From assembly GCA_916048095.2 (NCBI GenBank), contig OU696580.1, positions 2,004,702 to 2,068,701 of the forward strand: a DNA stretch of 64,000 nucleotides, written 5' to 3'. The notes below the pieces were generated by a model. The model searched no databases. It was not told the origin of the DNA and saw only the letters and a list, made by a program, of their open reading frames with translations. Both the position numbers and the translations under genes were made by a program. The DNA is from Sacculina carcini (Eukaryota > Arthropoda > Thecostraca > Sacculinidae). Of this stretch, positions 1 through 64,000 are shown one piece after another; within the stretch, counting starts at the first letter, position 1; every line of letters begins with the position of its first letter.

Positions 1-406
1 GGCATTGGTAAAAGGCCACGTGTTGACAACAACGGCGCGGTGAGGCAAGACCGGCGCAACACAAACGAGCCACACAAAAATTACGCGCATTTTGCCGAGA
101 TACACCGCCTCAAGATCGCTCTATGCGGCACACCACACATCACTGGCGAAACGAAACCAGTAGGCTCATGATTCAGCAGTGGCCGAATGATAAACAAACG
201 TCGACCAATCGATAAATGTTTATTTCATCAAAGTACTGTGAAACTCGACATTGCTTGTCACAGAAATAAACAATTCACCGCGTCAGATTTCAATGATAAA
301 CTTACATTATCTGAAAAGACACCCAAAGATGGCGTCGTTGGATGTGATGAAATCAGTTGAAAAGTGAAATAGGTGATCATTTTGATATAAAAATAACAAT
401 TGGCTA
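1..406. other. No gene recognised; 5' flank of a LINE
   Basis: I see no convincing coding sequence or repeat boundary here. The 5' end of the LINE that follows may lie in this stretch, because the zinc-finger-like reading frame from 407 opens without a clear ATG. Confidence 0.4.
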
Positions 407-1030
407 TTGGCTAATTCGGCTACGCCTACGCTATCAAATAACGCTGCATGTTTCTCCGGAAGTAACACACTTACATTATGTAGTTGTGGCACGCCGTGTG
501 TGAATGTTAGGTCTTTTGTTACGTGTAAATGTTGTTCTTCTGTGTATCATTTTTCCTGTATCAATCTGTCTGAGGCTGCTGGACTAGCTATTCTATCCTT
601 TGATATATTTTGGATTTGTGTGAAATGTCGCTCCTTTCTTCCTTCTCACTCGTCCCACCAATTTCATCCTGCCCACCCTCCTATGCCTACTATCTCTCCA
701 AGTGTTATATCCTCCATGATCGACAATAAGTTCAATGAACTTATTCCGAAACTGCACTCCTTAATATCACCAGTTTGTACTCATCTCTCATCTGCTGTTC
801 CACCACCTCAACCTCTATCTGGTATCATCACACCCATGTCCACTGCTGCTCCACCACCTCCACTTCCATCCGGCAATACCACTACTGTGTCTACTACTGT
901 TTCACCTCCTCGACCCTCATACTCATGCATCATCAAAGCCACCCATTCTTTATCGACAGACCAGGTTTCCACTGCTCTGTATAAAGTTCCCATCACTAAA
1001 GTGATTCCAAAAAACTGCCCTTATCATTAA
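407..1030 (+). pseudogene. LINE A ORF1 fragment with PHD-like zinc finger
   Basis: About 207 codons. The first ~60 residues contain paired cysteines, an H-x2-C and a final C-x2-C, in an arrangement typical of the PHD-like fingers in ORF1 of some CR1/L2-type LINEs. A Pro/Ser/Thr-rich low-complexity region follows. There is no ATG at the frame start, and the frame is lost around 1030, before the zinc-knuckle segment. It is part of the retroelement, not a host gene. Confidence 0.55.
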
Positions 1031-1154
1031 GTGTGCCAACCAATCCGACCTCACTGCTGCCAAGGAATCGCTCTCATCCTCCTTTCCTCAAGCATCTATC
1101 TCTGCTGAACCACGTATCCTTCCGAAAATCACTGTACCAAACGTTCCTACATCG

Positions 1155-1631
1155 ATGACTTCATCATCCCTCATCAATTCCATCGCTGTCAAAAATCCTT
1201 ATCTTTCATCCTACATATCATCAAATGAGCTCAAATTCCTATTCTTCACTCGCTCCAAGTTTAACTCCAACTGTGCCATTTTTTCACTTACTCCTGAATG
1301 CCGTCAAGCCATCTCTCAACATGGTGACAGAATTTTTGTTGACTTGATGCGACTCCCTGTTTACACCCGATATTGGATATCCCATTGTCCCAAATGTTTA
1401 GGTCTTGGTCATTCTCCCTCATCTTGCAAATCACCACTTTCATCTCCTAGATGCGGCTATTGTGCAGGTGAGCACCAATCGTCATCCTGCCAAAGTAAGT
1501 CCTCACCATGCTGCTTTCGCTGTTCCCAATCAAAACTTCCTGACAAGCATGCGGCTTTTTCCTCCTCCTGCCCATTCTTCATTAAGGCCAGGAACTCTCT
1601 AATTACACGTACTTTCCCATCAAAAAACTAA
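1155..1631 (+). pseudogene. LINE A ORF1 fragment with zinc knuckles
   Basis: This is the continuation of ORF1 in another frame. It contains a CX2CX4HX4C knuckle followed by a CX2CX3HX4C knuckle and further Cys pairs in its second half, the nucleic-acid-binding arrangement seen in Gag-like ORF1 proteins of LINEs. It ends at a stop near 1631. The upstream break (1030-1155) and the downstream break before the endonuclease show that this copy cannot make an intact protein. Confidence 0.6.
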
Positions 1632-1918
1632 ATTCGATTGAACTATCCTCCTATCATTTCACTGAATCATCACTTGTTTCTCCTAATTCTTCATGTATTC
1701 ATCGCAACGATCCTACTCCTGAATCCTCTCACCGAAAACGTTGCTCTCTCTCCAAATTCACGCCTTCGCATTTCCTTCCATGCTCTACTCTTAATTCTCC
1801 TATCATCTTACATTCCACCACTCTGCCTTCTCAGTTTTCGGACACTTCCTCAAACATTTCCGATTCGTCTTCTCCTCATCCATCCATTCCTAACAACTCC
1901 TCTCCTTCCCTGGCGTTA

Positions 1919-2700
1919 TTGAATATACGTTCTGCCCGGAATAAATCATCCTATATATCTGAACTTCTCTCTTCACACAACCTTGATATCCTCTGTCTCA
2001 CAGAAACCTGGCTTCAAGAATCTGACTCATCCATTTTTTCCGCATCTCTTCCTTCTCATTACTCTTACCTTAACGCCCCTCGTCCTTCGTCCCTAGAACG
2101 TTCCTCAGGTGGCGGTACTGGCATCATTTTTCGATCCAAGTTCTCTGTAGTGCGCTGCTCGCTCTTGAATACTCCGCCTAGTTCCTTTGAAGTTCTCTCA
2201 CTCATTGTCAAAGGCTGTTCCTCTTCTCGTATTTGTCTTAATATTATCTATCGTCATGATCACCTTGGTTCCACTCCTAAATTCCTATTAGAATTTCCTG
2301 TCCTGATTGAAGCCATTATATCTCACTTCTCACATTCCTTCTTGATCCTTGGTGATTTCAATTTTTGGCCCGACTCTCCTTCAAATAAACCTTATACTAA
2401 GGATTTCCTATCTATCCTAGAAACTCACTCACTAGATAGGACTCCTCATGTTTCTACACACATTGCTGGACATACTCTTGACTTAATTATCACCCCTTCC
2501 CTATCACATCACTCAGAACCATCCCTTCCTCCTGTCACTGTTTTTCCCCCTGATTCCAATTTTACTGACCACAGCCTTCTTCTCACGTCCTTCCCACTTC
2601 ATCCTGTCCCCTCTAAAACCAAAACTTTCTCGTATCGTGACTACAAATCATACAGTCCTGAAACCTTTTGTGCTTTCATCTACCATCACTTATCTCCATT
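1919..2700 (+). pseudogene. LINE A APE-type endonuclease domain
   Basis: The frame begins with the N-I-R-S-x-R-N-K motif, followed by L-T-E-T-W-L, a Y-R-H-D segment, L-G-D-F-N-F and S-D-H-S. These are the ordered catalytic motifs of apurinic/apyrimidinic-like endonucleases in non-LTR retrotransposons, which nick target DNA to prime reverse transcription. The domain is complete, but its RT lies 3.5 kb downstream because of a nested insertion. The same frame runs to a TGA at 2771 and then into the nested LINE. Confidence 0.8.
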
Positions 2701-5700
2701 TTCTCTCCGCCAACGCACTATTGTGTCTTCCTCACATTGTTCTGAATTGTCTCCTGTCACCGCTTCTTCCTGACAACCCAAGTCTGACTCTTCTCTTCCT
2801 AAAATGCATGTTTCTGACTCTACAGCTATTGCTCAATCTTGTCATTCCTCACATCTGGTTTCCCTCGTATCCAACAATTCTGCTATTAACAATCTTACCC
2901 AATCTGCTCATATATCTCACTTAGCCGTCACTAATTGTATTTCCTCCTTGGTTGGCCTGCTCAATATTCGGTCTGTACGTAATAAAGCTAATTTTGTTTC
3001 TAATGTCATTCTCTATCACAACTTCTCACTCTTTTTTCTCACCGAGACCTGGCTTTTTGACAGCGACGTTTCATCGTTTTCCGCCCAACTTCCACTTTCA
3101 TTTAACTTCCTGCATGTGTCTCGCGATCTCACATCTTCTCGAAAATCTTGCGGTGGTGGTGTTGGTGCTGTTTATCACTGTTCTTTATCTTTATCACTTT
3201 TATCTACTCTACAATTTCCTTGTAGTTCCTTTGAATACGCTGCGTTCTCGCTTTATTTTCCTTCACACCCTAAATTAGGTATTCTATTGTTATATCGACA
3301 CGATCACACTGGCACATCCTCAGTATTTCTATCTGAATTTGATACACTCCTATCTTTCTTCTCAGATACATTCTCCCATAATTTCATTGTTCTAGGCGAT
3401 TTTAATTTCTGGATTGACTCACCATCTCATGCGCATGTGTCTGATTTTCTAACTCTGCTCAATTCTTGGGATCTTTCCATTATGAACAGCGGTGCTACTC
3501 ACCTATCCGGTCATACCCTCGACCTTGTGATCTGTACGCACTCCTCCAGACTGTCTCTCCTCGATACATTCACTTACCCCCCTGATTCTCTCATATCTGA
3601 TCATAGCCTCATCACATTTTGTGTTTCTCTTCCTTCACCTTCTAAGCCTTCTCCCGCTTCACTGATGCTTCGTGATTACAAAAAATTTGATCCTTTATTA
3701 TTTTGTCGTTTGGTTACCTCTCTTCTGAATCCCTCAAACTATTTGTTCCTCCCACCACTCCTCCTCCCCAAGTTTATATCCGACTCTCTCTCCCTCATCA
3801 ATGGTCAGATCTTCCCTTTGCGCTTACATCACTTTCGCTCAAGATCTCCTCCTCCTCCCTGGTGGTCGTCCGATCTATCCCGCTTGCGTTCAGAATGCAG
3901 AGCCCGTGAGCGTTCTTGGCGGCGCTTTCGCTCTTGTTCATCATGGTTCTCTTTCTGTAGTGCCCGCAAATCCTTTTTCTCTGTGGTTGCTTTGTCAAAA
4001 TCTAATTTCTATCGTTCACAATTACGCCAACTCCAATCATCTCGCTCACGATGGATGACTCTGAAATCTATTTCTGGTCGCTCTTCTAAGTCATCTTGCT
4101 CAATATCTGCTAGTGAATTCGCCTCATTTTTCTCTTGTAAAATTGCATCCTTGCAATCCAAATTACTCACTAGCACTTTTCCTCTCCAATTTCCTCCTTG
4201 CCTTAGCACTGTTTCCTCTTTTTCCTCGATTGCTCCGTCTACCACAGCACGCTTTCTTACCAAACTTCAGAGGTCTAAATGTCCCACTGACCCCATACAA
4301 TTTTCTGCTCTCTCTGATGCTATTATACTCCTTACTCCACTTTTCACATATATGGTTAACTCTTCTTTCCTTCACGGTTCATTCTTAGCTTCCAAACATG
4401 CCACTATACTGCCGATTCTCAAAAAATCCAATCTTGATTCCTCTCTGCCATGCAACTATCGTCCAATTTCTATTCTATCTCTGTCCTCCAAGCTTCTAGA
4501 ATCTACCATCCTTGTTCAATTACGGCCTATCATCTTGCCTGTTCTCGATCCCTGCCAATCTGGTTTTGTATCTCAGCACTCTACCGAAACACTTCTTCTC
4601 TGCCTCTCCAATGATCTATTCTCTAATTTTTCATTTGGAAATTCCGTGCTACTGATTTCCTTAGATTTTTCTGCTGCCTTCGATCTAGTCGACCACGAAA
4701 TCTTATGCTGCGATCTTGCTCATCTAGGCCTCACATCCACTGCACTTTCTCTTCTTACCTCATATCTAAATGATCGTTCCTATGCTGTTCGCAGTAATGC
4801 GGCTTTATCGTGCGACTTTCCTCTCACCTCCGGGGTTCCACAAGGCTCACTTCTTGGTCCTTTACCTTTCAACTTATACGTATCATCCCTTTGTCCTATG
4901 CTCCGCAGCTATCCAGTTCATTTCACGTATACGCTGACGACATCCAAATTTATTTTCCTCTTTCTCCTCATTCTTCAAATTTGGTCTCTATGCTCCTCAC
5001 CCAGATTTCTTCTTGGGCTGCTTCACGTAAACTTGTTCTCAACCCTGACAAAACAGAATATCTAGTCTTTCACCCTCCTCGAATTTCTCCTCACTCTATC
5101 AACCTTCCGCTAGCCAATCAAATGCGCAATTTGGGTGTCTTGTTCGATCCTAACCTTTCTTTCTCGACTCATTTTTCTCAGCTTATCCGCTCGTGCCGCT
5201 TTTTACTCCGACAATTTTACCCTATTCGTTCGTCGATTGATGTCTCATCCGCTAGTCTTCTGGTAAATTCCTATATCTTTTCCAAGATCGACTATTGCAA
5301 CTCGCTCTTCTTCCATCTTCCCTTGAAATCTATCCGCCAACTCCAAGCAGTGATCAACCTTGCTTGTCGGTTTGTACTGAGGCTTCCTCCGCGAACCCCT
5401 ACTTCGGTGCACATCCGACAGCTCGGTTGGTTACCTGCTCTTTCTCGTATCCGCTATAAGGTATGTTGTCTGGTCTTCAAACTTATCCACTCTCCCTCTT
5501 CTCCCTCATATCTCCGTTCCCTATTGACTCTCAATAATCGCACTTCTTGTCGCATTCCTGTGCCATTAGTCTGTCCTCCTGCTCTTAATCAATCCTCTTG
5601 GTCATCCAAATCTTTTTATTTCTATGCTCCTCGTATCTATAACTCGCTTCCATCTTACCTTCACCACAAGTCTTCATTCCGATCCTTTTCTGCTGATCTT

Positions 5701-6235
5701 CATAAATATCTGCTCACTCGTTCTCTTCATGACTAAATGTATGATTTGTCTTTGGTTATATGTGTGTTGTTCGTGCTGATCGTCCTGTGTTGTACCCTCG
5801 TTGTTCTTGCTTGATATTTGTCTTTTTACTCACTGTGAATTATATGTTTTCGTTGCTGCGTCCCTTTTTTGCATCTCTTGCATTCGTCGTTGTCTGGTCA
5901 GGCTTCGCCCTGCTACTGGTAACCGTGTAATTCCAGTACAACCAGATTCACGGTCGAGTCGTCGGCGACTAAACCGACTCCCCCACTGTTCTGCAGTGAG
6001 GAGGGTGGCTAGACACCCGACAGGAAAAAAAAACAAAACCTGTTTCAAGGGCGGATGAGCTATCTGATAGCCAACGGCCATCTAGCATGTTCCAGTTTGC
6101 AAACGTGTTTTCATTTTTCTATTTGTGCCTACTCCCTGCTCGCTGTGATGTTCCTGTCGGTTGTCTCTTTCGCGCCTGTGTATAAATATGTGCGCTATAT
6201 TAAATATATGTTGTTGTTGTTGTTGTATTTATGTA
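2700..6235 (+). mobile_element. LINE B (same broad family), nested inside LINE A
   Basis: This is a second LINE with a Ser-rich pre-endonuclease segment, an APE endonuclease, a reverse transcriptase and a ~500-bp 3' UTR. It ends in a (TTG)n tail near 6210-6230. It is 5'-truncated, since no ORF1 zinc knuckles are present. The tail region, including a short segment shared with 12.80-12.86 kb on the other strand, defines the 3' end. LINE A resumes immediately afterwards. Its 5' boundary is placed only approximately. Confidence 0.75.
2774..5736 (+). pseudogene. LINE B endonuclease-reverse transcriptase, one frameshift
   Basis: The first frame (2774-5065) holds a complete APE endonuclease (N-I-R-S, T-E-T-W-L, G-D-F-N-F, S-D-H-S motifs). 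The RT N-terminal half follows, with fingers/palm blocks including S-A-A-F-D-L-V-D-H and G-V-P-Q-G-S. The catalytic Y-A-D-D lies in another frame (4810-5736), so a single frameshift falls near 4905-4930. The C-terminal region has the D-Y-C-N-S and W-L-P motifs of CR1/L2-like LINEs. It is nearly intact and looks younger than LINE A, but this copy is broken. Confidence 0.8.
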
Positions 6236-8248
6236 TTTGAACCTTCACCATTCTCAACTTGATTCCTTCTTCACTTCTCAACTCACCTCGATCGCTGATC
6301 ATCTCTTTCCTCTTCGCACTTTCCGAGGTGATAAACGACCTCCTCCGCCACCTTGGTCCACTCCTCATCTAGTATCTCTAAAGCGTTCCCAGCGTCGACT
6401 AGAACGACGATGGCGACGCACCAAATCTCCAAACGACTGGAAATCCTTCGCTTTTTCTCGTGCCGACTACGTCCGTACTGTTCTCGATGCTAAAAAATCA
6501 TACTACCTTAATCACATTCCTTCCCTCATATCCTCTCTAAAACCGCTCTGGTCAGCCCTGAATTCCCTTCTAGGTCGCAAACCAACTGCTCCTGAGACCA
6601 CCATCTCCTGCTCCGATTTTGCCAATTATTTCACTGATAAACTCATTTCCTTACGCTCTGAACTTCCTGCACCATCAAACCATGCACCTACTACAACTTT
6701 TCCTTTTTCTTCTACCACATGTTCTTTAACTTATTTTCATCAGATCTCAATAACTACCACCCATCGCCTCATCACACACACCAAAAAATCATTTTGTCCA
6801 TCTAATCCAATAAACTTTTCTGCTATATCGTCCTCTCTTCATCTACTCGCTCCTTTTCTGACCCATCTCATCAATGCCTCGTTTCTTCATGGAACCTTCA
6901 TCACCAGCAAACATGCCATTCTCACTCCTATCCTTAAAAACCCTCTCTTGATCCGACAATTCTAAAAAACTACCGACCTATTTCCCTCCTTCCATTCTCC
7001 TCCAAAATCCTTGAATCTGCCATCTGCCATCAACTGTCAGCCTATCTTCATCATAATCATCTCCTTGACGATCTTCAATCAGGCTTCGTTCCACGACGTT
7101 CAACCGAATCTGCCCTTGTTCGCCTTCAGCACGATATACTCTCTCATTTTTCACAAAAAACATCTGTATTACTTATTCTCTTGGATATGTCATCTGCTTT
7201 CGACCTCGTCGATCATAAAATTTTGATTCAAGACCTCTCTTCCATTGGAATATCCCATTCAGCTCTTTCTCTCTTAACATCCTTCCTCACTAATCGCTCC
7301 TACTCTGTTCTTTTCGATTCCTGTCATTCACAAACTCTTCCTCTTTTATCAGGGGTTCCCCAGGGTTCATCACTGGGGCCTATTCTTTTTAACATTTACA
7401 TGTCATCTCTCTGTCCCATATTGCGCAAATTATCCCTTTCTTTTCATATATATGCAGATGACGTCCAGATTTTCCTTCCCTTATCCTATCAAAAGTCTGT
7501 TCCTCATATCATGGACACTATCTCATCTTGGGCCTCCTCACGATCACTGATCATCAATCCTTCTAAAACTGAATATATTGTTCTTCACCCGCCTAAGATC
7601 CACCCTGCTCTGTCTGACTTGCCTCTTTCATCCCATGTACGTGACCTCGGTATTATACTAGATCCGCACCTATCCTATCAAAAACACTTCACTTCTACCA
7701 CTCATATCTGTCGGTTAATTATCCGAAATCTATATTTGATCCGTCCTTACATTGACTCTCCTCTCGCACACTCTCTGGTATCTGCTCTCATACTCCCCCG
7801 CATTGACTACTGCAATTCACTATTTCTACACCTTCCACAGAAATCCTATAACATACTGCAGTCTATCCTTAATCAAGCCCGTCGTTTCATCCTTCGCCTT
7901 CCTCCACATCACCCCACATCATCCCATCTACGTGACCTGGGTATCCTACCCATACCCTACCGCATTCATCATAAAATCTGTTTACTGACATACAAGCTCT
8001 TACATCTCTCTGACTCACCGCAGTATCTTCTAGAACTCCTATCGCCACATGTTGGTCCTCGTGATACACGACAGTTCAAAGTACTCCTCGAACCTCGTTC
8101 TCTTTGTGAATCTTTCTGGTCGACACGCTCTCTTCAGTTTACTGCACCACGTATGTACAACAACCTTCCATATGAACTGCTCTCCTCCACTTCTGTTAAA
8201 TCATTCTCGAAGCTACTACATTCTCACCTTCTCTCGCTATTAGATTAA
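6236..8248 (+). pseudogene. LINE A reverse transcriptase, frameshifted
   Basis: The N-terminal RT segment occupies 6236-6965, the frame is lost between ~6960 and 7180, and the palm domain continues at 7181-8248. The latter contains S-A-F-D-L-V-D-H, G-V-P-Q-G-S-S-L-G-P, the catalytic Y-A-D-D and the C-terminal D-Y-C-N-S-L. The relation to the CR1/L2 group is inferred from these motifs. It is non-functional in this copy. Confidence 0.8.
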
Positions 8249-8700
8249 ATGACCTGCTCATAATGCTAAAAGCATAAAAGCAAAAAGCATGCTCATAATT
8301 GCATTATTTGTTCTTGTTTTGTATGTGTGCATGCTAGACCTTTTCTTGATATTAGATTAAATGACTTGCTCATAACTGCATTCTCTATACTTGTTTGTAT
8401 GTGTGCCTGTATATGTTTGCATGTCTGCCTGATTCGCATGTTATATTTGTAGTGGCATATTTATTTACTTACGTGCTGCCTTTTGTAATTACACCTATAT
8501 TCTGATTCTTGTCACGACCTCTATAATTTGCCATGTATGTTCGCATGCTTTTCCCTGCAGTTTTGTAGTTTCTGCATTTGCATGTTGCATGTATTCTGGC
8601 TTATTTATTTTATTTAGTTTTATTATTGCATGTCTACTTTATTCTTTATGCCAATTGTGCCTGTGGTAGGCTGAAGGACAAATACAAATACAAATACAAA
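6236..8700 (+). mobile_element. LINE A, 3' part with RT and 3' tail
   Basis: This resumes the element interrupted at ~2700. It holds the linker, RT and a 3' UTR ending in an ACAAAT-type tandem tail at about 8680-8700. The tail differs from the (TTG)n tail of LINE B, so these are two subfamilies. Confidence 0.75.
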
Positions 8701-9139
8701 TTGGCTAGAAATTCCCAGAAAAACGTGCAGAAGCGGCTCGCTTGCGCTGGTATAGTCTCATGTTTTTTGATGTGCTTGATGATGCATATATACCTCACTA
8801 AAGAATAATATCATGTGGCTTAGTGGTTTTGAGTAGTGAGCGTTGCTACTATATTTGACGTTATTTAAAAAATAGTTTTACAGCTAGCGGCGACTGTTTA
8901 TAACTGGATCTGTGTTGTTTGGTTGAATCAACGATAGGCGTTTGATTGATAATTTGTTTGTTGAAATTTTGCTATACGAATCCATATCGGTCTCGCGGAT
9001 GTGATTGATTTTTATTTCTTCATGTTTTAGTTGCATCTTAGCGTCTGAAATTCATATGAATGGTCAAGAATATGTATACACTGATATCAGAACACTGAGG
9101 CGCTTAATGTAGTGACACAGTTCAGTGAACTACACAATC
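8701..9139. other. Upstream region of QTRT1
   Basis: This is AT-rich sequence between the LINE A tail and the QTRT1 start codon. I see no repeat or additional gene. It presumably holds the promoter and 5' UTR of QTRT1. Confidence 0.4.
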
Positions 9140-10330
9140 ATGGCTTGTCCCAAGTTCCACTCGCACGCTCTCAACTTCACCGTGCTGGCGCGCTGTCCTG
9201 TGAGCAGAGCGCGTGTGTCACGTCTGGAGCTGCCGCACGGCATCGTTGATACGCCCGTATTCATGCCGGTCGGTACGCAGGGCTCCATCAAAGGTCTGCT
9301 GCCCGTCGAGCTCGAGCGACTCGATTGTCGCATAATCCTGGCCAACACGTACCACTTGGGCACCCGGCCGGGCGCCGCTCTGTTGCGCCGCGCCGGCGGG
9401 CTGCATCGGCTCATGTCCTGGCGGCGGGCGCTGCTCACCGACTCGGGCGGCTTCCAGATGGTCTCGCTGCTGCAGCTGGCCGAGATAAATGAGCGCGGCG
9501 TGCAGTTCAGCTCGCCCTTCGACGGACAGCCGTGTCTGCTCACACCGGAGCACAGCGTGGAAATTCAGAACGCGATCGGCGCCGATATTATCATGCAGTT
9601 GGACGACGTGGTGCACTCGAGCACGACGGGAGAGCGGCTTGACCAGGCGATGCGACGAACCACACGCTGGCTGGACCGCAGTCTAGCGGCGCATGCACGG
9701 CCACACGATCAGAACCTCTTCCCAATCGTGCAGGGCGGGCTGGACGAGAGGCTACGCGCCGAGAGCGGGCGACAGCTGACACAGCGCGACGTGGCCGGCT
9801 TTGCGATTGGCGGTCTGAGCGGTGGCGAGAGTAAGGCGCAGTTTTGGCGCATGGTCGCGCTGTCCACCGGCCAACTGCCCGAAAACAAGCCGCGCTATTT
9901 GATGGGCGTCGGAGCGGCCGTCGATCTGGTGGTGTGTGTTGCCCTGGGCTGCGACATGTTCGATTGTGTTTTTCCCACTCGTACAGCGCGCTTCGGCTGT
10001 GCGCTGCGGGACTACGGACAGCTAGATCTGCGTCTGGCTCGCTACGCCGCCGATTCGCGGCCAATCGACGCCGCTTGCTCTTGCGACACGTGCAGTCGCT
10101 ACTCGCGCGCCTACCTGCATGCAATCGTGACGCGCGACACAACCGCTTGTCACATGGTCTCACTACATAACCTGCACTATCAGCTACAATTAATGGCGCG
10201 CATGCGTCAAAGCATCAGCGCCGGCGAATTTCCGCAGTTTGTGCGCGAATTCATGCAGCGTGCTTTTGACAACACTAACTATCCTGCCTGGGTAGTAGAG
10301 GCGTTGAAATCAGTCAATATCCAACTATGA
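9140..10330 (+). CDS. QTRT1: Queuine tRNA-ribosyltransferase catalytic subunit 1
   Basis: 396 residues, close to the ~400 of animal QTRT1, in one uninterrupted exon. The enzyme exchanges guanine-34 for queuine in GUN-anticodon tRNAs, normally as a heterodimer with QTRT2. The substrate-pocket motif D-S-G-G-F-Q lies at residues 101-106, with G-G-L-S-G-G-E in mid-protein. The presumed Asp nucleophile is near residue 275 in F-D-C-V-F-P-T-R. A zinc site follows, with Cys 313, 315 and 318 and a His about 25 residues later. The ATG at 9140 puts a family-like start just before the conserved core. GC content is far above the flanks. A TG-rich 3' UTR follows. It is convergent with the HAD gene at 11.3-12.5 kb. 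The identification is firm. Confidence 0.96.
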
Positions 10331-11254
10331 ATGTATATATATGTGTGTGTGTGTTATCTTTGTATTTGTATTCTATTTTGTCTTGTCTATGTGTGTGTAT
10401 TGTGTGTTATATTGTCTTCCGTGTGTGTGTGTGTGTATGTGTGTAAATATTGAGCGATTTTACACATGTACATCTTCGGCATTCGCATATGGAATCATGT
10501 CATCGTTTTGAGCGCCATAATACACTCGTTTCGTACAGTCTGGTATCTTACACCGCACATCATTACGATTTACACAGTGATACGATTTGAAGCAAGTTTT
10601 CCGTTGCATATACGTCAGTTGGTCGGCTGGTTTTGGCTGGATTATGCTCACTCTCCATTCTCTCCTCACAAACTAAAAATTGCTTCAAATACGTGCTACT
10701 TGGAGGTAGCAGGATATTACGCCTACGCTTCAGCTGCTGCTCTTTGTTGTTAGGTAAGGTTGGATCAGGCTAGGCCAGGAAAGGGAGAGGGCTGGGATTG
10801 AAGCGTAGGCGTAATGGTCCGTACACGTAATATCCTAATGATAGTATTTCTGGTTGATTTGAAAGTATCCATTAGCTTATAGTTCAAGCTTGTCTTCTGG
10901 TTACTGGCTTAGACGCAACTGCTAAGTGAAAGAATACGTTTCAAGCGAGATTCAAAGCAAGCAATTCGCTGTAAAATGCACTGATATTTTAGCAAAACAT
11001 CTCATATAAAAAGTATATTCAGAAAAACGACACACGTACATTAGTGGATATGGTAAAGAACAAAATGATGCCAATGACGCACAAAATGCCAAAAAAGAAA
11101 GCGACAATAATCTTGGCAACGAGTTCTCTCTATATTTTATACACCATCAATGATCAATTCACATACAGCAATAGAAAAAGCTCAAACACTCGACGAAACG
11201 TTCTTCAAACCAAATTGGGAAGAGAAGTTGGTTCTTCAGCGCTCAAAACAATCA
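10331..11254. other. Convergent intergenic region between QTRT1 and the HAD gene
   Basis: The first ~115 bp are (TG)n-rich 3' UTR of QTRT1. A foldback repeat sits at 10711-10836. The remainder is AT-rich, with no coding signal on either strand. Confidence 0.5.
10711..10836. repeat. Foldback (MITE-like) element, copy 1
   Basis: A 17-bp arm at 10716-10732 is exactly the reverse complement of 10799-10815. The outer ends carry GGATATTAC and its complement (to 10835). The loop holds a GTTAGG/TAAGG-rich segment. A related foldback with the same outer GGATATTA and a loop of TTAGG-type repeats lies at 62461-62600. The two define a small palindromic non-autonomous family. Confidence 0.6.
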
Positions 11255-12499
11255 TCAATCCACATCTTCCAGCTTCAATATCTCGTTAACCGTCTCGAGA
11301 ATATTATCAAAAGCCATGGCAGGCGAAAGCAGATCCCGACTCAACGGCTGCATATTGCTCGGCGCATGAGCGGCACTGATCAACGGATGAGAATCGACCC
11401 CGGTGCGCACATGCACACTCACACACCGCTGTCGCTCGTTGTCCGCAATAAAATCCTGCTCCTTTTGCAGTCGGCTATTGTGGAGGTTGGCGCCTAGCAC
11501 GTCCACGCTCGGATTGTCGCCGATACAATAAACGGAGCGCAAATGAATGGATTCCTGTTGCCCATCGGAGCCGTCGCCCTGAGGTCTCATATCGCTGGCG
11601 ATACGATTCAGCGCGTCGATAGCGTACTGATACGTGATGGCGTACGGCTTGCCGACCATATGTGTGTACTGCAACTGCACGCCGCCTGTCAAACGCGAGT
11701 ACAACGTCTCGAGGCACGTGAGAAACGCTCCGTGGCCCAGCCGCGCATTCTCCGCCTCGGACATCCACTGCAGATCGGCGCTGCACGCGATCACCGGCAA
11801 TTGACGTTGCTGCGGTGGAGGCGGCAGCCTGTGTCGGGCCGTCATTTGGCCGTCCGTCAGAAGCGCGTCGACGATCAGCTGCAATGCAGTCTCCCAGCGC
11901 ACCGGTTCCTGCAGCAGCAACAGCGCGCCGACTGAGCGCGGCCGCTTGGAGTCGGCCGACTGCGCTCCCGACGCCGTGTGGGCGGCCAGGCGTTGGCGTC
12001 GCCGCAGATCCATCACGTCCAGCGATGGCTGCGAGGTGCGCACGTTTTCCAGCGTGCATAGACGCTTGAAGCCGACGCTGGAGGCCATGTGACGGGCGTT
12101 CTGCTGGCCACAGACAAGCACACGTCGGTCGTCGAACTCAGACGCCAGCCATTCCAGCGGAGAATGGCCCATCACCACTTGGTTGTGCGTGACGCGAACG
12201 TTGAGTAGCTGCGACAACTGTTGGGCGCGTGTCTGCGAGTCGCAACTGTTGGAGTTGGTGATGAAAACAGTGGGCACTACGAACTGACCGTCGACAACGT
12301 TGATGAGACGCTGAAAGGCTGGCACTGCCTCGTCGATCACCGAAGAGCCGCGAACAACGACCCCGTCAATATCGACCAAAAGACCGAAGCCAGGAGGTCG
12401 GTCTAGCGATGACGAACAATAGCCGTTCAACTTCGATACATTGACATTATTGGTTCTACAGAGATACCTGATCACTGAGCTCTTAAAAAGAGTGCACAT
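11255..12499 (-). CDS. HDHD5: HDHD5/CECR5-like HAD-superfamily hydrolase
   Basis: 414 residues from the ATG at 12499, similar to HDHD5 (about 420), in a single exon. HAD motif I D-x-D is at about residues 43-45 (V-D-I-D-G-V). The loop-II Thr is in F-I-T-N-S-N-S, the motif III Lys in G-K-P, and motif IV is G-D-N-P-S-V-D. This matches the CECR5 branch, which is close to the NagD-type hydrolases. Substrate and physiological role are not established for the family. The N-terminus (about residues 1-35) is basic/hydroxylated and could target mitochondria. A longer frame upstream to 12583 lacks an ATG. A ~50-residue low-complexity, Arg/Ala/Pro-rich segment sits in mid-protein. Confidence 0.93.
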   Translation of the reverse strand: MCTLFKSSVIRYLCRTNNVNVSKLNGYCSSSLDRPPGFGLLVDIDGVVVRGSSVIDEAVPAFQRLINVVDGQFVVPTVFITNSNSCDSQTRAQQLSQLLNVRVTHNQVVMGHSPLEWLASEFDDRRVLVCGQQNARHMASSVGFKRLCTLENVRTSQPSLDVMDLRRRQRLAAHTASGAQSADSKRPRSVGALLLLQEPVRWETALQLIVDALLTDGQMTARHRLPPPPQQRQLPVIACSADLQWMSEAENARLGHGAFLTCLETLYSRLTGGVQLQYTHMVGKPYAITYQYAIDALNRIASDMRPQGDGSDGQQESIHLRSVYCIGDNPSVDVLGANLHNSRLQKEQDFIADNERQRCVSVHVRTGVDSHPLISAAHAPSNMQPLSRDLLSPAMAFDNILETVNEILKLEDVD

Positions 12500-12789
12500 A
12501 TTGAGATTCGCCCAAAATACGACGCTAAAAATTAAGCCCGTCCCTCCAGCGGTAACAAAAGACGAAAAACAGCAAACGAACACAAAACAACGCGCACAAA
12601 ATCACAAGCACGCTTCCCACTCACATTTGTATTATTTCGAAACCCATGCTAAAAATTTCAAGATTTTTAAGAATAAAATATCATTTTATAAATTGTTCTT
12701 AATTCAATTATTCATATTGTGCTTTGTCTAAAATAAATACATAATTTTGATTATATCAATTTAAGCAATACTTGTATAGAACCTGATAG
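12500..12789. other. Upstream region of the HAD gene
   Basis: AT-rich sequence between the HAD start codon and a LINE tail. I see no feature beyond the presumed promoter. Confidence 0.35.
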
Positions 12790-13190
12790 ATAGATTAACA
12801 ACAACAACAACAACAACAATGTATTTGTATAGCGCTCACACAGAAACAAGCGCGAAAGAGACAACAATTAGAAACAACAGTACACGATATCAAGATGTGA
12901 GAAAAGAAGTAGAAAATTCACAGAAAGAAATTTTTTTCAATAATAATGGAGATAAATAAAATGAAAATAAGTAAAAACATAAGTAATTGTAAATTAGAGT
13001 CATAGGGAAGCGTAAGGTGTAAGAGTGCGAGAAGTGGGATCAAAAGATTTATCAAAAAGAGATTTACGAAGTGAGGAGGAAAATCTACTAAAGGATGAAG
13101 AGGAAGTGATTGAGGAAGGAAGATCATTGTAGACCCGAGGCGCATAGAAAGAAAAGGATTTTGCGGACCAAGGTGACTCGTTGATAGCGC
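12790..13190 (-). mobile_element. LINE B-type 3' end fragment
   Basis: On the minus strand this encodes the last ~65 residues of a LINE RT C-terminal domain: a W-S-A-K-S-F...Y-A-P-R-V-Y-N motif, and a stop near 13000. A 3' UTR and a (TTG)n tail at 12797-12820 follow. The stretch next to the tail shares GTTGTCTCTTTCGCGC with the 3' UTR of LINE B near 6150-6170, so it is the same subfamily. It is truncated at about 13190, next to a (GATA)n run at 13191-13215. Confidence 0.75.
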
Positions 13191-13435
13191 GATTGATAGA
13201 TAGATAGATAGATGATAGACATGTATAGATTCTGGACCAACGTATAGAACGTATAGAATTACTTTCAACATTAAAAAATATACTGCCGACCTAGCAGCCG
13301 AAATCAATAATTAATATAGAAATATCAGCATGCGTATTACAAAATGAATTTGTTCAGGGAAATTTCATGAATTTTCTTTCTGTCTTCCTAACCTTACGTA
13401 ACCTTACGGCGTTACTGGACGCAGGCCTAGTCGGC
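13191..13435. repeat. (GATA)n microsatellite and AT-rich spacer
   Basis: A short GATA/GATG run at 13191-13215 lies at the truncation point of the adjoining LINE fragment. The rest shows nothing recognisable. Confidence 0.5.
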
Positions 13436-13437
13436 CT

Positions 13438-13985
13438 ATATGTCCAGATCTTCATCACAATACAAATCTTGTTGGCGAGTGGCGGCAATAAATTTCGCCA
13501 GGGGATCATGTCTAATTTCTTGTTTACTCCACCACTTATCTAGTCGCTTTTCAAATGATGCAATATCTGGAGCCTCTACAATAATATTCGGCAAACTATT
13601 CCATACATCCACTACCCTCACGGAAAAAGACTTTTGCCGCCTTCTAGTTCGACATCTGGGCATAATTACCTTCATACAATTTCCTCGAGTCACTCCTTCG
13701 TTTTTCTCAAATCTCATATTCACGTCCTTGTCATATTTGTTATTCATAATTTTGTACATCTCGATCATGTCTCCTCTCATTCTCCTATACAACATGGTAG
13801 GCAGCTGCAACAATCGTAACCTTTCTTGGTATGTCATACCATGTAAACCGGGAATATTCTTAGATGCTCTCCTCAAGACATTTTCAATGGCAGTTACATC
13901 CTTTTTCAGGTACGGAGACCAAACTGCCTGACCGTATTCCAGGTGAGGTCTCACTAAATTCTCACTTCGCAGATTGTCTTCGATC
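13438..13985 (-). mobile_element. CR1-like LINE RT C-terminal fragment
   Basis: A ~172-residue open frame reads L-E-Y-G-Q-A-V-W-S-P, then Y-x-E-R-L-R, R-R-M-R-G-D-M-I-E and V-W-N-S-L-P. This is the conserved thumb/C-terminal region of CR1/Rex-type LINE reverse transcriptases. It is a different lineage from LINEs A and B. The fragment is 5'-truncated near 13980, where a perfect 15-bp inverted repeat begins. The catalytic domain is absent. Confidence 0.85.
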
Positions 13986-14000
13986 AGACAATCTGCGAAG
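13965..14000. repeat. Perfect 15-bp hairpin at the LINE truncation point
   Basis: 13965-13979 and 13986-14000 are exact reverse complements around a 6-nt loop. The left arm is still readable as LINE sequence and the right arm is its mirror, consistent with an inversion at the 5' end of a truncated insertion. Confidence 0.7.
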
Positions 14001-14555
14001 CTGCAGTTATCGGTATTTGAGGAGAGACCCCAATACTCTCTCCTATTGGCCCGTCATTCACGTGGTTTTACGAGTCATGCGGGTTTTACGTCGTTGATTA
14101 CATTATCACCATGCGTGACAATCACCATATCATGGTCGAAACACGGGCTTTTCCATGCTTACGTTGCACAACTACTCTTGCAAAGTCAACCACTCTACGT
14201 CATGTGTGACCTTTCCGTCTGCGAAATCAACCAAACAACCTGTTTACATCGATAAATCTGCGCTTCGTGAAGCTGGGAAATACTGCAGTGAGATTGTATA
14301 TGCTTCGCTCAGTGCATGAAATCCCGACATGTGCCGAAATATCCCGGGTGGCTGCGTGTTTCTCGCGGCGTAATTTCCAGCCGCCAACTCCAATAGTTTG
14401 CTTACTCAGCACACTGACAAGCCGAATCAAGTCAACAACAAGAAATGAGCAGTATACTGCTCATACTCATACTGAGCTGTCTTCACACACTTTGTTTTCT
14501 GAAAGCGCAGCATAGCTTTCAAGACAACATTTTCTGAAGAGAACACTTGCTCACA
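14001..14555. other. Upstream region of the allergen-like gene
   Basis: No repeat or coding frame is recognised. It presumably contains the promoter and 5' UTR of the secreted protein gene at 14556. Confidence 0.35.
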
Positions 14556-15269
14556 ATGTTTGGCATCACTGTGTTGTTGCTGTTGGCAACACTGACATTC
14601 ACCGGCAACTGCTCCCAAACGTTCACTTGCAACCTGAGTGAGGCCACAGAGATTAACTTGTGCATCAAACAGCTACTGCTCAAAGCTCGCTCGAAGGTGA
14701 GTCAAAAAGCGGACCCTCTGCGTCTACCGGACCACGGCGACGGAGACCTCAGAGCTAGCGGCATTGTTATTCGCGGCCTGGCAGGTTATGACGTTCGCAA
14801 TGTGCAGCTGTCGTTCCCGCAAGATCGTCAAATATCGTTCAAGTCCACTATCGTGTGGCCAGCAATACACGGCGACCTGGATGTGCGGATAAAAAAGTGC
14901 AAATGGGTGTGTGCTCGAGTCAGCGCCAGTCCGCATGTGTCAATGGGCAGCACAAGCGGAACTCTGGAAACTCTGTTGACGGTCACCGTGGGAGCCGACG
15001 GCAGCATCAAGGTGACGCCGTCCGGAACCAGCATCTCGCTGCATCTGCCGCGAATCAGCGTGCGGGCCAACCTGAAGAACCGGGTGACACGAGTCATCAA
15101 CCGTCTTCTAGGAGATCCGGCCAGCAGGATCACCACCAAGCTCTCCAACAGGTGGTGGTCGAACAACCGTGGCAAAATCGAGGCCAAGGCCCGAGATGCG
15201 CTCAACAAGGCCATCGTTGAAGATGTGTCGCCGAAACTATCGCAGCTTCTTAGGATTCAGAGTGCGTGA
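14556..15269 (+). CDS. Secreted group 7 mite allergen-like (TULIP-fold) protein
   Basis: 237 residues in one exon. The N-terminus (about residues 1-19) is a typical signal peptide: a short start, then I-T-V-L-L-L-L-A hydrophobic core and a small-residue cleavage region. The mature part carries D-P-L-R-L-P-D-H followed by an amphipathic G-x-V-x-x-x-G-L repeat pattern. This recalls the D-P-[LIM]-x-[VL]-P-D-H region of the group 7 allergen family, which shares its fold with BPI- and JHBP-type lipid-binding proteins. That suggests an extracellular lipid-binding role. The C-terminal third is helix-like and basic. The ATG at 14556 directly precedes the signal peptide. AATAAA-type signals occur about 250 bp downstream. 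The family assignment is from motif similarity only. Confidence 0.7.
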   Translation: MFGITVLLLLATLTFTGNCSQTFTCNLSEATEINLCIKQLLLKARSKVSQKADPLRLPDHGDGDLRASGIVIRGLAGYDVRNVQLSFPQDRQISFKSTIVWPAIHGDLDVRIKKCKWVCARVSASPHVSMGSTSGTLETLLTVTVGADGSIKVTPSGTSISLHLPRISVRANLKNRVTRVINRLLGDPASRITTKLSNRWWSNNRGKIEAKARDALNKAIVEDVSPKLSQLLRIQSA

Positions 15270-15924
15270 AAAAAGCAATGTGTCGATCCAATCCTCAAAC
15301 AAGCGTTTCTAGAGTATGTGTTCAGTGTGTGTTAGCATGTCACGCTGTTAGACTTCAATTCTTCAGTTCCAGACTATTGACTATTTACAGACTTTATATA
15401 GAACGGTGATGCGTAATCTTTTTTCAGATTCGCCACTTATTAATAGGAGCCAACTCTTCATTTTCCACACAACAGCGATGATAAATCCTATACGCTCAAT
15501 TGTTCTGTCAAATAAAATGAAGATCACTTGATTGATAAAATACACTTGTCCTTCTTTCGGACCAGGTTCAGGGTTCAGTTGCGAGTATTGCCTTCATATC
15601 GGCACTACACTGTTCAACTTGATTGTGTCCAATTATCTTCTCTCTCTTTTCTTCCTGATCAGTTTCTCATCTCATCTTTCCTTCTATTATTATCTGATTT
15701 TTCAAAAATACATATATTTGTTCTTTTGTTGTTTTTTCATTTATGGATAGCAGTTCGCCTATGAGTTCTTCGTTTTCTATGTATGGTCGTTGAAAATTTG
15801 CATAGAAAAATGGATCTTCTAAATTCCGCACTTGGCAACCCCTGCATTTAACATCAGCGGGATGACGGTCAACTGACCTAACAAAAACACACGAGATTGC
15901 ACTTAGTTAACAGGAATTGAGTAT
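15270..15924. other. 3' region of the allergen-like gene
   Basis: AT-rich, with a possible AATAAA polyadenylation signal near 15510. No gene or recognisable repeat is visible. Confidence 0.35.
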
Positions 15925-15969
15925 GATGCAAATTAAATATTATTATTATTGATTACAGGTAAATACAGT
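15925..15969 (-). repeat. End of an older interspersed repeat, split by the LTR element
   Basis: Read on the minus strand, this stretch with its ATT-type tail continues the repeat at 20308-20545. The uninterrupted order is visible in the related copy at 44885-45150. It shows where the LTR element landed. Confidence 0.7.
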
Positions 15970-16307
15970 TGTAATCGAATAAATGCCGGGAAAAAAAAAC
16001 TTTCACATATATATTGCACGAGTCAGATGATGATGATGATGATGATTAGATGCATGTGCTAGCAGCAAATCACAGAACCAACCAACAGACACAAAAACCC
16101 AACAACCAAAACCACACTCTTATTCACCAAGCAGTCACACACCCTCCTTCCACAAACGCTTAACACCAACCCCCCTCGCCGTTCGCCACATACCTCCTGT
16201 TCCCACTCCACACCATGTCAACACACGTACACTCACAAACAATCGTAACCGCGCACACACATCCAAAGCCCACTAGATACATATTTCCAACGCAATTATA
16301 CACCACA
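15970..16307 (-). repeat. 3' LTR
   Basis: 338 bp, one A shorter than the 5' LTR in the run near 15991. It is preceded on the coding strand by a short G-rich stretch that could serve as the polypurine tract. Confidence 0.92.
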
Positions 16308-16368
16308 CGCCCCCATGATATCAAAATCATTTTAAACACTAGTATTAAACATCAACATACAAAAACAG

Positions 16369-19212
16369 TTAGTCACATATATAATCTTGCATCCATCTCG
16401 GCTGCCGCCGTTCTCTTGTCGACCTCCGTATCTGTTGCTCAGGCTCGGACTCTTCTGCGGCAGTCTCTGAACCTTCTGTGGCAGTCTCTGACTCTGTTTG
16501 ACCTTCGTCTTCAGACTCTTCGCGCAAGCGCCGAATGTCGAGTACGTGACGAGGCACACCGTCCACATCCACATTATTATCTGATGTTACGTTTGTCACT
16601 TGTCCACGATTCCAATACGTTGTACAGCGCGCCCCCGGAGGTTTTATCCACACATCGTCACCCACGCGCCACATACTCTTTGAAGCTTCCGCCGCTTCTA
16701 CAGGAACCGATGGATGCCTCCACTTGTACCGGTACAATCCATTGGCAGGCGATGAATTCGCGTCCGCTGATGTTTTCGGAGCCAGATTATACCAAAATAA
16801 TGCGTCATTCGGTGTTGTCTGACAACGTTCAGCCATTCTCTTGATCGTTCGGTGGTTTCTTTCGACGATTCCGTTTCCTGACGGCTTGTAGGCCGCTCTA
16901 TATCGTCGCTGCACGCCCCATTTCTGACATAGCTCCGCCAGCCGAACAGACCTGAATGTTCTGCTGTTATCCATGAGTAGTTCGTTCACCGGTCCTCGCT
17001 CCTGGAACAGCTCCTCAAAGACTCGCCCAACATCCTCGCAGTTCTCCGACCGAACTCGCCTCCAAATCGCAAATCTGCAAGGTCCGGAGTCCACTATAGT
17101 CAAATAACATTGACCCCTGTAGTGAGTTGTGTCCACCGCCAACCGACTCCAATTATCATTCACACCTAGTTCACCCGGCACGTGACGTACTGGAGCTGGA
17201 TCAATCATTTGGCACTGCTTGCATTGCCGCACACACTTCTCTACGTCGGATCTCGTGGTTCTCGGGTCCACCATCTGGGCAAGCGACAACGTCCTGTCAA
17301 CTCCAAAATGATGCCGGGAGTGCATCTCACTCAAGGTCACTGCACACACACTAGGTACTCCGAGCGTAGGCTTCAACCACGACTTTGGCACTCGTGTCAA
17401 TCGATCCGCCTTGTTCATCGACGATGGAGTATATTTCACAATGAGTTCAACGCCCAGCTCATTGATGATGTCACGCAGAATCGATATCCTCCTCCTCACT
17501 AGCACTTCTGACAAACCTTTTATTTTTATTCTCGCCTCATCCTCAAGCACACTCCTCAACCACTTCGCAACTGTGACGGAATCCGTCATAACCTCAATGA
17601 GTTTCAATCCCCATTTTATAGCGAGAGTAACACCTTTAATCACAGCCTCCAGTTCCGCCAGGTTGATATGGCTCGCGTCATCCCGTTTGCGCAGCCAAGC
17701 TGCATCTTCTACCAGTTTACCTCCAATCTCTACCACAACACCCTGGGCCAAACTACTGGCGTCACACCACACTCTTCCTCGATAAACTGGTGACACATGA
17801 AAATCACCCTTCACCGGGTCATCAGCTTTCACTCTGTCCAGTATTTCCATCAACAACTTTTGAGCTCTAGGTCCTACTCTATCATTCCACCTATTCCCAT
17901 CACTTATCCGCTTAACGTAGCTGCAGGCTACGCGAAGCCATCCACAGATTGGATAGTGCCCTACCAAGCGGCCGCACGCTGAAAACAGCTCTCGCTTTGA
18001 CATGTTCTCTCCATTCCCCAGCACTGGCAGTGTGTTCCCTCTACTGAATTGTAGAGCTCCTCCAGGATGACTCCGCCCAATAACTAGTCCGAGTAGTCTG
18101 CCACCATCGAGAGATTCAGGCGGCTTGGTTTCCAATCCAAATTTCGCCAGATGCGCTATCACTTCCTCTACCGATACAATCTCCTCGTTGACAATGACGT
18201 CGTCGATATAACTATCGGTGCCGGCTTTCACGACGTCATTTTGCGCCAATACCGTTTTCAAGATACTCGACATAATCTTCGGTGCTGCATTTAACCCAAA
18301 GCCAAGTCTGGTTAAATAATATATCCTTCCTAGGTAATTCACCCTTTGATAATGCCACAACGACTCGTCTATGTGCACCTGAAGGTATGCTGATTTCAGG
18401 TCGACAAGTTTCAATCTCTGTGGTAGCAGTCGCCATTTCCGCAAAGTCTCGGTGCAAACCGCGGCGTCGGGCCCCGGGTGACACTGTACGTACTCATTCA
18501 ATTCTCGATAGTCGAGAACTGGTCGTACCTTACTCTTGTTAGCTTGAACAACAGCCATTAACGGTAGCACTCCTTTAGAGCAAGACTGATCAGGACACTC
18601 TTTCAAATAACCATTGATTATCCATTGATCAAGTTCTTCTCTCCATTTTATGCTCACGGCTTCATCCTCTACACTACTGTACGCCCCAACTGTATTTTTC
18701 AGGGCTGGTGGAGACGTACATTTCCAATTCCACTTAGCCTTCCACTTCCCCTCAGAGAAGATAGCCGTGAAGTCTTTGTCTGTGAGAGTTAACCTGTCAT
18801 TTTTCCTGGTGTTAACTTTACAAATCGAACTAACAGTAGTTTCCCCACGACATTCATCAAAAAATCTAATTTTCCCTTGCTTCCACTCGACTCCCCCCGC
18901 CAGCCCAATGAAGTCAATTCCTGCCACTACATCAACACTTTCTAAAAGCTTATTCATAACAACACAATCCACTGACCTTGTGACATTCTGAAGTGTGATC
19001 AACACGGATGCTTCTCCCATACAACGCGCTTCATGACCATCCACTCCGACCACTCGTCCTTGCCACGAATTGACACGACCCGACATCCAGGAACCAACGA
19101 CAGATTTGGAGCAACCAGTGTCCACCAATATTCGCGCAGGACGACCATCAACGAATCCATCAACTATCGGAAGCGCCGTTGCTACTGGGTGTGAGAAACT
19201 TCCGGCGCACAA
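16369..19212 (-). CDS. Pol polyprotein of the LTR element (PR-RT-RNaseH-IN)
   Basis: About 947 codons, overlapping the end of gag by ~30 nt in the -1 frame with no ATG, so expression probably needs frameshifting. Domains in order: an aspartic protease with D-T-G near residue 31; an RT with R-P-V-L-D-Y-R-E-L-N and catalytic Y-I-D-D near residue 335; RNase H beginning around V-W-C-D-A-S; and an integrase with an H-H/C-C zinc site and D, D, E residues (V-D-T, M-D-N-S, V-E-R-N). The C-terminal tail is acidic then basic. The frame is intact. I did not find a canonical slippery heptamer in the overlap. Confidence 0.88.
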   Translation of the reverse strand: MCAGSFSHPVATALPIVDGFVDGRPARILVDTGCSKSVVGSWMSGRVNSWQGRVVGVDGHEARCMGEASVLITLQNVTRSVDCVVMNKLLESVDVVAGIDFIGLAGGVEWKQGKIRFFDECRGETTVSSICKVNTRKNDRLTLTDKDFTAIFSEGKWKAKWNWKCTSPPALKNTVGAYSSVEDEAVSIKWREELDQWIINGYLKECPDQSCSKGVLPLMAVVQANKSKVRPVLDYRELNEYVQCHPGPDAAVCTETLRKWRLLPQRLKLVDLKSAYLQVHIDESLWHYQRVNYLGRIYYLTRLGFGLNAAPKIMSSILKTVLAQNDVVKAGTDSYIDDVIVNEEIVSVEEVIAHLAKFGLETKPPESLDGGRLLGLVIGRSHPGGALQFSRGNTLPVLGNGENMSKRELFSACGRLVGHYPICGWLRVACSYVKRISDGNRWNDRVGPRAQKLLMEILDRVKADDPVKGDFHVSPVYRGRVWCDASSLAQGVVVEIGGKLVEDAAWLRKRDDASHINLAELEAVIKGVTLAIKWGLKLIEVMTDSVTVAKWLRSVLEDEARIKIKGLSEVLVRRRISILRDIINELGVELIVKYTPSSMNKADRLTRVPKSWLKPTLGVPSVCAVTLSEMHSRHHFGVDRTLSLAQMVDPRTTRSDVEKCVRQCKQCQMIDPAPVRHVPGELGVNDNWSRLAVDTTHYRGQCYLTIVDSGPCRFAIWRRVRSENCEDVGRVFEELFQERGPVNELLMDNSRTFRSVRLAELCQKWGVQRRYRAAYKPSGNGIVERNHRTIKRMAERCQTTPNDALFWYNLAPKTSADANSSPANGLYRYKWRHPSVPVEAAEASKSMWRVGDDVWIKPPGARCTTYWNRGQVTNVTSDNNVDVDGVPRHVLDIRRLREESEDEGQTESETATEGSETAAEESEPEQQIRRSTRERRQPRWMQDYICD

Positions 19213-19952
19213 GTTTCTCCCATGAAGTTTTCCGACCTGCTAAAACATGATCTCGAGATATGGCCCGGTTTCCCACAAATCCAGCAAATTACATGCTTCG
19301 AATTATTATTCGTACACTGACGCATCAAGTGGGGGCCACCGCGTCGATAGCACTGCCGAATCTGACCGCGGCTGTCCTCAGGTGTCCTCTTGGTCGCATT
19401 TTTATCCCCACGCCGACCAATATTTGATGTCGTTTCATGTGTCATAGACAACACAGGTTCAGGCCGCTCCACGAGCTCAGACATCAATGCTCTGGCGCGG
19501 TCCACCACAGCTGACAAGGACGTCGCTTCAATGTTTGCCATTGCCCTCAGCTCTCTTGAGACAACTGATGGCAAGCCAACAACAAAAGCCCTCAGCAGCA
19601 CAGAATCAGACGTAATTCCTGCCTGCCTTGACAGTCTCCGCAGATCGGTCATGTAAACATCAACTGGCTCGTCACGCCATATGCGTCTCACAAACTGTTC
19701 ATACGCACTGAAGGGGTTGAGAGAAAACGCACTCTGAAGGGCCTTCTTGATGACTGCCACATCTTTCTTCTGTTCTGCACTCAGCTCTGTATAGAGAGCG
19801 AGTGCACTGCCTTCAAGAAACATTGGCAGTATCGTTTCCTCATCCTTCATCTCCTTCAGTTGCACCAGCAATTCAAACTTATCGATCTACTCTGTAACGC
19901 TGGACGATCCATCAAACGGACGTAGAACATCGGTCAGCTTAACACTCGCCAT
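19182..19952 (-). pseudogene. Gag of the LTR element, with an early stop codon
   Basis: The frame starts at the ATG at 19952 and is interrupted after 21 codons by TAG at 19887-19889. It is then open to 19182. The C-terminal part has one CX2CX4HX4C zinc knuckle, typical of nucleocapsid. The body is helical, as in Ty3-type Gag. The stop could be a disabling mutation of this copy. Apart from this stop the frame is clean. Confidence 0.85.
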
Positions 19953-19968
19953 ATTAGCCGAAATAGCT

Positions 19969-20307
19969 TGTAATCGAATAAATGCCGGGAAAAAAAAAAC
20001 TTTCACATATATATTGCACGAGTCAGATGATGATGATGATGATGATTAGATGCATGTGCTAGCAGCAAATCACAGAACCAACCAACAGACACAAAAACCC
20101 AACAACCAAAACCACACTCTTATTCACCAAGCAGTCACACACCCTCCTTCCACAAACGCTTAACACCAACCCCCCTCGCCGTTCGCCACATACCTCCTGT
20201 TCCCACTCCACACCATGTCAACACACGTACACTCACAAACAATCGTAACCGCGCACACACATCCAAAGCCCACTAGATACATATTTCCAACGCAATTATA
20301 CACCACA
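19969..20307 (-). repeat. 5' LTR
   Basis: 339 bp, TG...CA ended, nearly identical to 15970-16307. It contains a (GAT)n stretch and a C-rich (on +) segment. The first gag ATG is only 16 nt beyond its inner end, an unusually short leader. Confidence 0.92.
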
Positions 20308-20545
20308 ACAGTACTATGGGGGAAGAGTGCAAGTGTACTATTACCACCCTGCGGTGGCCCCATGAGTACTGGAAACACCCAAAGGTTGTAGAGAGAAAGA
20401 TACCCAAAAATAAAGAGAAAGAGAGTTCGAAAAAAAAATAACAATAAAGAATTCATCCGATAACACTTCATAATGTCACACTCCTCAATAAATAACAACA
20501 ATACACAATAATCAACTATATGTGATTCAATAAATGACATCAACA
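20308..20545 (-). repeat. Interspersed repeat (older host of the LTR insertion)
   Basis: Its reverse complement resembles 44885-45120. Shared landmarks are ATTTATTGAGGA, TGTTATCGGATGA, CGAACTCTCTTTCTC, ATGGGGCCACC and GGGTGGTAATAGT. The element continues on the far side of the LTR retrotransposon at 15925-15969. The class is unknown; an AT-rich trinucleotide tail suggests a retroposon 3' end. Confidence 0.7.
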
Positions 20546-20892
20546 ACAATCAAAAATACATAAATATACAAAATAGGGCAAAATACATTTCGATTGGTCT
20601 CCCGCGAAATAAAACAGAGTATATAGTCGATGATGGATAGAAACAGACATTCATGAATGTACTCGTATATTGCATTACATTAACATTGCATACACCATCA
20701 ACAATAAATGCAACATCATATATATTCTCCAAAAATTCGCATTTTCCAAAGCGACAACACTCAAAAATCCATCACAAACACTTCGCTCCGAGGCATATGA
20801 TTCTCACAAAGCGTACAATCCACAATATCCAGTGTGTAAAAGTCGAAAAGCCCTCTTGCGCGAGAACTTGTGCCAATTCCACGCTAAAGTCA

Positions 20893-21151
20893 CGTGCTCT
20901 TCTGCTGTGCATTCGCTTCACTGGCGCCATTTTTGCCGGCAGTAGCTGGGCGTCTACGCGGTCGGCGGGTGCGTTTGAACACATTGCTAGATTGCTGTGT
21001 GTCGCCGCCGCCGCCGCAAAACTGCATCGCCGTGTGCACCAGGTTGGGTTTTTTTGTCTGCGTTGTTGTTGTTGTTGTTGTTGTGGCACTGTCTGCGCCG
21101 CGCGACACGCGACGAAACGGCACACTCCTGTCTTCCGGCGCCTGATAGCTG
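20893..21151 (-). CDS. Candidate terminal exon of an unidentified gene
   Basis: On the minus strand a TG-rich tract ends in a plausible acceptor (TATGTGCAG) just before 21151. About 86 codons follow to a stop at 20893. The product would be basic: a Tyr-Gln-Ala-Pro start, a poly-Thr run from (ACA)n, then an Arg-rich segment. GC content is well above the flanks, as in the other exons here. I recognise no domain. No upstream exon was found, because the flanking DNA is transposon-filled. An alternative frame gives poly-Gln instead, so the frame is uncertain. Confidence 0.3.
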
Positions 21152-22169
21152 CACATACACAAAACGTACATCAAATTAACATACACACACACATACAAAC
21201 ACATATACATCAGTGGCATGGCCAGGTTTTTTCCAGAATGAGGGGTTTACGGAGGGGAGGCTATGGAAGAAGATGCGGGGGAGGGGGGGCGTGGCTTCAA
21301 AGACTTTTAGAGACTTCAGCCCTTCCAAGCTACACCCCCTGCCGTGGGTTCTGATATACACCAGTATTATAGCGTCCTCGCATCAAAAGTGTGCAGAAGC
21401 ACAATAATAACAAACCGATTCGAATGGCTAATGTTTTTTTTGACGCAACCACACACAAAAATTGTAAAAATTTTAGCCAATAATCTATATATATAAAAGA
21501 GATCCTCTGTGTGTCTGTCTGTGTGTGTGTGTGTGTGTCTGTGTGTGTGTTCGACCCTCCTTGGTCCATTTTCTATCAGCTATTATTCGGCCACCACTCA
21601 GCCTACCCGCTAACAATTTATACCATCACGTTGGAAATTTTCTTGTCTACACTTTAGATTAAATTTTAAATTTCAAAAATGAAATCAAAAAAAGTTATAG
21701 CGGTGAAAAGACAAAATGAACCCTGAAAAATGCGAAAATTGTGGTCAATGCTCTGCCATCTACTCCTCATAAACCAGAAATGGTACAGCCAAACAAATTA
21801 TACCACTGTGTAGAGAATTTTCTGTTCTACAAGATAGGTTATAATTCATATCAAAAAATAGAACATAAAAGATGTAAACATGACAAAATTTCAATCTATA
21901 TTCAAAATTATATTTATACTCCACGCGTCCGATTTTCTATACTTTTTTCTCTATGTATCAAAAACTAATTATCACACAACTAAATAAATAATACCATCAT
22001 GCTGGGAATTTTGTTTGCTACAACACGGTATAATTTTTAATTTTCCAAAGTGTATTAAAAAAAAGTTACGGCGGTGTGAAGTCAAAATGACAAAGTCAAA
22101 AATGCAAAATTACCACTGGAAACCGTGAATGTTTTGGTAAATATTCCCCTATCTATTCCTCATAAACCA

Positions 22170-23220
22170 GCAATGGTACAGCTATAAAAATTATACTATT
22201 GTGTAGATAATTTTGTGTTCTACAAGAAATGTTATAATTTATACCCACAAATGATACAAAAAATGTGTAAAATTGGCAAAATTGTCAAATACATCCAAAA
22301 TTACACTTGATCACCGGGCGCCTAAATTAATTCATTTTTCTACCTATTTCTCAGGAACTATTTGTCACACATTAAAATAAATTATATCATCGTGCTGGAA
22401 ATTGTATTTTTTTAAATGCGGTATAATTCTTAATTTTCCAAAGTGTATCTGAAGGAAGTGACGGCGGTGTAAAGTCAAAAGGACATATTGCCAATTTGAC
22501 AGCTATTATGCGCACTTGCGATTACACAGGAATATACTACTGTGTAGAGAATTTTGTTTTCTACAAGAAAAGGTGTAATTTATACCCACAAATGATACAA
22601 AAAACGTGTAAAATTGGCAAAATTCTCAAATACATCCAAAATTACACTTGAACACCGGGTGACTACAATTTATTCATTTTTATACCCATTTCTCAGGAAC
22701 TATTTGTCATACATTAAAATTAATTATACCATCGTGCTAGAAATTTTGTTTCCTACAGTACGGTATAATTATTAATTTTCCAAAGTGTATCTGAAGGAAG
22801 TTACGCCGGTGTAAAGTCAAAAGGACATATTGCCAATTTGACAGCTATTATGCGCACTTGCGATTACACAGGAATATATTACCGTGTAGAGAATTTTGTG
22901 TTCTACAAGAAAAGCTATAATTTATACCCACAAATGATACAAAAAACGTGTAAAATTGGCAAAATTCTCAAATACATCCAAAATTACACTTGAACACCGG
23001 GCGACTGAAATTAATTCATTTTTCTACTATTTCTCAGTAACTATTTGTTACACATAAAAATAAATTATACCATCGTTCTAGAAATCTTTTCTTCTACAAT
23101 ACGGTATAATTTGTAATTTTCCAAAGGGTATCTGAAGGAAGTTACGGCGGTGTAAAGTCAAAAGGACATATTGCCAATTTGACAGCTATTATGCGCACTT
23201 GCGATTACACAGGAATATAC
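22170..23220. repeat. ~342-bp tandem units in Helitron copy 1
   Basis: The landmark GCGCACTTGCGATTACACAG recurs at about 22510, 22852 and 23193. Units carry GTGTAGAGAATTTTGT and ACACTTGAACACCGGG blocks. A more diverged unit precedes them. Confidence 0.85.
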
Positions 23221-25100
23221 ACCGATTAAATTTCACTGAAGCCCAATCACAATTAAGAATGCATCATATTATCTCCAAGCATGGATGGTGTGGTTTTATT
23301 GCGTACAGTTTAATTAATGCTACACTCTACTGAATATAAAGGCTTTATTGTCCTCAATAACGTTCCGCACGACGGGCGGGTAAAATGCTATTGGGAACAA
23401 AGTAAACTACTGAATTTAACTGTGTAATTTAATTGGTTTAATTTCAAGTTGCATAAGCATAAGTTGCATAAGGATATGGGTTGCAATATCATGTAATGCC
23501 AACTTATGCTGTTTTAGCGGAAGCATTAACCTGGAATTATAGAGATGACAGAAGGTTGCATTGTTTTGATAGTGTTGTGGAAAAACATGTTTTCTAAATT
23601 GAAACATAAATTTCACATTTAGACTTTTAGATTAGCTATAACTTTCCTGTGGGTTTGTTTTTCTTTTTCAATTTGCACTAATTTTTTATGAATTGAATAT
23701 TAATTATATTTAATGAACTGTTCCGCACGACGGGCGAATTAAATGTATCTATAAAGAGTGGGTATAAATGATAGCGAGGTATATGATATTTTGCTAGCAG
23801 TAAATATTCTAGCGATAAAAGTAGAATAGCTCTTAAGCAAATGATTTTGGAGAATGATGTGAACCTTTAAATATATTTTGCGATCTGATGATATATGTAT
23901 TAGGAATAATACGTAGCAGAATATAGATTGCATAATATAATATCGGCTGTAATATCAAGGGCTGCATTATCGATGTAATCCAAAAAATAACAACTCTATG
24001 AATATGATGCATTAGTGGAAGCATTAACCGGGAATTATGAGATAATATGATAATGGTGTAAAATTATATCGCATTATGCAACAAATGTGAATTTAGCTAC
24101 CTTACAGTTTGGTCCCGATACTATATTGGCGGGTTGAGAGAAAAGTATTGGTGGGCCGCGTGTTTGGGACCCCTGGGGTAGATAATCTCAGTCTTCTGAT
24201 TACAAATTATGATCGCATCAGTATATTTTGTGATCACAAACTAATAAGTTAAATCACCTCAGACTAGGCTGAGAGCGGTCAAGATTGAATGGTTGGGTTG
24301 GGTTGGGTAGGTTTGACTCAGGTTATATTGGGTTTTAATGATAGCGGAAAATATATAAATTTTAACAATAAATATTATAGCGGTAAAAGTGAAATAGTAC
24401 TTAAGCAAATGATATTGGGGAATGATGTTAAGTAATAAATATAGTTTGGAAACAGTCTGATGAAAAGATTTCATCATCTTTCATTGTTTGTTTCGTGTTT
24501 GTGTTCTGAATTATACCACACGACGGGCAGATTTATATATCAGGCGGGTTGAGGGATAATATTTGTCAAAATAAGAACAAAAATATTCACATTTAGACTT
24601 TTCTATTGGTTAAGATATTTATAGGTTACATTTTTTGCTTTTCAATTTGTATTCATTATATTTTATGGATTTTATTGTATGAATTGTTCCGCACGACGGG
24701 TGGGTTCAAAAAAGTGTTTTTAGATCATTTTTTCAAATGGTTCATTTAAAAAACGGTTTTTTTTTATTAAATAAAAATGTTCCGCGGGCAGCAACTATAG
24801 ACAATAGAACGTTCAATTTACCCTGTAGAATTAATCCATACACAAAACCAATGGATTTGACTTCAAGATGCAGAACGAATCGTGTTCGAGTTCTGAATTA
24901 TTCAGCACGACGGGCGGGTTTAAAAATGACTCAGGCGGACTGAGGGGAAATATTGTGTCGAAATAAAAATAATTTAACTTATAATTTTCAATTGATTAAT
25001 ATTTTTATGAGTGTACCCTATTTCATTTTTATTTTTCCATATTTTTTATGAATTGAATATGAATTTCATGTTATGAATTGCTCCGCACAACTGGCGGGTT

Positions 25101-26470
25101 TTAATGCTATATATATACATAAAGAAGAAATTATCTGTCTGTCTGTGTATGTATGCTTGAATATGAGGTGACATAATTGCGCTGGCTCATGGTTCGCTGG
25201 TTCAATTATCAGGGGCTTCAAACGCAAACGAAGCGATGGCTCATTTTTATGAAATAAAAATGTCCCGCGGGCAGCAATAAAACGTTCAATTTCACCGTGT
25301 AGAATGAATTCATATACAAAACTAATGGATTTGACTTCAAGAACCAGAACGGATGGTGTTCGAGTTCTGAATTTTTCCTCACGTCGGGCGGGTTTAAATA
25401 TGAGGCGGGTTGAGTGAAAATATTTTGTCAAAATAAAATTAAAAATAATGAAATTTAGACTTTTTAATTGATTAAGGTCTTCATGAGTTTGCCTTATTTA
25501 TTTTTAATTTGCAATATTTTTATGAATTGTTCCGCACAACGGGCGGGTTTTAATGCGGTTTTAATGCTATATATATACATAAAGAAGAAATTATCTGTCT
25601 GTCTGTGTATGTATGCTTGAATATGAGGTGACATAACTGCGCTGGTTCATGGTTCGCTGGTTCAATGATCAGGGGCTTCAAACGCAAACGAAGCGATGGC
25701 TCATTTTTATGAAATAAAAATGTCCCGCGGGCAGCAATAAAACGTTCAATTTCACCGTGTAGAATGAATTCATATACAAAACTAATGGATTTGACTTCAA
25801 GAACCAGAACGGATGGTGTTCGAGTTCTGAATTATTCCGCACGTCGGCCGGGTTTAAATATGAGGCGGGCTGAGTGAAAATATTTTGTCAAAATGTAAAT
25901 TAAAAATAATGAAATTTAGACTTTTTAATTGATTAAGGTTTTTATGAGTTTGCCTTATTTATTTTTAATTTGCAATATTTTTATGAATTCTTCCGCACAA
26001 CGGGCGGGTTTTAATGCTATATATATACATAAAGAAGAAATTATCTGTCTGTCTGTGTATGTATGCTTGAATATGAGGTGACATAATTGCGCTGGTTCAT
26101 GGTTCGCTGGTTCAATGATCAGGGGCTTCAAACGCAAACGAAGCGATGGCTCATTTTTATGAAATAAAAATGTCCCGCGGGCAGCAATAAAACGTTCAAT
26201 TTCACCGTGTAGAATGAATTCATATACAAAACTAATGGATTTGACTTCAAGAACCAGAACGGATGGTGTTCGAGTTCTGAATTATTCCGCACGTCGGCCG
26301 GGTTTAAATATGAGGCGGGCTGAGTGAACATATTTTGTCAAAATGTAAATTAAAAATAATGAAATTTAGACTTTTTAATTGATTAAGGTTTTTATGAGTT
26401 TGCCTTATTTATTTTTAATTTGCAATATTTTTATGAATTCTTCCGCACAACGGGCGGGTTTTAATGCTAG
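25101..26470. repeat. Three ~455-bp tandem units with Helitron-like ends, copy 1
   Basis: The boundary TTAATGCTAT occurs at 25101, 25561 and 26011, with TTAATGCTAG at 26461. Each unit starts TATATATACATAAAG...CTGTCTGTCTGTG, resembling the element's 5' end, and ends in CGGGCGGGTTTTAATGCTA, its 3' end. Confidence 0.85.
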
Positions 26471-26502
26471 TCTATATATATAAAAGAGATCCTCTGTGTG
26501 TC

Positions 26503-26540
<38 letters not shown>

Positions 26541-27159
26541 CGACCCTCCTTGGTCCATTTTCTATCAGCTATTATTCGGCCACCACTCAGCCTACCCGCT
26601 AACAATTTATACCATCACGTTGGAAATTTTCTTGTCTACACTTTAAATTAAATTTTAAATTTCAAAAATGAAATCAAAAAAAGTTATAGCGGTGAAAAGA
26701 CAAAATGAACCCTGAAAAATGCGAAAATTGTGGTCAATGCTCTGCCATCTACTCCTCATAAACCAGAAATGGTACAGCCAAACAGATTATACCACTGTGT
26801 AGAGAATTTTCTGTTCTACAAGATAGGTTATAATTCATATCCAAAAATAGAACATAAAAGATGTAAACATGACAAAATTTCAATCTATATTCAAAATTAT
26901 ATTTATACTCCACGCGTCCGATTTTCTATACTTTTTTCTCTATGTATCAAAAACTAATTATCACACAACTAAATAAATAATACCATCATGCTGGGAATTT
27001 TGTTTGCTACAACACGGTATAATTTTTAATTTTCCAAAGTGTATTAAAAAAAAGTTACGGCGGTGTGAAGTCAAAATGACAAAGTCAAAAATGCAAAATT
27101 AGCACTGGAAACCGTGAATGTTTTGGTAAATATTCCCCTATCTATTCCTCATAAACCAG

Positions 27160-28555
27160 CAATGGTACAGCTATAAAAATTATACTATTGTGTAGATAAT
27201 TTTGTGTTCTACAAGAAAAGTTATAATTTATACCCACAAATGATACAAAAAATGTGTAAAATTGGCAAAATTGTCAAATACATCCAAAATTACACTTGAT
27301 CACCGGGCGCCTAAATTAATTCATTTTTCTACCTATTTCTCAGGAACTATTTGTCACACATTAAAATAAATTATATCATCGTGCTGGAAATTGTATTTTT
27401 TTAAATTCGGTATAATTCTTAAATTTCCAAAGTGTATCTGAAGGAAGTGACGGCGGTGTAAAGTCAAAAGGACATATTGCCAATTTGACAGCTATTATGC
27501 GCACTTGCGATTACACAGGAATATACTACTGTGTAGAGAATTTTGTGTTCTACAAGAAAAGTTATAATTTATACCCACAAATGATACAAAAAACGTGTAA
27601 AATTGGCAAAATTCTCAAATACATCCAAAATTACACTTGAACACCGGGTGACTACAATTTATTCATTTTTATACCCATTTCTCAGGAACTATTTGTCATA
27701 CATTAAAATTAATTATACCATCGTGCTAGAAATTTTGTTTCCTACAGTACGGTATAATTATTAATTTTCCAAAGTGTATCTGAAGGAAGTTACGCCGGTG
27801 TAAAGTCAAAAGGACATATTGCCAATTTGACAGCTATTATGCGCACTTGCGATTACACAGGAATATACTACTGTGTAGAGAATTTTTTGTTCTACAAGAA
27901 AAGCTATAATTTATACCCACAAATGATACAAAAAACGTGTAAAATTGGCAAAATTCTCAAATACATCCAAAATTACACTTGAACACCGGGTGACTACAAT
28001 TTATTCATTTTTATACCCATTTCTCAGGAACTATTTGTCATATATTAAAATTAATTATACCATCGTGCTAGAAATTTTGTTTCCTACAGTACGGTATAAT
28101 TATTAATTTTCCAAAGTGTATCTGAAGGAAGTTACGCCGGTGTAAAGTCAAAAGGACATATTGCCAATTTGACAGCTATTATGCGCACTTGCGATTACAC
28201 AGGAATATACTACTGTGTAGAGAATTTTGTGTTCTACAAGAAAAGCTATAATTTATACCCACAAATGATACAAAAAACGTGTAAAATTGGCAAAATTCTC
28301 AAATACATCCAAAATTACACTTGAACACCGGGCGACTAAAATTAATTCATTTTTCTACTATTTCTCAGTAACTATTTGTTACACATAAAAATAAATTATA
28401 CCATCGTTCTAGAAACCTTTTCTTCTACAATACGGTATAATTTGTAATTTTCCAAAGGGTATCTGAAGGAAGTTACGGCGGTGTAAAGTCAAAAGGACAT
28501 ATTGCCAATTTGACAGCTATTATGCGCACTTGCGATTACACAGGAATATACACCG
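27160..28555. repeat. Four ~342-bp tandem units in Helitron copy 2
   Basis: The same landmark as in copy 1 recurs at about 27499, 27841, 28183 and 28525. There is one unit more than in copy 1. Confidence 0.85.
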
Positions 28556-30440
28556 ATTAAATTTCACTGAAGCCCAATCACAATTAAGAATGCATCATAT
28601 TATCTCCAAGCATGGATGGTGTGGTTTTATTGCGTACAGTTTAATTAATGCTACATTCTACTGAATATAAAGGCTTTATTGTCCTCAATAACGTTCCGCA
28701 CGACGGGCGGGTAAAATGCTATTGGGAACAAAGTAAACTACTGAATTTAACTGTGTAATTTAATTGGTTTAATTTCAAGTTGCATAAGCATAAGTTGCAT
28801 AAGGATATGGGTTGCAATATCATGTAATGCCAACTTATGCTGTTTTAGCGGAAGCATTAACCTGGAATTATAGAGATGACAGAAGGTTGCATTGTTTTGA
28901 TAGTGTTGTGGAAAAACATGTTTTCTAAATTGAAACATAAATTTCACATTTAGACTTTTAGATTAGCTATAACTTTCCTGTGGGTTTGTTTTTCTTTTTC
29001 AATTTGCACTAATTTTTTTATGAATTGAATATTAATTATATTTTATGAACTGTTCCGCACGACGGGCGAATTAAATGTATCTATAAAGAGTGGGTTTAAA
29101 TGATAGCGAGGTATATGATATTTTGCTAGCAGTAAATATTCTAGCGATAAAAGTAGAATAGCTCTTAAGCAAATGATTTTGGAGAATGATGTGAACCTTT
29201 AAATATATTTTGCGATCTGATGATATATGTATTAGGAATAATACGTAGCAGAATATAGATTGCATAATATAATATCGGCTGTAATATCAAGGGCTGCATT
29301 ATCGATGTAATCCAAAAAATAACAACTGTATGAATATGATGCATTAGTGGAAGCATTAACCGGGAATTATGAGATAATATGATAATGGTGTAAAATTATA
29401 TCGCATTATGCAACAAATGTGAATTTAGCTACCTTACAGTTTGGTCCCGATACTATATTGGCGGGTTGAGAGAAAAGTATTGGTGGGCCGCGTGTTTGGG
29501 ACCCCTGGGGTAGATAATCTCAGTCTTCTGATTACAAATTATGATCGCATCAGTATATTTTGTGATCACAAACTAATAAGTTAAATCACCTCAGACTAGG
29601 CTGAGAGCGGTCAAGATTGAATGGTTGGGTTGGGTTGGGTAGGTTTGACTCAGGTTATATTGGGTTTTAATGATAGCGGAAAATATATAAATTTTAACAA
29701 TAAATATTATAGCGGTAAAAGTGAAATAGTACTTAAGCAAATGATATTGGGGAATGATGTTAAGTAATAAATATAGTTTGGAAACAGTCTGATGAAAAGA
29801 TTTCATCATCTTTCATTGTTTGTTTCGTGTTTGTGTTCTGAATTATACCACACGACGGGCAGATTTATATATCTGGCGGGTTGAGGGATAATATTTGTCA
29901 AAATAAGAACAAAAATATTCACATTTAGACTTTTCTATTGGTTAAGATATTTATAGGTTACATTTTTTGCTTTTCGATTTGTATTCATTATATTTTATGG
30001 ATATTTTATGAATTTTATTGTATGAATTGTTCCGCACGACGGGTGGGTTTAAAAAAATGTTTTTAGATCATTTTTTCAAATGGTTCATTTAAAAAAAGTT
30101 TTTTTTTTAAATAAAAATGTTCCGCGGGCAGCAACTATAGACAATAGAACGTTCAATTTACCCTGTAGAATTAATCCATACACAAAACCAATGGATTTGA
30201 CTTCAAGATGCAGAACGGATCGTGTTCGAGTTCTGAATTATTCAGCACGACGGGCGGGTTTAAAAATGACTCAGGCGGACTGAGGGGAAATATTGTGTCG
30301 AAATAAAAATAATTAAACTTATAATTTTCAATTGATTAATATTTTTATGAGTGTACCCTATTTCATTTTTATTTTTCCATATTTTTTATGAATCGAATAT
30401 GAATTTCATGTTATGAATTGCTCCGCACAACTGGCGGGTT

Positions 30441-31356
30441 TTAATGCTATATATATACATAAAGAAGAAATTATCTGTCTGTCTGTGTATGTATGCTTGA
30501 ATATGAGGTGACATAATTGCGCTGGCTCATGGTTCGCTGGTTCAATTATCAGGGGCTTCAAACGCAAACGAAGCGATGGCTCATTTTTATGAAATAAAAA
30601 TGTCCCGCGGGCAGCAATAAAACGTTCAATTTCACCGTATAGAATGAATTCATATACAAAACTAATGGATTTGACTTCAAGAACCAGAACGGATGGTGTT
30701 CGAGTTCTGAATTATTCCGCACGTCGGCCGGGTTTAAATATGAGGCGGGTTGAGTGAAAATATTTTGTCAAAATAAAATTAAAAATAATGAAATTTAGAC
30801 TTTTTAATTGATTAAGGTCTTCATGAGTTTGCCTTATTTATTTTTAATTTGCAATATTTTTATGAATTGTTCCGCACAACGGGCGGGTTTTAATGCGGTT
30901 TTAATGCTGTATATATACATAAAGAAGAAATTATCTGTCTGTGTATGTATGCTTGAATATGAGGTGACATAATTGCGCTGGTTCATGGTTCGCTGGTTCA
31001 ATGATCAGGGGCTTCAAACGCAAACGAAGCGATGGCTCATTTTTATGAAATAAAAATGTCCCGCGGGCAGCAATAAAACGTTCAATTTCACCGTCTAGAA
31101 TGAATTCATATACAAAACTAATGGATTTGACTTCAAGAACCAGAACGGATGGTGTTCGAGTTCTGAATTATTCCGCACGTCGGCCGGGTTTAAATATGAG
31201 GCGGGCTGAGTGAAAATATTTTGTCAAAATGTAAATTAAAAATAATGAAATTTAGACTTTTTAATTGATTAAGGTTTTTATGAGTTTGCCTTATTTATTT
31301 TTAATTTGCAATATTTTTATGAATTCTTCCGCACAACGGGCGGGTTTTAATGCTAG
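30441..31356. repeat. Two ~455-bp tandem units, Helitron copy 2
   Basis: Boundaries lie at 30441, 30901 and 31347. There is one unit fewer than in copy 1. Confidence 0.85.
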
Positions 31357-31430
31357 TTATTGAATAAAATAGCAAAGTGATTATTGATAAAATTAGCACT
31401 GACGCTGGTTGTAGAAATGGCAAACAAGCG

Positions 31431-32266
31431 CTACCTGTCGTTTTGCGAGTCGATTGCAGACTTGGACAGCAGAATGTGGATGCTAGGAATATCTTTATTC
31501 ACCTGCAGTGTATCCAAAGCTGGATTCTCTTTGGGCTTCCAGAGCTCTGTCGCGCTACACAAACAAAACAACCCACAAAATGAACGAAAACGAACCGTAT
31601 GACATATATGAGTAGTGACTATGAGGCGTATCGTTTGATAATTCAGCAGTCAATTGCATATTTTTCAATTATTATTCAATCACCCTTTTATTTTATAGAT
31701 CTTTTACTTCATTTCGCTTCTGTCAATTGTCAGTGTGACCGTCTGGTCGAATGTTTATAATCGTGGACTATGCCAATCTTTTGAGGGGCCATAGGACCGA
31801 ATTTAAATAAATCCATGTGTATATGTGGACCACAAAGACTTCTGGGGGTCCAAGGACTGTTTCTGGGGGGCCACAAGGGCTCGCATTTTCTTGAAGGGGA
31901 TCATGGTAACAAAAAGTGTGAGAAACACTGGTCTAGTCAAATGTATGCATATGATCAGTGTGAATATGTTTTGAGCTTAATCCGTTCTGACCGTTGGTAA
32001 CAGCAGTAAGTGAGTTGGTGGAGTTCTTTGACGGATTTTTTTAGCAGTTCTGCGCTGAGTAGTGTTTTCGACACGGCCTGGCCGCTTCCCGACCACAACA
32101 CACAACTGTGCGTCTGCAGCTGCGATTTGGCGAAGCCGACCATATTATGCACCCGACTATTCGGCTTCACTTGCATCCAAACTGCGTCGTCGGGCACAGA
32201 GGCGAATGTCAAATCGGACTTATCAACATTTTCCACCTTGGTTTCAGCGAGCTTGTAGTGCTCCAT
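31431..32266 (-). CDS. RPP25L: RPP25-like Alba-domain protein (RNase P/MRP subunit)
   Basis: Two exons: 32266-31992 and 31554-31431, giving 132 residues. The intron is 31991-31555, with donor CG|GTCAGA and acceptor GTGTAG|C; phase 2 restores the frame. An Alba fold follows the first ~30 residues: V-W-M-Q-V-K-P-x-S-R-V-x-N, then S-G-S-G-Q-A-V-S-K-T and A-E-L-L-K. Exon 2 gives I-H-I-L-L-S-K near the C-terminus, the family's last conserved strand. In animals Rpp25 binds RNase P/MRP RNA with Rpp20 in the nucleolus. It lacks the long C-terminal extension of vertebrate RPP25. A + strand frame at 31384-31602 is its antisense shadow. It is divergent from MOB4. Confidence 0.85.
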
Positions 32267-32802
32267 CCTATACCTTGGTGTGTGACTTGTAAATTATTCT
32301 CTTCAAATAACACTCAAATTAAATACATTTAAATTAAAAATCTAGTTCAATCGGAAACACGCCGAAACAGCCATCGAAAAGCAACCCCTCAAAACACCAC
32401 TGTTTGTAACATTCTCTCCTATATCGTCAAAATCTTATGAATAACAATATTGCAATTTAATGATATTATTATGTGGATTTGAATTTTCATGAGATAAAAA
32501 AATCTACTAAATGATCAATCAGTATATAAAAAGTGGAGGTGAATAAAAACATTCTACGTTATCGCTCTGTGCTAGGTTGTGTATTTTGTTTGGTGTTGTG
32601 TGTTGTTGTGTGTTGTTGTGTGTGTTGTTGTTCATTCGTGTTTCTCTCTGTTTTTGTTAGTTGAATTTCAAAAACCTCTATGGCGATAGTGTGTGCACTT
32701 AAGTGAATCCCAATAATTACGTCAGTGTTGCATTTGCCACGATCCGCGCCTCAGATTTGTGTCGTTTCAAAGCAATCTGTCGTCGAGTATTCTGGTATCG
32801 GT
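32267..32802. promoter_or_regulatory. Presumed bidirectional promoter, RPP25L / MOB4
   Basis: 536 bp separate the two divergent start codons. Near 32580-32640 lies a (TG)n/(TTG)n stretch. I see no unambiguous TATA or other core element. The shared promoter role is inferred from gene arrangement only. Confidence 0.45.
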
Positions 32803-33270
32803 ATGGGGGAGACAGCAATCATACGACGTAACAGACCCGGCACGAAAAGATCGGCAAGTATAGGCTTAATGGGCCGAAGTGTATTCATGAATATTCACTT
32901 CTCAAGTTTTCCTTGCAATGGACTTTCTGCATTTTCAGTGACTTTTACTGTTTGGTAGAACAGCATAACGTGTCGATTGAAGATTTGTCTTCATTATGAG
33001 GGGTGCGCTTTCATATGAGCTTAAACTTTTGGTATGCTTATTTTGGAAACTTATTTTGGAAACTTTTGGTATGGTGTGCATAGTAATGTGTTTGTGAACG
33101 TACATTTCTGTGTGTGTGTATGTGTGTGTGTGCTTACATTTATGTATCTGTATGTGTGTGTCCATGTAAATGCTAACCTGTGTTTGTGCTTGTGCGTATG
33201 TGTGATTGTCTGTTTGTTTGTGTGTGTGTGTGTCTGCGCGTGATTGTGTATGTGTATGACTCTTGTGCTT

Positions 33271-33326
<56 letters not shown>

Positions 33327-35018
33327 ATCAGGAGTTTTACAGCTGGCCAGACGAGGTGTTTGAAGAGATGGACAGTACACTAGCCGTACAGCAGTACATT
33401 CAACAGCTCATCAGACGAGATCCGTACAACGTACAACTTATACTTACGGCGCCTGATCAACAGGATGAGGGCGTCTGGAAATACGAACATCTACGGTATT
33501 ATTATCATCATGTGTTTTCTCACCAACATATTGTTTACAAAATCCTCGTGACACGGACCCACACAAGCATGTGTTTTATTTCATGTCGTCCGCTTTAAAA
33601 TGAATAAATATAACATATAAAAAGTGAGTGACATCGCAACAAGATATAAATGATTAAAACAGATATATAGGCGCACTGCTAAATCAGTCGCATGAAACGT
33701 ATACGCACTACTTGAAATACATTAAACATCTTTTCTTTTATTTAGCGTGTGTGTGTCTGTGTGTGCATTAGGTTTTGCTCATTTTCTAGCGATTTTTTTC
33801 CGAAAAAATATATATTCGTGGGGGTGGAAATTAAAAATTTAGCGAAAATTGAGAAATACTTGCATATTTTCCTCAATGTAATTTGTGTTGATCAATATAT
33901 CTTCAACCATCTATGGAAAATCTCTTTGAGGTTTGCCTAACAATCTCATTTTTGTCAACATTCCACTTAAAAATATACCGTATCATTTCCATTAAACTCG
34001 TTATTATTATACACTGTGTCTGTATTTGTGTCTGTGTGTGTGTATCTGTGTGCATGTGTGTATGCTTATGTCTGTCTCTCTCTCTCTCTATCTGTGTGTA
34101 CGTCTGTGTCTGTGTGTATAGCTGTGTTTGTGTGTGTGTCTATCTGTGTGTGTATCTATCTATCTTCAATCTATTATTAATAAAGCATGTCGTATGATAT
34201 TTAATCTTCCTTCGGGCTCTCATGTTTCTTCTTCTTTACAAAAACTTAGGTTACTTCCCATTAAGGCTCTTGTTGAGTATCGTATTTGTTTAATTATTCA
34301 TTCAGCTCTTCAGCTTCGTAAGCCTGCGTATCTCTTTGACCTCCTCTCTTATAAAACCTCATCTCTTTCTCTTAGGTCTTCTAACGATCCTTTTCTACTA
34401 GTTGAACCATCCTTTCCTTCTAGGCATTCTCACTACAATCGTTGTTTCTCTATCTTAGGACCTCGTATCTACAATAGGCTATCTCCCTCAATACGCTCAA
34501 TCAAATCTCTATCTCTTTTCAAAAAACATAGTAAAAATTTCTTTCTCACTAAGTCTTATTACTGTCTTAATAATATTGTATATATTAGTACTGAATATAA
34601 GGTCTGATTGTTTCCTAATTCTGTCTTCTATGTGTATGTGCTTCATGCGTGTGTTTTCCGTTCTTGTGTCTGTATGTTTCTCCATTGTATGCTGTATGTG
34701 TGTTGTGTTGAGCTCTGTTATCTGTGTTTGTGTGTCTGTTGTGTTGTGTTCTCTGTCTATTTGTTTGAGTGTATGTCTTTGTGTGTCTGTTATGATGTGT
34801 TTTCTGGTTTGTATTTGTGTCTTCATTGTGTTGTGATTTGTCAATCTGAGTGTATGTCGCTGTATGTTTGCTGTGTTGTATGTTGTGTTGTCTTCTGTGC
34901 TGTATGTCTGCTGTACTATCTTATTCAATAAGTATGTGTGTGTGCGTGTGTATTTTTGTGTTTCGGAGTATGTAAACGTGAGTGTATGTTTGTGTTTGTG
35001 CGTATATGTACTTGTCTG

Positions 35019-35080
<62 letters not shown>

Positions 35081-35131
35081 AGGTGAGTGTGTGTGTTTTC
35101 GTGATTGTGTATGTGTATGACTCTTGTGCTT

Positions 35132-35170
<39 letters not shown>

Positions 35171-35386
35171 TGTGTGTGTATGTGTGTGTGTGTGTGAGCG
35201 CTTTTGAGACCCTCGGGTGAAGAGCGCGATATAAGTGTCTTAATGTAATGTAATGTAATGTATATGTGTCTGTGTCTGTTTGTATGTCTCTGTCTGTATC
35301 TGTGCATGTCTGTATTTGTGTGTCTCTGTGTGTATGCATTTGTGTCTGTGTGTGTGTGTGTGTATGTCTGTATATGTGTGCATGTT

Positions 35387-35454
<68 letters not shown>

Positions 35455-35793
35455 TGTATCTTTGTGTGTGTGTATGTGTGTGGGTCGGTTGATTGATTGG
35501 CTGTTTTACAGCCAATTTTGCATGGAGCTGAATGGAGTGGCCGTGCGTCTACAGGCCGAATGTCATCCGGACACTTGTACACAAATGACAGCCACAGAAC
35601 AATGGATCTTTCTCTGCGCGGCTCATCGCTCGCCCAAGGAGTGCACGGCCATTGATTACACCCGCCACACGCTAGATGGCGCTGCTTGTCTGCTCAACAG
35701 CAACAAATACTTTCCCAGTCGGTCAGTGGCCTGTGTGTGTGTGTGTGCTTGTGTGTATGCTTGTGTGTGGGTATACGTGTGTATACTTGTGTA

Positions 35794-35859
<66 letters not shown>

Positions 35860-35949
35860 TGTGTGTATGTGTACGTGTGTGTGTATACGTGTGTATTTGT
35901 GTGTGTGTGTGTGTGTGTGTGTATTTGTGTACGTGTGTATACGTGTGTA

Positions 35950-35989
<40 letters not shown>

Positions 35990-36055
35990 TGTGTGTGTAT
36001 GCTTGTGTGTGGGTATACGTGTGTATACTTGTGTATTTGTGTCTGTACGTGTGTA

Positions 36056-36088
<33 letters not shown>

Positions 36089-37380
36089 TTGTGTGTGTGT
36101 GTGTGTATGTGTGTGTGTATGTACGTGTGTGTGTGTATGTGTGTGTATACGTGTGTGTGTGTGTGTGTGTGGGTATACGTGTGTGTGTTTTTTTTTGTTT
36201 TTTTTTGTACACGTACACATGTATTTACAATCAAGTATTCATTTTATAATAATGTAAAATTAAGCACGCACAAATGCGCGCGTTGTATATGCGAGTCAGT
36301 TCGGCGACCCGGTGATGGTTGCCGCGTTGCCGCGCACGACCGCCAGGCTGACCCGCTCTCTGAGCCAGGCCGTCTCGCGCGACTCTCCCGAACGCTCTGT
36401 GATTCGACGACCGATGATCTTGATTAGGTCGTCAAATGTGGACCCCAGCACGCCGGTAGTTTCGATGGCCAGCGGTGCGAAGTCATACCGCTGGCTCAAG
36501 TCCGAGTAGCGTCGTTTCTTCGTCTCCTCGGCCGCCCGAGCCGCTGCCCCGGGAGCGACTGCACCCTCCAGCAGGTGTGCACTGCTGAAGGTGTTGGTGC
36601 ACGTCACGTCCCAGACGAGCGATTTGCCGCGCTGTGTGTATTAGTGTGTGTGTGTGTGTTTTCATGTGTGTGTATGTGTGTGTGTGTGTGTCTATGCGTG
36701 TGTATTCGTGTGTGTGTGTTATTATGTGTGTGTGTGTGTATGTTTGTTTTTGTTATCCCCCCTCAATCCCCCCTCTCATTTAAACCCGCCCATCGTGGGG
36801 ATATGTTTGAATTTTTCCACATATATTACGTGTGAGAAAAAATAGTACATATATATGTATTTTTGTGTTTGTGTATGTATTTGTGTGTGTGTGTGTGTAT
36901 GTGTGTCTTCGCGTATGTATATGTATATGCGTTTTTATTTGGGCGTGTGTTTGTGTACAAACGTTCGTGTGTATGTATATGTGTGTGGGTATGTTTGCGT
37001 ATGTATTTTGTGTGTGTATGTATGTGTGTATGTAGAGACTGGGTGTAGGACGCTATATAGATATCTAATGTGATGCAGTATAAAGTGTGTGTGTGTATGT
37101 GTTTGTTCTCACCCAGTTGTCCTTCACAGCAATGGGTTAAAGACTCGTATGTTTATTAAATAGATGAATTATTTTCTGATTTATAATCTTCTTTCGAAAT
37201 ATTCGATTTCACTGTAAACTGTATTTTTATTTATCTTTTTTAGCTCTTTTTTGTTAATAACCCGCTTGCTATTGAACCTTCTGGACAAATTTACACATTT
37301 CAAGAAATTTTATTATTTGAAATTTTTCCTGTCAGTAAAAATGAAACATGTTCTTTGTGTATGTATGTATGTATGTGTAG

Positions 37381-37430
<50 letters not shown>

Positions 37431-38195
37431 CAGTGTGAACATTCGCGATTCTTCTGTGAACAAGCTGGGCTCTGTGTGTCGTCGTGTGTATCGCATCTTC
37501 TCTCACGCCTACTTCCATCACAGACAACTGTTTGAAGAATTCGAGGTGCGCCATCGTACGTCTCTTATGTCTGTCTGTCTGTCTGGTCTGTGTGTCTTTG
37601 ATGTGTATGTATGTGTGTATGTGTCTTTGATGTGTGTGTATGTGTGTGTGTTTATGTAGCAGTGTTTTGCATTAGTTTTCTCCTCTAGAAGGATGTATAT
37701 ATTTCGTGCTTATCACTGATACACAATAACACACATACACACAGACACACACAGACATATCCACACACACATACATGCATACATACACACACACATACAC
37801 ACATGCATACATGTAATATATACATACATAAATGCAAAATTGTGTGTCTTTGTATGTGTGCGTAAATGTGGGTGTGCATGTGTTTGTGTGTGTATGTATG
37901 TGTAAGTGTGTGTGTATGTACGTACGTGTATGTATGTTTGTGTGTGCAGAGTGAGACTTATTTGTTTCGGCGATTCACAGCATTCGTGATCAAATACAAC
38001 CTAATGACCAAGGAGAACCTTAATGTTCCTATTCCCGATTACACCACCGGTGGCGGCTCTGTTTCCACCACTGACACCACCACTAACACCACTAACACCA
38101 CCAATGACACCACCGCTACTTACACCACTAATGACACCAATGAAACCACTGACACCACCTCGATTACCACTTCTGCCGGTGAATCAGATGCCTGA
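32803..38195 (+). CDS. MOB4: MOB4/phocein, MOB-family STRIPAK component
   Basis: Five exons: 32803-32853, 33332-33495, 35512-35721, 37434-37545 and 37950-38195; 260 residues. Every phase closes. Exon 1 gives the R-R-N-R-P-G-T-K start, then E-F-Y-S-W-P-D-E and [10 protein letters not shown], both diagnostic of phocein. The zinc ligands are C-x4-C in exon 3 and H-x4-H (H-A-Y-F-H-H) in exon 4. MOB4 binds striatin in the STRIPAK phosphatase-kinase complex at Golgi/vesicle membranes. Intron 1 begins GC (TCG|GCAAGT); the rest begin GT. All four acceptors lie beside (TG)n. The C-terminus holds a ~40-residue Thr/Asn-rich insertion before the conserved G-E-S-D-A end, making it ~35 residues longer than vertebrate MOB4. 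Confidence 0.95.
33238..33324 (+). repeat. LINE-tail-like leader plus (GT)n next to MOB4 exon 2
   Basis: ATTGTGTATGTGTATGACTC...TTGAG followed by ~25 GT units. The same leader precedes GT runs at 35100 and 40985, where a retroposon 3' end follows. Here the run leads straight into the exon 2 acceptor. Confidence 0.7.
34163..35260 (+). mobile_element. LINE RT C-terminal fragment with GT-rich 3' UTR, in MOB4 intron 2
   Basis: 34163-34605 encodes ~145 residues of RT C-terminal domain: [17 protein letters not shown], and [12 protein letters not shown]-rich 3' UTR with two GT arrays follows. The 3' terminus is GAGCGCTTTTGAGACCCTCG... and ends in a (TAATG)n tail at 35240-35260. A second copy of this terminus is at 41044-41107. 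The catalytic domain is missing. Confidence 0.75.
35397..35450. repeat. (TA)n microsatellite
   Basis: An uninterrupted run of about 26 TA units between GT-rich stretches in MOB4 intron 2, about 60 bp upstream of exon 3. Confidence 0.9.
35735..36190. repeat. Long compound (GT)n array in MOB4 intron 3
   Basis: About 450 bp of GT with interspersed GTAT, GTATAC and GTATTTGT variants in a higher-order pattern (TGTATACGTGTGTAT recurs). It starts just after the exon 3 donor. Confidence 0.9.
36298..36636 (-). pseudogene. Retroelement pol C-terminal fragment in MOB4 intron 3
   Basis: A ~110-codon minus-strand frame in a GC-rich island reads [10 protein letters not shown], then an [13 protein letters not shown] segment, A-I-E-T-x-G-V, and R-G-N-A-A-T-I-x-G. 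I know this arrangement from the C-terminal part of reverse-transcriptase proteins in many invertebrate genomes, but cannot name the clade. It is embedded between GT arrays, antisense to MOB4, and has no catalytic domain, so it is treated as a relic. Confidence 0.5.
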
Positions 38196-39025
38196 ATGAT
38201 GGTGTATGATGATGATCGTGGTCTCATCATAGAATATGATCTTTGTTTTAGTTTTTTTCGCAAAATATCTGCATGTTTTTTCAGCCTTTGTCCACATATT
38301 TGTGTCGTATACTCACAACGCTCAAGTGTTGGTGTTTGTGGTGTGGTTTATTTATAATGTCTTTATTTGTGTTGTTAATTTGTCATTTTTTTAGATTATT
38401 CAACAATACACATGATGGACGGATGTTGAATTTTAATTTTCATAATCAACATGAAAATGTTGTGTTTTCTAGGATTTCATTAAGCTAAATAGATTTGTTT
38501 TTGTTTTTTTGAAAGCATTAAATTATATTTAGAGTATTTACTCGCTGTCTTCAAATTTGGCACGAAAGCTACGTGACTAATACATAACAAACGCATGTTT
38601 CACGTTTGCCTGCGCTGTGTACTTACCGATTTTTTTATAATTGGTAAAGTAAAGTGTTTATATTAGAGTGATTGATACAATTTCAATAAATTCAGGCTTA
38701 GAATAGCATTTGAGAATAAGCTTGGCATCAAACAACTTATATACTTATACAGCAAATAATATACCGTAGATAAAAAATAATTTAGTAGAGTATATCGTAA
38801 ATTGTTTTTCACCTTCATGTATTACAAAATATTCGAGGAATGTTTAGTTAAATTATTCGGCGGTGTATATTTTAATAATAATCACGATTATCTCGTAATG
38901 AACGATGTTATTCGTCGATATTCTCTGTTGAATTTCAGCCTTTAAGTACATACTGCTGGCCAGCTAAAGTGGTGGTCAGTTTCAGTTTAATTATAGCCTG
39001 TGGAGACCCAATACTCACCGCGGAC
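38196..39025. other. Spacer between MOB4 and MRPL23
   Basis: AT-rich. It would hold the MOB4 3' UTR and MRPL23 promoter. No repeat is recognised. Confidence 0.4.
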
Positions 39026-40536
39026 ATGTCTTCCCGTCTCTACCCGCTGCACCAACGAGGCAACCCGCAGCTGCGCGTCTTTCTCAGTAACTTCTGGATG
39101 AAAATGCTTCCGCCCAAGGGTCCATCTCCTCCCAACCTGGTGCGATTCATAGTGTCGCCGCAAATGACACGCTACGATGTGCACCAGTATCTGGCCAAGA
39201 TCTACAACGTGAACGCGCTCAGCGTGTCGGTTACCGAGTGTATTGGTGAGTTGTGCTTGAAACGTCTCATTTTCTTGTGGACTGCGTGGTGTAGTGGTTA
39301 GCACACCCGCCTCACAAGCGGGAGAACCGTGGTTCAAATCCGGCCAAGGAGAATTTCTGGGGCGAATTATATAATTCAACAGCCCCTGTCCACCCAGCAG
39401 TAAATGGTACCAGATATCAGTCATGTGTTGTGTCATGCATTCTGGGGAGGTGGCCCTCTCTGATACGTCTTCCGTCCTTGTGGCGCCATAGCGTGGAGAG
39501 GGTCGGTTCTGCGATGGCAGCGAGCTGCACGGGACACACCTGTGTGTGTTCATAAGCTTCGACTTCTTCCCGTGTAGCAGCTATCACTTAAAGAGCCCTT
39601 TATCCTTTAACAGCGTATCACAGAGATGGTATTCGTCCCTCAAATGCGCTTCTTAATGAACCAACTCTTCGCTTTCCACAACGGCGCTGACAAATCCAAT
39701 AAATTAAGCTGCTGCACCAAAAATTCAAATTAAATACCAGGAAGTCACCTGAAACGAAATTAATCCCTTTCACTTTATCAAATAAACTGTGTGTTTGTAA
39801 ATTTGAGCTTGTATGTGTATGTATGTTCTTACTAGTTGTTCTTACTAGTTGTATTCGCAGGAATGAGTCAGAGGCTCGTGACTCCCGCCTTCCAGTTGTC
39901 ATATGTCTTCTTAAACAGTTGTGTCGTTGGCTGGTGTACTACGTCGCTTGATAATCTATTCCATCTATCTACTACTCTATTTGGGAAACTATATTTTTGG
40001 ATGTCCTTTTTAATCCTGCGTTTCTGTAGGCCAAAACTGTGATTCCTATTAGATGTGTGTGTTTGTTTGTGTATATATGTATATGTTTGTATGTATATGC
40101 ATATGTTTGTATATATATATATATATGTATATGTTTGTGTGTATATATGTATGTGTGTGTGTGTGCATGTCAGGGCGGTTTCGTCGAGTGCGCTCCAAAG
40201 GCTACATTGTCAAAGACGATCACTACAAAGTCGCACACGTCACACTGGTCGGTTATTGTACACTGGTGTCTATTGTATCGATGTGTGTGTGTGTGTCTGT
40301 ATATGTGTATGTATATGTGTGTGTATCTGTGTGTGTGTGTGTGTGTGTGTCTATATATGTGTATGTATCTGTGTGTGTGTGTGTGTGTCTATATATGTGT
40401 ATGTATCTGTGTGTGTGTGTCTATATATGTGTATGTATCTGTGTGTGTATATGTGTATGTATCTGTGTGTGTATATATGTGTATGTGTATGTATCTGTGT
40501 GTGTGTGTGCATGTGTGTCAGTGTGTCAATGTTTAT

Positions 40537-40568
<32 letters not shown>

Positions 40569-41294
40569 CTATGTGCCCGTAATATGTATATTGTATATCT
40601 ATCTATCTATCTATAGTATATCTATCTATATCTATATTGTATATCTATCTATATCGTAATCTGTATATGTGTATGTATATGTGTGTGTATCTGTGTGTGT
40701 GTGTGTGTGTGTCTATATATGTGTATGTATCTGTGTGTGTGTGTGTGTGTCTATATATGTGTATGTATCTGTGTGTGTGTGTCTATATATGTGTATGTAT
40801 CTGTGTGTGTATATGTGTATGTATCTGTGTGTGTATGTATCTGTGTGTGTGTGTGTCCGTGTGCATGTGTGTCAGTGTGTCAATGTTTATGTGTGTGTGT
40901 GTGTGTGTGTGTGTCTATGTGCCCGTATATATGTATATGTATGTGCGTGTGGGAGTGTATTTTTGTGTTTGTGTGTGTGTGTGTGTGCGATTGTGTATGT
41001 GTATGACTCTTGTGCTTGAGTGTGTGTGTGTGTGTGCATGTGTGTGAGCGCTTTTGAGACCCTCGGGTGAAAAGCGCGATATAAATGTCTTAATGTAATG
41101 TAATGTGTTTGTGTGTGTGTGTGTGTGTCCTTTAGCCTTCAGACCAAACTTTTGAGTATCCCGATTTGTTGGCTAGCAAGACATCAGATCGTCAGAGCGA
41201 AGAGATGAAAGAAATCGACAATATCCGTCGTAATTACAGCGAACAGCAGAGCAGGCACACCGAACGTCCCGGCGTTCCTTCGTGGTTTCAATAA
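39026..41294 (+). CDS. MRPL23: Mitochondrial ribosomal protein L23 (uL23m)
   Basis: Three exons: 39026-39245, 40174-40247 and 41136-41294; 150 residues, against ~153 in vertebrates. uL23m sits at the polypeptide exit tunnel of the mitoribosome. The start M-S-S-R-L-Y-P-L is followed by P-Q-L-R-V-F, M-T-R-x-D-V and I-Y-N-V. Exon 2 encodes the basic R-V-R-S-K-G and D-x-Y-K-V-A-H-V strand. Exon 3 gives F-E-Y-P-D-L and the terminal G-V-P-S-W-F signature. Donors are G|GTGAGT and CTG|GTCGGT. Both acceptors follow (TG)n. A SINE and a LINE relic lie in intron 1, and a second retroposon terminus in intron 2. No clear cleavable presequence is visible. Confidence 0.93.
39279..39611 (+). mobile_element. 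tRNA-Val-derived SINE in MRPL23 intron 1
   Basis: The head is tRNA-like: A box TGGTGTAGTGG, anticodon loop with CAC (valine), B box GGTTCAAATCC. It is followed by a ~250-bp body shared with copies at 45768, 58271 and 61883. The body includes CAGCAGTAAATG and AGCTGCACGGGACACACC. It ends near TTTAAC. The acceptor stem is not conserved, so it is not a functional tRNA gene. Confidence 0.85.
39869..40047 (-). mobile_element. Short CR1-like LINE C-terminal relic
   Basis: The minus strand reads ~55 residues to a stop: K-R-R-I-K-K-D, Y-S-F-P-N-R-V-V-D-R-W-N-R-L, then L-F-K-K-T-Y-D-N-W. This resembles the last segment of CR1-type RTs. It is related to, but clearly diverged from, the fragment at 13.4-14.0 kb. 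Confidence 0.6.
40297..40930. repeat. ~350-bp duplication of T/G-rich sequence, MRPL23 intron 2
   Basis: The block GTATATGTGTATGTATATG...CTATGTGCCCGT occurs at about 40297-40580 and again at about 40661-40925. A (TATC)n stretch separates the two. Both are GT-rich microsatellite mosaics. Confidence 0.75.
40985..41107 (+). mobile_element. Retroposon 3' terminus (LINE tail), MRPL23 intron 2
   Basis: The leader ATTGTGTATGTGTATGACTC, a GT run, then GAGCGCTTTTGAGACCCTCG... and a (TAATG)n tail, matching 35100-35260. It lies ~30 bp upstream of the exon 3 acceptor, separated from it only by a GT run. Confidence 0.75.
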
Positions 41295-42335
41295 TCTTCC
41301 ACCCTCTCATAGATTTCGTCTTCTTTAGTCAGAAATCTGTTTGTTTCCATTGCGTGAGGTGTCGTTTTGCTATTCGATTTGTTACCTTTCCTCTGAGGTT
41401 TGTGTTCTAGCTGTGTTTGTATGCATGTGTGTGTGTGTGTGTGAGTGTTGTATTCAACGTTCTGGCTTATAATGTCGTAAATGTTTTTGTTCACAACCAA
41501 ACGACATTTTGAGCTCAGTTTGTTGGTGTGTTTAAGTTTGTATTGCAAGGAAAATTACAGCCACTCTGAAAGTAACTGTTTCTGTGCTGACAACAAAACG
41601 CTTCCGAAAAAACGATCATTTTACCAACTTCTTCCAGGCGCATGATCTCAGATCAAACACATTTTCATAGCGAAATTTCTATTCCGTCAATTCAATAACG
41701 ATCAATTTGATCATCATACACACACAGACAGACAGACATACACACAGACTGTATGTGAATGTACTTGCTTCATACATCAATTAATGGACTCTAAACGACA
41801 ATAGCAAATAAAATATCCTCTCCAGAAGAATTTAAAAAAACCCATTTCGATGGCAAATGGAAAATAGTGTAATTGCATTGATAGTTTTAATGCCTGAACT
41901 TCTTGTGCTAAAAACGTATCGTAATCAGATCGTAATATACCGGTAAACAACTAAAAAACAGAAAAAAAGGTAACATCCCGTATGCTCAACAACAAGCGAA
42001 CACACACACAAACACACACACACACACACACAAATCCACCGATACACACACTGATACACAAATACACTGATACACAAACACACGAACACAAACACACAGA
42101 GATAACACAGTACTGTTATGCGTCACGTACACACGCGCGCTAGACGTTCGTATGTGTTTGTGTGTGTGTGTGTGTGTATGTGTGTGTGTGTGTGTGTTTG
42201 TGTATGTGTGTGTGTGTGTGTATTTGTGTGTGGGAGGGTTATCACACATAAAATTGACATCATATGGAAAGGCATGTACTTCCGCATGATCGAGAAACGA
42301 TCTTGAGAAGCCTGAACGTATTGAAGCTCCATAGT
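41295..42335. other. Convergent 3' region between MRPL23 and ETFDH
   Basis: No coding signal. Contains a (CA)n stretch at 42000-42070 and a (GT)n stretch at 42155-42235 on the + strand, close to the end of ETFDH. Confidence 0.5.
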
Positions 42336-42504
42336 CTACATGCCAGTGTAGGCGGGTCCGCCGCCGGCCTCCGGAGTGACCCAGTTGATATTCTGACTTG
42401 GATCTTTGATGTCGCATGTCTTACAATGGATACAGTTTTGGGCGTTGATTTGTAAGCGTTTGACATCATCATTGTCTTCCGTACCAACATACTCATACAC
42501 TCCT

Positions 42505-42569
<65 letters not shown>

Positions 42570-45188
42570 CAACGCGCTACATACAATACGCGAAAACGTT
42601 AGATAAAACGTATACGCGTTAGATAACATACATATATAACACATACACTATTTGCACCGCACAAAATACATTATAATTCTTGGATTCTACTTTGTTGTCG
42701 GTTGAGTTCGATGAAGACGCTTGTGTTGTAGCATAAAGATATTGTGTAAATAAATGACGACATAAATAAATGAGATATGATATGTCAGGTTTTCTGTTTG
42801 CTACCGATTTTGCTGCTCGAAAAAATGCAGAGAATATAGACAGTTATCAAAGTCCTCGAATGAACAGAGTCATCAACGGAGAACGTTTGGAAGACATTGA
42901 AGATATTCAGAGAAACGACCGCATCATTTAAAGCCATAATTCCATAAGGAGTTCCACAATGACTTTCAACAGCGTAAAAAAAACGTCTGGGTAAGTCTAT
43001 TGCTTCAAATGGATAATACTTTGAAAGTGAATTACACTATGAACATGTAGCAATTACTCGATAAAATTCTATGGCATAATTCCGGAGATGTCTTCAGGAG
43101 ATGTTTCTATACCTTTTACAATTTCATTTGTCCCAACTGAAATCAGATTTGTCCCAAATGAAATGACCAGTATTCAATTAGAATATCAAATTATATTTGT
43201 TCGTCAATTATTTGTATTGTTAGAATGTTAGCAGAATCAGAAGCCTATTGAATTGTAAATTGCTAATTATATGGGAACGCGAAATTACCGAATAACCCGT
43301 ATTCAAATGCCCACTCACACACACTCTCTCTCTCACACACACAAACACACACACACACACACACACACTAAACTATAACACTTACCGAATAGATAGTACC
43401 ACAATTGCCCACAATAATACAATTCCAGATTAACCGCCAAAATGAAACTATCCAGCAAAATGCTATTCATCAAGGATTAGAATTTTCTCTATAACGATTA
43501 TTGAAATTTTCTCGATCTAACGATAGAAATTTTCTCTATAACGATATGTGTAGCGTTCTACAGTACGCGCAAATATACACATTTTTATGGACATAATTAA
43601 TTAAATAAGTGATAGGCAAAGTTCTTTCCCTAATTGTCTGCTTTTTTGTTGAATTTATTTACATTCATATTCCATTCACAATCGTGAAAAATCCTACTTT
43701 TTGGCCGAGAATTCTGATAGTTTGAGCGGTCTGTCATACCATTTCTCTGATTCGCCACTTCTTAATACGAACCAACTCTTCATTTTCCACACACACACAC
43801 ATACACACACACACACGGCAGCGTTGATAAACGCAATCAATTCCGTTGTTCAACCAGATTGACTGTCAGCAAATCGCAAGAAACAAAAACACAAAAATCG
43901 GACTGATTTTCTAGAAAACAGTGACAGAGTGAGAAGGGTGAATCAGAGAACAGTGAAAGAGAAATAAAAGTGAGAAGAGAGACTGAGTCAGAGAAAAACA
44001 AGAGATAAAGACAAGAATCAGAGAGTGTCAGAGAAAGAGAGGGAGAATAGTAAGAGAGACAAGAGTGAGTTAGAGAGCCAGAGGAAGAGAGAGTAAGAGA
44101 GAGTAAGAGAGAATGTGACAGAGAAAAGCAAAGGAGAGAGAGAGGGAAGAATCAGAGAGCGACAGAAGAAGACCGAAGACAGAGAAAAAGAGCACGGGAA
44201 GAGTAAAAGACGAGCAGAGAAAGAGAAAGAGAGAGAGCAATGAATAATGACACCTGCGGGACAAAAGCGACTCTCAGGTGCGTCGTAAATGGCGAGATTG
44301 TGCGCCACAGGAACTGAATCGTCCAGTAGTGTGAGATGAGCCGGTTGATCCGACTCATGATTCGTGCCTGACACACGCACATACAAACACATACATACAT
44401 ACATACATACCTACAAACACAGAGATGTTAACAGACATACGCACATACACAGAGATATTAACAAGCAGACAGACGGATATACAAATGTATGACTGTATGT
44501 ATGTGTGTGTGTGTGTGTTGGCGTGTATATATAAGTGTATGTCTGTATGTGAATGTGTATGTATGTGCGTGTATGCGTGTGTTTATGTGTGTATATGTAC
44601 ATGTAATTTGACATTGGTGTAGCCTGGAAGAATCTTCTCATTGAGACAAACGAATTGAAATAGCAAAATTGCAAAACGCGCAATAAATAGCAAATAGCAG
44701 TATATAAACATAATCAAATACATAATAATATAGTATAGTAATATAATATATAAATATAGTATAATAAATAATATATAAATATAGTATAATAAATAGCAAA
44801 TAGCAAATAGAATTGCAAATAGCAAAATTGCAAAACGGCAAAGCAGTTTAATCTCGTTTGTCTGAATGAATGTTATTTACTGAATCACATATTTATTGTT
44901 GATTGTTATTATTTATTGAGGAACGTGGGCGGAGTGACATTATGGATTGTTATCGGATGATGGTTTATTATTTATTGTTATTTATTTATTATTTTCTTTC
45001 CAACTCTCTTTCTAGACTTTTTTCTCTTCGAACTCTCTTTCTCTCTGAATCTTTTGGGCGCTTCCGGTACATGGGGCCACCTTAGGGTGGTAATAGTGCT
45101 TGCACTCTTCCCATGCTACTGGATTTGCCTGTAATTAATAATAATAATAATAATGAGAATCATAAATACTTGTTTGCCTGTGTGTGTA

Positions 45189-45219
<31 letters not shown>

Positions 45220-47032
45220 ATGTCACCAACACTGACACACCTGTGAGAGCTACCGAAGAAAGCAGATCAAAGCTGAGTTGATTGTCAGGTCGTGGATATT
45301 CAATGACAGAACATTGAGACGCCGGTAGAAGAGCGGCATGATCGGCCCCTAACATAATAATAATAATAATAAATATATTAATCACCAACACCAACAAAAA
45401 AAATCACCAAATGCTTCCATCAACTCCTCATAATAAAGAAGTTCACTAAAAGTGGTCAAGAAGAAATAGCCTTCTGTAGAATTTGTTGATATAAGCATTA
45501 TTGCAAAGAGATTGCATAGTGATTGATTGCACCCAAAATTAATTAAGCCCCTCAAAAAATTGCACGCTGGATCCGTCACTGATCACCAATTATTATGAAT
45601 ATAATCATAGGAATAATCACGATATTAATTATACGTCACAATCACGGTGATTGTTAGCACAACAATAACAACAAAATACTGTCCAATCACCCGTTCATCA
45701 ACCATTTCCATTAGTTTCCACTGCATATTCATACTGTATATCCTTCAAATTGGATTCAAAGTGTTGCACTCCGTGGTGTAGTGGTTAGCACACCCGCCTC
45801 ACAAGCGGGATGTCCGTGGTTCAAATCCCGGCGGAGGAGAATTTCGTCGGGCGAATTATATAATCCAACACTCCCTGTCCATCCAGCAGTAAATGATGGT
45901 ACCAGATATCAGTCATGTGTTGTGTCATGCATTCTGGGGAGGTGGCCCTCTCTAATACGTCTTGCGTCCTTGTGGCGCCATAGCGTGGAGAGGGTCGGTT
46001 CTGCGGTGGCAGCGAGCTGCACGGGACACACCTGTGTGTGTTCATAAGCTTCGGCTTCTTCCCGTGTAGCAGCTGTCACTTGAGGCCATTAACTTTTTAA
46101 CTGTGAATGTATCATTGTCTGAGTGTCACCTGGATGCTTGAAGGTCCACGGTTCGAGACCCCTGCCTAGCGCGTAAAACAGACCAGTGTACATCAGACCG
46201 CCATAGAGACCTAGTCGGGTGTGAAACGAGGGACGCACATTACGCGCTGCGTACAATTCCCGCCACACCCATGACTCTCTCAGTCTTTCCTCGTAGCTGA
46301 CAGGTTCAATAGCTGACACACACAAACACACACACACACACACATAAATATGTATTTGTTATAGAGTGTGCCTGTATAAGACAAGCACGATAAACGAAAA
46401 CTAAAAAAATGTTAATTAAGCATAAAGTGAAAGGATAAGAGAGAAATAAAAAAATATGTATAAAACAAGAACAATAGCAAATAATAATAAACTGCGCAAA
46501 AATAGCGCAAATTGGATGAAACAAATGATGATGAAATAATGAATGAAAGGATGAAATAACTTCAATTGCTGGCTATAGCTGTCCTATGCCTGTTGATTTT
46601 CGTTTTTAGCGCCTGTGAATGAATTCGACGCTAAGCCTATTGGGTCATTCCATGTTAGTTCAGCCACTGATTTTAACCCGACTCAGATTTTGTTCTTTTT
46701 CGGTAGGCTTATAGACATCACTGAGTTGAGTAAAAATATAGAATTTTACTACTCTAGGTCGCACAGTTCCCGAGATATGACACCGTAAAATTTGACCTCG
46801 AATGTCTTTTCAGCAAAAATTGTCGGTGGTAAGCAGTGAATATCTCAGCTGTTTGACCACCTAGAGACACCATTCAAATACCACTTTAAAGCTGTTGAAT
46901 GGCTCTATAACATAGCTGAGGTAATTTTGTCTCTGCAGGGTAAAATAAAAAAGGCCATCTAAATGTGACCTTTGACCTCGCAGGAAAAAAATAGTATACT
47001 CCGATTTTTTTTTTAAGAATGTATATTGTAGG

Positions 47033-47080
<48 letters not shown>

Positions 47081-50000
47081 CTTTAATGTACAACAAGTTT
47101 CGTGTTGGGTTTCAACATGGTTAAGGCAGAGCACGCACTTCAATACACCCCCCTAGACCAGTGTTTTTTTAATCGGGTGACCTATATTTCAGAGAAAGTA
47201 TTGTTTTTGTTTTTTAAATAGGTCAACTCTTTTGTGGTTTGATTAATCTAATACAAGAATGTAATGGATTACTGTGAGAAAAAAGTAAAGCAAAGCAAAT
47301 GTATTTAAATGTATTTCATATTAAAAGAGGCAAATTTCTCAAGGAAGTTGAGAAATTGTCATTGTCATATGCTGTAATGCAGTATGCTTTCAGAGCAGTC
47401 ATTGGTATAATTGGGGTTTCCCTGTGCACAACAGTCACTCTTTCCTTCCGAGAAATATAAGAGCATGAGTATTCCTTCACTTCTATGATTGCATCACTCA
47501 TAGGGGACGAATAGTATGAAGTTTCTGAGTACCTGGATTGTTGATCAAATCCATGTGACACTGGGGATTTTTTCACGAATTGCTTCTTAAAAAGCGCAAT
47601 ATCTTATCCTTGTCTCTTTGTTGCCTATTTATCTTCCTGTTTCAATCAATGTTTCTCCACGCTCACGTGATTTTAACCAGGATTTAAATTAAATTCCCGT
47701 GTATAAGAGATTCTTCAAATTACAGGCAAAGGTTATAGAAAAATGTTTTTTGGTAATGGATAATTATATTAATCATAGAAATAATTAAATTCTCCAGTTC
47801 CATCAGAAGTATCAACTGCAGTCAGCTCTTAAGCAATGGTCGGCAAGGTGATCTTCAAGTGGATTTCGAGTTTCATATGTTTTCATCAAATGTTTCAGAT
47901 CAGATATGATAACGTAATGAAGCGAAAATCCATTTTTGGTGTGAAAATTCACACCAAAAGGGTCCCTTACACGCGGGAAAATTCTGCATACAATTCCAGC
48001 GATAAAAAATCGCTGAGAAATTCTCCGTTTACGCATGTACTTTACAATAATTCGCGTTGATGAAAATGCGGCCAGAAGTCTTGACAAAGTGGCTGGAAAC
48101 AGTTTGAGACAATTCTGACGCACTCGCGACAATTAATGGCGCGCCAAAAAGCATAAACGACAACATCGCTCGTTTGTGGATAATTCAGTATGACAAGCGC
48201 TACAGCTTAAACACTCAACGACGAGTGAAAATAACGCGACAGCAAAGTGCGCCAGAAACGTCGCAAATCGACAAAACCGCGTAGCAAATGTCGACCGATA
48301 TTTGTCTTACAAGAACAGCAAGCCCCCGGCCGACAAGTCCACATCAATTAGACTTCCACAAGTCCAACACCAACCAACCAAAACTTGGCCAATTTGAGCC
48401 AAATGAAAGCCAACACCCACACACACCCACACACACACAGACACGCAGGTCGGGTGATATATTGCACAAGTTAACGGCCAAAAGACAATTACAAGACGTT
48501 TAGAGCATCTTCACGCCGCATCGTGTGCACACAAATGAACACACAAACACACACACACACACACAAACACACATACACATTGAAACCCTCATAAACATCT
48601 TCCGATAATATACTTAGTTAGAATATAATTATTAAAAGGATGGTTATTTTTTGCATAAAATAGAAACTAATAGGGTAATTTTGATAGAATTCTTGATCGT
48701 GAATATATTTCATCCGTGCTTGACTGTTAAATACTGAATGTTGAACATCCCAATGCCCGAAATACTTTTGATTGCTGGTCTCAATAGTCCAGCTTGCAGA
48801 CGGCTGTCTTTCATTTAATTGAAAAACTTTGCGCAAAAATTGCCAACTAAGATAGAATAATTCACCGACTGGCAAATGCAGTAGTTTTCAAACTTAGTTG
48901 ACAGCGATTCAAAATTGAGTAAAAATCAAACATCGCAATCCAAGACTACATATAAAAACACAAATTGTATTCATATGTAATTATTATGTTTTTAATCGTA
49001 ACTTAATTCAATATAATATAAACTATGGAAAAGCTATGTGATAAAAATAATAAATACTATGTGAAAGAATATGAATAGAATATAAGTATATGGAGAGTAA
49101 AAGAGTACTTTTGGTAAACAAGATATCAGTTTAATTAACTATCATAGCCGAAATGAAAGTGTGTATTTTTTCCAATTACCGCAGAAAGCGGACACTGATT
49201 AAATCTGGAAAACCTATTTGGATAGAATATTGGTTCTAGCAATATAGGCAGGTAATCATGAAACAAATGATAACAGAGTACTCAAACACGCGATATCGCA
49301 GCAAACAGACCATCACTAATCGCACAAATTCCACGAACACGTTGCATCACCGCAGACCTAATTATTTAATATAAAAAAGGAAAATCAAATTACATCTTTT
49401 ACAAATTAATATACCCTAAAACAACTTATTGTTGGAAAAATATAAATATGTTTATGCAATTACAGAAAGGATTAATTCATTTGAAAGAAATATATCAATT
49501 ACGGTTTGCTTATATTCCAGTGGTTCTCAATCTTATTGGAGCTACTGAACCCCATAAGTTCCATACATGCATTCATCGAACGCTTCGTGTTTGAAGATAT
49601 ATATATATGAGATTATATAAGAAAAATCACAAATAACGTAGGATCAAGACAGTCACACAAGTAGGCTACTACTGAGTGGACCGAGTTGCTTGCAGCACAG
49701 ATATCAAGACCAAGTGATGTGGCGTGTGATTAGCTGCAGTCAATGATGACCAAGCAGAGCTTGACGACACGAATTATACCCGAGTGGGTGAGCCAAACCG
49801 CCGAACCCCCGGGGTTCGATCGAACCAGGTTAACCCATTACCTCCCAATAATCTCTTAAAATCACTTGAAATGTCCATATTTCGCAGAATTTTTGTCTAT
49901 ATTAACACAGATTAAATCAAAAGGCTGTATCTATTAGGAACATTTGATAGCAACGTAATATGTTAAACAAACAAGCAATTGAGAAAAAAAAATTGATATA

Positions 50001-53000
50001 CAAGATTGAAAATATCAAAGTTATTGTGCTCAATGTGATTATGGGAGGTACTGGGTTGAAAACCACTGCTGTATCCCATGCAAACACTTACGTTTAGCTC
50101 CGTCGGCATTTTGCACGGCCTCGTACACACTCTCGGCCGCTAGCATTGCGCTCTTCATGGCTGTGTGCGTGCCCTTAATCTTGGGCACATTCATGAAGCC
50201 GGCCGCACAGCCGACCAAACAACCGCCGGCGAATGAGAGACGCGGCACACACTGCAGCCCGCCCTCGTTCAGCGCCCGAGCTCCGTAGGCAATACGGCTG
50301 CCCCCGCGAAGCGTGGCCGCAATACTGTTGTGGTGTTTGAAGCGTTGAAACTCGCGGAACGGGTTCATATAGGGGTTGGAGTAGTCCAGAGCGACTACAA
50401 AGCCGACAGCTACCGTCGGCACGCCGCTCGGCTCGTTGAGGTGATAGAGAAACGAGCCACCGTATGTGCTGCGATCCTAGCCACACCAGGTGAATCCCAC
50501 AAGAATGGTGCAAAAATATCAATAGTTGCATATATACCATACGAATATGTGGATGTAGTCGTATAGAAAAACTGAAATTAGTGTGTCTTAGTTCAATCAG
50601 AATTAGTAAATTTTTGTTTCCAGTGATATTTAATTTGGTTGTACAGTTGAATTTATATAATTTATCAGCGTTGTTGTGTGGAAAATGAAGAGATGGCTCG
50701 TATTAAGAAGTGGCGAATCAGTAAGAGAAAAAGTTACAGATTAACAGTTCAAGAATAGAAAACTTTCGCCTATCTAGGAAATTTTCGCCCGTCGCTCGAA
50801 TCAGCCAAGCTATATCATAAGCAGATACACAAGAGGAACACCGCTCAAATGACCTACCAAGGGCCAGCCGACCGTGTGTTCCACTCTTCCTGCGTGATGC
50901 TGTTCGGCCGGGATCTCCCAGACCTCCTTGAGACCGATGGCGTACGTCTGCGGCTGGCAGTGGTCGCGCAGGTTGAACTGTCTCATCAGCTGCTTGGACA
51001 GATGGCCGTGACAACCCTCTGCCAGGATTGTACACTTGGCTCGCAGCTCCATGCCGCGCTCAAAACTGGCCTATCGCGGCGCCCACACACACACACACAC
51101 ACACATACACATACACAGATATAAGCGGTGCATCACGTCTTGGTGTGTGATAAATTGTAAATGTGTGCGCTAATAAATTTAGCTGGAACTGAGAACTTAG
51201 TAAGCTAGAAATAAACCGTGATATATACCTAAGATAAAAAGATCAGAGATAGTATTCTGGAATTAACAGAATTAGCTTCGATATAAATTAGTACAAATTC
51301 GAAAAAGTAGCCTGAGAATGACTTCATTATAATAGGTTCATTGGATTTTTGTGTGCTGATAAAATAGTCCAGCAACAACCAAACTGAAACAAGAGAGTAG
51401 AAATTGTCAGTAAATGACTTTGACAGAGCAATAAAATAAGCATATTCATTTGCATATTGGACGAAAGTAGGCACACGCAGTCGCCCAAATCCATCAAAAA
51501 CACGCCCAAATCAAAACCACGAAACCACGCCGAAAAATATACCGAAACCACGCTCGAATCGGCCAGACACACCCTCATCGACAAAAACCACGCCCATAAC
51601 AGAAATCACGCCCACATTGGCCGAAACCACGCCCATAACAACAGAAACCACGCCCATAACAACAGAAACCACGCCCATAACAACAAAAACCACGCCCATA
51701 ACAATAGAAACCACGCCCATAACAACAGAAATCACGCCCATAACAACAGAAACCACGCCCATAACAACAGAAACCACGCCCATAAAATAGAAACCACGCC
51801 CATAAAATAGAAACCACGCCCATAACAACAGAAACCACGCCCATAACAACAGAAACCACTCCCATAACAACAGAAACCACGCCCATAAAAATAGAAACCA
51901 CGCCCATAACAACAGAAACCACGCCCATAACAACAGAAACCACGCCCATAACAACAGAAACCACGCCCATAACAATACAAACCACGCCCTAAGTGAAGTG
52001 AAACCATGCCCTAAAAGTTAGCGGATATCCTAGACAACAAGCTGCTTATTCACCTTGGGACTGCCGTCTTTGGCCACGCCCACATCGCCCGAGGCCACAC
52101 CCACCACGGCGGCCCCGTGTTGTGTGTCTTCGATGATTAATTCGGCGGCCGGCGTGGATGGGTAGACATCAACGCCCAGCGCTTCGGCTTGTTCGGCAAG
52201 CCATCGGACCAGCTCGCCCAGACGCACAACCTGATTTCCGTGGTTGCTCATTGGATAAACTGTTGACACACACACACACACACACACAGACAGACAGACA
52301 TACACTCACACACACATACGTGAAAGTGTGAATGGAAACGTTTGGTGTGAAGCGAAATTTGCCATAAAATCAAAAGCACAAAAAACAAATATTAATGATA
52401 CAACAAAAAACTGTTTAAAATGCTGCTTATATAGTGAGCTTTTTGTGTGTTATTTTAGCAAGTATGAAATTATTGTGTATAAGAATAATTATTTGCGGAG
52501 TAAAATTAAACAAATCACATATGAGTGCATATTAAAAATAGATGCGAGAAAAAAAGCCTTTGATATAAAAGGCAAAATTGTAAAACTGCTAAATGAGAAA
52601 TTATTGTTGACAAAATATACGTCTTAAATTTTATGTCTTACATCCAGACACACATATACATACATACATGCAAACAAAATATGTATATTTACATACAAAC
52701 ACAGGGTCGAATGTTCGGGAAACACAATTATAATTAAACAAATATAAATAAAAAGCGACACAATTCATGCGAGTACAAAAGCGAGTGATGGAAATGAAAA
52801 TAAATACAGAAAACCCTAGAAAAAATACGAAATTGCATATGAATAGTTAATAAATTAAGAATATAGCAAGGAAAAACAGCAAAGAAGGTATATAAAAAGA
52901 AAACAGGTGACAACTTGAACATACTCAAATTCAATGAGAACAAAACACAAAATAACACACATGCCAGAAGAGAACTTATATAAATATATTTATACTGACG

Positions 53001-54132
53001 TATATTTGCCCGACTAACCATCCCTTTATTTTATAAATAATTTTTGTGTTTATTTATCTGTAATTATCCACTTTTGTTTTTGATTTATCACAAATTGCAA
53101 TGAGTATTTTTTGTTATATTTTTTGTACTTTTTTCTCCTAGTTGTATGAATTGAAATCGCCCATTATTACACCCCGAAAATGTGTGTTTTGTCTTTTTTC
53201 TCATCATTATTATTAATATTATTTTCCAACTTCGTCTACTGATATATTTATTCGGCAAAAAAGAGGCCCAATCTTACAAGACAGAATTGGTATAGGAAGA
53301 CGGGCGTTTTCCGTCAGAAAGGCGAATTTGTCGTCGGTGACTGGAGTACGTAATGGACACCCGCTGTCCTTCTCACGCCAACCAGGTAGCAACTCATCCA
53401 GTGGTCGCGTGTCCAAACATGCACCCGATAAGGTGTGGCCACCTGACACCCCCCCACACACACACACACACATACATACACGCCCAGACACACATGTACA
53501 AACTTACAAACCCAAACACGCACAAGCACACACACATACATATACATTCAAGCACACACAGAGACACGCACACACACACACGAAACACACACATATATAC
53601 ACACAAAACACACGCATGCACACACATACATAGACGCTCTAACATACAAACACACACATACACACCTTAGCACACATACAAATACAAACACACACACACA
53701 CACACACACAAGCACACAGACACACACAAATACAAGATAACACACACACACACACACACACATAAACACACAGAAAAACACACATACACACACACAAATA
53801 CACACAAATACACACAGAAACACGCATACAAATCCACATACACACACACACACACAAGAAAACACACGAACACACACGAACACAACATAGAAACACACAA
53901 GAAAACACACTCACACACACACACACAAACATACAAATACACATAGACACAGAGACGCACCCATTTCAGGCGCTTTCTCGAGTACGGTGACTGAAAGGTC
54001 TGTGTTGTTCTGCTGTGCCAGCTGTTTGAGTCTGATAGCCGCCGCCAAGCCGGCAGGTCCTCCGCCCACTATCAACACGTCTGTTTCATCTCCCACCCGC
54101 TCCATATCAATGTCTGATACACACACATACAC

Positions 54133-54204
<72 letters not shown>

Positions 54205-55569
54205 ATGTGTGTATACACAAATACACACACATATACATATACATATATACACAAATAGACACACATACACACATATATATACACACATACAGACACAAAC
54301 ATACACATACAAAGACACACACACAGATACATAAAGTACAGTTCAGTAAGACATTTAAGACATAAAGCGTTGTATACACAGGACTCTAGAGCGCTCTCAA
54401 AAACGTACACACACACACACACACATACACAAGCACACACACACACATACATATATACAGTGGATCCTTCCAATGCGGAATACTTTTCTGGTCCCAATCA
54501 AAAGCATATCAAATATATGTTAGTTAGCGGAGTTTATACCTGCAAATAGCGGAAAACTCTTTGTGATTTGTGTTCTTTGTGATTGATAAACGGAGGATGT
54601 ATGGACGAATGACCGTCTAAAACTACATATTGATAAGGGTCTCACACAATAATCTATACAGGAACTTATACACTTGTAAAACATGGACAATTCCGGTTAC
54701 TATTGTATTCTAGACTAACGATGTGTTCAACATGGATGAAAACTGCATCATACCAAAACCATGACGTCCAAAGGAGACCGCCGCACAGCTGAATGGGGTT
54801 CTGGGGTTTTTCTTGGGGTTATTAATAATTTGTTCAGTATAATCATATGAAAAACATGTAAAGTGGCAATTAATAAGACAGTAGTTTGTGAAAAACGAAA
54901 GATTCACAGCGAAAACCTCATTAACCATTATTATAGAGCACACCTCCAAATGGGGAACTTTCGAGATCCCTTCGAATTCGCTATTTAGGCGGCCGACTGT
55001 AATGATAAATTGTATAAATTATAATTAAGCGCGTAAACATCACAATTCACATATAGACTGTATGTAGGTTTGGGTCGTGAATGCTTGATTTGCCCACAAT
55101 TTTTGGATCGTCGCCAGGATAGGAAGTTTGAAAACCACTGATTTAGCCTTACAAGACTATGTGTGTGTGTGTGTGTTTGTGTGTGTGTGTGCGTGTTGGC
55201 TCAGTGGCGACGCCAAGGAGGGGATAGGAGAAGTTGAAGACCCCCCCAAAAAAAATCCCGATTATGAAAATTTCGAGTGTATTTCGCCAGTCTCATATTT
55301 CGCCAATCCCCTCATCATTTTCCTTAGCTCCCCCCGGAAGCATCGTGACGACGCCCCTGTTGTGTGTGTGTGTGCGTGTGTCAGCATACATGTGGCTAGT
55401 TCATTAGCTAGCCGGTCTCCAGAGAAAATACTGTACAAGCCCAAGCAATCAGCACAAACAAAAATGGATAAACCAACAAGACACACACACGCATACATAC
55501 ACGCGGGTATATCCAGACACACATACACACACACAGACCCGCATACACACATATACACAAACACACACA

Positions 55570-55611
<42 letters not shown>

Positions 55612-57133
55612 ACCTACAAACACAGCACACATTCATACACAACTCTTCACGGTTTCAGTTCCGGTGTCCACTTGACTCCAGAACGTCAGCAAGAGGAACC
55701 AATATCAGCTGAACAAGAACCAACCAAGATCCCGTGGTACCCATCACATTAGCCAATTCCCAGCATCCATGAAAAGTCGCGAATTCGCAGAAAAATTTGG
55801 TCTGCCCAACTATGGATTACTAGGTAGATAAGTGAAATTTAACAAAATTATACATGCTTAAATAATTGCACGCTTAAATCAACAAAATTGTTATAATTAA
55901 AATAATTCTCAATATAGACAATAATTTACAAATACCATTTTCTAGCTAACGCATGTTAAAAGTTCAAGTATAAGTAAAAAAAGAACTCTTGAAAAAACCT
56001 GCTAAATTGTCTTTCACTTCAACTGTGTTTTCAAACTTTCATACTACAGCAGCATTTTGGAAATAATTTTCCTTTCTTCAACGTTTAGCCTGACGCTGTG
56101 TGTTCAACAGGTTATGTGTGCAAGAAAAACATATATTTTCAAAACATCATCTGCAAAAACGTGTATACATTTTTCCTAGGACACCCCTGTACAAAACGCA
56201 AACACAAACATTGGCTTAAAAACCGAGCAAAAACATCACCGCGTTCCAACGCTAGGAACACAACTAACATCCGCCTAATACACCAAACAACATAAATAAA
56301 GCAAACAAACTTCAGAAAGCGAAAATATTCCTCTGGATTTTTTGCATTGAACTTTTACCTCAATGAACGCATTGATGCGAGCTATACTTTTCGTGTATGT
56401 GTGTGTGTGTGTGTGTATGTGTGTATGTGAGTGTGTGTGTGTGTGTGTTCAGTGCTGAGATTGAAACACTCTTACTGACACACTTGACTATATACATAAT
56501 ATACAAACATTTTTTGTCATTGCAAACCTGGAAATCACCAGAAACATTTACAAACACACACACATACAAACACATACGCATACAAACACATAGGACTAGC
56601 GTACATTTCCTAATATAATGACCAGCGGACACACATGAATTTACCCAAATATATAAATACATATTTCGATCTGGATATGCAGATATGATATTAAGGCATA
56701 ATAAATAGTTGAATTCCAATTTTTCATTACAAATTCAACCCTTCTTAACTCGTATATAGAGTTATATACATAAAACTGCGATCACATCATTAATCGCAAT
56801 TGAAAAAAAAACATAAAAACACTGATTATATAAATTCCCGACACTAGGAGCGAATTGAAATAACCAATTTTAATTAATTGCATCTGTGTGTATGTGTGTG
56901 TGTATGTGTATGTGTGTGTATCAGTGTGTGTGTGTGTTGAGGTTAATTTAAACGTGGTTAATTTGCACTACAAGAAAAACAATGTGTGATATTCTTTCTC
57001 TCAATACACGCACACACACACATACACACAAAGACACATACACAAATACATACTCAAACAAACAAACACACACACATATACGCATGTGTGGTCACAATTG
57101 TAATCAGTCGAGAGAAAAAAACAAAATAAAAGA

Positions 57134-57171
<38 letters not shown>

Positions 57172-57981
57172 TACACTGTCAAATCACGTTGAATAGGTTT
57201 GGGCAATGGCGGCGCCAGGCTTTTTCCCGCGGGGGGCTAGCGAAAACAGATGCGGAGCTGCACGGGACACACCTGTGTGTGTGTTCATAAGCTTCGGCTT
57301 CTTCCCGTGTAGCAGCTGTCACTTGAGCAGCCTTTAACCTTTTTAGCTCCAAGCCCCCCCCCCCTTGGTGCCGCCACTGGACAGGGGTAAACACTGATTG
57401 TGTTACCTCAAATGCAATTTCTTTATACGACTTCAAAGTCGTTTGATTACTGCTGTGAACAAGCTATCATCATCCAACGATAGCACAGCAGCAAATAAGA
57501 TTTACAATCAAGACTTTTTGAATTTAAGTCAAAACAAAATTTGTCAAACGTAAGCAAAACTTGGGGAAAATATTATTTGGGGTTTGAAGAAAAAAATCCC
57601 TTTTGTAAATATCGTAGTTATAATTGAATTTTATCATTATTATTATAAGTTTCAGGCAGATGCGAATTCACTTGTGAAAACACCCCAATATAGAAGGCTG
57701 AAATAAATTAAAAAAACATTGGAATTTGTATGTACAATAATAAAAAAATCTTAGTTAAAATCAACTACAATTAAAATATTTAGACAGTTACCAACCAGAA
57801 AAATAATACATCATAAAAAAAATCCAATAAATAACTGCATTGGCTGCAATGCAAGAGGTCATTCACCTTTCCAGCGCGGGTCATTGCCCCGCGGCACGAC
57901 CGAATAATGTGTGGTGATTCGAGGCTGTACATTTGTGGCGCAGCTGCGACATTGCTGACTCACACCGCCAACCACTGTCAC

Positions 57982-58029
<48 letters not shown>

Positions 58030-58794
58030 AAGAAATGTGATGGTGTTAATGACATACAATAGGAATGGAAGAGTTGGATAGAACAGCGACGTTTCCACAT
58101 AGAAGAGGAAGCGAGAATGCTTGAAATGTTCCGCATAGAATAATTGAGAACAATCATCAAGTAGTCTAGTACGAACGAAATGTATAGGGAATAATGTATA
58201 AATAAATAGCAGCGATAACTTTCCGAGCGCACATCATCAGGCGTTGCGTTAACTGCATTTCGAGAGTATGTGGACTCAGTGGTGTAGTGGTAGCACACCC
58301 GCCTCACAAGCGGGAGATCGGCGGTTCAAAACTCGACGGAGGATAATTTCTATGGGTGATTTCTATAATCCAACAGTCCCTGTCCACCCAGCAGTAAATG
58401 ATGGTACCAGATATTAGTCATGTGTTGTGTCATGTATTCTGGGGAGGTGGCCCTCTCTAATACGTCTTCCGTCCTTGTGACGTCATAGCGTGGAGAGGGT
58501 CGGTTCTGCGGTGGCAGCGAGCTGCACGGGACACACCTGTGTGTGTTCATAAGCTTCGACTTCTTCCCGTGTAGCAGCTGTCACTTGAGACCTTCAGCCT
58601 TTAACCTAGGTATCGGCAGATAGACATCGGATATTATTTCTTGAGAAACAGAGAGAGAGAGAAAGAGATAAGGAGAAAAAGAAAAAGGAGAGAGGGAGAG
58701 AATCAAACAGCAGGCCAGTAGAATTACCGTAGTTTGTCAGCGATGCGAGACGAGTATAAATGCGAGCAGACATGGATGTACGCTGACACCACAT
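42336..58794 (-). CDS. ETFDH: Electron transfer flavoprotein-ubiquinone oxidoreductase
   Basis: Eleven exons: 58794-58728, 57974-57867, 54113-53961, 53442-53278, 52259-52054, 51070-50858, 50476-50092, 46312-46130, 45348-45241, 44367-44254 and 42502-42336. All phases close to 622 residues (human 617). The enzyme passes electrons from ETF to ubiquinone in the mitochondrial inner membrane. Exon 1 encodes an Arg/Ser-rich, acid-free targeting peptide. Exon 3 has the FAD-binding G-G-G-P-A-G-L. H-T-L-S-G-A and E-G-C-H-G-H-L follow. The 4Fe-4S ligands are F-C-P-A-G and C-I-H-C-K-T-C-D near the C-terminus, and the end is G-G-G-P-A-Y-T-G-M. Eight of ten acceptors adjoin (TG)n on the sense strand. Exon 1 is the least certain, as it rests on phase, length and composition. 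Confidence 0.95.
42508..42568. repeat. (CA)n array abutting ETFDH last-exon acceptor
   Basis: About 30 CA units on the + strand, i.e. (TG)n on the transcript, ending 3-4 nt before the AG of the exon 11 acceptor. Confidence 0.9.
43915..44245. repeat. Purine-rich (GA)n stretch in the last ETFDH intron
   Basis: About 330 bp of almost pure A/G on the + strand (GAGAGA, AGAGAGTAAGAG blocks), so pyrimidine-rich in the transcript. It begins within ~10 nt of the exon 10 donor. Such homopurine DNA can form triplex structures. Confidence 0.8.
44885..45150 (+). repeat. Uninterrupted copy of the repeat that hosts the LTR element
   Basis: Matches the reverse complement of 20308-20545 and continues past GCTACTGGATTTGCCTGTAA into (AAT)n. 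The same sequence lies beyond the LTR element at 15925-15969. It sits in ETFDH intron 9. Confidence 0.75.
45768..46100 (+). mobile_element. tRNA-Val-derived SINE in ETFDH intron 8
   Basis: Intact A box (TGGTGTAGTGG), CAC anticodon loop and B box (GGTTCAAATCC), with the full family body. It lies antisense to ETFDH and ends only ~30 nt from the exon 8 donor at 46130. Confidence 0.85.
47035..47080. repeat. (TA)n microsatellite in ETFDH intron 7
   Basis: About 20 TA units. The surrounding intron (46313-50091) otherwise shows only AT-rich sequence, an open minus frame at 47812-48132 without recognisable domains, and CA runs near 48415 and 48545. Confidence 0.85.
51585..52010. repeat. Minisatellite, ~20 units of ~21 bp, ETFDH intron 5
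   Basis: The consensus unit AACCACGCCCATAACAACAG is repeated about 20 times with few changes (two shortened units near 51785 and 51805, one CACTCCC variant). Degenerate CACGCCC-containing units continue to ~51475. Each unit contains CCACGCCC, a GC-box-like core (GGGCGTGG on the other strand). The spacing is uniform and there are no spacers, so it is not a CRISPR array. Confidence 0.9.
53454..53945. repeat. Long compound (CA)n tract in ETFDH intron 3
   Basis: Nearly the whole 518-bp intron is CA/CACATA-type sequence on the + strand, i.e. UG-rich in the transcript, between the exon 3 donor (53960) and the exon 4 acceptor (53443). Confidence 0.9.
54133..54200. repeat. (TA)n microsatellite upstream of ETFDH exon 3
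   Basis: About 32 TA units followed by CA-rich sequence, within ~25-90 nt of the exon 3 acceptor. Confidence 0.9.
55202..55359. mobile_element. hAT-like MITE
   Basis: Ends CAGTGGCGACG and, inverted, CAGGGGCGTCG; 158 bp with no coding capacity. Flanking 8-bp duplications are not evident, so the call rests on the terminal inverted repeats. Confidence 0.4.
57204..57379. mobile_element. hAT-like MITE containing a SINE fragment
   Basis: Inverted ends CAATGGCGGCGCCA and CAGTGGCGGCACCA flank a 3' piece of the tRNA-Val SINE body (57250-57345). No clear target duplication is visible. Confidence 0.45.
57250..57345 (+). mobile_element. Partial tRNA-Val SINE (3' body only)
   Basis: Shares GAGCTGCACGGGACACACC through GTAGCAGCTGTCACTTGAG with the four longer copies. 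The tRNA-like head is missing. Confidence 0.75.
57983..58027. repeat. (CA)n array at the ETFDH exon 2 acceptor
   Basis: About 22 CA units on +; the transcript therefore reads (UG)n, then UUGUGACAG at the 3' splice site. Confidence 0.9.
58271..58608 (+). mobile_element. tRNA-Val-derived SINE in ETFDH intron 1
   Basis: A full-length family member with one base missing in the D-loop-like segment (GTGGTAGCAC) and a diverged B box region. It lies antisense to ETFDH. Confidence 0.85.
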
Positions 58795-58818
58795 GTTCTC
58801 GCTAGCGCCAAGCAAGAG

Positions 58819-58819
<1 letters not shown>

Positions 58820-58854
<35 letters not shown>
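58820..58854. repeat. (CA)n run just upstream of ETFDH exon 1
   Basis: About 17 CA units, 26 bp 5' of the presumed ATG (sense strand (TG)n). It may belong to the promoter/5' UTR, or to an unseen upstream intron. Confidence 0.85.
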
Positions 58855-58859
<5 letters not shown>

Positions 58860-60897
58860 ACGCGATGCCACGCGACACTGGCGCTCAGACCAGACCGACA
58901 CAACACACACAACAATAGCAACAGTGTGTATCTGCTAAAACGCAAAAATTTTGATATTAGCGTACAAAAGTGATCTAGTAACGAACAATCAATAATATAT
59001 TGGATATAGCGCACATCTCACACGATAAACTCGCGGCGGGGCGTTCCATATACCATGAATAAGCAAATGCGTATTTGCAAGCCCTAAATTAAAATAAAAC
59101 AACGTGTACTAAATGCCACTAAGCAATTCAAGGATATAAAAGGCAAGCATAGGAAAAACAATTATATTACATGCTTACACAAAATAAAAAACAATTACTT
59201 TGTTAATAACACCACTTCGTTAAATAAGTGAAGCGTAAACACTCCAGAGTTGAAGTGAGGACGAAAAATGAACGTTCAAAAACAATCGACCGAACGCAAC
59301 CAAACCACTCCTCACAAAAATACACGAATTAATCAATACGACATTTAGAATTTACAAGTGGATACAAAAATCAACGCAAGAAAAAACAAAAAACATGGAT
59401 ACACAACAGATGATGAAAATTCACCACCAAAACTTCACAAGTTTGTTATGTAATACCTACATTGCAAACGTCACTAAAATCCATTTCACAAGGCTTTATA
59501 TAAACATAATAATATACCGAATATGTATCATTACTCTGTGCTGAAAGTTTAAGCTTGATCGATTTATTTTCTCAATATTAATATTCATGTAATTTTAAAT
59601 TTAGTTCTTATGCACTTTTTGTATTTAATTTCAACAGCATTATAATATTCAATACATTTGTACTCCCTCTGATTTCAATGCAAATATTTTATGCTAAAAT
59701 GTACCATTTATTGAGTGCCGAAATTAATATACATTTGAAAGTTCCGGTAGAATAATACCACGCCTTGTTATGCCTTGGCTTCGTAAATTTACATTTCAAT
59801 TAGGAAACAAACAAACTACAAAACTCACACATCTGATTTGCGATGTTAAGCCAACATTTCTGGAGGAATGCATCTAGAAGAATACCAAGCAATAACGGTA
59901 CTTGTTTTTCAAACTCTCACCCACAACAGCTGTCATTTTGTGCTGCTGTCACAGTGATTAATGGAAAAACGTCCAAATCGATTGCAATCGTTGCAACTTC
60001 TGACAGACGGATTGCAAAGTTGAACTGGATTGCGTCGTACTACGTTCCCTGAGGAGTTCGCCCATACAAAACGCATTTGAAACGCTCTGCTATTGAGATT
60101 TGAACTCACATTGCGTATGTGAAATTTACGATTTGCCTGGCTGCAGGCTGAAGCCAATTAGAACCGATTGGATCTCCTGCGAAACCCGGTTCCCTTCTCC
60201 ATTGTAACCGGATCTATGCTCGAAGATCATCGGTCACTATGACAAGAACGCACTGATATTGCCTATAATTAAGCATTATAATAGTAATAATATTAACAAT
60301 AATAATAATCATAATTAAAAAAATGTTAATAATAATTAAAATAATAATAATATTATTATTATTATTAAAAGTATTTAATATTAATGTTAATTAGTACGGG
60401 CTAATTTGACTTAGTGTAGAGACGAAACAAGAATATATAGTGTTTTCACAGATGAGCCATGTTCAAACACGACTCATTGCACAATATATTCACGCACATA
60501 ACATACCGAAGCACATACACACACATATACACACAAATACACACACACACACTGTGATTGTGTGTTTATATGAAACTCTGTAAATGTGTCTGCATGAATG
60601 TACATGCGTGCGAGTGTGCATACAAGCCTGCGTGTATGCATGTATTCATCCTGCGTGTGATCTATATTTGATTGTTGTCGACTATATAAATACATCAGAA
60701 TGAATGTGGCGCTAGCTAGCAAATATTAGTAGTCTTGCTTATTGTTTAAGTATCAGTCCGAAAAGAAGCGTGAGCTTGTCGGACTATTGTCACATGTGCT
60801 TTTATCTCGTGTACACGTACTCGTGTACACGTACTATTGACTGAACTGCTTGTATGAGTGACCAATAAAAATACTTACTTACTGACTTACACACACA
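58855..60897. other. Gene-poor AT-rich region upstream of ETFDH
   Basis: No credible coding frame on either strand. Contains an (AAT)n-type stretch at 60280-60370 and mixed CA/TG around 60510-60560. Confidence 0.45.
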
Positions 60898-61138
60898 CAA
60901 TCATAACTCCCGAGTAGCTCAGTGGTTAGGCGCTGAACTCTCGTGTCAGAGGTTCGCGGTTCGAATCCTGGCCCGGGTTCTTTCATCAACACCTCCGCTT
61001 GAATCTAATCTAACCTCCGCTTGATCGGGAGTCACCACAGTACATAGGCACACAGTAGATAGGCACACAGTGGGGCGCGCCACATAGTCTCAACTGGCTG
61101 GTGCGCGCTTAAAACACCACTAACAATAACAAAACAAT

Positions 61139-61145
<7 letters not shown>
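60898..61145 (+). mobile_element. Second tRNA-derived SINE family
   Basis: The A box TAGCTCAGTGG and B box GGTTCGAATCC are correctly spaced in a tRNA-like head at 60908-60975. A ~150-bp body and a tail of TAACAATAACAAAACAAT follow, leading into a (CA)n array. The anticodon arm does not fold cleanly, so a functional tRNA is unlikely. Confidence 0.65.

Positions 61146-61206
<61 letters not shown>
61141..61206. repeat. (CA)n microsatellite
   Basis: About 32 uninterrupted CA units directly at the tail of the SINE at 60898-61145. Confidence 0.9.
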
Positions 61207-61210
<4 letters not shown>

Positions 61211-61882
61211 AACCTACATCATGCACACCGCAAACAAAAATACCACACTAACAAAGCCTCTCAAATTGACTTGCATTCAAATCCACAGCCAAACCATAGT
61301 TTATACGTCAAGTGCGTTACAAACTCCACTGTTCGGGCTTCTCCTATGTAAATTGAATGTCGTTACACATACTGTTTCTCGAGTATGCAATTAGTTGGGG
61401 GGATGAATATGTAATTTTGCTTCTTCCCCCGAGAATTCTGCTGAGTTCAGTTCATTGGGTATATTGCCGTCAAAATCAGCATAGCAAAGCAAAAAGTAAC
61501 AATACACGACAAATGTGTGTGTATGCAATAATATGCAATATACTTTTCATTGAGGTATGTGTGTTGTAATTGACTGGGCATAAACTAGTTTAGGGTCTCA
61601 TGCAATTGACCAACTGAGTCAACTTTGAACACTAATGCATGATGGCTGTCATCCCCCTCCGAGTCTCAACACAAATCTACGCCTTTAAGCAGCATTACGC
61701 CCTATTAGACATCCACGCAATATGGTTTGCCATGTTGGTTGTTATATCAGCGCTATCTTAGCAAGATGGTGTGTCCTCAAATGAAATCTTATCGTGTAGC
61801 GGCCGCTTTGAGGATAAAACACACAATAACACCAAGTTCCTCCAACACCGATCACTCCTACGACCGGAAGAGAAGGTACGTT

Positions 61883-62216
61883 CAAAGGTTAAAGGTTAAA
61901 TACCTCAAGTGACAGCTGCTACACGGGAAGAAGCCGAAGCTTATGAACACACAGGTGTGTCCCGTGCAGCTCGCTGTCACCGCAGAACCGATCATCTCCA
62001 CGCTATGACGCCACAAGGACGAAATACGTATTAGAGAGGGACACCTCCCCAGAATGCATGGCACAACACATGACTAATATCTGGTACCATTTACTGCTGG
62101 GTGGACAGGGGCTGTTGGATTATAGAATTCGCCCAGTGAAATTCTCCTCCGCTGGGATTCAAACCGCGGACCTCCGGCTTGCGAGGCGGGTGTGCTACCA
62201 CTACACCACGCAGTCC
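61883..62216 (-). mobile_element. tRNA-Val-derived SINE, minus-strand copy
   Basis: Same family as 39279, 45768 and 58271. The anticodon-loop position reads CGC instead of CAC and the B box is altered, so it is an aged copy. Confidence 0.85.
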
Positions 62217-62346
62217 AACAACGCGGACTGCTGCTATTCGTACGCTCTACTTCTCCGTTCGGGAATGGATAGGAGAGGAAGAGGGCTCAGTTATGATTAG
62301 CTCAGCTTTCTGACACGATCTCTGGATGGGACGCGGCGGTAATTAC

Positions 62347-62351
<5 letters not shown>

Positions 62352-62381
<30 letters not shown>

Positions 62382-62382
62382 G
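62352..62382. repeat. (GT)n microsatellite
   Basis: About 15 GT units in the intergenic region. Confidence 0.85.
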
Positions 62383-62460
62383 TCTGAGCTGTCGTGATTC
62401 CGGGCACAAAACAGAGAGGTACGTCACGGAGAGAGGCGAGTGCACGAAGTGGAGGAGCTA

Positions 62461-62600
62461 AGGATATTACCACCCGGGTACGTTCGGTCTCGCTTCCTCA
62501 ACTAATCCAGCCTAACTAACCTAACCTAACCTAACAAAGATAGATAGAAAGAGAGCCGTGGGACTGAAGCTAAACCGAACGTATCCTAGGCCTAATATCC
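62461..62600. repeat. Foldback (MITE-like) element, copy 2
   Basis: 62461-62487 pairs with the reverse complement of 62574-62600, sharing GGATATTA and TACGTTCGG. The loop carries four CCTAA-type repeats. It matches the organisation of copy 1 at 10711. Confidence 0.55.
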
Positions 62601-62716
62601 CGGCTGCCGAAGAGGAGAGGACAATTCTTGCTGCCATCGCTGATGCCGTCTGGTGTGACAGAACGATTGCGCGTCGCTCCGGCATGCGGGCACCGCTGAC
62701 AGACCAACAATAAACA

Positions 62717-62718
62717 AC

Positions 62719-62766
<48 letters not shown>
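62717..62766. repeat. (CA)n microsatellite
   Basis: About 24 CA units with one interruption. Confidence 0.85.
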
Positions 62767-62769
<3 letters not shown>

Positions 62770-63101
62770 TACATCGAGCGGTAATCTTGCAGTACCATTG
62801 TGCAGGCTGTCTCCTCCAGTCCTCTCATAGCTTGATTTCCCTCTCTCTCTCTCTCTCTCTTCCGCCTGCTTGCATTTTGGCGCTCGGGTATGTGCATGTT
62901 TGTCTGTGTGTCTGTGTGTGTGTAAGTGTGTATATGTGTGTGTGTGTGTGTGTATCGATTGACCTGACTTTGTGTTTGCTGCGTGTGTGTGTGTGTGCTT
63001 GTATGTGTGTGTCAATGTGTGCATGTGTGTGTGTTCTGTATGGCGGTGAATTTTTCGTCGACTAATTTCATAGAGACACAAAGGGAAAGAGACACAAAGA
63101 G

Positions 63102-63138
<37 letters not shown>

Positions 63139-63279
63139 AATATACACATCCGCATACGTACTTTAATGAACACATTGAAATTCAGTCATCGAAACTGAAT
63201 TTTGTCATAATGATAAAGTTCTTGATTCATGCAGTTGATATATATGAGATTTCTGCTCAGCTGGTTTACAACTGGGATT

Positions 63280-63300
63280 TGGGGGGGGGGGGGGGGGGGC
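63280..63300. repeat. Poly-G tract
   Basis: About 20 consecutive G on the + strand. It has G-quadruplex potential and its length is prone to assembly error. Confidence 0.8.
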
Positions 63301-63423
63301 TTGAACTTGAACTGATTTATTTTCGCTTTCACTAGGGTGTTTTTCGACCGAATACCGACCATCTGATTTCACACCATCTGAACATCGGAATTTACAACAC
63401 ACACTGCTGTGTCAGAGAACTGT

Positions 63424-63559
63424 CAGTGACGGATACAGAGTGATTTTTTTGGGGGGGGGGGCTGAAATAATTTGGGGAGACTGAAATTTGGGGGAGATTC
63501 TACGGAAAAACCTTTCTTGGCCTCTTTTAATTAATCTCTTGGTTATGGATCCGTCAGTG
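63424..63559. mobile_element. hAT-like MITE
   Basis: Terminal inverted repeats CAGTGACGGATACA and CACTGACGGATCCA bound 136 bp that include a poly-G run. No exact 8-bp duplication was found. Confidence 0.45.
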
Positions 63560-64000
63560 AGCATTATCTTCTTAAAAACCGACTATTAAGAGAAATTCAG
63601 GTCATGTTTTGTAAGAGAATGTATCGTGATTAACTATGAATTTCGTCGAGGATGGTGTGATAATTTAAGCGCACCTAACGTTAACGACAGTATGTGATGA
63701 ATGGTCGACGAATTTCCTGATAATTTGTGCCTTCTAATGAAACATGCTCCACTGACACACGGCGCTCTTATTGTTAACATCACACTCGAGGGGTCTTTCC
63801 GCTCGAAATGTTGGTTCATCGCCGTTTGACCGATGCGCAGACGGTCAATAATCCTCTCTAACGGTCTCGAAAATATATGAGAAGTCAAAAGTCCGATGGT
63901 GCAAAATATACGGCCAAGATGGAGATAATTTCATTGCGCACCACATTTTTTTGCAATTCGAATTGTCAGACTTTTCAGTTAAAAAAAGAAGTCTTACGTT

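What the first reader, a model, noticed from the sequence alone, without database searches (positions are those of the whole stretch)
33260..58030. (UG)n repeats sit at almost every 3' splice site, on both strands
Of 17 introns whose acceptors I could place by phase and homology, 14 have (TG)n runs on the sense strand within ~55 nt of the AG: MOB4 4 of 4, MRPL23 2 of 2, ETFDH 8 of 10. Often the run ends only 3-8 nt before the AG (33331, 37433, 42503, 53443, 57975). The RPP25L acceptor is T/G-rich without a clean repeat. Normal metazoan acceptors use polypyrimidine tracts bound by U2AF. UG repeats are bound by TDP-43 and CELF proteins and can impair splicing, as at human CFTR exon 9. A genome using UG microsatellites as its ordinary 3' splice-site context would be unusual and may imply an altered U2AF or a UG-binding co-factor. 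Sequence pattern seen directly; mechanism is inference.
Basis: partly seen in the sequence, partly recalled or inferred. Interest (0 to 1): 0.88.

Follow-up and report, generated by a model that had tools for sequence, protein, structure and literature searches.

The report
UG tracts mark 3' splice sites
In the genes examined of this barnacle-like animal, introns usually end in a run of alternating T and G instead of the pyrimidine-rich stretch that most animals use, which suggests that its splicing machinery has learned to read a different signal.

Summary
I placed 73 acceptors in nine conserved genes on six contigs: 57 of 73 have (TG)≥4 on the sense strand within 60 nt of the exon, 2 of 73 have (CA)≥4; outside the window 44 of 57. 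In 62 introns of ≥260 nt, 49 show it, against 12.9 expected in random interior windows and 21 at most in 5000 draws. The tract sits where the polypyrimidine tract should be: T+G ≥75% at 56 of 73, T+C ≥75% at 1 of 73. Genome-wide, (TG)6N4CAG occurs 4475 times, its mirror 1960. AC runs follow strong 5' splice sites (183 versus 15), as in zebrafish, but within introns AC-donor and TG-acceptor tend to exclude each other (P=0.009), so an AC:GU duplex is not the general rule. U2AF2 is duplicated; both copies have His at an RRM2 site that is Asn in 146 of 147 listed homologues. PUF60 has two loci, TDP-43 three. Best reading: a UG tract has taken over the Py-tract role, probably read by changed U2AF2 and/or PUF60. 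No RNA data; mechanism inferred.

The parts
33272..33331 (+). acceptor tract before MOB4 exon 33332-33495; long (TG)n ending 'ttaatcag'
   Evidence: TG>=4. Preceded at 33258 by the left part of a repeat family that carries an internal TG run
35452..35511 (+). acceptor tract before MOB4 exon 35512-35721
37374..37433 (+). acceptor tract before MOB4 exon 37434-37545; (TG)n ending 'tatcag'
37890..37949 (+). acceptor tract before MOB4 exon 37950-38195
40114..40173 (+). acceptor tract before MRPL23 exon 40174-40247
41076..41135 (+). acceptor tract before MRPL23 exon 41136-41294; lies just downstream of the 3' end of a SINE-like repeat
57975..58034 (-). acceptor tract before ETFDH exon 57974-57867
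54114..54173 (-). acceptor tract before ETFDH exon 54113-53961 (TA repeat then TG run)
53443..53502 (-). acceptor tract before ETFDH exon 53442-53278; TG run, then a G run, then tgtcag
52260..52319 (-). acceptor tract before ETFDH exon 52259-52054
51071..51130 (-). acceptor tract before ETFDH exon 51070-50858
50477..50536 (-). ETFDH acceptor WITHOUT a TG run (exon 50476-50092)
   Evidence: listed as noTG
46313..46372 (-). acceptor tract before ETFDH exon 46312-46130
45349..45408 (-). ETFDH acceptor WITHOUT a TG run (exon 45348-45241; ATT repeat)
   Evidence: noTG
44368..44427 (-). ETFDH acceptor with a broken TG run, 3 units at most (exon 44367-44254)
   Evidence: noTG at >=4 units
42503..42562 (-). 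acceptor tract before ETFDH last exon 42502-42336; (TG)n up to 'tcag'
45179..45223 (-). AC run (sense) near the donor of the ETFDH intron that follows exon 45348-45241; example of the second, 5'-side signal
   Evidence: repeat coordinates, sequence; class counted

Best explanation
In this genome the U2-type 3' splice site consists of a branch region, a UG-rich tract of roughly 10-50 nt (often a (UG)n microsatellite) and YAG. The UG tract has taken the place and job of the polypyrimidine tract. It lies within the AG-free stretch before the acceptor and is probably bound by the duplicated, diverged U2AF2 and/or by PUF60, which hand the site to SF3B1/U2 snRNP through their UHM domains. Shown: position, strand, frequency, base composition, AG exclusion, whole-genome excess, and that the factors exist in several copies. 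Inferred: that the tract is needed for splicing and which protein binds it.
For: 57 of 73 acceptors TG>=4 within 60 nt versus 2 of 73 CA>=4 (discordant 57:2, binomial P 6e-15); 49 of 62 introns versus interior null mean 12.9, max 21 of 5000. By gene: ETFDH 7/10, MOB4 4/4, MRPL23 2/2, SPTB 20/28, CCT5 6/7, CCT4 7/7, CCT2 5/7, CCT3 4/5, CCT7 2/3. Among the 57, the last run ends a median 11 nt before the exon, 47 of 57 within 20 nt. T+G>=0.75 in 56 of 73 at -30..-6 versus 20.6% of interior windows; T+C>=0.75 in 1 of 73. Median AG-free stretch 65 nt (63 in 44 acceptors versus 24 at random positions). Whole genome: (TG)6N4CAG 4475 versus mirror 1960, while (TG)6N4GAC is 1644 versus mirror 1985. Two U2AF2 genes, 73% identical, no third match above cut-off among 31. 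His at the RRM2 Asn site in both copies and in P0004; Asn in the other 146 of the 147 homologues listed by two capped searches. PUF60 prefers GU-rich over U-rich ligands in assays cited in PMC6093180 (passages); two loci here.
Against: No transcript was aligned; all borders come from reading frame, homology and an ab initio model. 16 of 73 acceptors have no TG>=4, and these are only 63% T+G. (AC)6N4CAG is also in excess, 3036 versus mirror 1944, so part of the pattern excess is not TG-specific. Introns carry more sense TG than CA even in their interiors (null means 12.9 versus 5.6 of 62). Residues of U2AF2 that contact RNA according to PMC4786784 (Q147, K225, R227, K260, F304, V254) are unchanged in both copies, so U2AF2 specificity may be ordinary. 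No clear branch-point motif emerged.
Confidence: 0.66

Rival explanations
1. RNA structure: (AC)n after the 5' splice site pairs with (GU)n before the 3' splice site, bringing the ends together and sparing U2AF2, as described for zebrafish.
For: AC runs are enriched just inside donors: 14 introns versus interior null mean 5.6, max 12 of 5000; whole genome AGGTRAGTN6ACACACAC 183 versus mirror 15, while the TG version is 8 versus 16.
Against: Only 7 of 65 introns have both. Introns with an AC donor have a TG acceptor in 7 of 14, those without in 44 of 51 (Fisher P 0.0075; within-gene permutation P 0.0087). Counting AC anywhere upstream in the intron gives the same sign but weaker: 19 of 29 versus 32 of 36 at >=4 units (P 0.03), P 0.07 at >=6 and 0.18 at >=8 units.
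Confidence: 0.12
2. Neutral by-product: a genome full of TG microsatellites, some spread by a repeat family with an internal TG run, whose introns are TG-biased by transcription-linked mutation; acceptors merely tolerate them.
For: Genome is rich in TG runs. A repeat with an internal TG run has 603 exact seeds; its left part lies before 3 of 73 acceptors, its right end before 2 of 73. Interior sense TG exceeds CA.
Against: The excess peaks in the last 50 nt (TG/GT density 0.64 at -30..-20 against 0.19-0.25 at -150..-60, 41 introns), is almost all one strand (57:2), and is absent at donors (TG 16 of 65, interior rate 12.9 of 62). The Py tract itself is missing.
Confidence: 0.1
3. The runs are regulatory sites for TDP-43 or CELF proteins (repression or alternative splicing) added to ordinary acceptors.
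For: TDP-43 N-domain at three loci, two of them head to head. TDP-43 represses UG-flanked cryptic exons in mammals (passages of PMC5446763). CELF was not searched for.
Against: The tracts flank exons needed for conserved reading frames (TRiC subunits, ETF-QO, spectrin), and no separate Py tract (T+C >=0.75) is present in 72 of 73.
Confidence: 0.12

Closest known systems
Zebrafish/teleost (AC)n...(GT)n introns spliced without U2AF2 (Lin et al. 2016, Genome Res 26:12-23; paper not held; seen through passages in PMC6093180, PMC9198270, PMC9508853)
   Same: sense (GT)n before the 3' splice site and, in some introns, sense (AC)n after the 5' splice site
   Different: about 10% of introns there versus 57 of 73 acceptors here; AC and GT said to pair there, negatively associated here
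PUF60-activated exons with UG-rich Py-tract segments (GANAB exon 6; passages of PMC6093180)
   Same: UG-rich segment between branch point and AG, needed for correct 3' splice-site choice
   Different: single regulated human exons with a UC-rich part beside the UG part; here UG is the usual context and UC is nearly absent
Canonical metazoan U2-type 3' splice site
   Same: GT donor, YAG acceptor, AG exclusion zone, U2AF2 present
   Different: no pyrimidine tract; T and G in its place
TDP-43-repressed UG-flanked exons (CFTR exon 9, cryptic exons; passages of PMC5446763)
   Same: UG runs next to acceptors
   Different: there UG hampers exon use; here it accompanies exons needed for conserved frames
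Tunicate non-GT/AG splicing with divergent U2AF (PMC13326754, abstract start in a search listing only)
   Same: an animal lineage with genome-wide change of a splice signal and changed U2AF
   Different: there the terminal dinucleotides changed; here they are normal and the tract changed

Membership tests
Canonical U2-type metazoan 3' splice site | YAG at the intron end | tested here: met
   71 of 73 (C 51, T 20, A 1, G 1); AG itself was required when borders were placed
Canonical U2-type metazoan 3' splice site | polypyrimidine tract upstream of AG | tested here: not met
   T+C >=0.75 at -30..-6 in 1 of 73; T+G >=0.75 in 56 of 73
Canonical U2-type metazoan 3' splice site | AG exclusion zone | tested here: met
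   median 65 nt in 73 acceptors; 63 versus 24 at random positions in 44
Canonical U2-type metazoan 3' splice site | recognisable branch-point motif | tested here: inconclusive
   no branch-like 5-mer stood out at -120..-20
Teleost AC/GT structured, U2AF2-independent introns | (GT)n before the 3' splice site | tested here: met
   57 of 73
Teleost AC/GT structured, U2AF2-independent introns | (AC)n after the 5' splice site | tested here: met
   in a minority: 14 of 65 introns, null mean 5.6 of 62; 183 versus 15 genome-wide
Teleost AC/GT structured, U2AF2-independent introns | both in the same intron | tested here: not met
   7 of 65, negative association, P 0.0087 within genes
Teleost AC/GT structured, U2AF2-independent introns | splicing without U2AF2 | not testable with these tools
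   needs depletion or in vitro splicing
TDP-43-repressed UG exons | exon is skipped or cryptic unless TDP-43 is lost | not testable with these tools
   no RNA data; the exons belong to conserved frames, which speaks against it
PUF60-dependent UG-rich Py tract | PUF60 gene with RRM1-RRM2 and a C-terminal UHM region | tested here: met
   C31 locus 501 bits over the TIGR01645 cut-off, matching positions 29-400 and 508-606; the C16 locus matches 28-410 only. That 508-606 is the UHM is recalled
PUF60-dependent UG-rich Py tract | dependence on PUF60 | not testable with these tools
   needs knock-down or CLIP

The most novel reading that the evidence does not exclude
An animal lineage has rewritten its 3' splice-site code: the polypyrimidine tract has been replaced genome-wide by a UG tract, together with duplication and change of the tract readers (U2AF2 with a His at a site that is Asn in nearly all listed relatives and, in copy A, an Asp-Gln substitution in the fifth-nucleotide linker site that could accept G; two PUF60 loci). 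AC tracts at 5' splice sites act as an alternative signal, so that an intron tends to be marked at one end or the other.
Probability: 0.33. Interest if true: 0.87.

Novelty: new variant of a known kind. Interest (0 to 1): 0.74.

Why it matters
The Py tract and its reader U2AF2 are treated as near-universal in animals. A lineage in which most acceptors use UG instead makes testable how a core splice signal and its reader can be exchanged in step, and whether UG-binding proteins that hamper splicing in vertebrates (TDP-43) can coexist with a UG-based acceptor code. It also gives gene predictors a reason to fail here.

Tried and rejected
Chaetognath origin (257-Mb genome, 9 chromosome scaffolds; passages of PMC12460157) was considered for the unnamed 264-Mb genome and rejected. 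The first named hit of U2AF2 copy A is Amphibalanus amphitrite, the first two of ETFDH are Amphibalanus and Pollicipes, and a tree of the RRM region (29 of 149 sequences chosen by me) puts both U2AF2 copies in one clade with the Amphibalanus protein, support 0.998. Against this, copy B by itself has a fly as first named hit (66%), with Amphibalanus (68%) about 20th in the list. Rhizocephalan is only my guess.

A SINE-borne origin of most tracts was tested and is minor (3 of 73 left parts, 2 of 73 right ends). AC:GU pairing as the general mechanism was tested and not supported. Asn268/Asn289 (human numbering) as RNA contacts is recalled; the paper I could search (PMC4786784; finds, and section 8) did not mention them, nor did a find in PMC7261175. 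The linker residues T252/V254, K225, R227, K260, F304 and Q147 are from PMC4786784.

What entered the count of 73 and what did not. The gene finder was first trained on the window genes. In its first run it gave all ten ETFDH exons (nine exact, the last four bases short at its stop), but only one of four MOB4 exons exactly and none of the three MRPL23 exons exactly. Its site model sees only -3..+1, but its noncoding content model does see TG, at both exon ends alike. SPTB acceptors (28) are ab initio; the alignment of SPTB_a to 8iah_M could be read from residue 28 to 917 and has no gap at the borders there, the rest was cut off, and SPTB_b/c were not aligned. Three CCT4 acceptors were moved 12-37 nt upstream by hand and one CCT4 exon was added, guided by recalled human CCT4; the result aligns without a gap at these borders, but a stretch of about 33 residues in its last exon does not align and could hide an intron. 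One move (2922 to 2910) turns a no-run into a run at >=4 units. Seven predicted exons in CCT5, CCT4 and CCT2 were dropped as spurious, and gap-free alignments of CCT5 and CCT2 bear that out; this removed some acceptors without TG runs. CCT3 (its first acceptor placed by hand) and the three CCT7 acceptors were placed with recalled human sequences and not aligned. Also dropped: two CCT7 acceptors that I could not place, five spurious or unsure SPTB-region exons, the four low-complexity SPTB end exons, two SPTB acceptors at segment starts, predicted exons of arginase-, VPS28- and kinase-like genes (names by eye), of the RRM loci, and CCT genes that were not fetched.

The claim that a genome-wide UG acceptor code is not in print rests on ten searches of one open-licence library, of which aimed at other questions; subscription papers are mostly missing there, Lin et al. 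2016 among them.
Full report
Setting. The window lies at C15:2,004,702-2,068,701 of an unnamed 264.4-Mb genome in 43 contigs. U2AF2 copy A and ETFDH have barnacles as their nearest named relatives (Amphibalanus 73% for U2AF2; Amphibalanus and Pollicipes 71% for ETFDH), so this is most likely a thecostracan crustacean, distant from the sequenced barnacles. U2AF2 copy B alone would not say so: its first named hit is a fly at 66%, but in a tree both copies group with the Amphibalanus protein (support 0.998).

The observation. ETFDH, MOB4 and MRPL23 were rebuilt with exact borders and checked by homology. 14 of 16 acceptors have (TG)>=3 within 55 nt, 13 of 16 have (TG)>=4 within 60 nt.

Beyond the window. 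I fetched 200 kb of C2 and parts of five TRiC/CCT genes on C8, C15, C16, C18 and C36 (located, fetched). A gene finder was trained on window genes. Its acceptor model sees only positions -3 to +1; its noncoding content model does see TG, but equally at both exon ends, so a difference between acceptors and donors cannot come from it. On its own training genes it gave all ten ETFDH exons but did poorly on MOB4 and MRPL23, so I relied on homology wherever I could. It found a beta-spectrin gene whose first 1205 residues align to the PDB beta-spectrin 8iah_M over 1178 residues; the readable part, to residue 917, has no gap at the borders. CCT5 and CCT2 align to PDB epsilon and beta chains without a gap over 504 of 507 and 476 of 476 residues, CCT4 without a gap at the borders. 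Together this gives 73 acceptors and 65 complete introns in nine genes. What was moved by hand or dropped is listed under Tried and rejected.

Result. 57 of 73 acceptors carry (TG)>=4 in the last 60 nt, 43 of 73 (TG)>=6; (CA)>=4 occurs in 2 of 73. Without the window genes it is 44 of 57 and 2 of 57. In 65 introns the donor side has TG in 16 and CA in 14, the middle 14 and 9. In the 62 introns of >=260 nt, 49 acceptors against a mean of 12.9 and a maximum of 21 in 5000 draws of interior windows. Positions -32 to -6 of the 57 are T 46%, G 40%, C 7%, A 7%; the other 16 are T 39%, G 24%, C 17%, A 20%. A pyrimidine tract is almost absent: T+C >=75% in 1 of 73, T+G >=75% in 56 of 73. The AG-free stretch is long (median 65 nt). 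So the tract lies where a Py tract would lie.

Whole genome, without gene models. (TG)10AG 4905 against mirror 3645. (TG)6N4CAG 4475 against 1960. (TG)6N4GAC 1644 against 1985. Against a pure strand reading, (AC)6N4CAG is also raised, 3036 against 1944. At strong donors, AGGTRAGTN6ACACACAC 183 against 15 and the TG form 8 against 16.

Relation of the two signals. The layout, AC after the donor and GT before the acceptor, resembles zebrafish introns in which the two are said to pair (passages of PMC6093180, PMC9198270, PMC9508853). Here they avoid each other: TG acceptor in 7 of 14 introns with an AC donor, in 44 of 51 without (P 0.0075; within genes P 0.0087). With AC counted anywhere in the intron the effect weakens (P 0.03 to 0.18 by run length). 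The sample of 14 is small. If it holds, the two look like alternative marks and not like the two arms of a helix.

Candidate readers. U2AF2: two genes head to head on C26, each one open coding frame, 73% identical, their UHM parts identical, which suggests gene conversion. Both have His where 146 of 147 listed homologues have Asn in RRM2; the one other His is P0004, a sequence from an unnamed source that groups with copy A at 0.982. The 147 come from two searches that list only their best 120. Copy A and P0004 also have Asp-Gln in place of Thr-Val in the linker stretch that contacts the fifth nucleotide (role of the stretch from PMC4786784). An Asp could pair with a guanine edge; that is speculation. 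Copy B has changes at two aromatic positions of RRM1 (Y152F, F197Y; that these are RNP positions is recalled). PUF60: a gene on C31 in one 616-aa frame and a second locus on C16 matching only the RRM part; PUF60 is reported to prefer GU-rich to U-rich ligands (PMC6093180). TDP-43: three N-domain loci, two of them head to head. None of this shows binding.

Verdict. It is the usual acceptor context in the genes sampled, it sits at the Py-tract position and replaces the Py tract. The mechanism remains inferred; I favour U2AF2 and/or PUF60 reading UG. The kind (UG tracts that serve acceptors) is known from zebrafish and single human exons; its use as the ordinary acceptor context is, as far as ten searches of an open-licence library show, not described.

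Noticed in passing
L029 (C26:1035393-1036658 +) and L030 (C26:1032223-1033476 -): Two U2AF2 genes head to head, each one open coding frame, 73% identical overall but identical over the C-terminal UHM part; looks like gene conversion between inverted copies.
   Followed up: partly
C29:895365-895583 (-); C26:5886003-5886227 (-) and 5886773-5886991 (+), L047: TDP-43 N-terminal domain at three loci, two of them a diverged head-to-head pair.
   Followed up: partly
C31:185168-186685 (-), in L032; C16:7533077-7534285 (-): Two PUF60-like loci; the first is one frame without introns, the second lies in a 1685-codon open frame and no C-terminal match was listed there.
   Followed up: partly
window 33258, 35119, 41005 (+); tails at 35198 and 41048: Repeat family with an internal TG run between a conserved left part and a tail GCGCTTTTGAGACCCTCGGGTGAA...; 603 exact seeds of the left part in the genome. 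It may spread TG runs.
   Followed up: partly
window 39286-39344, 45767-45839 (+), 62150-62210 (-): tRNA-like matches inside what looks like repeated sequence, probably a tRNA-derived SINE.
   Followed up: no
window 22192-23220 and 27181-28551; 25071-26505 and 30437-31353: 342-bp and about 450-bp satellite arrays, each present twice in the window, as if a block of about 5 kb had been duplicated.
   Followed up: no
window 51581-51989: 21-bp minisatellite, about 20 copies, inside an ETFDH intron.
   Followed up: no
window 9140-10327 (+) and 11258-12601 (-): Neighbouring single-frame genes: a queuine tRNA-ribosyltransferase (Pfam TGT) and a HAD hydrolase.
   Followed up: partly
window 16372-19239 (-): Open frame with reverse-transcriptase and integrase matches: a retrotransposon.
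   Followed up: no
window 1-8000: Strong strand skew: GC skew -0.35 to -0.45, unlike most of the rest of the window.
   Followed up: no
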